A stretch of DNA of 64,000 nt from assembly GCF_014208045.1 (NCBI RefSeq), contig NZ_JACHML010000001.1, positions 1,550,001 to 1,614,000 of the forward strand, in the 5' to 3' direction. The notes under the pieces are model-generated. The model saw nothing but the letters and a program-made list of their open reading frames with translations, was not told the origin of the DNA and did no database searches. Below, in pieces: positions 1 through 64,000 of the stretch (positions are counted from its first letter, which is position 1; every line of letters begins with the position of its first letter). This DNA comes from Microbacterium thalassium (lineage in GTDB: Bacteria; Actinomycetota; Actinomycetes; Actinomycetales; Microbacteriaceae). Made by a program: the position numbers and the translations under genes.

Positions 1-296
1 CGTTCGAGGACTACTTCCCGAACAAGCTGCACCAGCAGCTCATCACCGACCCGTTCACGCTGCTGAACCTCACCGGTGCGTACGACGTCGTCGCGCGCAT
101 CCAGGGTGGCGGCCCCTCGGGTCAGGCCGGCGCCCTGCGCCTGGGCATCGCCCGCGCGCTGAACGAGATCGACGCCGAGCACAACCGCCCGACCCTCAAG
201 AAGGCCGGCTTCCTCTCGCGCGACGCTCGCGTCAAGGAGCGCAAGAAGGCCGGTCTCAAGAAGGCCCGCAAGGCGCCTCAGTACTCGAAGCGCTAA
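1..296 (+). CDS. rpsI: 30S ribosomal protein S9, C-terminal part (5' truncated by window edge)
   Basis: The reading frame that starts at base 3 gives [13 protein letters not shown] and ends in APQYSKR, the basic C-terminal tail of bacterial S9 that reaches towards P-site tRNA on the small subunit. About 97 residues are visible; the start lies outside the window. The Lys/Arg-rich stretch before the stop ([20 protein letters not shown]) is the usual S9 ending. glmM follows after 16 nt, the common actinobacterial order rplM-rpsI-glmM, so the two are probably co-transcribed. Confidence 0.97.
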
Positions 297-312
297 AGCG
301 AGGCGCGATCCG

Positions 313-1671
313 ATGCCGCTTTTCGGCACGGACGGCGTGAGGGGACTGGCCAACGGCCCCCTCACCGCCGACCTCGCTCTGTCCCTGGCCCAGGCGACCG
401 CCGTCGTCCTGGGCCAGGGCCGCTCCGCCGACGCCCGCCGGGCGGCAGGCAAGCGCATCACCGCCGTCGTGGCCCGCGACCCCCGCGTCTCGGGCGAGTT
501 CCTCTCGGCAGCGGTCGAAGCCGGCCTCGCCTCGTCGGGCGTCGACGTGTATGACGCCGGGGTCCTGCCGACCCCGGCCGCGGCGTTCCTCATCGCCGAC
601 ATGGACGCCGACTTCGGCGTCATGGTCTCGGCCTCGCACAACCCCGCACCCGACAACGGCATCAAGATCTTCGCCCGTGGCGGCGTGAAGCTGCCCGACA
701 TCGTCGAGGACCGCATCGAGCGCGCCATGGACGGCGAGAAGTGGCAGCCCACCGGCGCCGGCGTCGGCCGCATCCGCCGCTTCGCCGACGCCGAGGACCG
801 CTACGTCGTCCACCTGCTCGCGTCGCTGCCGAACCGCCTCGACGGCCTGCACGTCGTGCTCGACTGCGCGCACGGCGCCGCCTCCGGCGTGTCGCCCGAG
901 ACGTTCAAGGACGCCGGCGCGAAGGTCACCGTCATCGGCGCCGATCCGGACGGCCTCAACATCAACGACGGCGTCGGCTCGACCCACCTCGACGGGCTCG
1001 CCGCCGCGGTCGTGAAGCACGGCGCCGACGTCGGCATCGCGCACGACGGCGACGCCGACCGTTGCCTCGCCGTGGACGCGGACGGCAACGTCGTGGACGG
1101 CGACCAGATCATGGCGATCCTCGCGGTGTCGATGAAGCAGCGCGGCGCGCTGAAGGACGACACTCTCGTCGCCACCGTCATGAGCAACCTGGGCCTGCAC
1201 CGCGCGATGGCAGAGCAGGGCATCCGCGTCGAGCAGACGGCGGTGGGTGACCGCTATGTGCTCGAGCGCATGAACGAAGGCGGCTTCTCGCTCGGCGGCG
1301 AGCAGTCGGGCCACGTCATCATGAGCGAGTACGCCACCACCGGCGACGGCCTGCTCACGGGACTGCACGTCGTGGCCGAGATGGCGCGCACCGGCCGGAC
1401 CCTGGCCGAGCTCGCGTCGGTCATGACGGTGTATCCGCAGGTGCTCGTGAACGTGAAGGGCGTCGACCGGGAGGGCGTGAAGCATCCGGCCGTGCTCGAG
1501 GCCGTGGCCGCCGCCGAGGCCGAGCTCGGCGACACCGGGCGCGTGCTGCTGCGCGCGTCCGGCACCGAGCCGGTCGTGCGCGTCATGGTCGAGGCGGCCT
1601 CCGCCGAGGACGCCCAGCGCCACGCCGACCGTCTCGCCGAGGTCGTTCAGCTGGAACTCGCGCTGGCGTAG
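313..1671 (+). CDS. glmM: phosphoglucosamine mutase
   Basis: Cytoplasmic enzyme that converts glucosamine-6-phosphate to glucosamine-1-phosphate for UDP-GlcNAc and peptidoglycan. The 452-residue length is normal for GlmM. It opens with [11 protein letters not shown], typical of the alpha-D-phosphohexomutase family. The catalytic phosphoserine loop SASHNP is at about residues 106-111 (active Ser near 108), the metal loop DGDADRC near 246, the sugar-binding loop GGEQSGH near 325 and the phosphate-binding loop [11 protein letters not shown] near the C terminus. It lies 16 nt after rpsI with an AGCGAGG stretch before the ATG. glmS, the preceding pathway step, is about 5.5 kb downstream. Confidence 0.98.
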
Positions 1672-1705
1672 CGGCGCCACCCGCCGCGCAGCTGGGCATC
1701 CGCCC

Positions 1706-2698
1706 TCATCGCTGCGTGCGTTCGAGGGCCCGTGCGCGGTCGCGGCGGGTCTTTGCCAGGCTCGCGACCGTCGCCACGGTGATCGTGGCCGCGATGAACA
1801 GCAGCGAGAACCAGATCGGGATCTCGGGCAGCCACTTCACGGGCTCGCCGCCGTTGATGAACGGCAGCTCGTTGACGTGGAGGGCGTGGATGAGCAGCTT
1901 CACGCCGATGAACGCGAGGATCACCGCGAGGCCCTGCCCCAGGTAGACCATCCGCTCGAGCAGGCCTCCGATCAGGAAGTACAGCTGGCGCAGGCCCATC
2001 AGCGCGAACGCGTTCGCGGTGAAGACGATGTACGCCTCTTCGGTGAGGCCGTAGATCGCCGGGATCGAATCCACCGCGAACACCAGGTCGACGAACCCGA
2101 TCGCGATGATCGTCAGCAGCATCGGGGTGACCAGGCGCCGGCCGCCCCGTACCGTGAAGAGGCGGTCGCCGTCGTACTCGTCCGACAGCGGCAGGTGCCG
2201 GCGCGCGAACCGCATCAGCCGATTGTCGGTGGGATCGCCGCCGTGGTCGGCGAATGCCTGCCGGTACGCCAGCACCAGCAGCAGCGCGCCGAACAGGTAG
2301 AACACCCACGAGAAGTTCGCGATGAGCGCCGCGCCCACCGCGATGAACGCGCCGCGCATCACGAGCGCGATCACGATGCCGATCATCAGCACCTTCTGCT
2401 GGTACATCTTCGGCACGGCGAACGCGGTCATCACCAGTAGGAAGACGAACAGGTTGTCCACTGACAGCGCCTTCTCGGTCAGGTACCCGGCGAAGTACTC
2501 GCCGCCGTAGTCCCATCCCGAAACCAGCCCGATGCCGACGCCGAACAGCAGGGCGAGGGCGATGTAGAACGCCGACCACCGCGCCGATTCGCCGATCGAC
2601 GGCTCGTGCGGCTTTCGCACGTGCGCGTAGAACTCGAACACGAAGAAGGCGATCGTGATGGCGATCGTGATGATCCACACGAGGGGAGTGATGTCCAC
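1706..2698 (-). CDS. TerC family integral membrane protein, probable manganese exporter
   Basis: Polytopic membrane protein of the TerC/Alx family, several members of which export Mn2+. It has about eight to nine hydrophobic helices. The family motif region around EKALSVDNLFVFLLV and the second repeat around FAVDSIPAIYG carry the conserved acidic residues. I choose the GTG at 2698 (VDITPLVW...), which has GGAG five bases upstream. A longer reading frame opens at 2749, but those extra codons coincide with a conserved riboswitch segment, so they are unlikely to be translated. Length is then 330 residues. Expression should respond to Mn2+ through the upstream RNA. Confidence 0.88.
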   Translation of the reverse strand: MDITPLVWIITIAITIAFFVFEFYAHVRKPHEPSIGESARWSAFYIALALLFGVGIGLVSGWDYGGEYFAGYLTEKALSVDNLFVFLLVMTAFAVPKMYQQKVLMIGIVIALVMRGAFIAVGAALIANFSWVFYLFGALLLVLAYRQAFADHGGDPTDNRLMRFARRHLPLSDEYDGDRLFTVRGGRRLVTPMLLTIIAIGFVDLVFAVDSIPAIYGLTEEAYIVFTANAFALMGLRQLYFLIGGLLERMVYLGQGLAVILAFIGVKLLIHALHVNELPFINGGEPVKWLPEIPIWFSLLFIAATITVATVASLAKTRRDRARALERTQR

Positions 2699-2706
2699 GG
2701 CTGCTC

Positions 2707-2843
2707 CAGAGACGTCGGCGAACGGCTTCGCCAAGGTCTCTTCCGCCACGGCCGCAGCCGGACCGGCGGCGCGGGATCCGTCGTCGGACCCGTCGTGACG
2801 CGCTCACCGCGAGGGAATACTCCCCTTGTTCCGTCCGAGCATA
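2707..2843 (-). promoter_or_regulatory. yybP-ykoY-type manganese riboswitch with its promoter -10, upstream of the TerC gene
   Basis: On the minus strand a -10 hexamer TATGCT (2843-2838) is followed by the AAGGGGAGTA block that opens yybP-ykoY aptamers. A GC-rich paired region comes next, then GGCGGAAGAGACC, a segment I recognise from actinobacterial TerC leaders. A hairpin with arms AGAGAC/GTCTCT (2741-2708) and an inner GGCGAA/TTCGCC stem ends directly at the GGAG ribosome-binding site (2707-2704). This suggests translational control. The class assignment is by recalled consensus and gene context, not a covariance search. Confidence 0.75.
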
Positions 2844-2899
2844 GGGGGCATGACCGCCGCGCGTGTGTCCTCTCGCTGGGAAGTCACCCGGAATGGAGC

Positions 2900-3760
2900 T
2901 CAGCCGGCGCGCAGGCGGCGCTCCATCCACACGGTCAGGCCGAGGTAGAGGACGGACGCCGCGGCGATGAGCGCGATGAACGCCCACGTCATCGGGCGGT
3001 CCGGGTACAGCGCGTCCGCGCCGAGGAACATCGACACGATGATCGCTGCGAGACTCACCAGCTGCGCCTGGAAGAGGATGCGGAACGAGCTCCAGCGCGC
3101 GTCGGCCAGCATCCCGTAGCCGACGACCGCGGTCAGCGCCAGCACGGCGCCGGTGACCTTCGCCGTGAGCGGCGTGAGGTCCCACGCCCAGTGCGGGATG
3201 ATCGCGTCGGCCGCGACCCACATCGAGGCGCCGAACAGCAGCGCCCCCGTGCCGATCACGGCGACCGCCCACCGCACCCACGCCGGTACGTACGTCTCGG
3301 GGGTGTCCGGCCGCGGATCGGCGTAGCGGCGCTGCACCCACCAGAGTGCGGCGACGATGAAGGGCGTCGTCGCGTATAGCGTGATCCACGTGTAGAACGA
3401 GAGGTTCTGCGAGAACCTGTCGAGGTGGATGAGCGTCGCGACCAGCAGTGCACCCGCGAACACCGTCACGGCCGGGTACCCCGGCGCGAGACGGTGCCAC
3501 TTGCGCGCGGCGCCGGCACGCCCGAAGAACCAGATGCCGCCGACGTATGCCGAGGCGAGCATGTAGGCCGACAGTGGTGGGTCGATCTGCCACGCGAACA
3601 GCTCGCCCGACTGATTCGGGAACACGAAGAGCAGGAACGCCGCGGCCACCAGGAACGGCACGATGATGATCGCCACCCAGCGCGTCACCGGCAGGATGCG
3701 GTCGGATCGGTCGGTCGTCGCGGCGGCCCCAGCCGCCGGGACGGAGTTCTGTTCAGTCAC
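2900..3760 (-). CDS. eight-helix membrane protein of unknown function
   Basis: With the GTG start at 3760 (VTEQNSVPAAG...) the protein has 286 residues; a GGGGG stretch lies just upstream. The frame stays open further upstream, but that extension is Arg-rich and reads like non-coding sequence. After a short cytoplasmic N terminus there are about eight hydrophobic segments, beginning WVAIIIVPFLVAAAFLLFVF and ending MTWAFIALIAAASVLYLG, with a short basic C-terminal tail. I recognise no catalytic motif or family. It lies upstream of the TerC gene on the same strand, but the riboswitch promoter between them suggests separate control. Confidence 0.75.
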   Translation of the reverse strand: MTEQNSVPAAGAAATTDRSDRILPVTRWVAIIIVPFLVAAAFLLFVFPNQSGELFAWQIDPPLSAYMLASAYVGGIWFFGRAGAARKWHRLAPGYPAVTVFAGALLVATLIHLDRFSQNLSFYTWITLYATTPFIVAALWWVQRRYADPRPDTPETYVPAWVRWAVAVIGTGALLFGASMWVAADAIIPHWAWDLTPLTAKVTGAVLALTAVVGYGMLADARWSSFRILFQAQLVSLAAIIVSMFLGADALYPDRPMTWAFIALIAAASVLYLGLTVWMERRLRAG

Positions 3761-4044
3761 GGACAACCCCCGGAACGCCGGCCACAGACGGCGTCGCCCC
3801 CTCGGCCACGCCTCGGCCGACCTCTTCGTCGGGACGGCCTCGCGCAGCGCGCTTCCCCATATTGCGCCCCAGTCTGGTGCGATACGGCGCGGACGTCCAG
3901 TGCCGAAGGCGAACACCCTGTGCCGCGACACTCACGCCATGCGGCACCGCGTCTCTCGGGATCTCCAGCACGGGCGCGTCGGCTTGGCGCATCGCCGGGG
4001 AGGCGACGAGAATGGGTACCGCTTCCACGAGGACGCGACGTGCG
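3761..4044. other. intergenic stretch with no convincing gene
   Basis: About 285 bp between the membrane protein start and the promoter of the 38-codon gene. A 91-codon minus-strand frame (3753-4028) overlaps the start region of the neighbouring gene and shows no recognisable motif. Base composition is less GC-rich than the genes around it. I see no hairpin terminator or RNA gene here. Confidence 0.5.
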
Positions 4045-4073
4045 TTGTGTGGTCAGACCACAGAAGGTAGACT
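4045..4073 (+). promoter_or_regulatory. promoter TTGTGT-N17-TAGACT with a 15-bp perfect palindrome in the spacer
   Basis: -35 candidate TTGTGT at 4045-4050 and -10 TAGACT at 4068-4073, spacer 17. The palindrome TGTGGTC-A-GACCACA (4048-4062) overlaps the -35 end and the spacer. Its core TGGTCAGACCA fits the TGGTnnnACCA operator form used by FadR-subfamily GntR repressors, so repression by such a regulator is the simplest reading. The GTG of the peptide gene begins six bases after the -10, implying a leaderless transcript. Confidence 0.7.
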
Positions 4074-4079
4074 GGTGCC

Positions 4080-4196
4080 GTGAACACCGCAGGACCGAAC
4101 CCGACTCAGAGCGCGTTGCCGCTCGGCTACCCGACCATGACTCCCGTGGAGAATCCTCCGGTCACCGAGGCGATCGTCACGCTCGGATACGACTGA
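4080..4196 (+). CDS. 38-residue peptide of unknown function under an operator-bearing promoter
   Basis: The frame GTG AAC ACC GCA ... TAC GAC TGA encodes a 38-residue peptide that starts MNTAGPNPTQSALPLGYPT and ends EAIVTLGYD. It has no Cys, no signal peptide and no membrane segment; it is rich in Pro, Thr and small residues. Support for a real gene is positional: an excellent promoter with a perfect palindrome ends six bases before the GTG. It converges on ppx (gap 33 bp). It might be a regulatory peptide or a precursor of a small product; no modification enzyme is adjacent. I do not recognise a family. Confidence 0.5.
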   Translation: MNTAGPNPTQSALPLGYPTMTPVENPPVTEAIVTLGYD

Positions 4197-4229
4197 GCAT
4201 CGCCTCCGCCGCGTGCGGGCAGCGCGGAA

Positions 4230-5162
4230 TCAGCCCCACGCCATGGACTCGATGTAGCGCAGCATGACGCCCTCGCGCAGAGCCCACGGCGACACCTCGA
4301 GCTCGTCGATGTCCATCGCCTTCATCGCCCGCTCGAGCACGACCGCGCCGGCGACGATCTGGAACGTCCGGTCGGCGGTGATGCCGGGCAGCTCCTGCCG
4401 GGCCTCGGCGGGAATGCGCGCCAGTCGGGGGATCCACGACTTCAGCGCTTGGCGCGGCAGCACCATCCGCTCGATGCCCGACCAGCCCGGCACGGGATAG
4501 CCGGCGAGCTTCGCGAGGGAGCGGATCGCCTTCGACGATCCCACCACGTGATCGGGGCGGTCGAGCTCGCCGAACCGCTCGGCGACCGGCTTGAGCACCT
4601 TCATGGCGTGGCTCTTGAGGGCGTCGATCTCGTCCTCGGTCGGCGGGTCGTCGGGCAGGAACTCGATCGTCATGCGCCCCGCGCCCAGCGGCACCGACTC
4701 GGCGGCATCCGGCAGTTCGTCGCCGCCCGCCGCGATCTCGAGCGATCCTCCGCCGATGTCGAACATCAGGATCTGACCGGCCGACCAGCCGAACCAGCGC
4801 CGGATCGCGAGGAAGGTGTAGCGCGCCTCGGCCTCGCCGCCGAGCACCTGCAGCGGCTGGCCGAGAGCGGCCTCGATGCGCGCGATGACCACTTCGCCGT
4901 TCGTCGCCTCGCGCACCGCGGACGTCGCGGTCGCGAGGAGCTCGTCGACCTGCTCGTCGGCGGCCGTCTTGCGGGCCTGCCGCACGGCGTCTTCGAGCGC
5001 GACGATGCCCTCTTCGCTGATGGACCCGTCGGAGCCGACATATCGCATGAGGCGCAGGACGGTCCGGTTGCTGGTGGTCGCGAGGGGCCGACCCCCGGGC
5101 CGCGCGTTCGCGATGAGCAGGTGGACGGTGTTCGAGCCGATGTCGAGGACTCCCAGACGCAC
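4230..5162 (-). CDS. ppx: Ppx/GppA family exopolyphosphatase
   Basis: 310-residue cytoplasmic phosphatase of the ASKHA-fold Ppx/GppA family that hydrolyses terminal phosphates of polyphosphate and possibly pppGpp. It opens with MRLGVLDIGSNTVHLL, the first nucleotide-binding loop. The second loop FDIGGGSLEIAAG is near residue 135, and an E-rich catalytic region lies between. It has the short two-domain form typical of actinobacterial Ppx1/Ppx2, lacking the HD-like C-terminal domains of the E. coli enzyme. A CHAD-domain protein, often tied to polyphosphate, lies elsewhere in the window (45175). Confidence 0.9.
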   Translation of the reverse strand: MRLGVLDIGSNTVHLLIANARPGGRPLATTSNRTVLRLMRYVGSDGSISEEGIVALEDAVRQARKTAADEQVDELLATATSAVREATNGEVVIARIEAALGQPLQVLGGEAEARYTFLAIRRWFGWSAGQILMFDIGGGSLEIAAGGDELPDAAESVPLGAGRMTIEFLPDDPPTEDEIDALKSHAMKVLKPVAERFGELDRPDHVVGSSKAIRSLAKLAGYPVPGWSGIERMVLPRQALKSWIPRLARIPAEARQELPGITADRTFQIVAGAVVLERAMKAMDIDELEVSPWALREGVMLRYIESMAWG

Positions 5163-5180
5163 GTGATCAGCGTAGTGGGC

Positions 5181-5741
5181 TCACGGGTCCGGTGTGGGCG
5201 CGCACCCGGTGAGGAACGCCTTGACGAACGCGCCGGTCTGATACGCGTAGGTCCACACCAGCCACTGCGCCGTGCGGTCCGCGGGGACTTCGACCACCGT
5301 CGCATCGCCCGGGTAGCACGTGGAGTAGATGTACCGGGCGCGCGCGACGTGTCCCGTCTCGGTCAGCACGATCGTGCTCGTGACCCCGTGTTCGCGCGCG
5401 AACCGCTCGAGCATGACGGTCTCGCCGTCCGTCGTGTACGGGTCGGGGACCTGGCACGTGAACAGGGGGTCGTTGCACCATTCGGGGTCGGAGGCCGGCT
5501 CGCCCTCGGGGGGCACCGACACCAGGATGCGGTCGGCATAGCCGTCCGCGACGAGCTGCTCGGCCATCTCGATGCGGTCGTCCAGGGCGGGGCCCAGGAC
5601 CTGGACGAGATCGGAGCGCTCGATCTCGGCGGGCGGGGGGAAGACGTAAAGGGGCAGGCCGGCGATCACCACGAGCGCCGCGAGGCCGAGGCACGCCGAG
5701 ACGACGGCGATCGCGATGCGGCGGCGTCGGGTGCGGGGCAC
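5181..5741 (-). CDS. DUF218 (YdcF/SanA-like) membrane-anchored protein
   Basis: The GTG at 5741 is preceded by GGGAGGAC, an excellent ribosome-binding site, and gives 186 residues; the longer open frame upstream lacks such a site. After a basic start (VPRTRRRR) one hydrophobic anchor (IAIAVVSACLGLAALVVIAGL) is followed by an outside domain with the DUF218 features VQVLGPALDDRIEMAEQLVADGYADRILVS in part, a Ser/Thr patch and TGHVARARYIYSTC. The family includes SanA and YdcF, linked to envelope integrity. Four Cys in the outer part may form disulfides. It ends 18 bp before the ppx start and shares its direction. Confidence 0.8.
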   Translation of the reverse strand: MPRTRRRRIAIAVVSACLGLAALVVIAGLPLYVFPPPAEIERSDLVQVLGPALDDRIEMAEQLVADGYADRILVSVPPEGEPASDPEWCNDPLFTCQVPDPYTTDGETVMLERFAREHGVTSTIVLTETGHVARARYIYSTCYPGDATVVEVPADRTAQWLVWTYAYQTGAFVKAFLTGCAPTPDP

Positions 5742-5804
5742 GCGTCCTCCCGGTCTCGGTGTCGTGCGCGGCGATGATACCCGGCGCACATCACACGAGG
5801 CCGA

Positions 5805-5834
5805 TTGGACGCGGGATACCCCGGGGGGTATAGT
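5805..5834 (+). promoter_or_regulatory. copper-responsive promoter TTGGAC-N18-TATAGT with CsoR-type operator
   Basis: -35 TTGGAC (5805-5810), -10 TATAGT (5829-5834), spacer 18. The operator ATACCCC-GG-GGGGTAT (5816-5831) is a perfect 7-2-7 palindrome that fills the spacer and touches the -10. It closely matches the operator before copZ at 22303-22319. CsoR is encoded at 19336-19710 in this same window, so it is the likely repressor. Confidence 0.85.
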
Positions 5835-5872
5835 GTCACGCAAGCGTCAACCAACGAACGAGGAGTTCACCT

Positions 5873-6040
5873 ATGTGCCGTGCTGCGACCTGCAAGAAGT
5901 GCGGGAAGACCACCTGGGCCGGCTGCGGCCAGCACATCGCCAGCGTCAAGCGCGGCGTCCCCGCGTCGCAGTGGTGCGACGGCCAGCACGAGAAGGAGCC
6001 CTCGAGCGGCTTCTTCGCCAAGCTGTTCGCGCGTTCCTGA
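5873..6040 (+). CDS. 55-residue Cys/His-rich small protein, probably copper-induced
   Basis: Starts MCRAATCKKCGKTTWAGCGQH, with ribosome-binding site AGGAG eight bases before the ATG. Cys at 2, 7, 10, 18 and 35 and His at 21 and 39 include a CxxC pair. A metal-binding or redox role is plausible. Similar short proteins with this opening occur widely in actinobacteria as conserved hypotheticals (from memory, no search). Its promoter holds a CsoR-type operator and a strong hairpin follows the stop, so it forms its own transcription unit. My inference is a small copper-buffering or chaperone-like protein. Confidence 0.85.
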   Translation: MCRAATCKKCGKTTWAGCGQHIASVKRGVPASQWCDGQHEKEPSSGFFAKLFARS

Positions 6041-6047
6041 ACAGGCC

Positions 6048-6072
6048 GGCCCCCGGACATCCTCCGGGGGCC
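6048..6072 (+). terminator. hairpin terminator after the 55-residue protein gene
   Basis: Perfect 10-bp stem GGCCCCCGGA / TCCGGGGGCC with a five-base loop, starting 8 bp after the stop codon. No U-tract follows, as is common in high-GC actinobacteria. Confidence 0.8.
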
Positions 6073-6148
6073 GTCGTCTGTCCGCGGGAGGGTCCCGAGC
6101 CGCGGTCGCCGGCGTCCACACGCGGCGCGCGTGCGAGGCATCCGGCAC

Positions 6149-6154
6149 TACGAT
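6149..6154 (+). promoter_or_regulatory. -10 TACGAT of coaA, leaderless type
   Basis: TACGAT ends seven bases before the coaA ATG at 6162. No ribosome-binding site fits in between, which suggests transcription starts at or next to the A of ATG. Confidence 0.6.
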
Positions 6155-6161
6155 TGGCCCA

Positions 6162-7115
6162 ATGGCCGCCGAAGACACGACCGTCGCAGCCCCCGCGCTC
6201 TCGCTCTACCGCGAGATCGACCGCGCGGAGTGGGCGCGCCTGGCCGCGGGCATGGCGCAGCCGCTGACCGAGACCGAGATCATTCAGATCCGCGGCATCG
6301 GCGACCGCCTGGACATCGCCGAGGTGAGCCAGGTCTACCTGCCGCTGTCGCGGCTGCTGTCGCTGTACGCCGAGTCCACCAAGCGGCTCGGCGACGACAC
6401 CAGCGACTTCCTCGGCGACACCGAGGCCCCGACGCCGTTCGTCGTGGGCGTCGCCGGCTCCGTCGCCGTGGGCAAGTCCACCATCGCGCGTCTGCTGCGC
6501 GAGCTCATGAGCCGCTGGCCCGGCACGCCGCGCGTCGAGCTGGTCACCACCGACGGGTTCCTCTACCCGAACGCCGAGCTCGAGCGCCGCGGGCTGATGA
6601 CGCGCAAGGGCTTCCCCGAGTCGTACGACCGCCGCGCACTCGTGGAGTTCCTCACCGAGGTCAAGAGCGGTCACCCCGAGGTGCGCGCGCCGTTCTACTC
6701 GCACATGCGGTACGACATCGTGCCCGACGCGCACGTCACGGTGCGCCGCCCCGACGTCGTCATCGTCGAGGGGCTGAACGTGCTGCAGCCGCCGCCGGCC
6801 CCCAACGACGTCGCCGTCAGCGACCTGTTCGACTTCTCGATCTACGTCGACGCCGACGCCGACCACATCACGCAGTGGTTCGTCGAGCGCTTCCTGGCGC
6901 TGCGTCGCGGAGCGTTCACGAACCCGAACTCGTTCTTCAACGTCTACGCGCAGCTGACCGACGACGAGGCCGTCGAGCGGGCCCTCGGGTTCTGGAACGA
7001 CATCAACCTGCCGAACCTGCGCGAGAACGTCCTGCCCACGCGCCACCGCGCGAACCTGGTGCTCCAGAAGGCCGCCGACCACACCGTGGAGCGCGTGCTG
7101 CTGCGCAAGCTCTGA
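6162..7115 (+). CDS. coaA: type I pantothenate kinase
   Basis: 317-residue cytoplasmic P-loop kinase that phosphorylates pantothenate, the first and usually rate-limiting step of CoA synthesis. The Walker A motif GVAGSVAVGKST lies at about residues 97-108. VELVTTDGFLYPN with the catalytic Asp, the RKGFPESYD loop and VIVEGLNVLQ follow, all typical of prokaryotic CoaA. Near the end, FWNDINLPNL and PTRHRANLVL carry the pantothenate-pocket residues. The ATG is placed seven bases after a -10 hexamer. A 9-bp hairpin follows the stop, so coaA is probably monocistronic. Confidence 0.97.
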   Translation: MAAEDTTVAAPALSLYREIDRAEWARLAAGMAQPLTETEIIQIRGIGDRLDIAEVSQVYLPLSRLLSLYAESTKRLGDDTSDFLGDTEAPTPFVVGVAGSVAVGKSTIARLLRELMSRWPGTPRVELVTTDGFLYPNAELERRGLMTRKGFPESYDRRALVEFLTEVKSGHPEVRAPFYSHMRYDIVPDAHVTVRRPDVVIVEGLNVLQPPPAPNDVAVSDLFDFSIYVDADADHITQWFVERFLALRRGAFTNPNSFFNVYAQLTDDEAVERALGFWNDINLPNLRENVLPTRHRANLVLQKAADHTVERVLLRKL

Positions 7116-7126
7116 GCCGGCTTCGC

Positions 7127-7147
7127 GCGGGGCGGCATCCGCCCCGC
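7127..7147 (+). terminator. hairpin terminator after coaA
   Basis: GCGGGGCGG / CCGCCCCGC, perfect 9-bp stem with a three-base loop CAT, 12 bp after the coaA stop. Confidence 0.7.
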
Positions 7148-7182
7148 CGATTCGTTCGGACCCCTCGCATACCCGCCCGCCT

Positions 7183-7188
7183 ACCATG
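7183..7188 (+). promoter_or_regulatory. -10 TACCAT of glmS, leaderless type
   Basis: TACCAT ends six bases before the ATG at 7195, and its last three bases are the ATG of a would-be longer start. This favours the ATG at 7195 as the true first codon. Confidence 0.6.
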
Positions 7189-7194
7189 TATCCC

Positions 7195-9048
<1,854 letters not shown>

Positions 9049-9117
9049 CGGGCGCCTCCGCGCGCCCGGGCCGCTCGGGGCGACCCCACCGGGCCCGACC
9101 GCCGGCGCGGCGTGCAC

Positions 9118-9183
9118 GAACTCAGGCTGACCGCGGCGACGCGCCGTGGCCCGGGGCGTGTCGGACCGGCCCTGCCTGAGTTC
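9118..9183. repeat. long inverted repeat between glmS and acpS
   Basis: Arms GAACTCAGGC (9118-9127) and GCCTGAGTTC (9174-9183) are perfect over 10 bp and flank 46 bp of very GC-rich sequence with smaller internal inverted repeats. The arms do not have the shape of a simple terminator. It could be a REP-like element or a terminator plus an operator for glmS/acpS. Confidence 0.55.
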
Positions 9184-9278
9184 CGTCACGCGGTCGGCGC
9201 CATGCGGGGCGCGATAGTGTGGCGGATGCCGCGCACGCACGGGCAGATTCGCCGGGCCGCGGCCGGAAGGAGTTGCGC

Positions 9279-9674
9279 GTGATCGTCGGCATCGGCATCG
9301 ACCTGGTCGACATCGCGCGCTTCGAGAACGTGATCGCCCGCACGCCGCGCCTGCTCGAGCGGCTGTTCTCGCCCGCCGAACGCGAACTCAGGCCCCGCTC
9401 GCTCGCGGCCCGCTACGCCGCCAAGGAGGCGCTCATCAAGGCGCTCGGCGGCTCCGAAGGCCTGCACTGGACCGAGATCGAGATCACTCCCGAGGCATCG
9501 GGACGACCGTGGTTCACACTCACGGGGTCCACGGCCTCCGTCGTCGACGAGCGCGGCATCACGGGCCTGCACCTGTCGATGTCGCACGACGGCGGCTTCG
9601 CCACCGCGTACGTCGTCGCGGAAGCCGCGGATGCCGCAGCGCCCGCCGACCGACCCGCCGGAGCGCCCGCATGA
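9279..9674 (+). CDS. acpS: holo-[acyl-carrier-protein] synthase
   Basis: 131-residue 4'-phosphopantetheinyl transferase that converts apo-ACP to holo-ACP using CoA. The GTG at 9279 follows GGAAGGA and gives the classical opening VIVGIGIDLVDI with the Mg-binding Asp. AARYAAKEALIKAL (residues 44-57) carries the second metal ligand Glu, and HLSMSHDGGFATAYV is the third family motif. The frame stays open 60 bases upstream without a better start. The stop overlaps the alr ATG by four bases (ATGA), so the two are translationally coupled. Confidence 0.96.
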   Translation: MIVGIGIDLVDIARFENVIARTPRLLERLFSPAERELRPRSLAARYAAKEALIKALGGSEGLHWTEIEITPEASGRPWFTLTGSTASVVDERGITGLHLSMSHDGGFATAYVVAEAADAAAPADRPAGAPA

Positions 9675-10795
9675 CGCTCATGCCGCCCGGGATCCTGCGC
9701 GAGGCGACCGTCGACGTCGGAGCCATCGCCGCCAACATCCGGCACCTCCGGCGGCTCACCGACGCCGAGGTCATCGCCGTCGTCAAGGCCGACGGCTACG
9801 GCCACGGCGCGGCCCGCTCGGCCGCGGCCGCCCTCGACGGGGGAGCCGCGCGGCTCGGCGTCGCCGACGTGACCGAGGCGCTGGCGCTGCGCCGCGCGGG
9901 CATCGATGCGCCGATCCTGTCGTGGCTGCACGCGCCGGGCGCGTCCTTCGCCGAGGCCGCGGCGCACGGGATCGAGCTCGGCGTCTCGAGCGCCGACCAG
10001 CTCATGGCCGCCGCCGCGGCGGCATCCGTCGACCGGCCGGTCGTGGTCCACCTCAAGCTCGAGACCGGCCTCGGCCGCAACGGCATCGCGCCCGGCGACT
10101 GGCAGGTCGTGCTCTCCGAGGCGGCGCGGCTCGAGCGCATCGGCAAGATCAGGGTCGTCGGCGTGTTCAGCCACCTGTCGAACACCACGGAGGCCGACGA
10201 CCGGCAGGCGCTGACGGTGTTCAAAGAGGGGCTGGGCGTGGCGGCATCCGTCGGCCTCACGCCGCGCCTGTGGCACATCGCCGCGACGCACGCCGCGATC
10301 GCGCTGCCCGAGGCTCGCCTCGGCTGCGTGCGCGTCGGCATCGGCATGTACGGGCTGTCGCCGTTCGCCGACAAGACCAGCGCCGACCTGGGCCTGCGGC
10401 CCGCGATGACGCTGCGCGCACCGGTCGTGGCGGTGCGCCGCGTGCCGGCCGGGCAGGGCGTGTCGTACGGCTACACGCACCGCACCGAGCGCGAGACGAC
10501 GCTCGCGCTCGTCCCCCTGGGCTATGCCGACGGCGTGCCGCGGCAGGCGTCCTCGTGGGGTCCCGTGACCATCGGCGGACGGCGGTTCACGGTGGCGGGG
10601 CGCATCGCGATGGACCAGTTCGTCGTCGACGTCGGCGACCATCCGGTGGCGGTGGGCGACGAGGCGGTGCTGTTCGGCGACCCGACGCTCGGCGTCCCGT
10701 CCGCCGACGAGTGGGCGGACGCCGCCGGCACCATCAACTACGAGATCGTCACGCGCATCGGCCCACGGGTGCACCGCCGGCAGGTGTCGGCGTGA
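9671..10795 (+). CDS. alr: alanine racemase
   Basis: 374-residue PLP enzyme that supplies D-alanine for peptidoglycan. The N-terminal TIM barrel has the Schiff-base Lys39 in VVKADGYGHGA. In the C-terminal beta domain, GVSYGYTH contains the catalytic Tyr that acts from the partner subunit, and RIAMDQFVVDV follows as the family expects. It overlaps acpS at the start and tsaE at the end (GTGA), placing cell-wall and tRNA-modification genes in one tight operon acpS-alr-tsaE. Confidence 0.97.
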   Translation: MTLMPPGILREATVDVGAIAANIRHLRRLTDAEVIAVVKADGYGHGAARSAAAALDGGAARLGVADVTEALALRRAGIDAPILSWLHAPGASFAEAAAHGIELGVSSADQLMAAAAAASVDRPVVVHLKLETGLGRNGIAPGDWQVVLSEAARLERIGKIRVVGVFSHLSNTTEADDRQALTVFKEGLGVAASVGLTPRLWHIAATHAAIALPEARLGCVRVGIGMYGLSPFADKTSADLGLRPAMTLRAPVVAVRRVPAGQGVSYGYTHRTERETTLALVPLGYADGVPRQASSWGPVTIGGRRFTVAGRIAMDQFVVDVGDHPVAVGDEAVLFGDPTLGVPSADEWADAAGTINYEIVTRIGPRVHRRQVSA

Positions 10796-11292
10796 CGGGC
10801 ATCGATGAGCTGGTCGGCACGCGCGAGATCGGGTCGCCCGACGCCATGGAGGAGCTCGGCCGCACCATCGGCGGGATGCTGCGCGCCGGCGACCTGGTCG
10901 TGCTCACCGGGCCGCTCGGCGCCGGCAAGACGACGCTGACCCGAGGCATCGGCGAGGGCCTCGGCGTGCGCGGGCCCGTACAGAGCCCCACATTCGTGCT
11001 CGCCCGCACGCATCCGTCCCTCGTCGGGGGCGCCCCGCTCGTTCATGTGGACGCGTACCGCATCGGCTCGGCGCTCGAACTCGAGGACCTCGACATCGAC
11101 GTCGAGGGATCGGTGACGATCGTCGAGTGGGGCCGGGGGATGGTCGACCACCTCCGCGACACCTGGTGGGAGATCGAGCTCGACCGCGAATGGCACGGCC
11201 ACGGCGTCGACACCGCGTGCGGCACGACCGGCCGCGAGTCGGAGCTGGATGCCGCCGCCCCCCGCCTCGTGACGATCTCGCGCCGGCCGTAG
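10792..11292 (+). CDS. tsaE: tRNA threonylcarbamoyladenosine synthesis ATPase TsaE
   Basis: 166-residue P-loop ATPase that works with TsaB and TsaD in making t6A37 on ANN-decoding tRNAs. The Walker A loop GPLGAGKTTLTRG is at about residues 40-52. QSPTFVLA and HVDAYRIGS, with the catalytic Asp, follow, then EDLDIDVEGSVTIVEWG with the conserved W/E region. The GTG start overlaps the alr stop. A short near-copy of its last codons recurs about 84 bp after the 3' end. Confidence 0.93.
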   Translation: MTGIDELVGTREIGSPDAMEELGRTIGGMLRAGDLVVLTGPLGAGKTTLTRGIGEGLGVRGPVQSPTFVLARTHPSLVGGAPLVHVDAYRIGSALELEDLDIDVEGSVTIVEWGRGMVDHLRDTWWEIELDREWHGHGVDTACGTTGRESELDAAAPRLVTISRRP

Positions 11293-11373
11293 CCGATTCC
11301 CGGGATGCCGCGGTTCGCAGGAGCCGCGCCCCTCGGCATCCGTGTCCGCCTTCGTAACGATCTCGCGACGTCC
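11266..11373 (+). repeat. near-repeat of the tsaE 3' end in the tsaE-tsaB gap
   Basis: Bases 11266-11289 (the last codons of tsaE, encoding LVTISRRP) recur at 11350-11373 with about four changes over 24 bp, and the second copy also spells VTISRRP. The copies share an exact 11-mer ACGATCTCGCG. This may be a relic of a small duplication or a shifted stop codon; chance is possible in such GC-rich sequence. Confidence 0.4.
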
Positions 11374-11419
11374 GACCGGGTGGCACCGGTACCACGGGGG
11401 TCGTCCAGGGGCCCCGGAT

Positions 11420-11425
11420 TACCCT
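11420..11425 (+). promoter_or_regulatory. -10 TACCCT of tsaB, leaderless type
   Basis: TACCCT ends seven bases before the GTG of tsaB at 11433, so tsaB probably has its own promoter in addition to any read-through from tsaE. Confidence 0.5.
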
Positions 11426-11432
11426 GGTAGGC

Positions 11433-12092
11433 GTGATTCTCGGCATCGACACGTCCCTCGGCACCACCGTGGCCGTCGTCGACCCCGACGGCCTGGTCCG
11501 GGCCCAGCTGAACAGCGCGGATCCGCGCGGGCACGCCGAAGTGATCGGCTCGCTGCTGGAGCGCGTGCTCGCCGAGGCGGGCGCCGGACCGACCGACATC
11601 ACCCACGTCGCGGCCGGCATGGGCCCGGGTCCCTTCACGGGGCTGCGGGTGGGCATCGCCGCCGCCCGCACGTTCGCGCTCGGCCGCGGCATCCCGTTCA
11701 TCCCCGTCGTCAGTCACGACGCCGTCGCCCTCGAGCTGCTGCTCCACGACGCGCTCACCGGCGGCTGGGAGGAGACGGCCGACGAGCCGTTCGCCGTATG
11801 CACCGACGCCCGCCGGCGCGAGTTCGCGTACACCGTGTACCGGGGCCTCGACGAGGACGGGCTGCCGGTCCGTCTCGCCGAGCCCGCGCTCATCCCGCGC
11901 GAGGACCTCGACGCGCGGCTGACCGCCGACCGCGTCCTGCGCCGCGACGCCGACCGCATCCCCGCCGCGATGCTCGCGCTCGCCGCAGGCCGCGCCGTGG
12001 CCGCCGATCGCGCCGTCGGCCCCGACGACGCCCTGTACCTGCGGTCGCCGGATGTCACGCCGTCCCACGGACCGAAGCGGGTGAGCGCATGA
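11433..12092 (+). CDS. tsaB: t6A synthesis protein TsaB
   Basis: 219-residue ASKHA-fold partner of TsaD, needed as scaffold of the threonylcarbamoyl transferase complex. It opens [16 protein letters not shown] and has the TsaB motif [13 protein letters not shown] near residues 69-81, but lacks the TsaD metal-binding HxxxH, as expected. The GTG start follows a -10 hexamer by seven bases. Its stop overlaps the rimI ATG (ATGA), giving the unit tsaB-rimI-tsaD and the Ala/Pro-rich membrane gene, all with four-base overlaps. Confidence 0.94.
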
Positions 12093-12736
12093 CGACGCGC
12101 CGCGCGACCCTCGACGACCTCGGCGCGATCATGGCGCTCGAGCGTGCGTCGTTCCCGACCGACGCCTGGTCCGACGCCATGATGCGCGAGGAGATCCTGT
12201 CGCCGCACGGCTGGTACGTGGTGGTCGAGGAGGCCGGACACCTCGTCGGCTACGCCGGCCTGCGGGCCGTCCACGGCAGCCGGGACGCCGACGTGCAGAC
12301 CATCGCGCTCGCCGCATCCGCTCGCGGTCGTGGGCGCGGTCGCGCGCTGCTGCGGACGCTCCTGACCGAAGCCGCCCGCCGCCGCGTGCGCGAGGTGTTC
12401 CTCGAGGTGCGCGCCGACAACCCGGTCGCGCAGGCGCTGTACGCGTCCGAGGGATTCCAGGAACTCGGCCGTCGCCCGAAGTACTACCAGCCCGACGGCG
12501 TCGACGCGATCGTCATGCGCCTGGACGTCGCCGGCTGGCTCGCCGCGCGCGGTCCGGATGCCGTGTCCGCCGCATCCGCGCCCGCCGCCGTGCCCGCCCC
12601 CACCGGCACACGAACGTCGGAGGATCGCGTGAACGTCGGAGGATCCGGCTCGGATGCTCCGACGGAGGACGGTTTCTCCGACGTTGCGGGCGTGCGCGAG
12701 CGTGCTGCCGCGAACGAGGCGGGAGCGTGCACGTGA
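12089..12736 (+). CDS. rimI: ribosomal-protein-alanine N-acetyltransferase RimI with a repeat-derived C-terminal tail
   Basis: 215-residue GNAT acetyltransferase, likely acting on the N terminus of ribosomal protein S18 and perhaps others. The core (residues 1-150) has the acetyl-CoA motif [14 protein letters not shown] and the end motif [18 protein letters not shown] typical of RimI. About 60 extra residues follow. Much of that tail (roughly 175-200, containing [18 protein letters not shown]) is encoded by the palindromic element at 12611-12688, which is read in frame. Family members are usually about 150 residues, so the tail is probably an unstructured addition. Confidence 0.93.
12611..12688 (+). 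repeat. palindromic dispersed element, copy 1, inside rimI
   Basis: Outer arms CGAACGTCGGAG and CTCCGACGTTG with an inner pair GAACGTCGGAGGATCC and ATGCTCCGAC. The same arrangement recurs at 15380-15453 (reverse strand), 31299-31380 and 47776-47858, with a half copy at 19289-19328. Here it is read as part of rimI without breaking the frame. Confidence 0.85.
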
Positions 12737-13812
12737 ACAGCGCTGAGCCGCTGGTCCTCGGGATCGAGACGAGCTGCGACGAGACCGGCATCGGGATCGT
12801 GCGCGGCCGCACGCTCCTGAGCAACACCATCGCCAGTTCGATGGACGAGCACGCCCGCTACGGCGGCGTCGTGCCCGAGGTCGCCGCCCGCGCCCACCTC
12901 GAGGCCCTGCAGCCCGCGCTCGAGACGGCGCTCGCCGAGTCGGGTGTCGCCCTCGCCGACGTCGACGCCGTCGCCGTCACGAGCGGGCCCGGCCTCGCCG
13001 GCGCTCTCATGGTCGGCGTCGGCGCCGCGAAGTCGCTCGCGGTCTCGCTCGGCAAGCCGCTGTACGCCGTGAACCATCTGGTCGGCCACATCGCCGCCGA
13101 CATCCTCGACGCCGAGGCGCCGCCGCTGGAGTACCCCACCGTCGCACTGCTCGTGAGCGGCGGGCACACGTCGCTGCTGCTCGTGCGCGATCTCACCGGC
13201 GACGTCGAGATGCTCGGCGAGACGATGGACGACGCCGCCGGCGAGGCGTTCGACAAGGTCGCGCGGCTGCTGGGGCTTCCGTACCCCGGCGGTCCCGAGA
13301 TCGACCGCGCGGCGGCGACGGGCGATCCGGACGCGATCCGCTTCCCGCGCGGGCTGTCGCGCGCCTCCGACATGGCGAAGCACCGCTACGACTTCTCGTT
13401 CTCGGGCCTGAAGACGGCCGTCGCGCGGTGGGTCGAGCAGCGCGAGGCGGCGGGCGCGGAGATCCCGGTCGCCGATGTCGCGGCGTCCTTCCGCGAGGCC
13501 GTCGTCGACGTCCTCGTGACCAAGGCGCTCGCGGCGTGCCGCGACTACGACGTGCCGCGGCTGCTGCTGGGCGGCGGTGTCATCGCCAACAGGCGCCTGC
13601 GCGATGTCGCGCTCGAGCGTGCGGCCGAGCAGGGGGTCACCGTGCGCATCCCGCCGCTGTCCCTGTGCACCGACAACGGGGCCATGATCGCCGCCCTCGC
13701 CTCCGAGCTCATCATGTCGGGGCGGATGCCGTCGACGCTGCAGTTCGGCGCCGACTCGACCCTGCCCGTGACCGAGATCCAGGTCGCGGCCGACGCAGAG
13801 GATGCCGCATGA
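12733..13812 (+). CDS. tsaD: tRNA N6-adenosine threonylcarbamoyltransferase TsaD
   Basis: 359-residue catalytic subunit that transfers threonylcarbamoyl from threonylcarbamoyl-AMP to A37 of tRNA. It opens [17 protein letters not shown] and has the metal-binding HxxxH in [11 protein letters not shown] (about residues 113-123). [32 protein letters not shown] and [13 protein letters not shown] follow in family order. I take the GTG at 12733, which overlaps the rimI stop (GTGA) and has GGGAG eight bases before it. A GTG six bases earlier is also possible. Confidence 0.97.
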
Positions 13813-14624
13813 CCGGGGGAGTGGACGCGGGACGCCCGACGAAGCCCGACGAGGGCGGCGTGGACGAGACGGCTGTGCCTGACGCGTCCGGGGAGGCGGC
13901 GTCGGCGCGCACGGACGCCGTGAGCCCTGACGCTGCGACCCCTCCGGACGCCGCCGGTCCGGCCGCGCCCCTCGCGAACGCCCCGGACTCCGCCGACGCG
14001 CCGGCAGGCTCGCACGAGCCTGCGGCGCCCGAGGCGCCGCAGGCCGTGACGCCCGCAGCGACCGAGCCCGCAGCGCCCGCAGGCTCCGAGCCGTCGGCGC
14101 CCGTCGTCGGAGCAGCCGCCCCGGCGACGGAGTCCGCGCCCGACACCGCCGACTCCCCGGCGGAGGGCGGCTGGCTGTACCCGACCGCGGTCCCGGTGAC
14201 GTCGGAATGGATGACGGGGCCGACGTCGGCGGACGTCGACTCCCGCGCCGACACGTCGCGCCTGCCCGGCCAGCATCGCGGCGGCTTCTCGCGTCTGCCG
14301 ACGGCTCCGGTCGACGTGACCGTGCGCACCGGCCCCGAGCCGGACACCGCCACGAACTGGGCGCAGACGCCGCAGGCGGGCCCCCAGCGCGGGCTCGCCG
14401 GGTGGGCGCTGATGTTCGCCGTGCTGGGGCTGGCCGTGTCGATGTTCGTGGGCTGGGGCTTCCCCATCGGGCTGGTCGGCGTCGCCTCCGGCATCCTCGC
14501 GCTGCGCCGCCCGACCGAGAACCGCGCCCTCGCGGGGTGGGCGGTCGTGCTCGGCACGGCGTCGCTCATCTACAGCGCCGGCTGGCTGTGGTTCGCCGCG
14601 TCGCAGGCGAATCTGTTCGGCTGA
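13809..14624 (+). CDS. Ala/Pro-rich membrane protein with C-terminal DUF4190-like domain
   Basis: 271 residues. The first about 190 are low-complexity (Ala, Pro, Glu, Thr, Ser) and presumably disordered and cytoplasmic. The last 70 hold two membrane helices around [19 protein letters not shown] and [18 protein letters not shown], with [14 protein letters not shown] between them, a pattern found in DUF4190 proteins. It overlaps the tsaD stop (ATGA), so it is the last gene of the tsaB-rimI-tsaD unit. Its function is unknown; coupling to tsaD is probably just operon packing. Confidence 0.85.
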
Positions 14625-14636
14625 CGGCGGGCGCGC

Positions 14637-15956
14637 TCAGGCGGCGGGGAGCCGGTCGGCGAGGATCGCCGTGCGCTTGCTGCCGATGCGGGTGAGGAAG
14701 AGGGTCGCGGATGCCTCGCCCCGCAGCTTGAGCTTCGTCCGCAGCGCGGCCGGATCGACGTCGACGCCGCGCTTCTTGATCTCGAGGCGCCCGATGTCGC
14801 GTGCGCGCAGCGCCGAGGCGAGGCCCTTGGTGTCGGCGGGCAGGACCTCGCGCACGCGGAACGACTGCACGAAGGGACTCGTGAGCGCGGCATCCGAGGT
14901 GAGGTAGGCGATGTGCTCGTCGAGCATGCCCGCCTCGAGCGTCCGGGCGACGTCGCCGATGAGCCGCGCGCGGATGACCGCGCCGTCGGGCTCGTGCAGG
15001 TACGCGCCGAGCTCGCGCGTCGGTTCGTCCTCGGCGTCGGCGCCGGCGGTGATCTCGGCCGCCGCGTCGCCGCGGATCACGAGCGCCGCCCGCGCGACGC
15101 CCGGCCGCGCGAGAGAGCCCGACCAGAGCACCAGCTCGATCGTCGAGCCGTCGGCGCTGACCCACTGCGCCTCGAAGCCGTCCGGGATGAGGTCGCGGTC
15201 GAGTCCCGGCCCGAGCTTGATGCCCGCCGGGACGCGCCCGGCCAGGTCGAACGTCCAGTCCAGGCTCGGCGACCAGTCCTCGGGGGCGGTGCGCTTGGTC
15301 TCGCGGTGCCCCGCCGTGCGGCGTGCCGGGTCGAGCCAGACCGCCTCGGGCGCTGCGGCCGCGGCATCCGCCCCCGTCGCGTCGGAGATTCCCACGTTCG
15401 TCGGAGCATCCGCGCCCGATCCTCCGACGTTCGTTGGATTCTCCGACGTTCGGGGGTCGCCGCCCCCGGGGAACGCGGATGCCGCGAACTCCTGCGCCGT
15501 CGCGTGGCGCACGCGGACGTCCGAGCCGAACGGCGCGAGGTTGTAGGCGGCGATGGCGGCTGTGATCTCGTCGGCGTCGACGGCGTCGACGGTAAGCCCG
15601 AGCGCGGCGAACCCCATCGCGTCGCCGCCGATGCCGCACCCGAGGTCGGCGACGCGCGCGATACCGGCATCCCGGAACCGCGCCGCGTGCCGAGCGGCGA
15701 CGCCCAGCCGCGTGGCCTGCTCGAGGCCGGCGCGCGTGAACAGCATGCGCTGGGCGAACTCGCCGAACTTCTCGCCGGCACGGGCGCGCAGCCGCGCCTG
15801 ACCGACCACCGCGGAGACGAGGTCGGGGGAGTGCCCGTCCTTGCGCAGCCGCGACACGACGCGGGCGACGTCGGCGGACGTCTCGACGGGGTCCAGGGCA
15901 TCGAGAAGCCGCAGGCCCTCGGGCGTGAGCAGCGCGGTCAGCTCGGCCATGTCCAT
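14637..15956 (-). CDS. class I SAM-dependent methyltransferase with THUMP-like C-terminal domain, carrying a repeat-encoded insert
   Basis: 439 residues. Rossmann-type methyltransferase core with motif I VADLGCGIGGDAMGF near residues 102-116, acidic loop VDAVDADEIT and later VWLDPARRT. The C-terminal third (LKLRGEASATLFLTRIGSKR) resembles the THUMP-like domain of actinobacterial putative RNA methyltransferases. Residues about 168-192 (RTSENPTNVGGSGADAPTN) come from the palindromic element at 15380-15453 read on the minus strand. It sits between a core strand and the catalytic motif, at a likely surface loop. The RNA target is unknown. Confidence 0.85.
   Translation of the reverse strand: MDMAELTALLTPEGLRLLDALDPVETSADVARVVSRLRKDGHSPDLVSAVVGQARLRARAGEKFGEFAQRMLFTRAGLEQATRLGVAARHAARFRDAGIARVADLGCGIGGDAMGFAALGLTVDAVDADEITAAIAAYNLAPFGSDVRVRHATAQEFAASAFPGGGDPRTSENPTNVGGSGADAPTNVGISDATGADAAAAAPEAVWLDPARRTAGHRETKRTAPEDWSPSLDWTFDLAGRVPAGIKLGPGLDRDLIPDGFEAQWVSADGSTIELVLWSGSLARPGVARAALVIRGDAAAEITAGADAEDEPTRELGAYLHEPDGAVIRARLIGDVARTLEAGMLDEHIAYLTSDAALTSPFVQSFRVREVLPADTKGLASALRARDIGRLEIKKRGVDVDPAALRTKLKLRGEASATLFLTRIGSKRTAILADRLPAA
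15380..15453 (-). repeat. palindromic dispersed element, copy 2, inside the methyltransferase gene
   Basis: On the minus strand the order CGAACGTCGGAGAATCC, AACGAACGTCGGAGGATC, GGATGCTCCGACGAACG, TCTCCGAC matches copy 1 in the same orientation relative to the gene. It encodes the same core peptide NVGGSGxDAPT in the same frame as in rimI. Confidence 0.85.
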
Positions 15957-16014
15957 CCGACCAGCCTAGGTCCGCCGCAGGACCGGACGGAGATGTCCGA
16001 TCAACCCCTGGTGC

Positions 16015-16037
16015 ATGAATCAGGTTTCATCTAGTGT
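16015..16037 (+). promoter_or_regulatory. probable promoter and small palindrome upstream of the esterase gene
   Basis: ATGAA (16015-16019) and TTCAT (16026-16030) form an inverted repeat just before a -10-like TAGTGT (16032-16037). This leaves a leader of about 115 nt before the esterase ATG at 16158. A repressor site is possible; no regulator is adjacent. Confidence 0.4.
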
Positions 16038-16157
16038 CGGACCTGCGCCCGTGGCGGCGCGCCGCGCGGAATCGATGCGGATGCCGCGCGCAGCTCCCGC
16101 CCGGATGCCCTGAGCAATGGTGCCGGGGGCGACGGCGGGGCGATCGAAGGAGCACTG

Positions 16158-17621
16158 ATGCCCTCATACCGTTCGCGATCCACGTCCCGCTCCACCTCCT
16201 CCCGTCCCACCCCACCCCGCTCGTGCCTGATCGCGGGCGGCATCGCCGCCGTCCTCGCGGTCGTCGGCCTGGTCGGCGTCGCGCCCGCGGCGCAGGCGAT
16301 CATCTGCCCGCCCGGCTTCGAGACGCTCCCCGGCTGCACCAACGGCGACACCGGCGGGGGCGGCGACACCGGCGGCGGCACGACGACCGGAACCTGGACC
16401 ACCGAGACGATCGCCGGCATGAGCGTGCGCCTGTACACCCCGATCACCGACCCCGCGCTCGCCGCGGGGCGCGCGCTCATGATCGGTCTCCACGGGTGTG
16501 CGCAGACGGCCTCCGACATGCAGACGGCCGGCAACTGGGCCGCGACCGCCGACGAGTACGGCATGGTCGTGGCGCTGCCCGACGCGCCGAACGGCGGCGT
16601 CATCTTCGGATGCTGGGACTACTACGACACAAGCCACTCGCGCACGGCTCCCTCGCGTCACGACGACAACCTGCTCGACCTCGCGTCGACGCTGCAGGCG
16701 CGGTCGGCGCTCGGCATCGACGCCGACCAGACCTACATCTCGGGGCTGTCCTCGGGCGGCGGCGAGACCATGGTGATGGGGTGCCTCGCGCCCGACGTGT
16801 TCGCCGGCATCGGCATCAACGCCGGTCCCACCGTCGGGACGACGTCGGGTCAGATCGGCAGCGTCGCGGTGAGCAAGGCGCAGGGGACCTCGACGTGCAC
16901 GTCGTTCGCCGGGTCGGCGTCCGACGCGTTCGACACCCAGGTGACGTCGATCATCTACGGCAGCAACGACGGCACCGTCGCGCCGGGCTACAACACGCTC
17001 AACGGCCAGATCATGGCGGGCATCTACGGCGCCGGCACCACGTCGACGTTCTCGCTGTCGGGACTCGCCGGCAACAACACCGCGGGTTCGGGCACGCTGT
17101 ACTCGGACGCCGAAGGTGCCCGTGTCTCGGTCATCCAGAACACGAACCTGGGCCACAACTGGCCCGCGGGCGCGGGCTCGGGCGGCTCGTACATCTCGGC
17201 GAACAGCATCGACTACCCGGCGTACGTCACGGGCTTCTTCTTCGACAACAACCGCCGCGTCGACCGCACGGTGCCCACGCCCACTCCGACCCCGACCCCC
17301 ACGCCCACTCCGACCCCGACCCCCACGGCGACGGCGACCCCGACGCCGACCCCGACGCCGACCCCGACCGCGACGGCGACGCCCACACCCACGCCCACGC
17401 CCACCGCGACGCCGACCCCGACCCCGACCCCGACGGACTGCATCACGGCCACCAACGCCGAGCACAAGGCCGCGGGGCGCGCGATCTCGTACGGCGTGAA
17501 CCCCTACAACCCCTACTACGCCGTGGTGACCCAGGCGTACTTGGGGCAGGGCGATGCGACCGTGACGTCGCTGCAGGCGGCGGCATCCGGCGGGTACACC
17601 GTGGTGAGTTCGTGCGGCTGA
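16158..17621 (+). CDS. secreted poly(3-hydroxybutyrate)-depolymerase-like esterase with Thr-Pro linker
   Basis: 487 residues. A twin-part N terminus (basic, Ser-rich, then LIAGGIAAVLAVVGLVGVAPAAQA) is a Sec signal with an AQA cleavage site near residue 50. The alpha/beta-hydrolase domain has LHGCAQTASDM (oxyanion region), nucleophile Ser198 in GLSSG, an Asp in YGSNDGTV and His in NLGHNWP, as in LpqC/PHB-depolymerase esterases. A (TP)n linker of about 55 residues joins a C-terminal module of about 60 residues (CITATNAEHKAAGRA...) resembling substrate-binding ends of secreted depolymerases. GAAGGAG precedes the ATG. Likely an extracellular polyester or acyl esterase. Confidence 0.85.
   Translation: MPSYRSRSTSRSTSSRPTPPRSCLIAGGIAAVLAVVGLVGVAPAAQAIICPPGFETLPGCTNGDTGGGGDTGGGTTTGTWTTETIAGMSVRLYTPITDPALAAGRALMIGLHGCAQTASDMQTAGNWAATADEYGMVVALPDAPNGGVIFGCWDYYDTSHSRTAPSRHDDNLLDLASTLQARSALGIDADQTYISGLSSGGGETMVMGCLAPDVFAGIGINAGPTVGTTSGQIGSVAVSKAQGTSTCTSFAGSASDAFDTQVTSIIYGSNDGTVAPGYNTLNGQIMAGIYGAGTTSTFSLSGLAGNNTAGSGTLYSDAEGARVSVIQNTNLGHNWPAGAGSGGSYISANSIDYPAYVTGFFFDNNRRVDRTVPTPTPTPTPTPTPTPTPTATATPTPTPTPTPTATATPTPTPTPTATPTPTPTPTDCITATNAEHKAAGRAISYGVNPYNPYYAVVTQAYLGQGDATVTSLQAAASGGYTVVSSCG
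17272..17436 (+). repeat. coding microsatellite (Thr-Pro/Thr-Ala repeat)
   Basis: Imperfect tandem repeats of ACGCCCACTCCGACC-type units encode alternating Thr and Pro with some Thr-Ala. The region is prone to slippage by whole units, so linker length may vary between strains without breaking the frame. Confidence 0.9.
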
Positions 17622-17653
17622 CGAGACAGGCTGCGGGCTGCCGTCGTCATGGA

Positions 17654-17680
17654 CTGGCACTCACGTTGCACGAGTGCCAG
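17654..17680 (+). promoter_or_regulatory. CIRCE operator 1 (HrcA) overlapping the groES -35
   Basis: CTGGCACTC-N9-GAGTGCCAG is a perfect 9-9-9 palindrome. The -35 TTGCAC (17666-17671) lies within its spacer and the -10 TAGACT is at 17690-17695 (spacer 18), so HrcA binding would block the promoter. This form resembles Streptomyces groE CIRCE sites. Confidence 0.92.
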
Positions 17681-17700
17681 TGCCTTGCCTAGACTGCTCG

Positions 17701-17727
17701 TTAGCACTCTCAGCATGCGGGTGCTAA
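17701..17727 (+). promoter_or_regulatory. CIRCE operator 2 (HrcA) downstream of the groES transcription start
   Basis: TTAGCACTC-N9-GGGTGCTAA matches the CIRCE consensus with one mismatch in the second arm. It sits about at +1 to +25 of the promoter TTGCAC-N18-TAGACT and 36 bp before the groES start. Confidence 0.92.
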
Positions 17728-17762
17728 TGAGTCTTCAGTCTCAAGGAAAGAAGAGGTAGACC

Positions 17763-18059
17763 GTGTCGGTTTCCATCAAGCCGCTCGAGGACCGCATCGT
17801 CATCAAGCAGGTCGAGGCCGAGCAGACCACGTCCAGCGGTCTGGTCATCCCCGACACCGCCAAGGAGAAGCCCCAGGAGGGCGAGGTCGTGGCGGTCGGC
17901 CCGGGCCGCATCGACGACAACGGCAACCGCATCCCGCTCGACGTCGCTGTCGGCGACCGCGTCATCTACAGCAAGTACGGCGGGACCGAGGTCAAGTTCG
18001 GCGGTGACGAGTTCCTCGTCCTGTCGGCTCGCGACGTCCTCGCGGTCGTCGTCCGCTGA
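17763..18059 (+). CDS. groES: co-chaperonin GroES
   Basis: 98-residue heptameric lid of the GroEL chaperonin. It opens [15 protein letters not shown], with the mobile loop [16 protein letters not shown] at about 19-34 and the roof region [16 protein letters not shown]. The GTG start follows AAGAAGAGG. Two CIRCE sites upstream imply HrcA heat-shock control. No groEL follows; a hairpin terminator and an unrelated transporter gene come next, so groES is monocistronic here and groEL must lie elsewhere, as in many actinobacteria. Confidence 0.98.
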
Positions 18060-18078
18060 GACGCGCGCTCCGCGTAGC

Positions 18079-18112
18079 GGAAGGGTCGGACGCTTCGGCA
18101 TCCGGCCCTTCC
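18079..18112 (+). terminator. hairpin terminator after groES
   Basis: GGAAGGGTCGGA / TCCGGCCCTTCC, a 12-bp stem with one G-U pair and a 10-base loop, followed by GTCGTTTC. Confidence 0.8.
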
Positions 18113-18183
18113 GTCGTTTCCGGGCTGAGGAGCGCGGGCCACGCCGGTCTCGGTGGCCCGGAGCCGGTGACGCGCACCGACAC

Positions 18184-18189
18184 TAGGCT
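18184..18189 (+). promoter_or_regulatory. -10 TAGGCT of rarD, leaderless type
   Basis: TAGGCT ends six bases before the GTG at 18196, leaving no room for a leader with a ribosome-binding site. Confidence 0.6.
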
Positions 18190-18195
18190 GGATCG

Positions 18196-19230
18196 GTGAC
18201 GCACTCGAGCCCCGAACCCGCCGGCGACGGCGCCGAACTGGGAGAGGCGGCCGCCGCCACCGCGGGCATCGTCGTCCCGGATGCCGCGGCTCCCGCATCC
18301 GCGCCCGACGCCGCCCGCGAGCGCGCGATCGGCGGCGTGTACGCGTTCACGGCGTACCTGCTGTGGGGCTTCCTGCCCCTGTACTTCCTGCTGCTGGCGC
18401 CCGCCGGCCCGTGGGAGATCGTGGCCTGGCGCATCCTGCTGTCGCTGGTGTTCTGCGTGGTGCTGCTCACCGTCACGCGGACGTGGCGGTCGCTGCGAGC
18501 GATCATGCGACAGCGGCGCCTGCTGCTGTGGACGGCGGTGGCAGGGGTGCTCATCTACGTCAACTGGCAGGTGTTCCTGATCGCGACGCTGACCGGGCAC
18601 GTGATCGAGACCAGCATGGGTTACTTCATCAACCCGATCTTCACCGTGCTGATCGGCGTGCTCGTCCTGCGCGAGCGCCTGCGCCGCGCGCAGTGGGTCG
18701 CGATCGGGATCGCGGGCCTCGCGGTCGTCGTCATCATCGTCGGCTACGGATCGTTCCCGTGGATCGCGCTCACCCTCGCGACCTCGTTCGGGCTGTACAG
18801 CCTGGTCAAGAAGCAGATCGGGCCGTCGGTCGACGCCATCAGCGGCCTCACGCTCGAGTCGATGTGGCTGGCGCCGATCGCCATCGCCGAGCTCGTCATC
18901 GTCGCGCTGACCACGGGGCTCGCGATCGGCACCGTGAGCGGCTGGCACACCGCGCTGCTGCTGATGGCGGGCGTCATGACCGCCACGCCGCTGCTCTTCT
19001 TCGCCGCCGGTGCACGCCGCGCGCCGCTCACGCTCATCGGGCTGCTGCAGTTCATCGCGCCGATCATGCAGTTCATCATCGGCGCCTGGATCCTCGGCGA
19101 GCCGATGCCGCTGGAGCGCTGGATCGGCTTCAGCCTCGTCTGGCTGTCGCTGATCGTGCTGACGGCCGACTCGCTGGTGGCGGCCCGCCGGTCGCGGGGC
19201 GGGGTGTCGGACGTCGCCGACCTGACCTGA
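18196..19230 (+). CDS. rarD: RarD/EamA-family drug/metabolite transporter
   Basis: 344 residues, inner-membrane protein with ten predicted helices from about residue 47 on, preceded by a 45-residue Ala-rich cytoplasmic tail. YAFTAYLLWGFLPLYFLLL, PWEIVAWRILLSLVF, NWQVFLIATLTGHVIETSMGYFINPIF (quoted in parts) and the final LGEPMPLERWIGF are hallmarks of RarD, the chloramphenicol-sensitivity branch of the EamA superfamily. The substrate is unknown. Transcription is probably leaderless. It converges with csoR; between them lies a half copy of the palindromic element. Confidence 0.9.
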   Translation: MTHSSPEPAGDGAELGEAAAATAGIVVPDAAAPASAPDAARERAIGGVYAFTAYLLWGFLPLYFLLLAPAGPWEIVAWRILLSLVFCVVLLTVTRTWRSLRAIMRQRRLLLWTAVAGVLIYVNWQVFLIATLTGHVIETSMGYFINPIFTVLIGVLVLRERLRRAQWVAIGIAGLAVVVIIVGYGSFPWIALTLATSFGLYSLVKKQIGPSVDAISGLTLESMWLAPIAIAELVIVALTTGLAIGTVSGWHTALLLMAGVMTATPLLFFAAGARRAPLTLIGLLQFIAPIMQFIIGAWILGEPMPLERWIGFSLVWLSLIVLTADSLVAARRSRGGVSDVADLT

Positions 19231-19288
19231 GGCGCCGGCGACGCCTTCAGAACGCAGGAGATTCGCGTCTGGGCAGGACGATTCGGTG

Positions 19289-19328
19289 CTGCATCCTTCG
19301 ACGAAGCGCGGATTCTCCGACGAACGGG
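19289..19328 (+). repeat. palindromic dispersed element, half copy between rarD and csoR
   Basis: GCATCCTTCGACGAAGCGCGGATTCTCCGACGAACGG corresponds to the right half of the element (ATGCTCCGAC ... GATTCTCCGACGTTCG in full copies). The left half is missing or decayed. The order here is given in outline; the GATTCTCCGACGAACG arm is the diagnostic part. Confidence 0.6.
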
Positions 19329-19335
19329 GGCCGGA

Positions 19336-19710
19336 CTACCGCACGAGGCGCGCGATCGCCTCCGACGCCTCGGTGATCTTGGCGTCGGCCTCGGCGCCGC
19401 CGGCGCGCGCCGCGTCGACGACGCAGTGGCGCAGGTGGTCGTCGAGCAGCCCCAGCGCCACGGCCTCGAGGGCGCTCGTCATCGCCGAGATCTGGGTGAG
19501 GATGTCGATGCAGTACTTCTCGTCCTCGACCATCGTGCGGATGCCGCGCGCCTGACCCTCGATGCGCTTGAGGCGGTTGACGTAGCGCGCCTTGTCCGAG
19601 ATGTACCCGTGGTGGGCGTGCCCCTCGTCGTGCGGATACGGCTCGGACGGCGTGATGCTCGGCTCGTCGTCCTCGACCGCATCCACGGGAGGGGTGGCGT
19701 CGGTGGTCAT
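19336..19710 (-). CDS. csoR: copper-sensing transcriptional repressor CsoR
   Basis: 124-residue DUF156/CsoR-family all-helical repressor that binds Cu(I) and leaves its operator. The ligand set Cys-His-Cys is present: KYCIDIL, then LDDHLRHCV (the H-x3-C pair). The basic DNA-contact segment [15 protein letters not shown] is near residue 43. The N-terminal tail is acidic with a His-rich patch HDEGHAHHG that may add metal affinity. The ATG overlaps the copA stop by four bases, so CsoR is the last gene of copZ-copA-csoR and controls itself through the operator before copZ. Confidence 0.95.
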
Positions 19711-22073
19711 GACTGCTCCTGGAGGGGTGAGGTGCGGGAGCGGAAACTCCGCAGCCGCAGGCTGTTTCCGACGACGAAGACGCTCGAGAATGCCATCGCC
19801 GCGCCGGCGATCATGGGGTTGAGCAGCCCGAGGGCCGCCAGCGGGATCGCCGCCACGTTGTACGCGAACGCCCAGAAGAGGTTCACACGGATCGTACCGA
19901 GCGTCGCCCGCGAGAGTCGAACGGCGTCGGCGGCGCTGCGCAGATCGCCGCGGACGAGGGTGATGTCGGAGGCCTCGATCGCGGCATCCGTCCCGGTCCC
20001 CATCGACAGGCCCAGGTCGGCCTGCGCGAGCGCAGCGGCGTCGTTGACGCCGTCGCCGACCATCGCGACGACCCGGCCGGCGGCCTGCAGCTCCTGCACG
20101 ACGGCGACCTTGTCGGCCGGGAGCACCTCCGCGCGCACGCGGTCGATGCCGACGTCGCTCGCGACCGCCCGCGCCACGGCGTCGTTGTCGCCGGTCAGCA
20201 GGATCGGCTCGAGCCCGAGTGCGCGCAGCTGGGCGACGGCCTCGCGGCTGGTCGGCTTCACCTGATCGGCGACCACGAGGGCGCCCGCGGCGGTGCCGTC
20301 CCAGGCGACGAACACGACGGTGCGACCCTGGGCCTCGGCGGCGGACGCGGCGCGCTCGACGGCCTCGGGCAGCTCGATCGCGAACTCGGCCAGCAGCGCG
20401 CGGCGGCCGACGACGGCGGCGCGGCCCTCGACGACACCCGAGACGCCGAATCCGGCCACCGACTGGAAGGACTCGACGGCGGGCAGGCCCCGCGGCGCCG
20501 GGGGAGGGCCGACGGGGATGCTGCTGCCGAGGAGCATCGTCCCGGTGCCCGGCGCCACCGCGGCGTCCGCCGCGCCGCCGTCGGCCGTGGCCGCGTCGGC
20601 GATCGCGCGTGCGATCGGGTGCTCCGAGGCGTGCTCGAGGGCACCCGCGACGCGCAGCAGCTCGTCCGGGGCGATGCCATCGGCGGGGATCGTCTCGACC
20701 AGCGCCATGCGCCCGGTGGTCACGGTGCCGGTCTTGTCGAGCACGACGGTGTCGACGCGGCGCGTGGACTCGAGCACCTCGGGTCCGCGGATGAGGATGC
20801 CCATGCGCGCCCCCGTGCCGGTGCCGACCAGCAGCGCGATGGGCGTCGCCAGGCCGAGCGCGCACGGGCACGCGATGATGAGGACCGCGACGGCCGCGGT
20901 GAACGCGCCGGCCGCGGGGAATCCGAGCAGCAGCCAGACGGCGAGCGTCACCAGCGCGATGCCGATCACGATCGGCACGAACACCGCCGAGATGCGGTCG
21001 GCGAGTCGCTGCACCGCGGCCTTGCCCGACTGCGCCTGCTCGACCAGGCGGGCCATCTGCGCCAGCTGCGTGTCATCGCCGACGCGCGTGGCGCGCACGA
21101 CGAGCCGGCCTCCGGCGTTGACGGTGGCGCCGACGACCGCATCGCCGGGGACCGCCTCGACCGGCACGGACTCGCCGGTGACCATCGACGCGTCGACGGC
21201 GCTCGAGCCCGAGACGACGACGCCGTCGGTGGCGATCTTCTCTCCGGGTCGCACGACGAACTCGTCGCCGACGGCGAGCTGCGCGATCGGCACCCTCACC
21301 TCGCGGCCCCCGCGCAGCACCGCGGCATCCTTCGCGCCGAGGTCGAGCAGGGCGCGCAGGGCGGCGCCCGCGCGGCGCTTGGAGCGAAGCTCGAAATAGC
21401 GTCCCGCGAGCACGAAGGTGGTCACGCCGGCGGCGACCTCCAGGTAGATGTTCGAGGCGCCGTCCGACGGCTGGACGGTCCACTCGAAGCCGTGCGTCAT
21501 GCCGGGCATCCCGGCGTCGCCGAGGAACAGCGCGTACAGCGACCATAGGAAGGCCGCCGTGACACCCATCGAGATGAGCGTGTCCATCGTCGCGGCACCG
21601 TGGCGCAGGTTGATCCACGCGGCCCGGTGGAACGGCCACGCGCCCCACACGGCGACGGGCGCGGCGAGAGCGAGGGACGCCCACTGCCAGTACGTGAACT
21701 GCAGCGCGGGGATCATCGCGAGCAGGATCACGGGCGCGGCGAGGACCGCCGAGCCGATGACGCGCCGGCGCAGCGACGCGAGCTCACGGTCCTCGGGCTC
21801 GTCGGCCCGCTCCTCGGGCTCGGGGGGAGCGGGGAGGACGGCGGTGTACCCGGTCTTCTCGACCTCGGCGATGAGGTCGCCGGGGGAGACGTCGGCCGCC
21901 GCGTCGACGACCGCCTTCTCGGTGGCGTAGTTGACGGATGCCGCGACGCCCGGCATCCGATTGAGCTTCTTCTCGATGCGGGCGGCGCACGACGCGCACG
22001 TCATGCCGCCGATCTCGAGCTCGATCCGTGCCCCCGCCTGATCGCTCGCGGGCGCGCCGGACACGGTGCTCAT
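19707..22073 (-). CDS. copA: copper-exporting P1B-type ATPase CopA
   Basis: 788-residue membrane ATPase that exports Cu(I). One N-terminal heavy-metal-associated domain with GMTCASC is at about residues 22-30. TGESVP marks the actuator domain, the transport site CPC is in [13 protein letters not shown], the phosphorylation site is DKTGTVTTG, the SEHPIA His-Pro motif sits in the N domain, and [10 protein letters not shown] closes the hinge. A Met/His-containing loop ([11 protein letters not shown]) lies outside near the first helices. The ATG overlaps the copZ stop (TGATG) and the stop overlaps csoR, giving strict translational coupling. Confidence 0.97.
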
Positions 22074-22285
22074 CAGGCCCGCGCCGCCTCGTAGCCTGCC
22101 TCGTCCACGGCGGCGACGACGTCGGCGTCGGCGAGGGGAGCCGAGGACTCCACGACCAGCATGCCGGTCTGCGCGCTGACGTCGACGCTCGTGACGCCGG
22201 CGATCTGCGACACCTCGCTGCGCACGGCGTGCTCGCAGTGCCCGCAGGTCATCCCGGTCACCTGGTACTGGATCTTCTCGGTCAT
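22073..22285 (-). CDS. copZ: copper chaperone CopZ (heavy-metal-associated domain protein)
   Basis: 70-residue ferredoxin-like HMA domain with the copper site [11 protein letters not shown] near residues 11-21, expected to deliver Cu(I) to CopA or buffer it. The start ATG at 22285 follows AAAGGTGGACG. The longer open frame upstream crosses the operator and is not translated. It is the first gene of the copZ-copA-csoR operon. Confidence 0.95.
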
Positions 22286-22302
22286 CGTCCACCTTTCGTC
22301 GG

Positions 22303-22319
22303 ATACCCCGTGGGGGTAC
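22303..22319 (-). promoter_or_regulatory. CsoR operator and promoter of copZ-copA-csoR
   Basis: ATACCCC-GTG-GGGGTAC is a near-perfect 7-3-7 palindrome 18 bp before copZ. On the minus strand a -35-like TTGGAT (22332-22327) precedes it and the -10 region overlaps its distal end (TATCC). The half-sites match those at 5816-5831, tying the 55-residue protein gene to the same regulon. Confidence 0.85.
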
Positions 22320-22395
22320 CTCCGATCCAACTCTACGCCCCGCCGGAGTATTCCGTCGGCGGGGCGAGGAGGCGTTGGGACTGGGTGTCGCGAAA

Positions 22396-22475
22396 GTAAC
22401 GATTCGGTCGCGTTACACATCGTTAACGAACAGCAACACCCACGAGACCCGCGCACGGTTAGGTTGATTCAACCT
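22396..22475 (+). promoter_or_regulatory. palindrome-rich promoter region upstream of the liv binding-protein gene
   Basis: GTAACG-N9-CGTTAC (22396-22416), CGTTAACG (22421-22428) and AGGTTGA-T-TCAACCT (22461-22475) lie between the divergent copZ and liv genes. A -10-like TAGGTT is at 22460-22465. GTTAC-N6-TTAAC partly resembles the GTnAC-N6-GAAAC nitrogen-control box of GlnR, but the second half matches poorly. At least one regulator site is likely; identity is open. Confidence 0.4.
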
Positions 22476-22524
22476 GCGACGGCGCGCCCGAAGCCTGCCG
22501 TCCTCAATCACAGCAAGGAGCAAC

Positions 22525-23793
22525 ATGAACGTCTTCACACGTTCGCGCACTGGCAAGGTCCTCGGCGGCATCGCCGCGGTCGGCGTGAGCGCGCTCGTCC
22601 TGGCCGGATGCGCGTCCACGACCGACGAGGGCACCACCGACGCCGGCCCCGCCGAGGAGCTCAGCCTCACCATCGGCACGGCCCTCCCCCAGACCGGAAA
22701 CCTCGCATTCCTCGGCCCGCCCGAGGAGGCGGGTGTCGCCTACGCCACGTCGCTCGTCAACGCGGTGTCGGAGGAGACCGGTCTCACGCTCGACGTCGTC
22801 TACGGCGACTCGGGTGACACCGACAACAAGGCCTACGAGACCGAGATCCCGCGTCTGCTCGGCGAGGACGTCTCGGCCGTCATCGGCGCCGCATCCTCCG
22901 GTGTGTCGCTGCAGTTCATCGACCAGCTGGTCGGCGCCGGCGTCATCCAGTTCTCGCCGGCGAACACGTCTGACGCGTTCACCACGTACGAGGACGACGG
23001 CCTGTACTTCCGCACCGCTCCCTCGGACGTCCTGCAGGGCGACGTGCTCGGCAACCTGATCGCCGAGGACGGCAACCAGACCCTCGGCATGATCGTGCTG
23101 AACGACTCGTACGGCACCGGCCTGGCCAAGTACGTCACCGAGTCCTTCGAGGCCGCCGGCGGCGAGGTCGTGGCGGCGCCCACCTACAACACGGGCGACA
23201 CCACGTTCGACGCGCAGGTCTCCGAGGTCCTCGCGGCCGACCCCGACGCGATCGCGCTGATCACGTTCGACGAGGTCTCGACGATCCTCCCGAGCCTGCT
23301 CGGCCAGATCCCGGCCGACAAGCTGTACTTCGTGGACGGCAACCTGAAGAACTTCGGCGACGACCTCGCCGAGGGCTCGCTCACCGGTTCGAAGGGCACG
23401 CTGCCCGGCCTGTCGATCGACACGCTCGGCGCCTTCACGAGCGACCTCGACGCGTACTTGGAGGCGGAGGGCGACGAGCCCCTGACCGAGTACAGCTACG
23501 CCGCAGAGTCCTTCGACGCCGTGATCCTGCTCGCGCTGGCCAGCCTGGCTGCCGGCTCGACCGACGCCGGTGACATCGCCGAGAAGCTCATCGAGGTCTC
23601 GGGTGGCTCGGGCGACGGGGAGAAGTGCACCGACTTCGCCGCGTGCGCCGACATCATCCTCTCCGGTGGCGTCGCGGACTACGACGGCATCTCGGGTCCG
23701 ATCACGTTCGACGAGGTCGGCGACCCGACCGAGGCGTCGATCGGCATCTACGAGTACGGCGACGACAACAACTACGTGGCCTACGCCGGCTGA
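22525..23793 (+). CDS. branched-chain amino-acid-type ABC transporter substrate-binding lipoprotein
   Basis: 422 residues. A lipoprotein signal ends in VLAGC with the modified Cys29, followed by a Ser/Thr-rich spacer. The mature part is a type I periplasmic-binding fold of the LivJ/Leu-Ile-Val-binding family: TIGTALPQTGNLAFLGPPEEAG for the first ligand loop, VIGAASSGVS and FSPANTSD in the cleft. C531-type disulfide candidates are KCTDFAACAD. CAAGGAGCAAC precedes the ATG. The membrane and ATPase genes livHMGF lie convergently downstream on the other strand. Substrate could be amino acids or amides. Confidence 0.92.
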   Translation: MNVFTRSRTGKVLGGIAAVGVSALVLAGCASTTDEGTTDAGPAEELSLTIGTALPQTGNLAFLGPPEEAGVAYATSLVNAVSEETGLTLDVVYGDSGDTDNKAYETEIPRLLGEDVSAVIGAASSGVSLQFIDQLVGAGVIQFSPANTSDAFTTYEDDGLYFRTAPSDVLQGDVLGNLIAEDGNQTLGMIVLNDSYGTGLAKYVTESFEAAGGEVVAAPTYNTGDTTFDAQVSEVLAADPDAIALITFDEVSTILPSLLGQIPADKLYFVDGNLKNFGDDLAEGSLTGSKGTLPGLSIDTLGAFTSDLDAYLEAEGDEPLTEYSYAAESFDAVILLALASLAAGSTDAGDIAEKLIEVSGGSGDGEKCTDFAACADIILSGGVADYDGISGPITFDEVGDPTEASIGIYEYGDDNNYVAYAG

Positions 23794-23810
23794 TCGTCAC
23801 TGACAGTCAC

Positions 23811-23842
23811 GAGGGCCCCGGATCTTCGGATCCGGGGCCCTC
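23811..23842 (+). terminator. terminator of the binding-lipoprotein gene
   Basis: GAGGGCCCCGGATC-TTCG-GATCCGGGGCCCTC: perfect 14-bp stem with a stable TTCG tetraloop, 18 bp after the stop. Confidence 0.92.
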
Positions 23843-23921
23843 TGCGCTGTGCGGAGACATGGTTGACGCGACCGCACCGCGGCGACGCCGCAGCCCCGGT
23901 GCCGCGCTCACACCGGACACG

Positions 23922-23966
23922 ACGACGGGGGCGGATGCCGCGTCGCGCAGCATCCGCCCCCGTCGT
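23922..23966 (-). terminator. terminator of the livHMGF operon
   Basis: Arms of 17 bp (ACGACGGGGGCGGATGC / GCATCCGCCCCCGTCGT) with an 11-base loop, 12 bp past the livF stop. It is symmetrical and may also stop transcripts from the other side. It contains the GGATGCC word twice as opposite arms. Confidence 0.85.
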
Positions 23967-23977
23967 GGCGTTTCGGA

Positions 23978-24712
23978 TCAGGCGCCGAGCGTGCCCAGGT
24001 ACAGCTCGGTGACCTTGGGGTCGTTCAGCAGGTCGCGGCCGGTGCCCGTGTAGGCGTCGCGGCCCTGGTCGAGCACGTAGCCGCGGTCGCAGATCTGCAG
24101 GCAGCGGCGTGCGTTCTGCTCGACCATGATGCAGGTCACGCCCGCCTTGTTGATCTCGGAGACACGGATGAACGCCTCGTCCTGACGCACCGGCGACAGG
24201 CCCGCCGACGGCTCGTCGAGCAGCAGCACCTTGGGGTCCATCATGAGCGCGCGGCTCATCGCGACCATCTGGCGCTCACCGCCCGACAGCGAGCCGGCGC
24301 GCTGCTTGAGGCGCTTCTTCAGCTCGCCGAAGATGCCGGTGACGAACTCGAGCCGCTCGTCGTAGACCTTCGGGTTCTGGTACAGCCCCATCTGGAGGTT
24401 CTCTTCGATCGTGAGGCTCGGGAACACGTTGTTCGTCTGCGGGATGAAGCCGACCCCGCGCGCGACCAGCTTGTTCGCCTTGAGCCCCGTGATGTCCTCG
24501 CCCTCGAGCGAGACCGATCCCTCGCGGATGTTCACCTGCCCGAAGATCGCCTTCAGGAGGGTCGACTTGCCGGCGCCGTTCGGCCCGATGATGCCGATCA
24601 GCTCGCCCTGGTTCGCGACGAGATTGCAGCCGTTGAGGATGTTGACGCCCGGCAGGTAGCCGGCGTGGACCTCGTCGATGACGACGACCGGGGTGCCTGT
24701 GTCGGTGGTCAC
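23978..24712 (-). CDS. livF: branched-chain amino-acid ABC transporter ATPase LivF
   Basis: 244-residue cytoplasmic ATPase. Walker A GPNGAGKST is near residues 44-52, the LivF-type signature LSGGERQMVAM, Walker B KVLLLDEPSAGLS and the switch region MVEQNARR follow. It begins GTG at 24712, overlapping the livG stop by four bases, and pairs with LivG on the LivH/LivM membrane core. The final segment DPKVTELYLG is typical of LivF. Confidence 0.94.
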   Translation of the reverse strand: MTTDTGTPVVVIDEVHAGYLPGVNILNGCNLVANQGELIGIIGPNGAGKSTLLKAIFGQVNIREGSVSLEGEDITGLKANKLVARGVGFIPQTNNVFPSLTIEENLQMGLYQNPKVYDERLEFVTGIFGELKKRLKQRAGSLSGGERQMVAMSRALMMDPKVLLLDEPSAGLSPVRQDEAFIRVSEINKAGVTCIMVEQNARRCLQICDRGYVLDQGRDAYTGTGRDLLNDPKVTELYLGTLGA

Positions 24713-25716
24713 TTCGAGTCCTCCTGCTTCTCTTCGGCCTCGAGTTCGGCATCCGCCTCGGCTTCGATCTCGGCCGCGGTCATGCCGGACTCGCCGTCGA
24801 CGACCTCGATGCGGCCTGTCACGACGCCGAGGTCGACGTCCTGGTGGGCGCCGAGGTACGCGTCGATGACGGCGGGGTCCTTCATGACCGAGTGCGGGTC
24901 GCCCTCGGCGACGATGCGGCCCTCGGCCATGACGACGACCCAGTCGGCGATGTGGCGGACCATGTGCATGTCGTGCTCGACGAACAGCACCGTCATGCCC
25001 TCGTCCTTCAGGTCGAGGATGTGATCGAGCAGCGACTGCGTCAGCGCCGGGTTCACGCCCGCCATCGGCTCGTCGAGCATGACGAGCGTCGGGTCGGTCA
25101 TGAGCGACCGGGCCATCTCGAGGAGCTTGCGCTGCCCGCCCGAGAGGCTGGCGGCGAAGTCGGCCGACTTGGCGTCGAGTTTGAACTTCTGGAGGATCCC
25201 CATCGCCCGCTCTTCGAGCGCGGCCTCCTGCTTGCGCCACAGCGGCGGGAACAGGCTCAGCCAGAACTTCTCGCCGGTCTGGTTCTTGGCGCCGAGCTTC
25301 ATGTTCTCGAGCACCGTGAGCAGTCCCAGCGCCTTGGTGAGCTGGAACGTGCGCACCAGCCCCATGCGAGACACCTTGTAGGCGGGGACGCCGTGCAGGT
25401 CGTGCCCGTCGAAGCTCCAGGTGCCCTCGTTCGGCTTGTCGAAGCCGGTGAGCAGGTTGAACAGCGTGGTCTTGCCGGCACCGTTCGGGCCGATGAGCGC
25501 CGTGATGGCGCCGCGGGGGACCTCGAGGTGATCGACGTCGACCGCGTGCACGCCGCCGAACGAGCGGCGGACGCCGTCGGCGATGATGATCGGGTCGACC
25601 TTCTCGCAGCCGGGCCCTGCCTCGCCCTTGTGCAGGCCGGTCGTCTTCGGACGCGGGGTGGGCGACGTCATGGTCGCGGGCTCGGTGGGAGCGCCGTCGT
25701 TCGCATCACTTGACAA
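24709..25716 (-). CDS. livG: branched-chain amino-acid ABC transporter ATPase LivG
   Basis: 335 residues. Walker A IGPNGAGKTTLFNLLTG is near residue 74, then signature LSGGQRKLLEMARSL, Walker B LVMLDEPMAGVNP and H-loop FVEHDMHMV. It is longer than the usual 250-260 residues because of an N-terminal extension of about 40 residues and an acidic C-terminal tail (AEIEAEADAELEAEEKQEDSK in part). The first codon appears to be TTG at 25716 with GGAG seven bases upstream, overlapping the livM 3' end by 11 bases; ATG at 25671 is the alternative. Confidence 0.9.
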   Translation of the reverse strand: MSSDANDGAPTEPATMTSPTPRPKTTGLHKGEAGPGCEKVDPIIIADGVRRSFGGVHAVDVDHLEVPRGAITALIGPNGAGKTTLFNLLTGFDKPNEGTWSFDGHDLHGVPAYKVSRMGLVRTFQLTKALGLLTVLENMKLGAKNQTGEKFWLSLFPPLWRKQEAALEERAMGILQKFKLDAKSADFAASLSGGQRKLLEMARSLMTDPTLVMLDEPMAGVNPALTQSLLDHILDLKDEGMTVLFVEHDMHMVRHIADWVVVMAEGRIVAEGDPHSVMKDPAVIDAYLGAHQDVDLGVVTGRIEVVDGESGMTAAEIEAEADAELEAEEKQEDSK

Positions 25717-26686
25717 AGGTCAGCTCCTTCTTGTTTCCGAGGAGACCCTGCGGCATGAAGATCACCAGCAGCATCAGCGCGGCACCCACGAGGATGAACC
25801 GCAGCGTCGCCGCCTGGATCGCCGACATGCCGAACAGCAGCCCCGCCGACGCCATCGCCGGGAGGACGTTCGACAGGAACGTCTGCAGCACCCAGAAGAT
25901 CAGCGAGCCGAGCAGCGGTCCGAAGACCGTCGCCGCACCGCCGAGCAGAAGCGCCGTCCACACGAAGAACGTCAGCGACGTCACGTACACGCCGGGGCTG
26001 ATGGCCGCCGGCAGCGCGTAGACGATGCCGCCCGCCGCGGCGAGCACGCCGCCGAGCACGAGGGTCTGCATCTTGTACGAGAACACGTTCTTGCCCAGGG
26101 AGCGCACCGCGTCCTCGTCCTCGCGGATGCCCTTCAGCGCGCGTCCCCACGGGCTCTTGGTGAGCATCCACACCATGAGGACGGCCAGCGCGAGCGTGAC
26201 CAGGCCCATGATGCGCACCCACCACTGGGTCTCGTTGTAGGTCCAGGGGCCGAACCCGTAGGTCCCGTCCGGGATCGGGTTCGAGGCGCGGAAGCTGTTG
26301 TGGTACCCGCTGAGCCCGTCGGCCGAGCCGGTCACGTCGTCGAAGGCCGTGGTGAGGAACAGCAGGCGCACGACTTCGGCCGCCGCGATCGTCACGATGG
26401 CGAGGTAATCGCCCCGCAGTCGCAGGGTCGGGATGCCGAGGATCAGCGCGAACACCGCTGCGGCGGCGAGGCCGATGATCGCGGCGAGCCACCACGGCAG
26501 GTTGAAGGTCAGGATCGAGATCGCGTAGCCGTAGGCGCCGATGGCCATGAAGCCGGCGATGCCCATGTTGATCAGGCCGCCGTAGCCGAAGTGCATCGCC
26601 AGGCCGAGAGCGGCCAGCGCGTAGCCGATGGTGGCGGGACTCAGGATCGAGGATGCCGAGTTGGAGAGAATCTGAAGCCAGTCCAT
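25706..26686 (-). CDS. livM: branched-chain amino-acid ABC transporter permease LivM
   Basis: 326-residue integral membrane permease with about eight to ten helices. The family features YGGLINMGIAGFMAIGAY near residue 35 and the cytoplasmic EAA-like segment SPWGRALKGIREDEDAVRSLGKNVF near 185 are clear. The ATG at 26686 follows GGGCGGATCA, 10 bp after the livH stop. It forms the membrane channel with LivH. Confidence 0.94.
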   Translation of the reverse strand: MDWLQILSNSASSILSPATIGYALAALGLAMHFGYGGLINMGIAGFMAIGAYGYAISILTFNLPWWLAAIIGLAAAAVFALILGIPTLRLRGDYLAIVTIAAAEVVRLLFLTTAFDDVTGSADGLSGYHNSFRASNPIPDGTYGFGPWTYNETQWWVRIMGLVTLALAVLMVWMLTKSPWGRALKGIREDEDAVRSLGKNVFSYKMQTLVLGGVLAAAGGIVYALPAAISPGVYVTSLTFFVWTALLLGGAATVFGPLLGSLIFWVLQTFLSNVLPAMASAGLLFGMSAIQAATLRFILVGAALMLLVIFMPQGLLGNKKELTFVK

Positions 26687-26696
26687 TGATCCGCCC

Positions 26697-28019
26697 TTAA
26701 CCTATTCTCTCGCGTCGACCGAGGATGCCCTGTGGTCGGAACAGCAGGATCACGATGAGGATGAACAGTCCGCTGGCGAACTTCAGGTCCGCCGGGATCC
26801 ACAGGCTCGACGCCTCGACCACGACGCCGACGATGAGCGCTCCGATGAGCGCGCCGTAGGCGGTGCCGAGGCCGCCGAGCACGACCGCGGCGAACATCAG
26901 CAGCAGCAGCTGCGCGCCCATGTCCCAGCGGATGCCGGGGCGGTAGTACGCGTAGAGGATGCCCGCGAGCGCGGCGAGGGCGCTCGCGAGGATCCACACG
27001 ACGCGGACGACGAAATCGACGTCGATGCCCGATGCCGCAGCCAGCGACGGGTTGTCCGAGATCGCGCGCGTCGCCTTGCCGATGCGGGACTTGGTGAGCC
27101 AGAAGGCGAACGCGACGATGACGGCGATCGAGATGCCGATCGACGCCAGGTCGATCACGCTCATCTGCACCGCGCCGAACAGCGGGATCTTCTGCGCCGA
27201 GGCGCCGGGCAGCTGGAGCGTTCCGCCGCCGATGAAGAACTGGAAGATGTAGCGCATCGCGAGCGAGAGCCCGATGCTGACGATCATGAGCTGGACGATG
27301 CCGACCCGCCTCTTGCGCAGCGGGCGCCACAGACCCCAGTCCATGACGAAGCCCAGCACCGCGCCGAGGACCACCGCGATCGGATAGCCGAGCCACCACG
27401 GCAGAGCCGCGGCCGACGTGCCGACCAGGAGGAACCCGGCTATCGCCCCGAAGGTCACCATCTCGCCGTGCGCGAAGTTGGAGATGCCGGTCGTCCCGTA
27501 GACGAGCGTCAGACCGACCGCCGCAAGCGCCAGCATCAGTCCGAAGCTGATGCCCTGGACCACGCGCTGCACGAGCTGGTCGAAGAAGCTCGTCACGTTG
27601 CGCTCGCCCTCGCCGATGAAGAAGTTCACCGTGACGCGACCGCCCTGGCTCATCTCGACTTCCTTGACGTTGGGCGTGTCGTCCGCCTCATCGACGACCG
27701 CGATGCCCTCGGGCAGCGTGTTCTCGTCGAGCGTGACGACGTATTCCTCGCCGCGCTCGGGCACGAACACGACCCACTGGCCGTTCTCGTCGGTGACGAC
27801 CTCCTGCAGCCCGCCGGGGCCGTCGATGGTGAGCGCGACGCCCTCCAGCGGCTCCCCGTCGAGCTGGACGTTGCCGCTGATGCGATAGGGGTCGCCCTCG
27901 GCGGCGAAGGCCGGAGCCGACGCCGCGAACACGCCCAGGAGCATCAGGAACAACGCCACGAGTGCGGAGACCGTTCGCGCACGCCGCCAGGGCGATGCGA
28001 CCTCAGTCGTAGGACTCAC
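26697..28019 (-). CDS. livH: LivH-type permease with an N-terminal secreted beta-sandwich-like domain
   Basis: With GTG at 28019 (GGGAGG seven bases upstream) the protein has 440 residues. It starts with a Sec signal (TVSALVALFLMLLGVFAASAPAFA, cleavage near residue 40). A domain of about 85 residues follows (YRISGNVQLDGEPLEGVALTID ... TDENGQWVVFVP ... YVVTLDENTLPEG, in parts) that looks like a carboxypeptidase-regulatory or CnaB-like beta sandwich. The permease itself begins near residue 135 (GISFGLMLALAAVGLTLVYG, FAHGEMVTFGA). Standard LivH is about 290 residues and lacks such a domain. It may contact the binding lipoprotein or the wall. First gene of livHMGF. Confidence 0.88.
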   Translation of the reverse strand: MSPTTEVASPWRRARTVSALVALFLMLLGVFAASAPAFAAEGDPYRISGNVQLDGEPLEGVALTIDGPGGLQEVVTDENGQWVVFVPERGEEYVVTLDENTLPEGIAVVDEADDTPNVKEVEMSQGGRVTVNFFIGEGERNVTSFFDQLVQRVVQGISFGLMLALAAVGLTLVYGTTGISNFAHGEMVTFGAIAGFLLVGTSAAALPWWLGYPIAVVLGAVLGFVMDWGLWRPLRKRRVGIVQLMIVSIGLSLAMRYIFQFFIGGGTLQLPGASAQKIPLFGAVQMSVIDLASIGISIAVIVAFAFWLTKSRIGKATRAISDNPSLAAASGIDVDFVVRVVWILASALAALAGILYAYYRPGIRWDMGAQLLLLMFAAVVLGGLGTAYGALIGALIVGVVVEASSLWIPADLKFASGLFILIVILLFRPQGILGRRERIG

Positions 28020-28211
28020 GAAACCTCCCAGTCCGGCACCACGCGCGCCGAGGCTCGGGTCGCATCGGCCGTGATGATCGACGGTACGAGCGTAATGTGT
28101 CGGCGGTGTTTCGCCCAGGAAACTCCCAGACGCCGTGACCGGATCGGAATGCGCCGCCCGACAGAGCGACCGGGGCCTCGCGCGCGGGAACAAAAGGGGT
28201 CCCCGGACGAT

Positions 28212-28217
28212 TAGAAT
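28212..28217 (+). promoter_or_regulatory. -10 TAGAAT of guaB
   Basis: TAGAAT lies about 90 bp before the guaB ATG, leaving a leader of roughly 80 nt. No good -35 is visible at 17-18 bp. The 28020-28306 gap between livH and guaB holds the promoters for both directions and no gene. Confidence 0.45.
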
Positions 28218-28279
28218 CTGATGTCGGCGCATTCTGCGCGCCGGCCGTCGTCGTCCACCTCGAGCACGCCGCCCGATGA

Positions 28280-29809
<1,530 letters not shown>

Positions 29810-29819
29810 GCGGCGGCGA

Positions 29820-31238
29820 TCACCACCGCGTGAACACCAGGTGCAGCACGACGAGCGCGCTCGCCAGCTGCACGATCAGGCCCGCTCGCTGCCACCGCAC
29901 CGGCAGCAGCGCCGTTCCGACGAGCATCCACGGCACGAACGGCAGCCAGATGCGCTCCACTTCGGCGCGGCTCATCTGCGACGCCGTCGCGAGCAGGCAC
30001 ATCGCGACCCCTGCGAGGGCCAGCAGCGCGACGGCGCGGCGCCCGCGGGGCTGGGCGGTGGGGCGGATGCCGTCGACCACCGCAGCCCCGATGCCGGCGC
30101 CGACCCACGGCCCCGCGCTCACGGCGACCGCCGCCAGGTCGGCCCACGTCCAGTACGCCCCGGGGCGGTCGCTGGCGATGCCCGCCCAGTAGCGCTCGCG
30201 CAGCACGGGGAAGGCCTCCCACCAGGCGAAGCCGAACACCGCGAACACCCCGACGACGGCGAGCCCGGCGACGGCGACCCACGGGATCGGGCGCCATGAG
30301 CGGGCCAGCCACAGCACGGTGAGCGCCAGGACGGCCAGCAGCGGCAGGCCGTACGACATCATGACGCAGTACCCGTAGAGCAGGCCGGCGCCGAGCGACC
30401 CCGCGATCATGGCCCCGGTGCGCCGCGTCGTCGCCGCGACGGCCAGCGCGAACGTCGCCCACGCCGCGACCGCCGCGAACATCGCATCCGCCGACACGCA
30501 CATCCAGATGGCCGCCGGCCCCACGGTCAGGAACGGGGCGGCGCGCCGCGCCAGCTGCTCGGAGCCCAGGAGCCGCGTCGTCTGCAGCACGGCGATCGCG
30601 GTCGTGCCCGCGATGAGCGTGATCACGATCCCGGCGGCGATGGCGCCGCCCAGCCCGATCGCGACGAGGCCGACGAAGAAGAGCGTCGCGCCCGGCGGGT
30701 GTCCGGCCACGTGCACGGCCCAGTTGTCCTCGGCGTCGATCGGGATCCGTTCGATGAAACCGCGCAGGAACGCGGGGACGTCGGCCACCACGATCCGCGC
30801 GGTCCGCAGGTACTCCGTCTTCTCGTCGAGGATGCCGCCGATGCCGTACCAGCCGTCGATGAGCCCGAGCGCCAGCATCCACGCGACGCCCCAGCCGTAC
30901 ACGACCCACAGCAGGCGGCGCCACGACCAGCCCGCCGCGCGCGGCGCGTAGATCACGGTGAGGACGGCCAGCAGGATCGCGGCCGGCGTCCCGGGCCCGA
31001 TGCCCGGGTCCCAGATCGCGTGCAGCGGCGGGAAGTGCCCCGCCCGGACGTTCCATCCGGTCGCGGCCGGGATGATGACGGATGCCGCGATCAGCAGCAC
31101 CGTGACGATGACGCCGATCAGCCCGGCGCGCGACCGCGCGCGATCGCCGTCCTCGGCGGTCGCGGCCTCGGAGTCCGCGGGCGAACGCGGCGGCGACGTC
31201 GTGCCCCCGGCATCCGCTCTCTCGTCGCTCCCGCTCAC
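29820..31238 (-). CDS. polytopic membrane protein, possible GT-C-type glycosyltransferase
   Basis: 472 residues with about ten to twelve helices after a 35-residue hydrophilic acidic N terminus. The segment WAVHVAGHPPGATLFF on an outside loop resembles the catalytic-loop region seen in ArnT- and PMT-like GT-C transferases, and the first outer loop has conserved-looking acidic residues (IWDPG, DEKTEYLRT). It could transfer a sugar from a lipid carrier, but no family motif is decisive. It converges with guaB with a 10-bp gap. Confidence 0.7.
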   Translation of the reverse strand: MSGSDERADAGGTTSPPRSPADSEAATAEDGDRARSRAGLIGVIVTVLLIAASVIIPAATGWNVRAGHFPPLHAIWDPGIGPGTPAAILLAVLTVIYAPRAAGWSWRRLLWVVYGWGVAWMLALGLIDGWYGIGGILDEKTEYLRTARIVVADVPAFLRGFIERIPIDAEDNWAVHVAGHPPGATLFFVGLVAIGLGGAIAAGIVITLIAGTTAIAVLQTTRLLGSEQLARRAAPFLTVGPAAIWMCVSADAMFAAVAAWATFALAVAATTRRTGAMIAGSLGAGLLYGYCVMMSYGLPLLAVLALTVLWLARSWRPIPWVAVAGLAVVGVFAVFGFAWWEAFPVLRERYWAGIASDRPGAYWTWADLAAVAVSAGPWVGAGIGAAVVDGIRPTAQPRGRRAVALLALAGVAMCLLATASQMSRAEVERIWLPFVPWMLVGTALLPVRWQRAGLIVQLASALVVLHLVFTRW

Positions 31239-31298
31239 GCGACCAGCCTGACAGGCGGATGCGCCGCGCGCCGGTTACGGAATGCTGACGTACCTGTG

Positions 31299-31380
31299 CT
31301 CCGAGCGTCGGAGAATCCGCCCTTCGTCGGAGGATCCGGTCGACATGCTCCGACTTTCGCCCGATTCTCCGACGTTCGGC
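31299..31380 (+). repeat. palindromic dispersed element, copy 3, intergenic
   Basis: CGAGCGTCGGAGAATCC, TTCGTCGGAGGATCCGG, ATGCTCCGACTTTCG, GATTCTCCGACGTTCGG: left and right outer arms GTCGGAGAATC and GATTCTCCGAC are perfect complements. In one plus-strand frame it would spell RASENPPFVGGSG, parallel to the rimI and methyltransferase copies, although no gene uses that frame here. Confidence 0.85.
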
Positions 31381-31427
31381 AACGGCGTCGGTCGCCAGGG
31401 GAGCGGATGCCGCCGCCGGCCCGGGCC

Positions 31428-31853
31428 TCAGACATCGAGCGGCGTGAGCACCGCGACCGGGATCGTCCGGCCGGACTTCACGGCGTATCCCTGGACCCCG
31501 GGGACGTGGTCGACGATCCTGGCCCACTGCGCGTCGCGCTCGGGCCCCGTCAGCTCGCGCACGCGGGCGCGGAACGCGCGGTCGCCGGCCTGCACGGTCG
31601 TCTCGCCGGCCGCGCGCAGGTTCTTGAACCAGTCCGGGTCGCGCGGCGAGCCGGCGCCGGTGCCCCACACCACGAACGCGTCGCCGTCGCGCAGCGACGC
31701 CACGCACGTCGGCCGGGGCTCGCCCGAGCGTCGTCCGGGCGTCGTCAGCAGCAGCACGCGCGGCGGGCCGCCGCCGTTCATCGCACGCCCGTTCGTGCGC
31801 CGGTACAGCCAGACGCCCAATCGCGCGCCGGTCCGTGTGAAGAAGCCGCTCAT
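31428..31853 (-). CDS. F420/deazaflavin-dependent nitroreductase family protein
   Basis: 141-residue split-barrel protein of the DDN family. RVLLLTTPGRRSGEPRPTC resembles the family motif T-x-GRxSG that binds the cofactor phosphate, and GSPRDPDWFKNLRAAGETTVQ is the second motif. Members reduce diverse substrates with F420H2 or FMN; the role here is unknown. The ATG at 31853 is chosen over the long upstream frame because it starts the family's hydrophobic N-terminal helix. A second member lies at 54528. Confidence 0.85.
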   Translation of the reverse strand: MSGFFTRTGARLGVWLYRRTNGRAMNGGGPPRVLLLTTPGRRSGEPRPTCVASLRDGDAFVVWGTGAGSPRDPDWFKNLRAAGETTVQAGDRAFRARVRELTGPERDAQWARIVDHVPGVQGYAVKSGRTIPVAVLTPLDV

Positions 31854-31932
31854 GGCATCACCCGCCCCCGCTGGCGATCCTGCCACCGTGCGGTCCGGGT
31901 GTCGATGCGCTCCCGCCGCCCACTCCCTGTGC

Positions 31933-31985
31933 TCTCGCCGAGTGCACAGGCTCGTGACGGTCGACAGCGTGTGCACTCGGCGAGA
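31933..31985. repeat. perfect 16-bp inverted repeat between the DDN gene and guaB3
   Basis: TCTCGCCGAGTGCACA (31933-31948) and TGTGCACTCGGCGAGA (31970-31985) are perfect complements over 16 bp around a 21-bp spacer. A degenerate further half (TGTGCCCTCGCCGA) follows, and CCTGTGC/GCACAGG overlaps the left arm. The array looks like an intergenic repeat unit more than a terminator. Confidence 0.65.
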
Positions 31986-32049
31986 AGATGTGCCCTCGCC
32001 GATGGAGGGCGGATGCCGTATGCCTCCGGAGGCGGGCGAGCCCGGACGG

Positions 32050-32055
32050 TAGGCT
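32050..32055 (+). promoter_or_regulatory. -10 TAGGCT of the guaB3 operon, leaderless type
   Basis: TAGGCT ends six bases before the GTG at 32062. An ATG lies two codons further in and could be the alternative start. Confidence 0.6.
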
Positions 32056-32061
32056 GGGGCC

Positions 32062-33186
32062 GTGACCATGGAGATCGAACTCGGCCGCGCCAAGCGCGCC
32101 CGCCGCGCCTACACGTTCGACGACATCGCGGTCGTGCCCTCCCGGCGCACCCGCAACCCCGAGGACGTCTCGACAGCGTGGTCGATCGACGCCTTCCAGT
32201 TCGACATCCCGGTGCTGGGCGCCCCGATGGACTCCGTCGTGAGCCCCGCGACCGCCATCATGCTCGGCAAGCTCGGCGGACTCGGCGTCCTGGACCTCGA
32301 GGGCCTGTGGACCCGGTACGACGACCCGGAGCCGCTGCTCGAGGAGATCGCGTCGCTCCCGGATGCCGGGGCCACGCGCCGCATGCAGGAGCTGTACGCC
32401 GAGCCCATCAAGCCCGAGCTCGTGCGTGACCGCATCGCCGAGATCCGCGCGGCCGGCGTCACCGTCGCCGGCTCCCTCACGCCGCAGCGGACGCAGCAGC
32501 TGTACGAGACCGTCGTGGCCGCCGGCGTCGACCTGTTCGTCATCCGCGGCACCACGGTCTCGGCCGAGCACGTCTCGAGCGTGGAGCAGCCGCTGAACCT
32601 CAAGAAGTTCATCTACGACCTCGACGTCCCGGTCATCGTCGGCGGCGCCGCGACGTACACCGCGGCCCTGCACCTCATGCGCACCGGCGCGGCCGGCGTC
32701 CTCGTCGGCTTCGGCGGGGGAGCGGCTTCGACCACGCGCGCGACCCTCGGCGTCCACATGCCCATGGCCACCGCCGTCGCCGACGTCGCCGGCGCGCGCC
32801 GCGACTACCTCGATGAGTCGGGCGGCCGCTACGTGCACGTCATCGCCGACGGGGGCGTGGGCACCTCCGGCGACATCGTCAAAGCGCTCGCGATGGGGGC
32901 GGATGCCGTCATGCTCGGCGTCGCGCTCGCCCGCGCCACCGACGCGCCCGGCCGGGGCCACCACTGGGGCCCCGAGTCGCACCACGCGAAGCTGCCGCGC
33001 GGACGCCGCGTGACCGTCGACCAGGTGGGCACGCTGGAATCGGTGCTGTACGGCCCCGCTCCGGTCGCCGACGGCACCGCCAACCTCATCGGCGCCCTGC
33101 GGAAGTCCATGGCCACCACCGGCTACTCCGATCTCAAGGAGTTCCAGCGGGTCGAGGTCGTGGTGGCCCCGTACGCCACACGATGA
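32062..33186 (+). CDS. guaB3: GuaB3 family IMP dehydrogenase-like protein
   Basis: 374 residues, TIM-barrel protein of the actinobacterial GuaB3 family without CBS domains. It opens VTMEIELGRAKRARRAYTFDD and has VVPSRRTRNPEDVSTAW, VIADGGVGTSGDIVKALAMGADAVMLG and LIGALRKSMATTGY. Where IMPDH has the catalytic Cys (GPGSICTTR) this protein has Ser223 in GGGAASTTRATLG, so classical IMPDH or GMP-reductase chemistry is doubtful. Its stop overlaps the SURF1 gene start (ATGA). Confidence 0.92.
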   Translation: MTMEIELGRAKRARRAYTFDDIAVVPSRRTRNPEDVSTAWSIDAFQFDIPVLGAPMDSVVSPATAIMLGKLGGLGVLDLEGLWTRYDDPEPLLEEIASLPDAGATRRMQELYAEPIKPELVRDRIAEIRAAGVTVAGSLTPQRTQQLYETVVAAGVDLFVIRGTTVSAEHVSSVEQPLNLKKFIYDLDVPVIVGGAATYTAALHLMRTGAAGVLVGFGGGAASTTRATLGVHMPMATAVADVAGARRDYLDESGGRYVHVIADGGVGTSGDIVKALAMGADAVMLGVALARATDAPGRGHHWGPESHHAKLPRGRRVTVDQVGTLESVLYGPAPVADGTANLIGALRKSMATTGYSDLKEFQRVEVVVAPYATR

Positions 33187-34100
33187 CGGACGCGGCCCCC
33201 GAGCTTCCCGACGACGAGGTCTTCCCGCCGACGCTGCGGGAGGTCATGATCCGGCCGCGCTGGATCGCGCTGCTGCTGCTGTGCCTGGTCGTGGCGGGCG
33301 TGTTCGCCTGGCTCGGCCAGTGGCAGCTCGCGCGCGCGATCACGACCGACCCGCTGCCGCCGGGGGCGACCGAGCAGGTCGAGCCGATCGAAGACATCCT
33401 CGAGCCCGGCGCGTATCTGCCCGAGCCGCTCGTCGGCCAGAAGGTCTCGGTGAGCGGCTGGTGGATCGACACCGACTTCCTCGTCGTCGGATCGCGCTTC
33501 AACGACGGCGCCGAGGGGTACTGGGTCACCGGCCAGCTCCGGCTGTGGGACGGCGAGGGCGGTTTCGACCAGGGCGACGCCCCGGTCTCGCTCGCCGTCG
33601 CGATCGGCTGGGCGCCCACCCTCGAGGCCGCGCAGCAGGCGGCATCCGATCTCGAAGACGACATCGCCGGCCGCGACCTCGACGCTCCCGCCGAGCTCAC
33701 CGGACGCCTCGTGTCCGACGAGGGCCCGTCGCTGCCGCCGCGCGACGGCGATCCGTGGGCGATGGACCGCATGTCGCCGGCGATGCTGCTGGGCCAGTGG
33801 AACGACGTCGAGGACCTGTCGGTGTACCGCGCGTACCTCGTCGCGGACGAGCCGTGGGGCGACCTCGAGGCGATCTCGTCGCCGCCGCCCGACGAGTCCG
33901 GCGCGGTGAATTGGCTGAACATCTTCTACGCCGCCGAGTGGGCCATCTTCGCCGGGTTCGCGTTCTACCTCTGGTACCGCCTCGCGCGCGACCAGTGGGA
34001 GCGCGAGGTCGAGGACCTCGAGGACATGAAGGCGGATGCCGCGGCCGCGGCATCGGGCGCCGGCGACTCCCCGGCGGGCGGGTCGGGAACGGCCGACTAG
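33183..34100 (+). CDS. SURF1 family protein (cytochrome oxidase assembly)
   Basis: 305 residues. An N-terminal helix (WIALLLLCLVVAGVFAWLGQWQLAR) with the SURF1-typical LGxWQ motif, an outer domain with VSVSGWWIDTDFLVVGSRFNDG and the late aromatic positions of the family, and a C-terminal helix (WAIFAGFAFYLWYRLARD) followed by an acidic Ala-rich tail. SURF1 helps insert heme a into aa3-type oxidase. It is translationally coupled to guaB3 by ATGA. Confidence 0.85.
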   Translation: MTDAAPELPDDEVFPPTLREVMIRPRWIALLLLCLVVAGVFAWLGQWQLARAITTDPLPPGATEQVEPIEDILEPGAYLPEPLVGQKVSVSGWWIDTDFLVVGSRFNDGAEGYWVTGQLRLWDGEGGFDQGDAPVSLAVAIGWAPTLEAAQQAASDLEDDIAGRDLDAPAELTGRLVSDEGPSLPPRDGDPWAMDRMSPAMLLGQWNDVEDLSVYRAYLVADEPWGDLEAISSPPPDESGAVNWLNIFYAAEWAIFAGFAFYLWYRLARDQWEREVEDLEDMKADAAAAASGAGDSPAGGSGTAD

Positions 34101-34103
34101 ACT
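34098..34103 (+). promoter_or_regulatory. -10 TAGACT upstream of the DUF3817 gene
   Basis: TAGACT ends seven bases before the ATG at 34111 and overlaps the SURF1 stop. GGAGG also lies in this gap, so both leaderless initiation and translation of read-through mRNA are possible. Confidence 0.5.
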
Positions 34104-34110
34104 GGAGGCC

Positions 34111-34611
34111 ATGCCCCGCGCCCCCAAGCTCGCCTCGTTCCCGGCGATCCGCGGAGCCCTGAAGTTCTACCAGGTCGCGTCCGTCATCACGGGCACGATG
34201 CTGCTGCTCCTCGTGGCCGAGATGATCGCCAAGTACGGGCTCGGCTACGAGCTCTTCCTGGGCGGCTCCGGCGGGTTCCTGTGGTTCGCCCCTGTCGTCG
34301 AAGGCCCCGAGGGCCTGGAGTCCACCGGCGACGGGTTCAACCTGTCGCTGGGCATCCTCGTCGCCCACGGCTGGTTCTATGTCGTGTACCTGTTCGCGTG
34401 CTTCCGCGTGTGGAGCCTCATGCGGTGGAACTTCCTGCGCCTGGCTATGCTCGCCTCGGGCGGCATCGTGCCGCTGCTGTCGTTCTTCATGGAGGCGATC
34501 GTGGGCCGCGAGGTCAAGGCGTACCTGCAGCAGCGCGAGGACGAAGAGCTCCACACACGAGCCGAGCGCTCGTCCCTCACCCACGAGATCCCGACGGAGA
34601 ACAAGCGGTGA
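34111..34611 (+). CDS. DUF3817 membrane protein
   Basis: 166 residues, three to four helices: [20 protein letters not shown] near the start, [19 protein letters not shown] in the middle and [20 protein letters not shown] late, with a hydrophilic acidic tail. This is the DUF3817 pattern common in actinobacteria between SURF1-like and guaA genes. Function is unknown. The stop overlaps the guaA GTG (GTGA). Confidence 0.88.
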
Positions 34612-36191
34612 CCCAGCAGACCGAGATCAGCCAGCGCCCCGTCCTCGTCGTCGACTTCGGCGCCCAGTACGCCCAGCTCATCGCACGGCGCGTGCGCGAA
34701 GCCGGCGTGTACAGCGAGATCGTGCCGCACACGGCATCCGCCGCCGAGATCGCCGAGAAGAACCCGATCGGCATCATCCTCTCGGGCGGACCGTCGTCGG
34801 TCTACGAAGAGGGTGCGCCCAAGCTCGACTCCGGCGTGTTCGACCTGAACGTGCCCACGCTGGGCATCTGCTACGGCTTCCAGGTGATGGCGCAGGCGCT
34901 CGGCGGCGAGGTCGCCAACACGGGCCTGCGCGAATACGGCGCCACCGACGCGAGCATCGTCCATGACGAGAGCGTCCTGTTCGCCGGTCAGCCGGTGGAG
35001 CAGAACGTGTGGATGAGCCATGGCGACCAGGTGTCGCACGCGCCGGCGGGCTTCGAGGTGCTCGCCCGCACCGGCGCGACGCCGGTCGCGGCGTTCGGCA
35101 ACGACGCCCGCAGGATGTACGGCGTGCAGTGGCACCCCGAGGTCAAGCACTCCGACCACGGTCAGCGGATCATCGAGAACTTCCTGCTGAAGGCGGCGGG
35201 CCTTCCCGCCGACTGGAACAGCGGCAACGTCATCGCCGAGCAGGTGGCACGCATCCAGGAGCAGATCGGCACCGGCCGCGTCATCTGCGGCCTCTCCGGC
35301 GGCGTCGACTCCGCCGTCGCGGCGGCGCTCGTGCACAAGGCCGTCGGCGACCAGCTGGTCTGCATCTTCGTCGACCACGGACTGCTGCGGAAGGGCGAGC
35401 GCGAGCAGGTCGAGCAGGACTACGTCGCGTCGACCGGCGTGCGCCTGGTCACCGTCGACGCCCGCGAGCGCTTCCTCACGGCGCTCGCCGGGATCAGCGA
35501 CCCCGAGCACAAGCGCAAGGTCATCGGTCGCGAGTTCATCCGCACGTTCGAGCAGGCCGAGGCCGAGCTCGTCGCCGAGGCCGAGGCCGACGGCCAGCCC
35601 ATCCGCTTCCTCGTGCAGGGGACGCTGTACCCCGACGTCGTCGAGTCCGGCGGGGGCTCCGGCACCGCGAACATCAAGAGCCACCACAACGTCGGCGGAC
35701 TCCCCGAAGACCTTCAGTTCGAGCTCGTCGAGCCGCTGCGGACCCTCTTCAAGGACGAGGTGCGCGCGATCGGCCGCGAACTGGGTCTTCCCGAGGTCAT
35801 CGTCGGCCGCCAGCCGTTTCCGGGCCCCGGCCTCGGCATCCGGATCGTGGGCGAGGTCACCGCTGACCGTCTCGCGATTCTGCAGGACGCCGACGCCATC
35901 GCCCGCGAGGAGCTGACCAAGGCGGGGCTGGACGGCGAGATCTGGCAGTGCCCCGTCGTGCTGCTCGCCGACGTCCGCTCGGTGGGCGTGCAGGGCGACG
36001 GCCGCACCTACGGGCACCCGATCGTGCTGCGTCCCGTCTCGAGCGAGGACGCCATGACCGCCGACTGGACGCGCCTGCCGTACGACGTGCTGTCGCGCAT
36101 CTCGAACCGCATCACGAACGAGGTCCGCGAGGTCAACCGCGTCGTGCTCGATGTCACGTCGAAGCCGCCGGGGACCATCGAGTGGGAGTGA
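34608..36191 (+). CDS. guaA: GMP synthase (glutamine-hydrolysing)
   Basis: 527 residues. A class I glutaminase domain ([13 protein letters not shown], nucleophile Cys in [12 protein letters not shown], His-Glu in [11 protein letters not shown]) is followed by the ATP pyrophosphatase domain with P-loop [14 protein letters not shown] near residue 232 and a dimerisation domain ending [15 protein letters not shown]. It converts XMP to GMP with glutamine and ATP, directly after guaB. The GTG start overlaps the preceding stop. Confidence 0.98.
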
Positions 36192-36210
36192 CCCGGGCAG
36201 GGGAGACGGC

Positions 36211-37575
36211 GTGACGGAGCTGCCCGACGCCGAGTACCTGATGCTGTCGAGCCGGCTCATCCCGGGACTCGACGGCGGGTTCACGATCGCGTCGCTCGCG
36301 CGCGCCCGGCTGCTCGCGGACAGCGGCGCCGACCCGGTGCTGCTGACGGTCGACGCCGGGACCCCCGCGGCCCACGCCGAGCACCGCCGCGAGTTCGTCG
36401 CACGCGGTCAGGCGCGGTCGGTCGACGCGTTCGCGAACCTGTTCGACGACGCCGTCGCCGACCCCTCCTGGCTGCGGAACGCCGCCCGGCCGGGCGAGGC
36501 GACGCCGGGCGTGGAGTACCGCGAGATCCCGGATGCCGAGGGCCGCCCGCTCGTGTCGCTGCCGGTGGTCCGCGATCCGGACTGGCACCTCACCGACGCC
36601 GCGGTGGTCGTGCACGGCGCGGGCGTGATCGCGGGGTTCCGCGGGCTGTATCGCGCCTGGCTCGAGTTCGTCGTGCGTCAGGCGCGCGAGCGCGCGGGTG
36701 ACCCCGCACGACTGGTCGTGCTGGTGTGCGAGGCGCGGCAGATCGGCGAGATGCTCGTCGACTGGGCGGATCCCGATGTGCGCCTCGTGCACACCGTGCA
36801 CAACTCGCATCTGCCGGCCCCGTACGACGACCCGGATGCCGCCATCGAGGGCCTGTGGGGGCGTTGGCTCGCCGTCGCCGACCGCTTCGATGCCGTGCTG
36901 TGGCCCACGGCGGCCCAGCGCGACGAGGTCATCGCCCGGTACGGCGACCCCGGCACGTTCGCGGTCGTGCCCAACGGCATCGAGCTGGGCTCCGAGCCGC
37001 CGGAGCCGGCATCCCGTGATGGGCGGCTGGTCGTGATGGTCAACCGGCTCGCCCCGCAGAAGCGGGTCGACGTCGCGATCCGGGCATTCCAGCGCGTGGT
37101 CGAGGCCGTGCCCGATGCGCGACTCGACGTCTACGGCGACGGCCCGCTGCGCGCCCAGCTGCAGGAGCTCATCGACACGCTCGGTCTCGCCTCGAACGTG
37201 TCGCTGCGGGGAGCGACCCTCGAGCGCGACGCGATCCTCGACACCGCCGCCGTGTTCGTCTCGACGTCGGACTTCGAGGGTCAGGGCCTGTCGATCGCCG
37301 AGGCCCTCGCCCGCGGGGTCGCCGTCGTCGCCACCGACGCCCGGTACGGCCCGCGCGAGACGATCGGAGATGCGGGGGCCGTGGTGCCCGTCGGCGACGC
37401 GGACGCCGTGGCGGACGCCGTGATCGCCCTGCTGCAGGACGAGCCCCGCCGCGCGGAGCTCGCGACCGCCGCGCGGACAGCCGCCCGCACACTCGAAGCG
37501 GACGCCGTGCGGCCCGCCCTCATCGCCGCCCTCGCCGCGGCGGCGACCCGGCCCAGCCGGCGCGCCGAGTCCTGA
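36211..37575 (+). CDS. GT4-family glycosyltransferase
   Basis: 454 residues, GT-B fold. C-terminal half has VVPNGIELGSEPP, RLVVMVNRLAPQKRVDVAIRAF and VFVSTSDFEGQGLSIAEALARG, the donor-binding E-x7-E motif of GT4 enzymes. The N-terminal half (LSSRLIPGLDGGFTIASLARARLL) resembles poly(glycerol-phosphate) alpha-glucosyltransferases that decorate wall teichoic polymers, which is the likeliest role. GTG start at 36211 follows GGGGAGA, 19 bp after the guaA stop. Confidence 0.85.
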   Translation: MTELPDAEYLMLSSRLIPGLDGGFTIASLARARLLADSGADPVLLTVDAGTPAAHAEHRREFVARGQARSVDAFANLFDDAVADPSWLRNAARPGEATPGVEYREIPDAEGRPLVSLPVVRDPDWHLTDAAVVVHGAGVIAGFRGLYRAWLEFVVRQARERAGDPARLVVLVCEARQIGEMLVDWADPDVRLVHTVHNSHLPAPYDDPDAAIEGLWGRWLAVADRFDAVLWPTAAQRDEVIARYGDPGTFAVVPNGIELGSEPPEPASRDGRLVVMVNRLAPQKRVDVAIRAFQRVVEAVPDARLDVYGDGPLRAQLQELIDTLGLASNVSLRGATLERDAILDTAAVFVSTSDFEGQGLSIAEALARGVAVVATDARYGPRETIGDAGAVVPVGDADAVADAVIALLQDEPRRAELATAARTAARTLEADAVRPALIAALAAAATRPSRRAES

Positions 37576-37582
37576 GCGGCGG

Positions 37583-38824
37583 TCAGTCCGGGGAGGAAGG
37601 CCACGTCCGCCCCGCCCACCGGTCGTAGTCGGCGATCAGCGGCTCCTGCGGCGGGCGGTCGCCCTCGCGCACGTGCTGCAGGTTGACGCGCACGCTGTAC
37701 CACAGCGAACTCGACCCGCGCATGCCGTCCACGAGCACGTCCGCCGGATGCAGCGCGGCGGCGGCATCCGGGTGCCGTGATCTCCACACGTCCAGGGCCG
37801 CGAGCGCTTCGGGCTTCGTCTTCGTCCGCGCGACCTCGATGAGCGGCATCGCCGAGGCGCGCCGGCCGTCGGCGGAGGACCGTCGGGGCGGCTTCTCCGC
37901 CGGGCCGAGCCGCTCGGCCAGGTCCAGCAGGCCGTCGAGCGTGCCGGCCGCGCCGTCGATGCCGGCATGGGGGTCCCCGATCGCGGCGAACCGCTCCAGG
38001 ACGGAGGCGACGGTGAACTCCTCCGGCCGGCGCTCGCGCACCTCGTCCCACGACAGCGGCGTCGACACGCGCGCATCGGGCAGCGGGCGCACCGAATAGG
38101 CCGACGCGACGGTGCGGTCCTTGGCGTTCTGGTTGAAGTCGACGAACACGCTCTCGCCGCGCTCCTCCTTCCACCACCGGGCCGTCGCGAGCCCCGGCGC
38201 GCGGTGCTCGACCTCGCGGGCGAGCGCCTCGGCGGCCAGGCGCACCTGCCGGAAGTCCCACAGCGGCGCGATGCGCACCAGGATGTGGAGCCCGCGCGAT
38301 CCGCTCGTCTTCGGCCAGCCGGTGAGGCCGGCGTCGTCCAGCACATCGCGGGCGACGAACGCGGTGTCGACGATCTGCGACCAGTCGACGCCGGGCATGG
38401 GATCGAGGTCGATGCGCAGCTCGTCGGGATGGTCGAGATCCTCCGCGCGCACGGGGTGCGGGTTCAGATCGAGGCAGCCGAGGTTCACGATCCACGCCAG
38501 GCCTGCGGCGTCGCGGATCACCGCCTCCTCGGCCGAGGTGCCGCGGGCGTAGTGGAGCGTCGCGGTGTCGACGAACGCGGGATGGTTCTCGGGAACCCGC
38601 TTCTGGAAGAACGGCTCGGCGTCGATGCCCTTCGGGAACCGCTTGAGCACCATCGGGCGTCCGCCTGCGCCGCGCAGGGCGCCGTCGGCGACGGCGATGT
38701 AGTAGCGCACCAGATCGAGCTTGGTGATCCCCGCCGCGGGGAACACCGGCTTCGCGGGGCTCGAGATGCGCACGTCGTGGCCGGCCACCTCGATGACCTG
38801 CGCCTCGGAGCGGGAGGGGGCCAT
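37583..38824 (-). CDS. LigD-type polymerase/primase domain protein (copy A)
   Basis: 413 residues. Stand-alone NHEJ polymerase domain of the archaeo-eukaryotic primase superfamily. Catalytic DxD in LRIDLDPMPGVDW, then SGSRGLHILVRI and WWKEERGESVFVDFNQNAKDRTVASAYSVRP, all conserved in PolDom. An extra C-terminal part of about 110 residues follows (RTKTKPEALAALDVWRSRH). Related to mycobacterial PolD/Prim-PolC proteins that fill gaps with ribonucleotides. A paralogue is at 53510 and an ATP-dependent ligase at 56575. No Ku gene is in the window. Confidence 0.88.
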   Translation of the reverse strand: MAPSRSEAQVIEVAGHDVRISSPAKPVFPAAGITKLDLVRYYIAVADGALRGAGGRPMVLKRFPKGIDAEPFFQKRVPENHPAFVDTATLHYARGTSAEEAVIRDAAGLAWIVNLGCLDLNPHPVRAEDLDHPDELRIDLDPMPGVDWSQIVDTAFVARDVLDDAGLTGWPKTSGSRGLHILVRIAPLWDFRQVRLAAEALAREVEHRAPGLATARWWKEERGESVFVDFNQNAKDRTVASAYSVRPLPDARVSTPLSWDEVRERRPEEFTVASVLERFAAIGDPHAGIDGAAGTLDGLLDLAERLGPAEKPPRRSSADGRRASAMPLIEVARTKTKPEALAALDVWRSRHPDAAAALHPADVLVDGMRGSSSLWYSVRVNLQHVREGDRPPQEPLIADYDRWAGRTWPSSPD

Positions 38825-38867
38825 TCGGCCACGCTAGCCGCCGATCCGCGTCGCGGCCAGGGTGGCG

Positions 38868-40928
38868 CTACAGCATCAGCAGGCCGTGCGCCAGGAGCCA
38901 GACGGTGAACCCGAGCGACCCCGCCGCCGACACCGACAGGACGATGCGGTGGGCGAGGGTGCCGTCGTCCTGCACCCACGCGCGCACGAGCAGCACCACG
39001 AGCAGGATCGCCATCACGATCCCGGCGAACGGCAGGAGCAGCATCGGCCACGCCGCGGCGGGGATCCCCAGCGCACGGGTCATCGGATCGGACAGAGCGA
39101 ACACCAGGGCGAGACCGACCGCATACGCGAGGTTGAACGCCGACGCCGTCACGGCTGCCATGACCGCTCCCGCCGGGATGTCGCCGCGCAGCCGCACGCG
39201 CCGGCCGAGTGCGACGACGATGCCGTACACGAGGGTGCCGATCATGAGCAGCAGCGTGATCGCGAGCAGGGCGATCGGCAGCACCTCGCGCTGCTGCACG
39301 AGGTCGCGCTCGAGGCGGTACAGAGCCGACGTCGGGTCGATCGACGCGGTCGTGGCGTACACGACGGCGGGCTGCTCCTGGATGCACGAAGCCTCGGGAT
39401 CGGCACCGGGGTTGTCCAGGAACTGGGCGGCGACGACCGCGGCGCAGTCGTTCACATCGCTCTGCCACACCGCGCCGTGCGACAGGCGGCTGAACAGCGA
39501 CAGCGTGCCTGCGGACAGCGTTCGGACGGTCGCCTCTCCGGCGGGGAACGGCGTGAGCGGGTCGAAGCCGCCGACGGTCACCAGGGTCGGGATCTCACTC
39601 TCCACCGCCTCGGACTCGCGCTCGCCGAGCGCGGCGACATCCCACGTCGCGCAGTCGGCGAAGAGATCGGATCCGCCCAGATGCGCAGCGATCGGGTCGG
39701 CGGCGTATGCCTCGTCGACGGCGGCCTGGTCGGTGAAGGGCAGCACCTCGGCGCACTGCTGCGACAGCAGCAGGCCCTCGGAGCCCTGGCCATCGGCGTC
39801 GACGAGCTGCTGCGCCAGCGGCACGGCCGCATCCGCGTTTCCGCGTGCGAGCTGGTCGATCACGAACGGGAGGGTCGGCACGAGGCTCGCGTCCGCCAGA
39901 CTCCGCACGAGTCCGCGGGCGAGGGCCGTGTCGTCGAGCTCGAGGCGGATCGCCTCGCCGGACGGCGCATCGACGACGAGTTCGTAGGGTGTGTCGGCGG
40001 CGGTGGCGAGCACGCTCTGGATCATCGCGCCGAGGTCGGGGTAGCGCTCCGCGCACGCGGCATCCGCCTCGCACGTGAACACGAGCCGGCCCACCGCCTC
40101 GGCGAGCGATGCGGGCGCGTTCGCGGCGATGTCGCGCTGCAGCGGATACGGGCCGTCGAGGATCACGGAGCGCAGCCCCTGAACCTCGCCGCGCATGACC
40201 GTCAGCGCGAGCCGCGACCCGTAGCCGACCCCGTAGAGGTTCCATGTCTCGTAGCCGAGCGCCGACCGCAGGGCGGCGAGGTCGGACACGGCGGCCCTGG
40301 TCGCGTAGGCGCCGAGGTCCACGCCGTCGGCGATCAGGCGCTCGCGGCACTGCGCGAGGAGGGACTGCCGCTGCTCGACCCGTGCCGTGCCGGTCAGATA
40401 CACGCCGTCGACGGTGAGGTTCTCGACGCTCACCTCGGGGCAGTCCAGCGACGGCTCGGCGAGCAGGTCGCCCCGCTGCTCGATGAGGATGACGTCGCGT
40501 GAGGCGGTCGCCCACGCGCCGTCGGTGAGGAAGTACTCCAGCGCGCTGAGGCTGTCGGCCCCGAGCCCGCCCGTCGTCGGGACGACGAGAGGATCGGCGG
40601 CCGGTTCCGCCGACGTGCTCGAGATCACCGCGTACGGCAGCGACATGAGCCTCTCGTCCTCGGGATCCACACCGCGCCGCTGGAGGACGAGCAGCTCGCC
40701 GCACTCGACGCGGGCGGAGTACTCGTCGGGGACGGGCACGGCGCACTCGCCGCGCACCGTGGAACCCGGCGTGGGGGTCGGTTCGGGGGTGGTGGAGGCG
40801 GGGACGGCGGCGGCCGCGGGTACCGCGGCGGCGACGAGACCGAGTGCGAGAGCCAGGGCGAGGGCCAGCGCGGTGACGATCCGGATGATGACCGGTCCCG
40901 TGAGCGGGATCGTTCGGGGCGCGGCCAT
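38868..40928 (-). CDS. membrane-anchored TAP-like alpha/beta hydrolase lacking the nucleophile Ser
   Basis: 686 residues. Signal peptide (IIRIVTALALALALALGLVAAA), a Thr/Pro spacer, a tripeptidyl-aminopeptidase-like hydrolase domain and four C-terminal membrane helices. The elbow reads NLYGVGYGSRLAL: the Gly235 codon GGC (40226-40224) replaces the Ser expected in GxSxG. The acid (TVGGFDPLTP) and His (RLSHGAVW) are in place. The ATG at 40928 follows a -10 TATAGT by seven bases. It may be an inactive hydrolase or a one-base variant (AGC to GGC). Confidence 0.85.
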   Translation of the reverse strand: MAAPRTIPLTGPVIIRIVTALALALALALGLVAAAVPAAAAVPASTTPEPTPTPGSTVRGECAVPVPDEYSARVECGELLVLQRRGVDPEDERLMSLPYAVISSTSAEPAADPLVVPTTGGLGADSLSALEYFLTDGAWATASRDVILIEQRGDLLAEPSLDCPEVSVENLTVDGVYLTGTARVEQRQSLLAQCRERLIADGVDLGAYATRAAVSDLAALRSALGYETWNLYGVGYGSRLALTVMRGEVQGLRSVILDGPYPLQRDIAANAPASLAEAVGRLVFTCEADAACAERYPDLGAMIQSVLATAADTPYELVVDAPSGEAIRLELDDTALARGLVRSLADASLVPTLPFVIDQLARGNADAAVPLAQQLVDADGQGSEGLLLSQQCAEVLPFTDQAAVDEAYAADPIAAHLGGSDLFADCATWDVAALGERESEAVESEIPTLVTVGGFDPLTPFPAGEATVRTLSAGTLSLFSRLSHGAVWQSDVNDCAAVVAAQFLDNPGADPEASCIQEQPAVVYATTASIDPTSALYRLERDLVQQREVLPIALLAITLLLMIGTLVYGIVVALGRRVRLRGDIPAGAVMAAVTASAFNLAYAVGLALVFALSDPMTRALGIPAAAWPMLLLPFAGIVMAILLVVLLVRAWVQDDGTLAHRIVLSVSAAGSLGFTVWLLAHGLLML

Positions 40929-40935
40929 GCCCGCC

Positions 40936-40941
40936 ACTATA
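40936..40941 (-). promoter_or_regulatory. -10 TATAGT of the TAP-like hydrolase gene, leaderless type
   Basis: On the minus strand TATAGT ends seven bases before the ATG at 40928. Confidence 0.6.
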
Positions 40942-40982
40942 CGGAGGATTGCGCGCGGGCCGCGCACGCCGGGCAGAGACGA

Positions 40983-41016
40983 CGAAGGGGGCCGTCCGGA
41001 CGGACGACCCCCTTCG
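40983..41016 (-). terminator. terminator of the BI-1 gene
   Basis: CGAAGGGGGCCGT / ACGACCCCCTTCG, a 13-bp stem with one G-U pair on the minus-strand transcript and an 8-base loop, starting 12 bp past the stop. Confidence 0.85.
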
Positions 41017-41028
41017 CGATGCGAAGCG

Positions 41029-41937
41029 TCAGTTGCTGCGCACGATGGCGATGATGCGCAGGATCTCGATGTACAGCCACACGACGGTGACCATGATGCC
41101 GAAGCCGCCGAGCCAGCCGTACTGGCGGGGAGCGCCGTTGCGCACGCCCTGCTGGATCATGTCGAAGTCGAGCACGAGCGAGTACGCGGCCATGATGACC
41201 ACCAGCACGCCGATGATGAGACCGAGCGGGATGCCCATGATCTGCACGTCGCTGCGCAGGCCGAACGCCGAGTCGGTGACGCCGAAGAACATCAGGCCGA
41301 CGTTGACGAGGCTGAACACGAGGTAGCCGACCATCGCGACCATGAAGATCTTCGTGGCGCGCTTGGAGGCGCGGACCTTGCCGCTGGCGAACAGCGCCAG
41401 CGTCACGCCGACCACCGCGAACGTGCCGAGCGTCGCCTGGATGACGATGCCGGGGTACAGAAGCTCGAAGAACGCCGAGATGCCGCCGACGAACAGGCCC
41501 TCGAAGGCCGCGTAGCCGAAGATCAGCGCGGGGCGCACCTTCTTGCGCGACGTGAAGATGACGACCATCGACAGGATGAAGCCGCCGAGCGCGCCGATGA
41601 TCCACGGCAGCGCCGAGACGGTGCCGGTCGAGGCGACCGGGGCCATCGTCCACATCCAGCCGGCGACCGCGGTCACCAGCAGCACGGCGAAGAGGCCGGC
41701 GGTCTTCCACACGGTGTCCTCGACCGTCATCCGGTCGGTCTCGCGGGCGCCGGCCGGCGGGGCGGCGTACATGCCCTCGAGGTTCGCCTGGGCCGCGGCA
41801 TCCGTGGCCGCGTAGCGGGCGGTGCTCGCCTGGGCCGGGGTCCCGAGGTTCGCCGCCTGGGCGCCGCCGGGATAGGTCTGAACTGCTCGCTGGTCCTGGA
41901 ACGCCGGGTTGTTGAACGCGGGGTTGTTGAGGGCCAC
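41029..41937 (-). CDS. Bax inhibitor-1/YccA family membrane protein
   Basis: 302 residues. A hydrophilic N terminus with ALNNPAFNNPAFQDQ, typical of actinobacterial BI-1 proteins, is followed by seven helices (VWKTAGLFAVLLVTAVAGWMW ... IMVTVVWLYIEILRIIAIV). The Asp pair in LVLDFDMIQQGV marks the pH-sensing site of the family. Members leak Ca2+ or regulate proteases; the exact role here is unknown. I choose the GTG at 41937, ten bases after a GGAG; a GTG three codons earlier is too close to that site. Confidence 0.88.
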   Translation of the reverse strand: MALNNPAFNNPAFQDQRAVQTYPGGAQAANLGTPAQASTARYAATDAAAQANLEGMYAAPPAGARETDRMTVEDTVWKTAGLFAVLLVTAVAGWMWTMAPVASTGTVSALPWIIGALGGFILSMVVIFTSRKKVRPALIFGYAAFEGLFVGGISAFFELLYPGIVIQATLGTFAVVGVTLALFASGKVRASKRATKIFMVAMVGYLVFSLVNVGLMFFGVTDSAFGLRSDVQIMGIPLGLIIGVLVVIMAAYSLVLDFDMIQQGVRNGAPRQYGWLGGFGIMVTVVWLYIEILRIIAIVRSN

Positions 41938-42082
41938 TGCTCTCACACTCCAAAGTCGGGGGGTCTCACAGCGCTGTTGCTGTCGGTCCACGATATCCGA
42001 ACGCGGCGACAGGACGGCGATCGCGGGCTGTGAGGCCGCTATGAGCGTGTGCCGCGACCCCCGCGGCCGCGGTGTCCGCGGC

Positions 42083-42088
42083 TAGCCT
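42083..42088 (+). promoter_or_regulatory. -10 TAGCCT of the glycerophosphodiesterase gene, leaderless type
   Basis: TAGCCT ends six bases before the GTG at 42095. Confidence 0.55.
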
Positions 42089-42094
42089 GGGCGA

Positions 42095-43105
42095 GTGCCG
42101 CGCCGGACCCCGCTCGTGATCGGCCACCGGGGTGCACCCGGCTATCGGCCCGAGCACTCGCCCTCGTCGTACGCTCTCGCCTTCGCGTCGGGGGTGGACG
42201 CCGTGGAGCCGGATGTCGTCGTCTCGCGCGACGGCGTGCTCGTCGTGCGGCATGAGAACGAGATCTCGGGCACGACGGATGTCGCCGACCGTCCCGAGTT
42301 CGCCGACCGGCGGACGGCCAAGGCGGTGGACGGCGAGCTGATCACCGGCTGGTTCGCCGAGGACTTCACGTGGGACGAGCTGTCGACCCTGCGCTGCCGG
42401 GAGCGCCTGCCCCGCATCCGCCCCCGCAGCGCCGAACAGGACGACCAGGAGCCCCTGCTGCGACTGCGCGATCTGCTCGCGATGGTCGAGAGCGCCTCGA
42501 GGACGCGCGAGCGCGAGATCGGCGTCGTGCTCGAACTGAAGCATCCGACATTCCTCGCCTCGGCGGGCTTCGACATGGCCGCCCTCGTCGCGGCGGAGCT
42601 GCGCGCGGCCGGGTGGGCGTCGGGGCGGCATCCGCTCACGATCGAGTCCTTCGAGTGCACTGTGCTGGACGAGCTGCAGTCCCGCGGCATCAGCGCCGTC
42701 TACATCTACCTGCTCGAGGCGTCGGGGCGCCCCGCCGATCTGGTCGCCGCGCACGGCGCCGACGCCCCCACGTATCGCGCGACGGCGCGGCCCGCGGGGC
42801 TCGACGGACTGGTCGGTCGCGTGGACGGTATCAGCGTGAACAAGCGGATGATCCTCGCCCCCGACAAGCTGGGCCGCATCACGGGACCCTCACGCGTGGT
42901 CGCCGATGCGCACGAGCGCGGCCTGCTGGTGTTCACGTGGACGTGCCGTCCCGAGAACCGGTTCCTCGTGCGCAGCGTGCGCGGGCCCGGGGGACCGGCC
43001 GCGCACGGCGACTACGAAGCGGAGTGGGCGGTGATCCGCGACGCCGAGGTCGACGGCGTCTTCGTCGATCACCCCGACCTCGCGGTGGCCTTCTTCCGGC
43101 CGTGA
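42095..43105 (+). CDS. glycerophosphodiester phosphodiesterase
   Basis: 336-residue cytoplasmic GDPD-family TIM barrel. VIGHRGAPGYRPEHS has the first catalytic His and Glu; DAVEPDVVVSRDGVLVVRHENEI supplies the metal ligand Glu and the second His. LELKHPTF and the late FTWTCRPENRF region are normal. It releases glycerol-3-phosphate from glycerophosphodiesters. An Arg-rich loop (RCRERLPRIRPRS) is inserted near residue 110. No signal peptide, so it acts inside the cell or is released by another route. Confidence 0.9.
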   Translation: MPRRTPLVIGHRGAPGYRPEHSPSSYALAFASGVDAVEPDVVVSRDGVLVVRHENEISGTTDVADRPEFADRRTAKAVDGELITGWFAEDFTWDELSTLRCRERLPRIRPRSAEQDDQEPLLRLRDLLAMVESASRTREREIGVVLELKHPTFLASAGFDMAALVAAELRAAGWASGRHPLTIESFECTVLDELQSRGISAVYIYLLEASGRPADLVAAHGADAPTYRATARPAGLDGLVGRVDGISVNKRMILAPDKLGRITGPSRVVADAHERGLLVFTWTCRPENRFLVRSVRGPGGPAAHGDYEAEWAVIRDAEVDGVFVDHPDLAVAFFRP

Positions 43106-43118
43106 TCGCGGGTCGCAC

Positions 43119-43124
43119 TAGGCT
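43119..43124 (+). promoter_or_regulatory. -10 TAGGCT before the membrane protein gene, leaderless type
   Basis: TAGGCT ends six bases before the ATG at 43131. Confidence 0.55.
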
Positions 43125-43130
43125 GAGCCC

Positions 43131-44018
43131 ATGGCGAGCCCCGAGCGCACGGAACCGGAGCGTCGGGGCTGGATCGCCGTGGCCATCGCGGTGGGGCTGC
43201 TCGTGGTCGGCGCGGCGCTCGCCATCGCCTTCGAGGGTCTGCTGCGGTTCCGGTCGGACATCGGCGGGCCCCAGGATCTGCTGACCTGGCTCTCACGCGG
43301 GCTGCTCGCTCTCGCGCTGGCCTGGCTCGTGATCGGCATGCTCTCGGCGCGCACGAGCCTCGTGCGCCGTCCCGGCGCCGCGGCGGCGCGCGCCACGTGG
43401 ATCGCGGCGACGCGCCCGTGGCGGGCCCGCGAGTCGGCGCTGGGCGTGCTGCCGTTCGATCGGGTCCTCATGCTCACGGTTCCCGTGGGCCTGCTGGTCG
43501 GCACGCGCCTGCTGCAGGCGTCGTTCACGGCCTGGGCGGAACTCGCGGCCGTCGTCGCCGGGTGGCTCGTGTTCGCGCTCGTGGTGCGGCTGCTGGTCGG
43601 CAGGGAGTCGCCGTGGCCGGTCATCGTCGCGCTCGGCGGCGGCATCGTGCTGCACAGCACCCTCGTGCTCATCGCCCTGTCGATCGCCGGTCCCGCCGCG
43701 ATGTGGGGCGCGCTCGCCGCGTCTACGACGCTGCGCATCCTGGCGTCGGCGGTCTCGCTGGGCGCGTTCGGCTGGATCCTCGTGGCCGGCGCGTGGTCGC
43801 TCGTCGAGCAGCTCGGCCTTCGCCGCGCGTGGGCGACCGTGGCGGCCGGAGCCGGCGCGGGCCTGGCGGTGACGGCCGCGCTGGTGGCGGGAGCAGGCTT
43901 CGGCCCCGCGTCGCCGTTCGCCATCCCCCAGCCGACGCCGTGGGTGGCGGCGACCGTCGGAGTGCTGCTCTTCGCGGTCGGTGCGATCGTCGCGCTCGTG
44001 CGGCCGCGGAGCAAGTAG
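43131..44018 (+). CDS. membrane protein of unknown function
   Basis: 295 residues with about eight hydrophobic segments, from GWIAVAIAVGLLVVGAALAIAF to WVAATVGVLLFAVGAIVALV. A basic cytoplasmic loop (RTSLVRRPGAAAARATW) follows the second helix. I recognise no motif. It starts six bases after a -10 hexamer and stands alone between the phosphodiesterase and the OhrR-like regulator. Confidence 0.75.
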   Translation: MASPERTEPERRGWIAVAIAVGLLVVGAALAIAFEGLLRFRSDIGGPQDLLTWLSRGLLALALAWLVIGMLSARTSLVRRPGAAAARATWIAATRPWRARESALGVLPFDRVLMLTVPVGLLVGTRLLQASFTAWAELAAVVAGWLVFALVVRLLVGRESPWPVIVALGGGIVLHSTLVLIALSIAGPAAMWGALAASTTLRILASAVSLGAFGWILVAGAWSLVEQLGLRRAWATVAAGAGAGLAVTAALVAGAGFGPASPFAIPQPTPWVAATVGVLLFAVGAIVALVRPRSK

Positions 44019-44059
44019 GGGCGCGCGCTCCCGCGCGGCTTCGATGTCCGGCAGATACC

Positions 44060-44084
44060 TTGCATCCCAATGATTGGCATGCAA
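44060..44084 (+). promoter_or_regulatory. 25-bp near-perfect palindrome, probable operator of the MarR/OhrR gene
   Basis: TTGCATCCCAAT-G-ATTGGCATGCAA has 11 of 12 complementary pairs and lies 10 bp before the regulator ATG. Location and symmetry suggest autoregulation by the adjacent dimeric MarR protein. AT-rich sequence (AATATAG) follows. Confidence 0.75.
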
Positions 44085-44094
44085 ATATAGCCAC

Positions 44095-44604
44095 ATGCCG
44101 ACGACGCAGAGTGCCACGCTCGAGTCCTCGGTCTGCTTCGCCCTCTATTCGTCGCTGCAGACCACGCTGGGGCTCTACCGTGAGCTGCTGGCGCCGTGGG
44201 GGCTGACCTACCAGCAGCTGCTCGTGCTCGCGATCGTGTGGGAGCGCGGCGAGGTGGCTCCCGGCGTCCTCGCCGACGAGCTGTGTCTCGACCCGAGCAG
44301 CGTCTCGGGGCTGCTGGGCCGCATGGAGCGCGCGGGCCTCGTCCGCCGCGAGCACGACGCCGCGGACCGGCGCGCGGTGCGGGTCACCCCGACCGAGCGC
44401 AGCCTCGACATCCGCGCCGAGCTCGGACACCTGGAGCGCTGCGTCACCGACGCCATGCAGATCACGCGGGCGGATGCCGAGACGCTCGTCGCATCCCTCC
44501 ACTCCCTCCGCACGACCGTGCGGGCGTACGACGCCCGCGGTGCCACCGCCGAGGCGCTCGCGTCGCGGCCCATCCCCTCCGCCCCCGACACGACCGAGGA
44601 CTGA
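44095..44604 (+). CDS. MarR-family regulator of OhrR type
   Basis: 169 residues with a winged helix (LDPSSVSGLLGRMERAGLVRREHDAADRRAVRVTPTE). SVCFALYSSLQTTLGLYRELLAPWGLTYQQLLVL (in parts) matches the OhrR N terminus, and Cys14 occupies the reactive-thiol position that senses organic peroxides. I start at ATG 44095; a TTG seven codons earlier would run across the operator. The gene just downstream encodes a peroxidase, consistent with peroxide-triggered derepression. Confidence 0.88.
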   Translation: MPTTQSATLESSVCFALYSSLQTTLGLYRELLAPWGLTYQQLLVLAIVWERGEVAPGVLADELCLDPSSVSGLLGRMERAGLVRREHDAADRRAVRVTPTERSLDIRAELGHLERCVTDAMQITRADAETLVASLHSLRTTVRAYDARGATAEALASRPIPSAPDTTED

Positions 44605-44605
44605 C

Positions 44606-45103
44606 ATGACCCAGCTCACCGACATCGCCGTCACCACCATCCGCGGCGAGGAGACCACGTTCGGCGAGATCGCCGACGGCCGCCTCGCCCTCGTCGTCAA
44701 CGTCGCCTCGCGGTGCGGCCTGAGCCCGCAGTACGAGCAGCTCGAGGAGCTGCAGAAGATGTACGGCGAGCGGGGCTTCACCGTCATCGGCTTCCCGAGC
44801 AACCAGTTCCTCCAGGAGCTGTCCACCGAGGACGCCGTCGCGGACTACTGCTCGACGACGTGGGGTGTGACCTTCCCCATGACCGAGAAGGTCAAGCTGA
44901 ACGGACGCCACGCGCACCCGCTCTACAAGGAGCTCACCGGCACCCCTGACGTCGCCGGGAAGTCCGGTCGCATCACGTGGAACTTCGAGAAGTTCCTGGT
45001 GAGCCCGGGTGGCGAGGTCAAGCGGTTCTCGCCGCAGGTCAAGCCCGACGCCCCCGAGGTGATCGACGCGATCGAGGCGTGGCTGCCGGTCGACGCCGGC
45101 TGA
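44606..45103 (+). CDS. glutathione-peroxidase-family thiol peroxidase
   Basis: 165 residues. Thioredoxin-fold peroxidase with the catalytic Cys37 in NVASRCGLSPQYEQLEEL, the family motif GFPSNQF near 73 and WNFEKFLV near 130; a second Cys82 in ADYCSTT can serve as resolving residue in this mostly thioredoxin-dependent branch. The peroxidatic residue is Cys, not selenocysteine. The ATG has GAGGA five bases upstream and lies one base after the OhrR-like stop, so the two form an operon. Confidence 0.93.
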   Translation: MTQLTDIAVTTIRGEETTFGEIADGRLALVVNVASRCGLSPQYEQLEELQKMYGERGFTVIGFPSNQFLQELSTEDAVADYCSTTWGVTFPMTEKVKLNGRHAHPLYKELTGTPDVAGKSGRITWNFEKFLVSPGGEVKRFSPQVKPDAPEVIDAIEAWLPVDAG

Positions 45104-45161
45104 TCCCGCGGGTCGGCGTCCCACGGGTCCTTGTGCTCTGAGGCGCGCGTTCCCGGCCTCC

Positions 45162-45167
45162 TATGCT
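45162..45167 (+). promoter_or_regulatory. -10 TATGCT of the CHAD gene, leaderless type
   Basis: TATGCT ends seven bases before the ATG at 45175. Its ATG would be an alternative start, which the promoter position argues against. Confidence 0.6.
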
Positions 45168-45174
45168 GAGGTCC

Positions 45175-46047
45175 ATGGGTCACGGTCCGACCGCGGGCGA
45201 GGTGCTGACGACGATGGTGCGTCAGGCCGCCGGCGCGGTCGCCGAGACCGAAGCCGCCGCGATCGCCGACGAGCCCGACGGCGTTCACCAGCACCGGGTG
45301 CGGGTGCGGCGCCTGCGCAGCATCCTCGCGGGACTGCGCCCGCTGATCGACGAGGTCGCCGCGCAGCGGCTGCGCGTCGAATACGGCGCGTGGGGCGGGC
45401 AGCTCGGGCTGGTGCGCGACATCGAAGTGCTCGCCGACGTCGCGGAGGAGGCTCTGACCGATCTCGGCGTCGAAGATCCCCAGGTCTGGCGGCGCCTCGT
45501 CGACGCCCGGCGCGAGGAGTACCGGCGCGATCACGCGCGGCTGGTCGAGCTCGCGGAGACGCCTCGCGCCGTCGAGCGAACGCGTCTGCTCGCCGAGTTC
45601 GCACGGCATCCGCTCCTCGTCGACCCCGCCGCCCGAGCTCGCGATGCGCTCGCCGAGGCTCTGCGCCGCGAAGCCCGGCGCGTGCGTGACGCCGCCGGTC
45701 GGGTCGACGGCACGATCGCCTCGTACCACGCCGTGCGCAAGGCGGGCCGGCGCCTTCGCTACCTCGCCGAGGCGGTGCGGGACGCTGCGCCCGAGCTGTT
45801 CGGCGCCGAGGTCGACGAGCTCGCCGAGGCCGGCGACGACATCCACGGCTCGCTCGGCGACCACCGCGACGCGCTCGTGTTCGCGCACACGCTCGAGCAG
45901 GCGCGGGCGCTGGCCGGACGCGCCGGCGAGCCCGTGCTGGTGTACGACGAGCTGCTGGCCGACGCGCACGCGCGCGCCGGCGCCAAGCTGGAGTCGCTCG
46001 ACCCGGCGCTCGCCGCGGTCCGGCACGCCGCGCACCGGCTGCCGTAG
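45175..46047 (+). CDS. CHAD domain protein
   Basis: 290 residues, all-helical with conserved basic positions: VHQHRVRVRRLRSIL near residue 38, YHAVRKAGRRLRYLAE near 184 and LGDHRDALVFAHTLE near 226, the two-fold helical bundle of CHAD domains. CHAD proteins bind polyphosphate and target to polyphosphate granules in other bacteria. There is no triphosphate tunnel (CYTH) domain in this polypeptide. The ppx gene elsewhere in the window is a possible functional partner. Confidence 0.9.
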   Translation: MGHGPTAGEVLTTMVRQAAGAVAETEAAAIADEPDGVHQHRVRVRRLRSILAGLRPLIDEVAAQRLRVEYGAWGGQLGLVRDIEVLADVAEEALTDLGVEDPQVWRRLVDARREEYRRDHARLVELAETPRAVERTRLLAEFARHPLLVDPAARARDALAEALRREARRVRDAAGRVDGTIASYHAVRKAGRRLRYLAEAVRDAAPELFGAEVDELAEAGDDIHGSLGDHRDALVFAHTLEQARALAGRAGEPVLVYDELLADAHARAGAKLESLDPALAAVRHAAHRLP

Positions 46048-46051
46048 GGCG

Positions 46052-47299
46052 TCAGCGCACGCGGCGGCCGTGCGCGAGGTCGATGAGGTGCGGCAGCACG
46101 CTGCCGGCGCGGAGGCCGTTGTGCTCGTGCTCGCTCGTGATCCACGGCGTGACGCCGGGGAGCAGCCGCGCCGTCTCGAGCGAGAACTCCAGCGGCACGT
46201 AGACGTCGTGGACGTACACCGCGGCGGCGCCGCGCGCCCCCGAGGCCGCGATCGCGCCGGCGTCGTAGAGCATCGGCCACTCGTGGTCGGCGAGTGCCAG
46301 CGCGACGTCGCGCCAGCGGCGGAGGCCGGGAACCGTCTCGAGCCATTCCCGCCGCACGTGCTCGCCGGTCAGGAGCGTGAGGTCGTCGACGAAGTCGGCG
46401 GGCTCGGTGCGCTCGGCCGACCAGCCCGTCGCATGGCCGTCGGCGTAACTGGACTCGTGGAGCACGTAGTAGAGCGGATTGCGCACGTCGTAGCCCATCG
46501 CGGCGGCGAAGTCATGGCGGAAGGCGTTCGACGACGGATCGCGCTCGAGCAGCCCCCACAGCGTCTGCCAGCCGTCGTTCGACCCCAGCAGGAAGCCGAG
46601 CGACCGCACGCGCGACACCGACGCGACCTCGCCGGTGGGCAGGATCAGCTCGCCGTCGACGGCGAGGTCGATGACGCGGCGCATCGCGTCGCGGTGGCCG
46701 GGGAACCGGCGGTAGTAGCGCTCCGAGGCGTCGCGCATCTTGTCGTAGGTGAGGGCGTAGACGTCGTCGGGGTGCCGGCCCACAGCGCTGAGGCCCCCCG
46801 TGATGAAGACGTGCTCGAGCGAGGCGGCATCCGTCGTCAGGTACGCAAGCGTCGTGAAGCCGCCGAACGACTGGCCCAGCACGCTCCAGGTGGCGGCGCC
46901 CAGGTGCTCGCGCACCGCCTCGCAGTCGCGCACGATCGCGTCGGCGCGCAGGTGCGTGAGGTATTCGACGAGCGCGTCGGTGCCGCGCTCGAGGTCGGCG
47001 TCGCCCACGGGTGTCGACAGGCCGGTGCCGCGCTGATCGAGCATGACGACGCGGTAGTGCTCCAGCGCCGCGTCGAGCCACGAGGGGCCGACGGGGGAGT
47101 GGAACGGGCGCGGCGCCTCGTGCCCGGGTCCGCCCTGCAGGAACACCAGGAGGGGCAGGCTCTCGCCGCCGTCGCGGCTGACGACCGCGGCGTGGATGTC
47201 GATCGTGCGGGTGTCGGCGGGGTCGCCCCACACCAGCGGGACGGTGAGCGTGTGGTCGTGGACGGTGAGGTCCTGCATGCGGCGCGTCGTCACGGACAT
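46052..47299 (-). CDS. alpha/beta hydrolase, prolyl aminopeptidase (S33) type
   Basis: 415 residues, no signal peptide. FLQGGPGHEAPRP is the oxyanion HGGPG-like motif of S33 proline iminopeptidases, MLDQRGTGLSTP follows, and the nucleophile is in LGQSFGGFTTLAY. The late ITSEHEHNGLR supplies the catalytic His. Likely releases N-terminal amino acids (often Pro) from peptides in the cytoplasm. Start ATG at 47299 fits the family beginning. It converges with the CHAD gene (gap 4 bp). Confidence 0.9.
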   Translation of the reverse strand: MSVTTRRMQDLTVHDHTLTVPLVWGDPADTRTIDIHAAVVSRDGGESLPLLVFLQGGPGHEAPRPFHSPVGPSWLDAALEHYRVVMLDQRGTGLSTPVGDADLERGTDALVEYLTHLRADAIVRDCEAVREHLGAATWSVLGQSFGGFTTLAYLTTDAASLEHVFITGGLSAVGRHPDDVYALTYDKMRDASERYYRRFPGHRDAMRRVIDLAVDGELILPTGEVASVSRVRSLGFLLGSNDGWQTLWGLLERDPSSNAFRHDFAAAMGYDVRNPLYYVLHESSYADGHATGWSAERTEPADFVDDLTLLTGEHVRREWLETVPGLRRWRDVALALADHEWPMLYDAGAIAASGARGAAAVYVHDVYVPLEFSLETARLLPGVTPWITSEHEHNGLRAGSVLPHLIDLAHGRRVR

Positions 47300-47331
47300 G
47301 CTCCGAGCGTACGCGCGGCGACCCCGCGGGA

Positions 47332-47727
47332 TCAGGCCATGACGGCGCGGGGGTCGTCGGTCGGGACGATCTCCTTGCCGAGGGGCATGAGCGAGATCGG
47401 CACCATCTTGAAGCTGGCGATGCCGAGCGGGATGCCGATGATCGTGATGCACAGCAGGATGCCGGTGAGGATGTGCTCGAGCGCGAGCCACCAGCCGGCC
47501 AGGATCACCCAGATGACGTTGCCGAGGAACGAGCCGACACCCGCGCCCGGCTTGTCGATGATCGTGCGGCCGAACGGCCACAGCGCGTAGACGCCGTTGC
47601 GGAAGGACGCGATCGCCCACGGGATCGTGATGATCGGGATCAGCAGCAGGACGCCCGCGAGCATGTAGCCGAGGAACATCCAGAAGCCCGCCAGCACGAA
47701 CCAGATGATGTTGAGGAGGATGCGCAC
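47332..47727 (-). CDS. YccF domain membrane protein
   Basis: 131 residues with two repeats of the YccF domain: IIWFVLAGFWMFLGYMLAGVL and the matching VIWVILAGWWLALEHILTGIL, each followed by IPIITIPWAIASFRNG / ITIIGIPLGIASFKM. Four helices in total. Function unknown in bacteria. ATG start at 47727; same strand as the downstream hydrolase with a 32-bp gap. Confidence 0.93.
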   Translation of the reverse strand: MRILLNIIWFVLAGFWMFLGYMLAGVLLLIPIITIPWAIASFRNGVYALWPFGRTIIDKPGAGVGSFLGNVIWVILAGWWLALEHILTGILLCITIIGIPLGIASFKMVPISLMPLGKEIVPTDDPRAVMA

Positions 47728-47775
47728 GGGACGATTCTCTCAGCCGGATGCCGTGCGCAAGCTGGGACGGGCGTG

Positions 47776-47858
47776 GCTCCGAACGTCGGAGAATCACGCC
47801 AATGTCGGAGGGATCCGGTCCGGAGGCTCCGACATTCGCCGCGAATTCCGACGTTCGC
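47776..47858 (+). repeat. palindromic dispersed element, copy 4, between yccF and pcrA
   Basis: CTCCGAACGTCGGAGAATC, AATGTCGGAGGGATCCGG, GGCTCCGACATTCG, GAATTCCGACGTTCG. One extra G in the second block shifts the frame relative to copies 1-3, so this copy could not be read through as the same peptide. It sits about 45 bp upstream of the pcrA -10. Confidence 0.85.
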
Positions 47859-47900
47859 GCGTGGGCGTGGGCGCTCCGCGCGGGTGTCGGCATCCCGACC

Positions 47901-47906
47901 TAGACT
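47901..47906 (+). promoter_or_regulatory. -10 TAGACT of pcrA
   Basis: TAGACT ends nine bases before the ATG at 47916, so the transcript has no or almost no leader. Confidence 0.55.
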
Positions 47907-47915
47907 TGACGGGCC

Positions 47916-50360
47916 ATGACCGACGCTTCTTCGCCCCTCATCGTCGGCGGCGACCGCGGGCCCCAGCCGGGTGCCGTGCGACCCGACGAAGACCTCCTCG
48001 CCGGCCTCAACCCTCCGCAGCGCGAGGCCGTGACCTATCGCGGCCAGGCGCTGCTGATCGTCGCGGGCGCAGGCTCCGGCAAGACCAGCGTCCTCACGCG
48101 CCGCGTCGCGTCGCTGCTGCGGACGAAGGACGCCTGGCCCAGCCAGATCCTCGCGATCACCTTCACGAACAAGGCCGCCGGCGAGATGCGCGAGCGCGTC
48201 GCGCAGCTCATCGGCGACCGGGCGCAGGGCATGTGGATCTCGACCTTCCACTCCGCGTGCGTGCGGATCCTGCGGCGCGAGGCCGAGCAGTTCGGCTTCA
48301 CGAAGTCGTTCACCATCTACGACTCCGGCGACTCGCGCGCGCTCATCAAGCGGCTCGTGAAGGAGCACGAGGCGGATGCCTTCGGCCTCACGCCCGCCGC
48401 GACGCAGAGCCGCATCTCGAAGCTCAAGAACGAGTTGACGGATGCCGAGTCCTACGCGCGGGACGCGAACATGAACGACCCCGCCGAGCGCGTGTTCGCG
48501 GGCGTCTTCGCCGACTACCAGCGCGAGCTGCAGCGGGCGAACGCGTTCGACTTCGACGACCTCATCGCTCAGACGGTGTACCTGTTCCGGGCGTTCCCGA
48601 AGGTCGCCGACGTCTACCGGCGCCGATTCCGCCACATCCTCGTCGACGAGTACCAGGACACCAACCACGCCCAGTACGCGCTGATCCGCGAGCTCACCAA
48701 GCCGGTCGGGGCGGATGCCGAGCCGATCTCGGGCGGCGGCGGAATGATGATCTTCGAGCCCGAGCCCGAGCCGGATGCCGGCGATGCGGCGTCACTGACC
48801 GTCGTGGGCGATTCGGACCAGTCGATCTACGCCTTCCGCGGCGCCGACATCCGCAACATCACCGAGTTCGAGCGCGACTTCCCCGGCGCGAAGGTCGTGC
48901 TCCTCGAGCAGAACTACCGGTCCACGCAGAACATCCTGTCGGCTGCCAACGCCGTCATCGGCAACAACTTCGACCGCAAGGACAAGAAGCTGTGGACCGA
49001 CGTGGGCGCGGGCGAGAAGATCGTCGGCTTCACCGGCTACTCGCAGCACGACGAGGCCCAGTTCGTCGCGGACGAGGTCGAGACGCTTCGCAAGGCGGGC
49101 GTCGACTACAGCCAGATGGCCGTGTTCTACCGCACGAACTCGCAGTCGCGTGCGCTGGAGGAGATCTTCATCCGCTCGGCGGTGCCGTACAAGATCATGG
49201 GCGGCACGAAGTTCTACGAGCGCGCCGAGATCAAGGACGCCCTCGCCTACCTCATCGCGGTGTCGAATCCGGCCGACGAGATGGCGATGCGCCGCATCAT
49301 CAACCGCCCGCGCCGCGGCATCGGCGACGTCACGATCGAGACGATCTCGCGGTACGCCGAGCAGGAGCAGATCACGTTCCGCGATGCGCTGGCGAACTCC
49401 TCAGCGCTGGGCGTCGGCCCCAAGATCCAGAAGGCCATCGCGCACCTGGACGCCGTGCTGGCCGAGGCGAGCGAGCTGATGCTCCCGGCCTCGGGCGAAC
49501 TGGTCCCGCCGACGGCCGTCGCCGAGGGGTTGCATCTGCTCTTGAACAAGTCCGGCTACAACGACGCGCTGCGTGCCAGCAGGGATCCGCAGGACGAGGC
49601 GCGGCTCGAGAACCTCGACGAGCTCGTCGCCGTGACGCGCGAGTTCGCACGCAACAACCCCGAGGGGACGCTCGTCGACTTCCTCGCCGAGGTCGCGCTG
49701 GTGTCGGATGCCGACGACCTCGACGACGCGTCGGGCACGGTGTCGCTCATGACGATGCACACCGCCAAGGGCCTCGAGTACGACTCGGTGTTCGTCACCG
49801 GCGTCGAGGAGGACCTCATCCCGCATCGCATCTCGGCGGGGGAGCCGGGCGGTCCGCAGGAGGAGCGGCGTCTGTTCTACGTGGGACTCACACGCGCGCG
49901 CAAGCGCCTGTATCTGTCGCTGGCCATGACCCGCGCGCAGTTCGGCGAGATCTCGGTGGCGATGCCGAGCCGGTTCCTGCAGGAGATCCCGGCCGAGCTG
50001 GTGGACTGGCGGCAATCGCCGGGCGACGTCAACTCGCGCGGCGGCACGCAGTCGCGTGCGCTGAACGCGCGCCGCGGCGGCCCGGGCGGCGGCAAGCGCT
50101 ACGGCGACGACCTCGTGCCGCTGGCCCGCCGCGAGCCGAGCGCGAACATGAACAAGTTCGCAAACCGCATTCCGGCCAAGGTGCGCGACAACGGCGACAT
50201 GCAGCTCGCGCCCGGCGACCGCATCCGCCACGAGGACTTCGGCGAGGGCCGTGTGGACGCCGTGACCGGCGAGGGCGCCAAGCGCGTCGCTCATGTGCGG
50301 TTCGAGACGGCCGGTGCGAAGAAGCTGCTGATCAAGATCGCCCCCATCGAGAAGCTCTGA
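47916..50360 (+). CDS. pcrA: ATP-dependent DNA helicase UvrD1/PcrA
   Basis: 814-residue superfamily 1A 3'-5' helicase for repair and replication restart. Motifs in order: Walker A VAGAGSGKTSVLT near residue 50, TFTNKAAGEMRERV, Walker B DEYQDTNHAQY near 247, GDSDQSIYAFRGA, LEQNYRSTQNIL near 330, and TMHTAKGLEYDSVFVTGVEEDLIPH. The C-terminal Tudor-like end (GDRIRHEDFGEGRVDAV) is typical of PcrA and contacts RNA polymerase. An extra Gly/Glu-Pro-rich insert (GGGGMMIFEPEPEPDAGD) lies between motifs II and III. Confidence 0.97.
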   Translation: MTDASSPLIVGGDRGPQPGAVRPDEDLLAGLNPPQREAVTYRGQALLIVAGAGSGKTSVLTRRVASLLRTKDAWPSQILAITFTNKAAGEMRERVAQLIGDRAQGMWISTFHSACVRILRREAEQFGFTKSFTIYDSGDSRALIKRLVKEHEADAFGLTPAATQSRISKLKNELTDAESYARDANMNDPAERVFAGVFADYQRELQRANAFDFDDLIAQTVYLFRAFPKVADVYRRRFRHILVDEYQDTNHAQYALIRELTKPVGADAEPISGGGGMMIFEPEPEPDAGDAASLTVVGDSDQSIYAFRGADIRNITEFERDFPGAKVVLLEQNYRSTQNILSAANAVIGNNFDRKDKKLWTDVGAGEKIVGFTGYSQHDEAQFVADEVETLRKAGVDYSQMAVFYRTNSQSRALEEIFIRSAVPYKIMGGTKFYERAEIKDALAYLIAVSNPADEMAMRRIINRPRRGIGDVTIETISRYAEQEQITFRDALANSSALGVGPKIQKAIAHLDAVLAEASELMLPASGELVPPTAVAEGLHLLLNKSGYNDALRASRDPQDEARLENLDELVAVTREFARNNPEGTLVDFLAEVALVSDADDLDDASGTVSLMTMHTAKGLEYDSVFVTGVEEDLIPHRISAGEPGGPQEERRLFYVGLTRARKRLYLSLAMTRAQFGEISVAMPSRFLQEIPAELVDWRQSPGDVNSRGGTQSRALNARRGGPGGGKRYGDDLVPLARREPSANMNKFANRIPAKVRDNGDMQLAPGDRIRHEDFGEGRVDAVTGEGAKRVAHVRFETAGAKKLLIKIAPIEKL

Positions 50361-50730
50361 CCCTCGCGCTCGGCGTCGTCCCGACGAGAGCGGATGCCGC
50401 GTCCCCGGCGTTCGTCGTGGCTCGGTCCGGTCGTCGCCTGTGTGAATCGCCGTTCGCTCCGCGTATATGATGGGTCGCGACATGAGATGTGAAGTCTCAT
50501 GTTTCGACGATCGGGGGATCTGCATCGGGGGAAGCGACGTCGAGGCGCGGTCGGGGGGCCTGCGCCCGTCGTCGCTCGATGCCGGGGATCGAAAGGTGCC
50601 GGCGGGCGCGGGACAGCCCGCCGGTGCCGCGATCCACAGCACGCCGAACAGATCGCCCGGCCGCGCGGCCGATCGTGGAATAGTGGGGCCCACGGCGGAG
50701 CAACCCCCCTACCCTCCGTCTGAGGAAGCC
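50361..50730 (+). other. 370-bp gap between pcrA and the TetR gene, with promoter and operator but no gene
   Basis: Holds a -10-like TATGAT (50466-50471), a palindrome at 50480-50502 and a leader of about 250 nt before the TetR ATG. The TetR frame stays open through much of it, but codon content is poor and no start has a good ribosome-binding site. A weak hairpin after pcrA (around 50366-50392) might end pcrA transcription. Confidence 0.5.
50480..50502 (+). promoter_or_regulatory. 23-bp palindrome, probable TetR-type operator
   Basis: ACATGAGA-N7-TCTCATGT, perfect 8-bp arms, just downstream of TATGAT. It would sit at about the transcription start of the TetR gene, consistent with autorepression. 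Confidence 0.7.
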
Positions 50731-51489
50731 ATGGACGAAAAGTCGTTCGGGACGCGGAGCAAGCGTCAGCCTGCCGACGAGACACGTCGGAAGATGCTCG
50801 ATGCCGCCGTGCGTCAGGTGAAGGAGCAGGGTCTCGAACTCGACTTCGCCAATCTCAACCTCGAGGAGTTCATCCGTGTGGCGGGCGTGCCCCGCAGCAC
50901 GGTGTTCCGCATCTGGCCGGACCGGCGCGCCTTCGTCGCCGACCTGATCAGCGCCCTGTTCGAATCCAACCCCGAGATGGGGCAGGGGTTCGACGAGGAG
51001 ACGTTCCGCATCGTCGAGCAGGTGATCGCCGACAACGCCGATGATCTGCGCACGCCCGAGGGGCGCGTGAAGCTCATCGCCGAGGCCGCTCGCATCGGGG
51101 GCGCGCGCAATCTCGCGGCCGTGTCGCACTCGCGGCCCTGGGCGATCCAGCGCAGCATCCTGTCGGCGGCGATGAGCGGGGCCGATGCGGTCGCCGACGA
51201 CGCGGTCCGCGAGGCCCTGCTGGCCCTCGAGGAGCGTTTCCGCTCGCGCATGGAGCAGATGTACGCCACGTGGGCCGAGCTGTTCCAGCGCCGCATGGTG
51301 CCCGGCATCACCCCGCGCGACATCGCGATCTGCAGTGCCGCGCTGGTCGAGGGCATCGTCGAGCGTCGGGTGTTCTCCGACCCGCTGCCACCCCGCACGC
51401 TCGCGGTGGGCGGCGGCGAGCCGCAGGAGTGGGAGATCGGAGCCTTCGCGCTCTTCGCCATCTTCATCACCTTCACCGAGGAGACCTGA
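50731..51489 (+). CDS. TetR-family transcriptional regulator
   Basis: 252 residues. The N-terminal HTH domain (ETRRKMLDAAVRQVKEQG ... FIRVAGVPRSTVFRIWPDRRAFVADLI, in parts) is TetR-like, with a Trp in the recognition-helix region. The C-terminal ligand domain shows no specific subfamily mark. ATG follows TGAGGAAGCC. A perfect palindrome 230 bp upstream may be its own operator. No obvious target gene is adjacent on the other strand. Confidence 0.85.
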   Translation: MDEKSFGTRSKRQPADETRRKMLDAAVRQVKEQGLELDFANLNLEEFIRVAGVPRSTVFRIWPDRRAFVADLISALFESNPEMGQGFDEETFRIVEQVIADNADDLRTPEGRVKLIAEAARIGGARNLAAVSHSRPWAIQRSILSAAMSGADAVADDAVREALLALEERFRSRMEQMYATWAELFQRRMVPGITPRDIAICSAALVEGIVERRVFSDPLPPRTLAVGGGEPQEWEIGAFALFAIFITFTEET

Positions 51490-51519
51490 GCGCGTCCCGC
51501 ACGCGTCACCGCATCGGGT

Positions 51520-51525
51520 TAGGCT
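51520..51525 (+). promoter_or_regulatory. -10 TAGGCT of the SseB gene, leaderless type
   Basis: TAGGCT ends six bases before the ATG at 51532. Confidence 0.55.
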
Positions 51526-51531
51526 CGAACG

Positions 51532-52557
51532 ATGGCGATCTTCTCCCGTGGAAAGCGCACGCGCGACGACGACACGACCGCTGAGGCTGCTCAGCCCGCG
51601 GCCGAGGCGACCGAAGCCGCAGCCGCGGCGGAGAGCGCCGGCGATGAATCGGTGCCGCACGTCGGCATCTCGGTCTCGACCTTCGGACAGGCAGCCTCCG
51701 CGCCGCAGGTCGCGACGCCGGGGACGAGCACGCAGCCGCGATCGCAGACCAACGAGACCGCGCCGGCGCAGACCGAGACCATCCCGGGGCTGCGCGACAA
51801 CGTCGTGCTCCGCGCGGCGCTGGCAGCGCTGCCCGAGAAGCCCGACTCGATCGATCTTCTCAACGTCGCGCGCCAGCTGATGCAGGGGCATGTCTTCCTG
51901 CGCGTGAAGGGCGACGCCCGCGCGCTCATCTCCGAGGGCAAGGACCTGCCGCTGGCCGTGGCCACGCTGCGCGGCAAGCGCTTCGCGCTCGCGTACAGCA
52001 GCGGCGCCGCGCTGCAGGCCAGTGTCCGCCAGGACGGCGATGCGCAGACATCGGCGATGGGCCAGCCGGTCCTCGCCGTGATCCGCCACGTCCTCGCCGG
52101 AACCTACGACGGGCTCATCCTCGACCACGCCTCGGCGCCGGCGCGAGCCGTGCTGCCGCGGCCGCTGCTCGAGAAGATGGTCGAGGCCTACGACGAGCAG
52201 CTCACCATCAAGCAGGCGCTGGCCGCCGAACGCACACCGCAGACAGCGGCCCAGGTCGCCGACGCGCTCACGAAGGTGAAGCTGTGGGTCGCGGTCAACC
52301 GGGCGGCCGAGGGCGGCCCGGTGGGCGTGGCCGAGTCCCGCACGAAGTCCGGGGAGCGGTTCCTCGAGGTGTACTCCCACCCGCTCGAGGTCGTCGCCGG
52401 GGGCCGCAGCGATCAGGCTGCGCCGATCACGGCGGCGCAGCTCGCGAAGGCGCTGCACGGCGACGACGGGCTCACGGGCGTGATCGTCGACCCGCGAGGG
52501 CCGTGGATCCGCCTGCGGCGCGACGATCTGACGCAGCTGCTCGCGCTCACCGACTGA
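51532..52557 (+). CDS. SseB-domain protein
   Basis: 341 residues. A low-complexity, Ala/Thr/Glu-rich N terminus of about 85 residues starts MAIFSRGKRTRDDD. Then comes an SseB-like domain (LLNVARQLMQGHVFLRVKGDARAL ... GKRFALAYSSGAALQASV, in parts) and a C-terminal region with VKLWVAVNRAAEGG that resembles a second related module. The family is widespread in actinobacteria and lacks a known enzymatic role. Transcription is probably leaderless. Confidence 0.85.
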   Translation: MAIFSRGKRTRDDDTTAEAAQPAAEATEAAAAAESAGDESVPHVGISVSTFGQAASAPQVATPGTSTQPRSQTNETAPAQTETIPGLRDNVVLRAALAALPEKPDSIDLLNVARQLMQGHVFLRVKGDARALISEGKDLPLAVATLRGKRFALAYSSGAALQASVRQDGDAQTSAMGQPVLAVIRHVLAGTYDGLILDHASAPARAVLPRPLLEKMVEAYDEQLTIKQALAAERTPQTAAQVADALTKVKLWVAVNRAAEGGPVGVAESRTKSGERFLEVYSHPLEVVAGGRSDQAAPITAAQLAKALHGDDGLTGVIVDPRGPWIRLRRDDLTQLLALTD

Positions 52558-52632
52558 CCCCCGGCGGCTCGCTGTGGCATCCTGAAGCGCGAGGCGAACC
52601 CCCGCCCGAGACGGCCGAAGGAGCACGCCGCG

Positions 52633-53520
52633 GTGATCGAGCGCACCCAGGCTCTGCTGGAGGAGATCCTGATCTCCGGCGACCCCGTCGCGCGCAATCG
52701 CATGATCACGCTCTGCTACCGCGACCTCGCGGAGGGGCTGGCCGAGATCGTGGGGCGCCGCGACCTCAACTGGTTCGTCTTCGGGGTGTGGGCCAGCGGC
52801 ACGGCGGGGGCGGCGATCCGCGGCGAGGGCCTGCCGCTGGATCTCGGGACATCCCGGAACGTCGCCGCGGGCAACCTCGCCATCATCCGCGACGTGGCCC
52901 CGGCGTTCATCCGCTGGCTCCGCGAGGTCGAGCACGCCGGCGGCCCCACGATCGACGCGCGCGACCGTGCGCTCGAAGATCCCCTGTTCGAGGCGGCGCC
53001 CAAGCTCGGCGCCGCGATCAGGTGCTACCACGCCGCCGCCGAGCTGCGCGCGGCGGCGGCCGATGACAATGCGTCCGACAAGGACATCGCCGAGCTGGTG
53101 CTGCTGGGAAACCTGCTCCTGGGCGAGCACGAGCAGACCGTCGTCGACCGCTTCATCGATGCGGCCATGCCGCTCGGGTGCCTGTTCGGCCTCATCACGA
53201 CGCGCTTCGTGCGCATCGACACCCCCGACGGTCCCCTGGACGTCTGCGAGGACGTCGCTCCGCCCGCGTACCTTGCCGGGGAGCTCTTCCCAGCTGTCCT
53301 CAGCGACCTGGTCAATCCCGACCTGTGCGCGGCGTGCGTGAGGTTCGGGCAGTCCACGGGCGCGGATGCCGCGGCCTCGAACGCCCTCAAGTGGGAGGAC
53401 TACGACGACCGCATGGGCTACATCATGACCTTCTTCCGCGCGTACCAGCGCGATGAGCGGTTCTACGAGGTGCCGGCCGCCTACCTGCCGGTCGAGGTCG
53501 AAGGCGCACATGGTCTCTGA
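52633..53520 (+). CDS. conserved hypothetical protein
   Basis: 295 residues, soluble, mostly helical in appearance, no signal or membrane segment. Noticeable features are LNWFVFGVWASGTAGAAIRG near residue 45, VLLGNLLLGEHEQTVVDRFIDAA in the middle and an acidic-aromatic end YDDRMGYIMTFFRAYQRDERFYEVPA. Three Cys cluster late (DVCEDVAP, DLCAACVRFG). I recognise no family. GTG start at 52633 stands 13 bp after GAAGGAG. It overlaps the next gene (polymerase domain) by 11 bases, which suggests an operon with repair-type genes. Confidence 0.75.
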   Translation: MIERTQALLEEILISGDPVARNRMITLCYRDLAEGLAEIVGRRDLNWFVFGVWASGTAGAAIRGEGLPLDLGTSRNVAAGNLAIIRDVAPAFIRWLREVEHAGGPTIDARDRALEDPLFEAAPKLGAAIRCYHAAAELRAAAADDNASDKDIAELVLLGNLLLGEHEQTVVDRFIDAAMPLGCLFGLITTRFVRIDTPDGPLDVCEDVAPPAYLAGELFPAVLSDLVNPDLCAACVRFGQSTGADAAASNALKWEDYDDRMGYIMTFFRAYQRDERFYEVPAAYLPVEVEGAHGL

Positions 53521-54535
53521 GCGCGTCACCCTCACCGTCCCGGGCCCCGAGGGCGATCGCGAGGTCGGGCTGTCGAGCCCGAACCGCGTGCTGTGGCCAG
53601 AGCTCGGCATCACCAAGCGTGAGCTCGCCGAGTACTTCATCGCGGTCGCGGGCGCCTTTCTGGCCGCCAACGGCGACCGGCCGGTGTCCCTCGAGCGCTT
53701 CCCCGACGGCATCGACGGTGACAGCTTCTTCTCGAAGAACCCGCCCAAGGGAGCGCCGGGGTTCGTCGAGACCGTCACGGTGCGGTACAACAGCGGCCGG
53801 CGGCATCCGCAGATCGTCCTCACCGAGCCGGCCGCCATCGTGTGGGCGGCGCAGATGAACACCGTCGTGTTCCACCCGTGGGCCTCCCGTACCGCGAACA
53901 CCGACAATCCCGTCGAGCTGCGGATCGACCTGGATCCCCAGCCCGGGACGGACTTCTCGGATGCCGCGGCCGTCGCGCCGGCGCTGCGCGACGTCCTCGC
54001 CGAGGCCGGGCTGACGGCGTTCCTGAAGACGAGCGGCAGTCGCGGCATCCACGTGTTCTGCCCCATCGAGCCCGCGCACGAGTTCCTCGACGTCCGTCAC
54101 GCCGTCATCGCCGCCGGCCGCGAGCTCGAGCGCCGCATGCCCGACAGGGTCACGACGAACTGGTGGAAGGAAGAGCGCGGCGAGCGCATCTTCGTCGACT
54201 TCAACCAGGCCAACCGCGACCGCACGATGGCGGGCGCCTACAGTCCACGCGCGCTGCCGGGCGCGACGGTGGCGACGCCCATCACGTGGGACGAGCTGGC
54301 GGATGCCGACCCCGCCGCGTTCACGGTGCGCACCGTGCCGCAGCGCCTCGCCGACATCGGCGACCCGTGGGCCGACATGTCCGCGTCCCCGGGCCGCATC
54401 GACACCCTGCTGGAGTGGTGGCAGCGCGACCTCGATGCGGGGCTCGGCGAGCTGCCGTTCCCGCCCGAATTCCCAAAGATGCCCGGGGAGCCGCCCCGCG
54501 TGCAGCCGAGCAGAGCGAGGAGAGCAGATGACTGA
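53510..54535 (+). CDS. LigD-type polymerase/primase domain protein (copy B)
   Basis: 341 residues, stand-alone NHEJ polymerase domain. LRIDLDPQPGTDFSDA has the catalytic DxD, KTSGSRGIHVFCPI and WWKEERGERIFVDFNQANRDRTMAGAYSPR follow; the C terminus ends in a short basic tail. About the length of mycobacterial PolD-type proteins. ATG at 53510 overlaps the upstream stop by 11 bases, and its own stop overlaps the DDN-family gene by eight bases. The paralogue at 37583 has a longer C terminus. Confidence 0.9.
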   Translation: MVSERVTLTVPGPEGDREVGLSSPNRVLWPELGITKRELAEYFIAVAGAFLAANGDRPVSLERFPDGIDGDSFFSKNPPKGAPGFVETVTVRYNSGRRHPQIVLTEPAAIVWAAQMNTVVFHPWASRTANTDNPVELRIDLDPQPGTDFSDAAAVAPALRDVLAEAGLTAFLKTSGSRGIHVFCPIEPAHEFLDVRHAVIAAGRELERRMPDRVTTNWWKEERGERIFVDFNQANRDRTMAGAYSPRALPGATVATPITWDELADADPAAFTVRTVPQRLADIGDPWADMSASPGRIDTLLEWWQRDLDAGLGELPFPPEFPKMPGEPPRVQPSRARRADD

Positions 54536-54995
54536 TCAGCCCAGCTGGTCCGACCGCGCGATGGCGAAGGCCCTGAAGACCCCCTGGCTGATGCGGCTTC
54601 CGATCCCGATGTTCAAAGCGGGACTGGGCTGGATGCTGGGTGATCGGTTCGTGATGATCGAGCACCTGGGGCGCACCTCCGGCGAGCCGCGCTACGCCGT
54701 CGTCGAGGTGATGGGGCGCGAGCCGAACGTCATCCGCGTCGCGTCGGGTCTCGGCACGAAGTCGCAGTGGTACCGCAACCTCAAGGCCAACGGCGTGGCG
54801 TTCCTCAGCACCGGAAAGGCGCGGCGCGTGCCGGCGCACGTGCGCATCCTCTCGGAGGAGGAGTCGCAGCAGGCCCTGGACCACTACGCGCAGGAGTATC
54901 CCGAAGCGTGGAAGCACCTCAAGAGCGCGATGGACTACGCCGCGGGCGGTGAGGCGGTCATCCCCGTCATCGAGTTCACGCCGCCGCAGGGCTGA
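54528..54995 (+). CDS. F420/deazaflavin-dependent nitroreductase family protein (second copy)
   Basis: 155 residues, DDN split barrel. VMIEHLGRTSGEPRYAVVEVMG contains the cofactor-loop motif GRxSG, and SQWYRNLKANGVAFLSTG the second family motif. ATG follows GAGGAGAGCAG inside the end of the polymerase-domain gene, so it is the last gene of the 52633-54995 unit. Substrate unknown. Confidence 0.88.
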   Translation: MTDQPSWSDRAMAKALKTPWLMRLPIPMFKAGLGWMLGDRFVMIEHLGRTSGEPRYAVVEVMGREPNVIRVASGLGTKSQWYRNLKANGVAFLSTGKARRVPAHVRILSEEESQQALDHYAQEYPEAWKHLKSAMDYAAGGEAVIPVIEFTPPQG

Positions 54996-55014
54996 TCCGC
55001 GACGGCGCGGCCGG

Positions 55015-55224
55015 TCAGTGCGCCATCACCGCGGCGCGGTGCGCGCGGATCGGGTGGATCAGCCGGAACGACCATGCGGGGCGCGCGGAGCGCCCCTCGT
55101 CCCGCGCTCGGCGGCGCACGACGGGGGCCGCATGACGTGCCATGCGCTGCAGATGCGCGACCTCGGCGTTGGGATGCGGTCGCGCCGGGGTGAACAGGGA
55201 CTGCGCGAAGATGGCGTGGTACAT
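55015..55224 (-). CDS. 69-residue basic protein, unknown function
   Basis: ATG at 55224 follows GGAGG by six bases. The protein starts MYHAIFAQSLFTPARPHPN and is rich in Arg and His (MARHAAPVVRRRARDE). Upstream lies the promoter block GACGTATCAGC-N14-CTCTT that also stands before the small gene at 60854, at almost the same distance from the start. This common control, and the similar size and charge, suggest a functional group of tiny proteins around the LAL regulator. Sequence similarity to the other two is weak. Confidence 0.6.
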   Translation of the reverse strand: MYHAIFAQSLFTPARPHPNAEVAHLQRMARHAAPVVRRRARDEGRSARPAWSFRLIHPIRAHRAAVMAH

Positions 55225-55258
55225 GTCGGCCTCCAACGATGGATCGGACTCTCTCATC

Positions 55259-55288
55259 AAGAGGGCCGTGCCCCGTCGCTGATACGTC
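55259..55288 (-). promoter_or_regulatory. shared promoter/operator block before small gene 55015
   Basis: Minus strand: GACGTATCAGC (55288-55278), 14 bases, CTCTTGAT (from 55263). The same two blocks with the same 14-base gap occur at 61111-61082. Distance from CTCTT to the ATG is 34 bases here and 33 there. Confidence 0.65.
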
Positions 55289-55300
55289 GGCGCTGCGCCG

Positions 55301-56578
55301 TCAGCGCGCGCGGTTCCACTCGCGCTCGGTGAGCACGCGGGCGACCGTCAGACCCGCCGCGAGGGCGACCACCACGAAGACGGCCTCGAAGCCCTGCTGG
55401 ACGGCCGCGAGGGTGTCGCCTTCGATCGTGGCGGCGATCGCCTGGTACGTCGCGGCGCCGGGAACCATGATCAGCACGGCCGGGACCGTGAGCGTGACCC
55501 GCGCAGCCCGCAGCGGATCCGAGACCAGCGAGGCGATGAGGCCCACCGCGAGAGCCGCCGCGACGGCGGCGACGCCGGCCTCGACGTGCGCGTCGGTGAG
55601 CAGCAGGCGCCCGGCGTTGGCGACCGTGCCGATCGCCGCGGCCGTGGCCGCCACCGCGAACGGCGTGGAGAACAGCAGTGCGAATCCGAGGACGCCGACG
55701 AACCCGGCGACCAGTCGCGCCGCCGTGAGCAGCGGCTCGTCCATCAGCGGTGCGGCCGTGGCGGTGGCGCTCGCACGCACGATCGCCGCGACCGACCACA
55801 CCGCCGTGCCGGTCGCCAGCAGCACGAGCGCCGCATAGACGACGCGGTTGATCCCCGCGGCGAGATCGAGCCGTGCGAGGTCGAGGGCTCCGGTGACGAG
55901 CGGGAAGCCGGGGACGAGGAACAGCACCGCCGCGGTGAGCACCGTGTCGTGGGCGCTCGACGGCGCGCCGAGCAGGTCGAGCAGGGCCGTGCCGCCGAGG
56001 AACGACACCAGCGACGCCACCGCGGCGAGGAAGACCACGAGGAACTCGTTCAGTCCGCTGCGCATCAGCATCATGCGGATCAGCTGACCGAGCGTGGCCG
56101 CGACGCCGACGGCGACGGCGTCGGCCCAGCCGCCGTTGAGCAGCACGGCGAACGCCGCGCACGCGGCGCCGGCGGCGAGGGCGCGGACCAGCAGGGGGTA
56201 CCGGGGTCCGGCGGCCGCAATGTCGTCCAGGCGCTGCTGCAGCTGCTCGACGGTCGTCTCGGTGGTGACGTCGTGCGACAGCCGCTTGAGGGCGGTGATC
56301 TTCATCGCGTCGACGGCCGGCCGCACCTCGGCGACGCGGGTCCGGTACAGCCCCGCGCGCCGGGCGGTGACGACGATCTCGGTCATGCCCACGCGGATGT
56401 CGAGCCGGTCGATGCCGAGCGCGACGGCTGTGCGCGACATGACGGCACGCACGCGAGCCGACGACGCGCCGGCTCCCAGCATCATGGCGCCGAGGCGGAG
56501 CACGGCGTCGACCCGGGCGATGAAGCGGACCGGTTCGAGGTGCAGTTCCGAGGTGCCCTCGTGCTCGTCGTCGCTCAT
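55301..56578 (-). CDS. thrE: ThrE-family threonine/serine exporter
   Basis: 425 residues. A soluble N-terminal part of about 135 residues (MMLGAGASSARVRAVMSRTAVALG, with the conserved GxSSxRV region) belongs to the ThrE domain. About ten membrane helices follow, covering both ThrE halves (ALLFSTPFAVAATAAAIGTVAN, VPAVLIMVPGAATYQAI). It exports Thr/Ser as shown for Corynebacterium ThrE. The ATG overlaps the ligase stop by four bases (ATGA), so it is translated as the third gene of the LAL-regulator operon. Confidence 0.9.
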   Translation of the reverse strand: MSDDEHEGTSELHLEPVRFIARVDAVLRLGAMMLGAGASSARVRAVMSRTAVALGIDRLDIRVGMTEIVVTARRAGLYRTRVAEVRPAVDAMKITALKRLSHDVTTETTVEQLQQRLDDIAAAGPRYPLLVRALAAGAACAAFAVLLNGGWADAVAVGVAATLGQLIRMMLMRSGLNEFLVVFLAAVASLVSFLGGTALLDLLGAPSSAHDTVLTAAVLFLVPGFPLVTGALDLARLDLAAGINRVVYAALVLLATGTAVWSVAAIVRASATATAAPLMDEPLLTAARLVAGFVGVLGFALLFSTPFAVAATAAAIGTVANAGRLLLTDAHVEAGVAAVAAALAVGLIASLVSDPLRAARVTLTVPAVLIMVPGAATYQAIAATIEGDTLAAVQQGFEAVFVVVALAAGLTVARVLTEREWNRAR

Positions 56579-57621
56579 GAATCCAGGACGTCTCCCAGGT
56601 CGTAGGCCGACACGGTCTCGAGCTGATCGTACGTGCAGGAGCGCGCGTCGCGATCGGGACGCCACCGCTCGAACTGCACCGTATGGCGGAACCGCCACCC
56701 TTCGAGCTGGTCGTAGCGCACCTCGAGCACCTTCTCGGGACGCAGCCGCACGAACGAGACGTCCTTCGACCCGCTGAAGCGCGATCGATCGGTCTCGCCC
56801 GTCGCCGCCCCGCCGTCGGCATCCCGCTCCACGAGCGGCGCCAGCTCGTCGATCAGCTCGAGGCGCCGCTTGTCGGTGAACGCTGCGACGCCGCCGACGT
56901 TCACCAGCTCGCCGCCGTCGGTGTAGAGGCCGACCAGCAGCGACCCGAGTCCGCGTCCGGACTTGTGGATGCGGTAGCCGAGGGCCACCACGTCGGCGGT
57001 GCGCGCGTGCTTGATCTTGAACTGGGACCGCTTGTTCGGCTCGTACGACCGGTCGAGGGGCTTGGCCACCACACCGTCGAGCCCCGCGCCCTCGAACTCG
57101 TCGAGCCAGCGGCGCGCGAGGTCGGGATCCTCGGTGGTGCGGGTGACGTGGACCGGATGCGGCACGCCGCCGAGCAGGTCGACGAGCTCCGCGCGCCGCA
57201 CGGCGAACGGCTCGCCCTGCAGGTCACGGTCGCCGCGGGCGAGGAGGTCGAACGCGATCAGCATCGCCGGTGTCGTCTCGGCGAGCATGTTCACGCGCGA
57301 CTCGGCCGGGTGGATGCGCTGCGTCAGGGCCTCCCAGTCCAGGCGCTGCGATCCGGGGTCCCCGGTGGGCACGACGATCTCGCCGTCGATGAGGCAGGGT
57401 TCGGGGAGCAGTCGCGCGAACGCCTCGACGAGCTCGGGGAAGTACCGGGTCAGCGGCTTCGCGCCGCGGCTGCCGATGTCGACGCGCTCGCCGTCCCACG
57501 ACACCAGCGCGCGGAAGCCGTCCCACTTCGGCTCGAAGCTGAGCCCGCCGGGGTGCTTCGCGGCATCGGGCACCGCCGGCACGGCCTTGGCGAGCATCGG
57601 CGCGGGGATCTCGTACGGCAT
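56575..57621 (-). CDS. ligC: ATP-dependent DNA ligase (LigC type)
   Basis: 348 residues. Nucleotidyltransferase domain with the adenylated Lys32 in FEPKWDGFRAL (motif I), IDGEIVVP (motif III), MLIAFDLLA, GLDGVVAKPLDRSYEPNKRSQFKIKH (motifs IV/V, quoted in parts), then an OB-fold domain with RPEKVLEVRYDQ. Size and layout match stand-alone mycobacterial LigC, an ancillary repair ligase. Four bases separate it from the regulator stop and its own stop overlaps thrE. Two polymerase-domain proteins in the window are potential partners. Confidence 0.92.
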   Translation of the reverse strand: MPYEIPAPMLAKAVPAVPDAAKHPGGLSFEPKWDGFRALVSWDGERVDIGSRGAKPLTRYFPELVEAFARLLPEPCLIDGEIVVPTGDPGSQRLDWEALTQRIHPAESRVNMLAETTPAMLIAFDLLARGDRDLQGEPFAVRRAELVDLLGGVPHPVHVTRTTEDPDLARRWLDEFEGAGLDGVVAKPLDRSYEPNKRSQFKIKHARTADVVALGYRIHKSGRGLGSLLVGLYTDGGELVNVGGVAAFTDKRRLELIDELAPLVERDADGGAATGETDRSRFSGSKDVSFVRLRPEKVLEVRYDQLEGWRFRHTVQFERWRPDRDARSCTYDQLETVSAYDLGDVLDS

Positions 57622-57625
57622 GATC

Positions 57626-60610
57626 TCATCCTGCCGGTTGCCCCCCGGCGTCCGACAGATCACCCGGCGGGAACGCTCCGGCGGTGTATACGGCGGCGGC
57701 CTCGGCGCGGTTCGCGGCGCCGAGCTTGGCGAGGATCGCCGACACGTGCACGCTCGCGGTCTTCGGCGCGATGTACAGTCGCTCGCCGATCTGCGCGTTC
57801 GTGAGCCCCTCGGCCACGAGGGCGAGCACCTGGAGCTCTCGAGGGGTGAGCGACGGTGCGGCCGGAGCGGGAACGGGCGCGTCGTCGCCGTGCGCCAGTC
57901 CGGCGTCGTGGGTGAGCGTTCGCGCCCAGCGCGCGACGAGCCCGATGCCGTCTCGCGACGCGGCGGTCGCGACGCGGTCGAGCCGATCAGCGGCCTGCTC
58001 GCGGGCGCCGCAGCGGAGCTCCGCCCCCGCGAGCCGATAGGCGGCCAGGTGATGCACCCACACGTCGTGGACGGCGGGATCCAGCGCGGCGACGGCGCGC
58101 TCCCACGCCGCGCGGGAGGAGGACGGGTCGGACATCGTCGCACCGAGCTCGGCTTCGGTCACCGCTCGGTTGCCCTGGCCGAGGATGTCGTCCGTGATCG
58201 TCGCCACACCGTGCTGCACGACGCCGTCGACCACGGCGACGTTCTCGTCGTCGAGCCCCGTGGAGCGCGCGGTCGTGACGAGGAGCGCGAGCCAGGGGAG
58301 GAACAGGTCGGGGCAGGGGAGGTCCTCCCGCGAAGCCGAGGCATACCCGGCCGCCGCGGTCAGCGCCGCGCGGAGAGCCTCGGCTCGCGCATCGGGGGTG
58401 GCCGCGTGCGTCCACTCGGCCATGCGGAGCTGGACCTCGGTGATCACCCAATTCGAGATCAGCTTCGGGTCGGCATGGGGGTCGGGGCGAAGGTGCGCAT
58501 ACTCGTCCCAGGCGTCCTCGGCGATGTCGACCTCGTCGTTCATCGCGTGGAGGAGGATGATGCACCGGGCCACCCAGCTCTGCATGGTCGGCTGCCCGGC
58601 GAACAGGCGCATGCAGCGATGCGCGAGCGCGCGCGCCTCGTCGTAGCGCCCGAGGGGCATGAGGCTCATCAGCAGATCGAGCGCGAAGTATGCGGGGATG
58701 CCGCGTTCCCAGCCCACTTCGCGGCAGTAGGCGAGCGTCTGCTCGGCGAGCTCGATGGACTCCGTGAGCATGCCGTTGTCGCCGAGGTCGGCGAGATAGT
58801 TCAGGGTGGCGACGAAGCGACGTGAGAGCGACGATGCCGCTTCGAGGGCTTTGCGGGAATGCTCGAGGGCGCCGCGGCGGTCGCCCGTGATCGTCAGGAA
58901 CGCGGACATGCGGTTGTGCACGAGCTCCAGCGCGTCACCCTGCGCGTGCTCCTCGGCGACCGCGACCGCCCACTCGAGCTCGGCGCGGCGCTCGGGCACC
59001 GGGCGTTCGTCGTCTTCGTAGGCGATGCACGCCACCACGCCCGCTCGCAGGACGAGCGGCTCAGGCTCGGTCGCGCCGTCGAGGAGTGCGAGCGCCTCGC
59101 GGTCGCACTCGATCGCGTGCTGAGGCTCGTCGAGATTCGCGTACGCGCGTGCCTGGGCGTGGAGGAGACGCGCGCGCATCACGTCGTCGTCATCCAGTCG
59201 CGCGAGCGCGTCGTCGGCGACATCGATGGCGCGAGGGTCGGCCGAGGACGTGAGCGCGTCGATGAGCTCGAGCGCGACAGCCGCGCGCGACATCCCGACC
59301 TGCTCGGCCGCGTCCGGGACGCGGTCCCACAGCTCGAGGAGTCGCTCGGTGAGTCTGCCGACGATCACCGGTGCGCTCGCGGACATCGCTTCGCGTCGCG
59401 CGCGCCGGGTCGCCTCGAACGCGGCGGCTTCTTCGCCGGCGGCGAGGAGGTGCTCGCTGATCGCGCTGAACAGCCCGGTCCGGCCGCTGTCGGCCCGCCT
59501 CTCCAGAGCGCGCGCATAGGCGCGATGGAGCCCGGTCCGCTCCGGCGCCAGCAGGCGGTCGCGCAGCGCTTCGGCGATGAGCGCATGCCGGAACTGGAAC
59601 GCGTCGTCGACGGGGACGACGATCCCGCGTGTGACGGCGGGGCGCAGTCCCTCGAGCACCGCGGACTCGTCCGCGCCCGTCACCTCGGCGAGCAGGGCGC
59701 TGTCGGCGCGGTCCACGGCGACCGACAGTGCGTCCAGCATCCGCCGCGTGGGGGGATCGCACGCATCCGCGCTCGCGAGGACGACGTCGCGCAGGGTGGG
59801 AGGCAGAGCCCCGCTGCTCAGCTGCACGAGCTCTTCGACGAAGAACGGGATGCCGGCGCTGCGTGCGACGACCGCATCGATCTCGTTCGGGCCGAGGCGG
59901 TCGGCACCCAGATGCTCGATCTGCTCGCGGATCTCGTCCGGACCGAGCGGCGCCAGATCGATGACGTCGACGGAGCGGGATCGCTCCAGCTCGGTCACGA
60001 ACGGACGCAGCGGATGGTCGTCGCCGATGTCGTCGGTGCGATAGGTGAGGGCGATCGTGACGTGCTCCGCCTGCAGTGTCGTGGCGAGAGTCCTCAGCAG
60101 CGCCGTCGTGGCCGCATCCGCCCAGTGGATGTCCTCCATGATGAGCAGCAGGTGATGGTCGACGCTGAGATCCTCGATCACGCGCTCCACCGCCTCGACG
60201 ACGTAGTCGCCGCCGCGGGGCGGGGGAAGAGCGTCGCTCTCCAGGTCGGGCACGAGGGTCGCGAGCGTGGCGAGAACCGTGGGCGAGCCGGCCGCGGAGC
60301 GCAGCCGGTCGTCGCCGACGGCGGCGCGGATCTCGCGCAGCAGCCGACGGACGGGCGTGAACGGGGTGCCGATCGGCCCGAGATCGACGCAGCGGCCGAC
60401 GGCGACCACGACCGGCAGCGCACCGTCGTCAGCTCCGCGGGGGACGCCGCCGAGGAACTCTCGCAGCAGGCGGGTCTTCCCGATGCCGGCGTCTCCTCGG
60501 ACGAGTGCGGTGCGGGTCCTGCCGTCGCGGCTGTCGGCGAACGCCGCGGCGAGGACGGCCAGGTCGGCGTCTCTGCCGACCATCACGGGACTCTGCCGGA
60601 CGGCGGTCAC
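57626..60610 (-). CDS. large ATP-binding LuxR-family (LAL) regulator
   Basis: About 994 residues. N-terminal AAA/STAND ATPase: Walker A VRGDAGIGKTRLLREF near residue 35 and Walker B LLLIMEDIHWAD, LTYRTDD, then a long helical TPR-like middle. C-terminal LuxR HTH: LTPRELQVLALVAEGLTNAQIGERLYIAPKTASVHV (in parts). The GTG at 60610 (VTAVRQSPVMVGRDAD), with AGGAAG upstream, is my choice; ATG 60583 is an alternative and the longer frame to 60829 is not supported. It heads the operon with ligC and thrE. The inducing ligand is unknown. Confidence 0.88.
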   Translation of the reverse strand: MTAVRQSPVMVGRDADLAVLAAAFADSRDGRTRTALVRGDAGIGKTRLLREFLGGVPRGADDGALPVVVAVGRCVDLGPIGTPFTPVRRLLREIRAAVGDDRLRSAAGSPTVLATLATLVPDLESDALPPPRGGDYVVEAVERVIEDLSVDHHLLLIMEDIHWADAATTALLRTLATTLQAEHVTIALTYRTDDIGDDHPLRPFVTELERSRSVDVIDLAPLGPDEIREQIEHLGADRLGPNEIDAVVARSAGIPFFVEELVQLSSGALPPTLRDVVLASADACDPPTRRMLDALSVAVDRADSALLAEVTGADESAVLEGLRPAVTRGIVVPVDDAFQFRHALIAEALRDRLLAPERTGLHRAYARALERRADSGRTGLFSAISEHLLAAGEEAAAFEATRRARREAMSASAPVIVGRLTERLLELWDRVPDAAEQVGMSRAAVALELIDALTSSADPRAIDVADDALARLDDDDVMRARLLHAQARAYANLDEPQHAIECDREALALLDGATEPEPLVLRAGVVACIAYEDDERPVPERRAELEWAVAVAEEHAQGDALELVHNRMSAFLTITGDRRGALEHSRKALEAASSLSRRFVATLNYLADLGDNGMLTESIELAEQTLAYCREVGWERGIPAYFALDLLMSLMPLGRYDEARALAHRCMRLFAGQPTMQSWVARCIILLHAMNDEVDIAEDAWDEYAHLRPDPHADPKLISNWVITEVQLRMAEWTHAATPDARAEALRAALTAAAGYASASREDLPCPDLFLPWLALLVTTARSTGLDDENVAVVDGVVQHGVATITDDILGQGNRAVTEAELGATMSDPSSSRAAWERAVAALDPAVHDVWVHHLAAYRLAGAELRCGAREQAADRLDRVATAASRDGIGLVARWARTLTHDAGLAHGDDAPVPAPAAPSLTPRELQVLALVAEGLTNAQIGERLYIAPKTASVHVSAILAKLGAANRAEAAAVYTAGAFPPGDLSDAGGQPAG

Positions 60611-60805
60611 CGCGGACGCGCTTCCTGCGGCGCGCGGCGGAGGGCGCCGGTCCCCATCCGGCGCCCGTGCTTCCTCGTGGTTCCCCGCGACGAGGGCATG
60701 CACCCATCGTGGCACCGGCGGGCTCCGACCGGAACCGCCTTCCCGCGAGAGTGCTCGTCGGACGACGTCGGCACCCGGGTGGCCGCCGGGTCGGCGGGAC
60801 ACAGG

Positions 60806-60836
60806 GAGCGGGGTGGGAGCTCGTCCCACCCCGCTC
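60806..60836 (-). terminator. hairpin terminator between small gene 60854 and the LAL regulator
   Basis: GAGCGGGGTGGGA / TCCCACCCCGCTC, perfect 13-bp stem with a five-base loop, 17 bp past the small gene's stop. It separates the small gene from the regulator, which must have its own promoter or depend on read-through. Confidence 0.85.
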
Positions 60837-60853
60837 GTCCCCAGCGATCGCTG

Positions 60854-61048
60854 TCAGCCGGCGTGTGCCGCGACCAGCGGCGTGCGGGGCCGCGCGCGAC
60901 CCGCGAACCATTCGGTCACGACGGCGAAGCCCGAGGGCCGCTTCTTCGCGGCGCCGCGCTCGTACTGGGCGAGGATCATCTCATTCTCGCGGGCGAGTTC
61001 TGCGGCCCGATGCGCATCCAGCTTCTGTGCTGTGTAGACCGTGTACAT
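60854..61048 (-). CDS. 64-residue basic protein of a small paralogous pair
   Basis: ATG at 61048 follows GGGAGA by five bases. It begins MYTVYTAQKLDAHRAAELAR and contains ENEMILAQYERGAAKK, which lines up with the neighbour at 61110 (AYRLDQHRAQQLARESELIRRQRER): common pattern Y-x-LD-x-HRA-xx-LARE-x-E-x-I. The helical N-terminal half is followed by a basic tail. No known family. Own promoter and own terminator. Confidence 0.75.
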   Translation of the reverse strand: MYTVYTAQKLDAHRAAELARENEMILAQYERGAAKKRPSGFAVVTEWFAGRARPRTPLVAAHAG

Positions 61049-61081
61049 GGCGATCTCCCTTCGCTCGGTCCGTTGACTATG

Positions 61082-61111
61082 AAGAGCCGGGAACGGGCCG
61101 GCTGATACGTC
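61082..61111 (-). promoter_or_regulatory. shared promoter/operator block before small gene 60854
   Basis: Minus strand: GACGTATCAGC (61111-61101), 14 bases, CTCTTCAT (from 61086). On the plus strand the first block reads CTGATACGTCAG, a short palindrome with CTGA/TCAG ends, and it overlaps the stop codon of the upstream small gene. Parallel to 55259-55288. Confidence 0.65.
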
Positions 61112-61316
61112 AGTGCGCCGATGCGACGCGATTGCGCCCGCCGCGGTGCGAGGCTGCGCGCAGCAGGCGGGCGATCAGGCCCGTGTGCGTGTTCGTGTAC
61201 GGCGCCGCCGTCACCGAGGCGCGCTCGCGCTGGCGGCGGATGAGCTCGCTCTCGCGGGCGAGCTGCTGTGCGCGGTGCTGGTCGAGGCGGTAGGCGGTGA
61301 AGGTCGTGCTGTCCAT
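61110..61316 (-). CDS. 68-residue basic protein of a small paralogous pair
   Basis: ATG at 61316 follows GGGAGAC by seven bases. It begins MDSTTFTAYRLDQHRAQQLA and shares the helical motif with the 60854 protein; the C terminus is Arg/His-rich (ARLLRAASHRGGRNR). Upstream lie two direct GGGAGCA repeats. Function unknown. Tandem position suggests duplication. Confidence 0.75.
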   Translation of the reverse strand: MDSTTFTAYRLDQHRAQQLARESELIRRQRERASVTAAPYTNTHTGLIARLLRAASHRGGRNRVASAH

Positions 61317-61373
61317 CGGTTCGTCTCCCTGTCGAAGCCGGGGTGCCGGCGAGTCGTGCTGACAGGAACGACG

Positions 61374-61400
61374 ATGCTCCCTAAGGGGGGTGCTCCCCAT
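61374..61400 (-). promoter_or_regulatory. direct repeats upstream of small gene 61110
   Basis: On the minus strand ATGGGGAGCA (61400-61391) and TAGGGAGCAT (61383-61374) repeat GGGAGCA with a 17-bp period. LAL regulators such as MalT bind asymmetric direct repeats of similar form (GGGGAnGAGG), so binding by the neighbouring LAL protein is a possibility only. Confidence 0.3.
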
Positions 61401-61456
61401 CGGGAGGATGCCCTATCTTCGGCGTCCAGCCGCCTCAGACGGGCGCGGGTGCGACC

Positions 61457-62626
61457 TCAGTCCGGTGGATCGACCGCCACCTGCGGCGCCGGCTTGGGCC
61501 TCGCCCACGCGGCGGGCTGGTTCGGGCCGTCCCACACCTGCACGATCCCCCACGCCACGGCGGTGATCGGAACGGCCAGCACCGCGCCGAGGATCCCGCC
61601 GACGGCGGTGCCCGCGGCCAGAGCGACCAGGACGACGAAGGCATTGAGCTTGGTCTGGCGGCCCATCAGCACCGGCTGCAGGAAGTTGCCCTCCAGCTGC
61701 TGCACGAGCACGATCACGCCGACCACGAGCACGGCGTTGAACCAGCCGTTGGCCACCAGGGCGACAAGGGCCGCGAGCGCGCCCGCGATCGTGGCGCCGA
61801 CGATGGGGATGAAGGCGAGCAGGAACACCAGCACCGCGAGCGGGACGGCCAGCGGCACCTGCAGGATGAGCAGTCCGATGAGGATGCCGACCGCGTCGAC
61901 GAGCGCGACGGATGCCGTTCCGCGCACGTACGAGCCGAGGGTCACGACCGTCTTGTCCCCGATGCGCTGCGCGCGCTCGTAGGCGCGGCCCTGGAACGGC
62001 CGCAGCAGGAACTCCCACATCTGCGGGCCGTCCTTCAGGAAGAAGAACAGGATGACGACCATCAGCACGAGCCCGGTGATGAAGCTCGCGACCGCGCCGA
62101 CTCCGGCGAGCGCCCCCGACCCGAACTGGGCGCTCGTGAGAAAGTCGATCAGCTGGTCGGTCCACTCCGCGATCTGGTTGTCGCTCGGGGCGAACGGGAG
62201 GGTGTCGACCCAGGCCAGCAGCGACTGGAGCCCCTCCTCGGCCTGGGCGTACAGCTCATCCCACTGATCGCGCACCGCCCACGTGATGAGCCAGCCCACG
62301 CCGGTGAGGATCAGCAGCACCGCGAACAGCGCGATGATCGTCGCGAGCACCGAGGGGATTCCGCGGCGCCGCATCCACGACATCGCCGGCGCGAACGCCG
62401 AGGCGAGGATCAGCGCGATGGCGAGGGGGATCGTCACGAGCGTCACGGTCTGGATCGCCCAGATGATCCCGGCGGCGACGGCCACGATCAGGATGATCTG
62501 CAGCGCGCGGATGGCCAGGCGCCCGAAGCCGTCCGCCCACAGGCTCCACGGCGGGCGGGTCGCCTTCAGGTCGGCGTCGTTCGAGGTCAGCGAGACCCTG
62601 GACGGTGTGCGGGTGAACAATCCCAT
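61457..62626 (-). CDS. AI-2E family transporter (PF01594-type permease)
   Basis: 389 residues. Seven to eight helices with the usual pattern: two N-terminal helices, a long amphipathic stretch (WDELYAQAEEGLQSLLAWVDTLP), then FFFLKDGPQMWEFLLRPF and the family core GSYVRGTASVALVDAVGILIG, FIPIVGATIAGALAALVAL and QQLEGNFLQPVLMGRQTKLNA (in parts). Members include TqsA-like exporters and Na+/H+ antiporters; substrate cannot be told. Monocistronic as far as visible. Confidence 0.92.
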   Translation of the reverse strand: MGLFTRTPSRVSLTSNDADLKATRPPWSLWADGFGRLAIRALQIILIVAVAAGIIWAIQTVTLVTIPLAIALILASAFAPAMSWMRRRGIPSVLATIIALFAVLLILTGVGWLITWAVRDQWDELYAQAEEGLQSLLAWVDTLPFAPSDNQIAEWTDQLIDFLTSAQFGSGALAGVGAVASFITGLVLMVVILFFFLKDGPQMWEFLLRPFQGRAYERAQRIGDKTVVTLGSYVRGTASVALVDAVGILIGLLILQVPLAVPLAVLVFLLAFIPIVGATIAGALAALVALVANGWFNAVLVVGVIVLVQQLEGNFLQPVLMGRQTKLNAFVVLVALAAGTAVGGILGAVLAVPITAVAWGIVQVWDGPNQPAAWARPKPAPQVAVDPPD

Positions 62627-62680
62627 GAGCCGACAGTAGCCACCCCGCGCGCGTCTGGGCGACAGATCGCCCGCGACGCG

Positions 62681-64000
62681 CTATGAGCGGGCGCGGGAGC
62701 GGCGCACGGCCTTGCCGAGCTCGATCAGCACCGCGGGGGCGACCGCGAGGCCGAGGCTCGCCAGCCACTCGGTGCCGGTGAGGCTCGTCGTGCCCACGAA
62801 GGCCTGCATGAAGCCGACCTCGACCGCGACGATCGTCAGGGCGAACGGGATCGCCAGCCACTTGACGGCGCCGAGGATCGGGGCGGACAGCCCCGACTCG
62901 GGGTCGCGGCGCAGCACGAGGCCGTAGAACACCGACCCGAGCGCCATGACGACGAAGGCCATCGTCACGGGGACGTTGGGCTCGGTCGAGCTCAGCTGGC
63001 CGGGCAACGCCAGCAGGGGCACGAGGGTCGCGATGAACAGCAGGCCGCCGTAGATGAGCCACGCCGTCACCGCACCGCGGTTCGCGATCGTCTTCTTGGG
63101 GTCGCGCGGTGGCTTGCGCATGATGTCGGCCGGCGCCGGATCGAGCATGATCACGATGACGGGGAAGACCGTGATGAAGAAGTTCAGGAACAGCACCATG
63201 ATCGGCGAGAGCGGAACGCCGTTGTTGATGTCGAAGAGGGACGCCGCCAGGAACAGGATCACCAGCGCGAACAGCTGCGACATCTGGAAGCGCACGTAGC
63301 CGACGACCTTGTCGTAGATCGCGCGGCCGAGCTTGACGGCCGTGACCAGGGTGCCGAAGTTGTCGTCGACGAGGATCATCTTCCCCGCCTGCTTCGTGAC
63401 CTCGCTGCCCGACCCCATCGCGACGCCGATGTCGGCCTGCTTGAGCGCTGCGGCGTCGTTGACGGCGTCGCCGGTCATCGCCACGATGGCGCCGTCCTCC
63501 TGCATGAGTCGCGCCAGCCGCAGCTTGTCCTGCGGCGTGACCCGGCCGAAGACATGCAGATCGGGGAGCTTCTTCTTCAGCTCCTCATCGCTCATCGCCT
63601 GGATGTCGGCGCCGCTCGCGGCTCCCGGGCCGAGTCCCAGCTTCGCGCCGATCGCCGCGGCCGTGATCGCGTGGTCGCCGGTGATCATGCGGACCTCGAT
63701 GCCCGCCTCGCTCGCGATGCGGACGGCCTCCTTGGACGAGGGGCGGAGCGGGTCGATGATCCCGACGAGACCCACGAACGTGAGCTCCTCGACGGCGGAC
63801 ATCGGGTCGGCGGGCAGCGGCGCGTCCAGCTCGAAGCGCCGCACGGCGAAGGCGAGCACGCGCAGACCCTGCTCGGAGAGCTTGCGGTTCGCCTCCACGA
63901 TCGCGTCGCGCTGCTCGTCGATCGGCACCACGCCCGACGACGTCGCGGCGGTGGTGCAGCGCGCGAGGACGACATCGGGGCCGCCCTTGACGAAAGCGCC
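62681..64000 (-). CDS. cation-transporting P-type ATPase (P2-like), C-terminal part, truncated by the window edge
   Basis: About 439 residues are visible and the frame runs through base 64000. The upstream end AFVKGGPDVVLARC corresponds to the KGAPE-type ATP-binding loop of the N domain. GDAVNDAAALKQADIGVAMG is the hinge motif, DPLRPSSKEAVRIASEAGI and MITGDHAITAAAI are typical of the P domain. Six C-terminal helices follow (SQLFALVILFLAASLFDINNG, NFFITVFPVIVIM ...) as in Ca2+/Mg2+/Na+ type P2 pumps. In the hinge motif the common GDGVND is GDAVND. The DKTGT site would lie outside the window. Confidence 0.92.
   Translation of the reverse strand, partial: GAFVKGGPDVVLARCTTAATSSGVVPIDEQRDAIVEANRKLSEQGLRVLAFAVRRFELDAPLPADPMSAVEELTFVGLVGIIDPLRPSSKEAVRIASEAGIEVRMITGDHAITAAAIGAKLGLGPGAASGADIQAMSDEELKKKLPDLHVFGRVTPQDKLRLARLMQEDGAIVAMTGDAVNDAAALKQADIGVAMGSGSEVTKQAGKMILVDDNFGTLVTAVKLGRAIYDKVVGYVRFQMSQLFALVILFLAASLFDINNGVPLSPIMVLFLNFFITVFPVIVIMLDPAPADIMRKPPRDPKKTIANRGAVTAWLIYGGLLFIATLVPLLALPGQLSSTEPNVPVTMAFVVMALGSVFYGLVLRRDPESGLSAPILGAVKWLAIPFALTIVAVEVGFMQAFVGTTSLTGTEWLASLGLAVAPAVLIELGKAVRRSRARS

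Follow-up and report, generated by a model that had tools for sequence, protein, structure and literature searches.

A dispersed palindromic element in Microbacterium with four words at fixed 19-bp spacing and sequences that differ between lineages

Introduction

What is the palindromic sequence that recurs within a 64,000-nucleotide stretch of a Microbacterium genome, and how did its copies come to be there? The stretch (hereafter the window; G000:C1:1550001–1614000) belongs to a genome represented by a single contig of 3,696,012 bases (G000, the own genome). An earlier note, made from the window sequence alone, described four near-full copies and one half copy of a possible hairpin- or cruciform-forming palindrome, extrapolated to hundreds of copies per genome, and suggested a MITE- or REP-like element moved in trans. 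Here we describe the anatomy, distribution and orthologous occupancy of this element in the own genome and its relatives, and weigh the explanations that might account for it.

Results

All four near-full copies were found where the earlier note had placed them. The supposed right half copy at 19289–19328 is actually a degenerate full-length copy (copy 3), as the covariance model matches G000:C1:1569245–1569324 end to end and the left blocks can be recognised in degenerate form as GCAGGAGATTC and GGCAGGACGATTC; the E-value of this match is flattered because copy 3 is among the 12 rows used to build the model. When up to 3 mismatches are allowed, the window contains 12 occurrences of the outer word CGAACGTCGGAGAATC; 1.43 are expected, and the maximum in shuffles (n = 100) is 5. 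The copies and their neighbours are as follows.

11342–12736, or 12089–12736 with a later start: rimI, host of copy 1 (TIGR01575)
12611–12688, plus strand: copy 1, in frame near the 3′ end of rimI; covariance model match
12727–13812, plus strand: tsaD, 3′ of copy 1 (TIGR03723); anchor for the orthologous rimI junction
14637–15956, minus strand: host gene of copy 2, a Thump_like domain protein, probable methyltransferase
15380–15453, minus strand: copy 2, in frame inside the probable methyltransferase gene; covariance model match
About 19245–19330, minus strand: copy 3, degenerate, full length, between convergent genes
31299–31380, plus strand: copy 4, in a spacer between tandem genes
47776–47858, plus strand: copy 5, in a spacer between divergent genes

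The host protein of copy 2 matches the Pfam Thump_like family above cut-off and Methyltransf_25 below it, and its NCBIfam matches are weak.

The covariance model, built from 12 own copies, matches 18 distinct places in the own genome at E ≤ 0.005; with 150 of 4742 first-look candidates scored, weaker copies may escape, and two weaker matches (E 0.27 and 0.66) were left out of the count. A half-element pattern gave 22 matches, compared with 0 for the reversed pattern. With one IS30-interrupted remnant at 1734129, the copies detected by model and pattern search come to about 19 in 3.70 Mb, far fewer than the hundreds extrapolated earlier. The copies are clustered, with five in 35.5 kb (simulation p 0.0004) and eight pairs less than 20 kb apart where 1.84 are expected (p 0.0016). 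Because the window itself represents such a local cluster, extrapolation from it overstated the copy number.

Close spacing was also seen at other places. A small called gene of about 130 aa lies between two own copies 0.56 kb apart (G000:C1:3503962 and 3504528; L051 and L048). In relatives, three copies stand in tandem at steps of about 149 bp (L313:1931–2291, G009:C20), and a tandem cluster holds several copies within about 650 bp (L309, G020:C2).

The element, 65–90 bases in size, follows the plan word, 19 bp, word, centre, inverted word, 19 bp, inverted word, with words of roughly 8–14 bp. The four-block layout with reverse-complement arms proposed earlier stands, with the correction that all blocks are variants of one word, two direct and then two inverted. 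All 20 invariant columns among 12 aligned own copies lie inside the words, an invariance that is partly ascertainment because most of these copies were found via the word pattern. The pairing potential of the element follows from the inverted words. Under the nested structure, 73.2% of cells are paired in the own copies compared with 75.5% in shuffles, the covariation score is 0.108 compared with 0.131, and the spacers are paired in 34.5% of cells, so the own copies show no pairing covariation beyond shuffles. We therefore rejected selection on the hairpin, whose sequence had been taken as the conserved feature; Rfam also holds no family that matches the element at gathering score, and on both counts the element does not behave as a structured RNA. 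The conserved thing is four words in a fixed layout, not hairpins. This geometry is observed directly; contact between the words and a protein is what we infer.

A search of relatives with the same model gave own-genus matches in 27 of 34 genomes at E ≤ 0.01. In the best matches in relatives the layout is the same and the words are different. We collected 80 loci of relatives, nearly all Microbacterium (1.588 Mb), via the probable methyltransferase. Two of the contigs, titled Stenotrophomonas maltophilia P13 (L143) and Planococcus sp. APC 4015 (L126), encode near relatives of the Microbacterium protein and probably reflect contamination or mislabelling. A word-free four-block scan of the 80 loci with both offsets free placed 27 of 125 matches at (19,19), compared with 0 of 30 in the shuffled sequence. 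The next classes, (18,18) with 13 and (15,15) with 10, are multiples of three, as coding sequence yields. Stricter scoring placed 14 of 17 matches at (19,19), and another setting 19 of 57 (shuffles 0 of 9). Pairs of direct words at a 19-bp offset, with an inverted partner no more than 150 bp away, gave 49 base-position matches, compared with 0–6 at 15 other offsets.

The same geometry accounts for 6 of 31 four-block matches in the window plus 400 kb of the own genome, for 0 of 6 in 300 kb from 15 other Microbacteriaceae genomes, and for 0 of 22 in 360 kb (18 stretches, 12 genomes) from other families of the order. At E ≤ 0.001 the own-word model matched 5 of 89 genomes from the family's other genera; around such places, 100 kb of sequence gave 12 four-block matches, 2 of them at (19,19). 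Hence, related elements extend to a few other genera.

The geometry is constant and the words differ between lineages. Examples are CGAACGTCGGAGAATC in the own genome, GGTCGGAGAATGTC in G011, AACTCGGAGAAT in G020, TTCGCAGAATCC in G009, GAACTCCGCAGAAT in G478–G481, GCGAGCCGACA in L187, CGAGTCCACC in L121 and GCGAGAAACCACA in L189. The mean best match between words is 8.68 of 11 within lineages compared with 6.89 between them, a value reached in 0 of 2000 permutations; the comparison covers 60 of 97 elements in six lineages, with groups under four, G313 and L187 set aside. Words of the own genome, G003, G009, G011 and G020 overlap, as their between-lineage values (7.35–8.4) approach the within-lineage range (8.1–11), and the G003 word is as near to G011 (8.26) as to itself (8.4). 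The dialects therefore form a graded series as well as unrelated sets. We considered a genome-wide word switch at the element 3′ of guaB, where L155 has TACTCC and L180 and L181 have AACTCC, but each of the four genomes contains both forms, so no such switch is demonstrated.

Orthologous sites are occupied in a patchy manner, and empty ones do exist. At the methyltransferase loop, 27 of 29 aligned relatives have no comparable insert. The two exceptions are G065, whose insert (L083, G065:C22:83232–84497) includes unread bases that appear as X in the translation, and G034, where a 19/19 element scoring 21 of 24 is built on the word ATCTTCGGAG and translated in a different frame; the difference in word and frame suggests an independent insertion in this loop. 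In the nearest relative, G313 (86% DNA identity), the rimI copy is absent, the methyltransferase loop holds a different insert of ill-defined type, and the site at 19247 is not recognisable as occupied. Its sites orthologous to 31299 and 47776 are occupied by diverged copies. Altogether G313 has 7 distinct matches at E ≤ 0.1, and 5 of these are orthologs of own copies; of the two relatives tested next, G355 gave 0 matches and G343 a few weak ones. With five own copies having diverged orthologs in G313, turnover is slow, and old copies decay slowly.

On the 3′ side of guaB (TIGR01302), strict 19/19 elements carry one word in L180, L181 and L183 and another in L189, and on the 3′ side of glmS (TIGR01135) the elements of L131, L136, L183 and L187 have different words. 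Symmetric matches of at least 25 of 35 are found in 6 of 37 guaB and 9 of 57 glmS downstream regions, with the own genome below this value. The words GGATGC/GCATCC form simple terminator-like hairpins 3′ of guaB and glmS in relatives. At the rimI junction, 7 of 29 four-block matches from 77 regions are at (19,19), compared with 0 of 20 in shuffles. Reading by eye had suggested many elements with different words there, but a recount leaves only the window (24 of 24) and L135 (23, same word) as strong; L164, L167, L172, L175 and L190 score 19–21, near the noise of the lax setting. This weakened one line of evidence, and we lowered our confidence in the main reading slightly.

One copy is present in G480 and absent in G479 and G481. 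BLAST coordinates for G481 and G479 pointed to an insertion overlapping by 3 bp, whereas from the alignment G481 seems to have undergone a deletion that left half an element; the one difference seen between two near-identical genomes thus reads as deletion. No clean recent gain or target-site duplication was found among the compared pairs, which are either too diverged or differ by deletions.

Site types were assigned with genes called by a codon-usage script. The own copies typed (n = 17) comprise 5 genic, 6 convergent, 4 tandem and 2 divergent. All 11 genic copies examined read through open in frame; six use one common frame (SEN/SED...), and copies of the GTCGGAG type use all three frames. 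Hosts identified by family search include rimI, argC (TIGR01850) in the same place in the own genome and G003, a heavy-metal P-type ATPase in G003 (TIGR01525) and an ABC ATPase in G011, in addition to the probable methyltransferase. The ArgC protein matches TIGR01850 in two stretches, in the own genome and G003 alike. In argC, rimI and the probable methyltransferase, the in-frame copies add about 26 residues and, as natural insertions, mark where these proteins tolerate them.

These data bear on the possibility that the copies are operator or architectural sites, bound in tetrameric form by a transcription factor or nucleoid protein of the host and kept for that function. Conservation of the words and not the spacers would fit such sites, as would the finding that all 7 perfect AACGTCGGAGRATC matches in the own genome lie inside copies (a tolerance of up to 2 mismatches raises the count to 58, many of them outside copies, compared with 4 for the reversed pattern). 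We nevertheless consider this explanation doubtful, given the patchy orthologous occupancy, the in-frame copies inside argC, rimI and other genes, the presence of two word types each in L183 and L187, and the lack of a shared function among neighbours noticed in an unsystematic look.

A second possibility is that the copies act as RNA hairpins at gene 3′ ends, either terminators or mRNA stabilisers. In the 80 loci, 23 of 27 elements lie outside called genes and 4 inside, though about 89% of the sequence is coding; the intergenic ones are in 14 tandem, 4 convergent and 4 divergent spacers, with 1 at an edge. In the own genome, convergent spacers make up 10.5% of spacer length and hold 6 of the 12 intergenic copies typed. 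This placement would fit RNA hairpins. A terminator, however, needs neither 19-bp direct spacing nor changing words, the own copies lack covariation and an Rfam family at gathering score, 5 of 17 lie inside genes and 2 in divergent spacers, so that an RNA role is unlikely.

Separately, GCATCC occurs 76 times in the window compared with 53.8 expected, and GGATGC/GCATCC is common in many spacers, for example at 12598, 15366, 31414 and 47748.

Template-switch (quasi-palindrome) mutation might instead build and homogenise the arms in place, with no transposition. Spacer positions agree between arms at about 0.5 within elements (the between-element control was badly registered and is not used), and the copy at 47776 differs from its G313 ortholog by a matched change in both inner words, as such mutation could produce. 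The mechanism leaves unexplained one word common to unlinked copies, the exact 19-bp direct spacing, and whole elements present or absent between species, and it sits poorly with the lack of covariation among own copies; we regard it as quite improbable.

We then consider the mover. As the earlier note stated, no transposase was found beside the window copies. It had also pointed to a REP-associated tyrosine transposase (TnpA-REP/RAYT), but a profile search for PF01797 found none in the own genome and a match in 1 of 59 genus genomes, compared with 5 of 14 well-known genomes in a control search, and the 3.4-kb locus around the sole genus gene holds no 19/19 element. The words seen also lack a GTAG tag. 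Although the element is like REPINs in size, palindromy, dispersal and lineage-specific words, it is highly improbable that it is a classical REP/REPIN with a RAYT (Y1 transposase) as its mover.

No autonomous form was found in the sampled sequence of relatives or in a word search of the own genome, and pairs of 19-bp direct words 300–6000 bp apart, counted as overlapping base positions, gave no convincing candidate. A 1.3-kb insert between element halves at 3681397–3682712 was examined as an autonomous form and rejected, as it encodes an IS30-family transposase (NF033563; HTH_38, rve): it is an IS30-family element (L013:1570–2745) inserted in a copy within G000:C1:3681397–3682712. The same IS30 end adjoins the remnant at 1734129 (L009), where an exact-match search did not recover the other end. 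Being inside one copy and abutting another, the IS30-type element seems to take the palindrome as a target and is not the mover's own element. Other insertion sequences are also reported to target REPs (PMC1525189). With one own copy as the query, phages gave no match, and plasmids gave three partial matches at E 0.7 that we take as chance.

Discussion

We propose, with a probability of roughly 0.57, that the copies are non-autonomous dispersed palindromes, similar to REPINs, RPEs or MITEs, that are copied in trans by a putative protein that reads the four words and whose specificity drifts between lineages. We infer the propagation of the element from its distribution. The putative protein would bind the words as double-stranded DNA, with two sites in each arm, an arrangement like that of transposon ends that combine inverted and direct repeats. 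This protein would copy the element in trans, the words would drift together with its specificity, and insertions would survive where they do no harm, for example in convergent spacers and protein loops or at C-termini and gene 3′ ends. Of the earlier suggestion of a MITE- or REP-like element moved in trans, the dispersed REP/MITE-like character holds, and the RAYT as mover does not. Binding, transposition and joint drift of protein and words are thus predictions of this model. Against it stand the slow turnover, the overlapping words, the single deletion, and the failure to find an enzyme, an autonomous form, a clean gain, a target-site duplication or a genome-wide word switch.

More tentatively, Microbacterium might have a RAYT-independent system of small-element transposition, in which a putative enzyme reads four words at a 19-bp dyad geometry, and fast drift of its specificity gives rise to lineage dialects, while the geometry and the favoured sites (methyltransferase loop, rimI C-terminus, glmS and guaB 3′ ends) stay constant. 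If the enzyme is new, this would be a system of small-element propagation that works without a RAYT. The fixed geometry with changing words provides a handle on the putative protein, as its DNA-binding part should vary in step with the word, and 366 genus genomes are available for tracking gene against word variation.

Transposon ends, for example those of Sleeping Beauty or the IS21 type, have inverted ends that each carry two direct binding sites. The present element resembles MITEs with inverted and direct end repeats in having two direct sites per inverted end, but it has almost no internal sequence, and no parental transposon or target-site duplication was found. REPINs are short dispersed palindromes that form lineage-specific families and are moved in trans by a RAYT of matching specificity. 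The likeness to REPIN/RAYT systems is in short dispersed palindromes with lineage-specific sequence families. The differences are an own genome without a RAYT, four words with 19-bp direct spacing, no hairpin within each half, and few copies. REPINs are built from GTAG-tagged inverted hairpin units, whereas the own copies, by eye, lack GTAG and the two words of each half are direct.

CGTC-tagged REPs are short palindromes, some of them intragenic, with no dedicated transposase (PMC3733652). The own word contains CGTC, but this tag is not kept in other lineages and is missing from the words of, for example, G009, G478–G481, L187 and L189, so the element does not belong to that group; its stem would also join two halves instead of lying in one short unit. 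Rickettsia palindromic elements (RPEs) are palindromic repeats that fall into ten families, measure about 150 bp and are found in frame within unrelated genes (PMC10969869). The 11 genic copies and the empty methyltransferase site match the in-frame residence of RPEs in protein genes. The present elements are shorter (65–90 bp) and lie mainly between genes, their four-word layout is fixed, and their words vary from species to species of an actinobacterial genus. Our literature search, with most subscription journals outside its scope, returned no paper on such elements in Microbacterium. Compared with all these systems, what is new is the combination of no known enzyme with changing words and a fixed 19-bp geometry.
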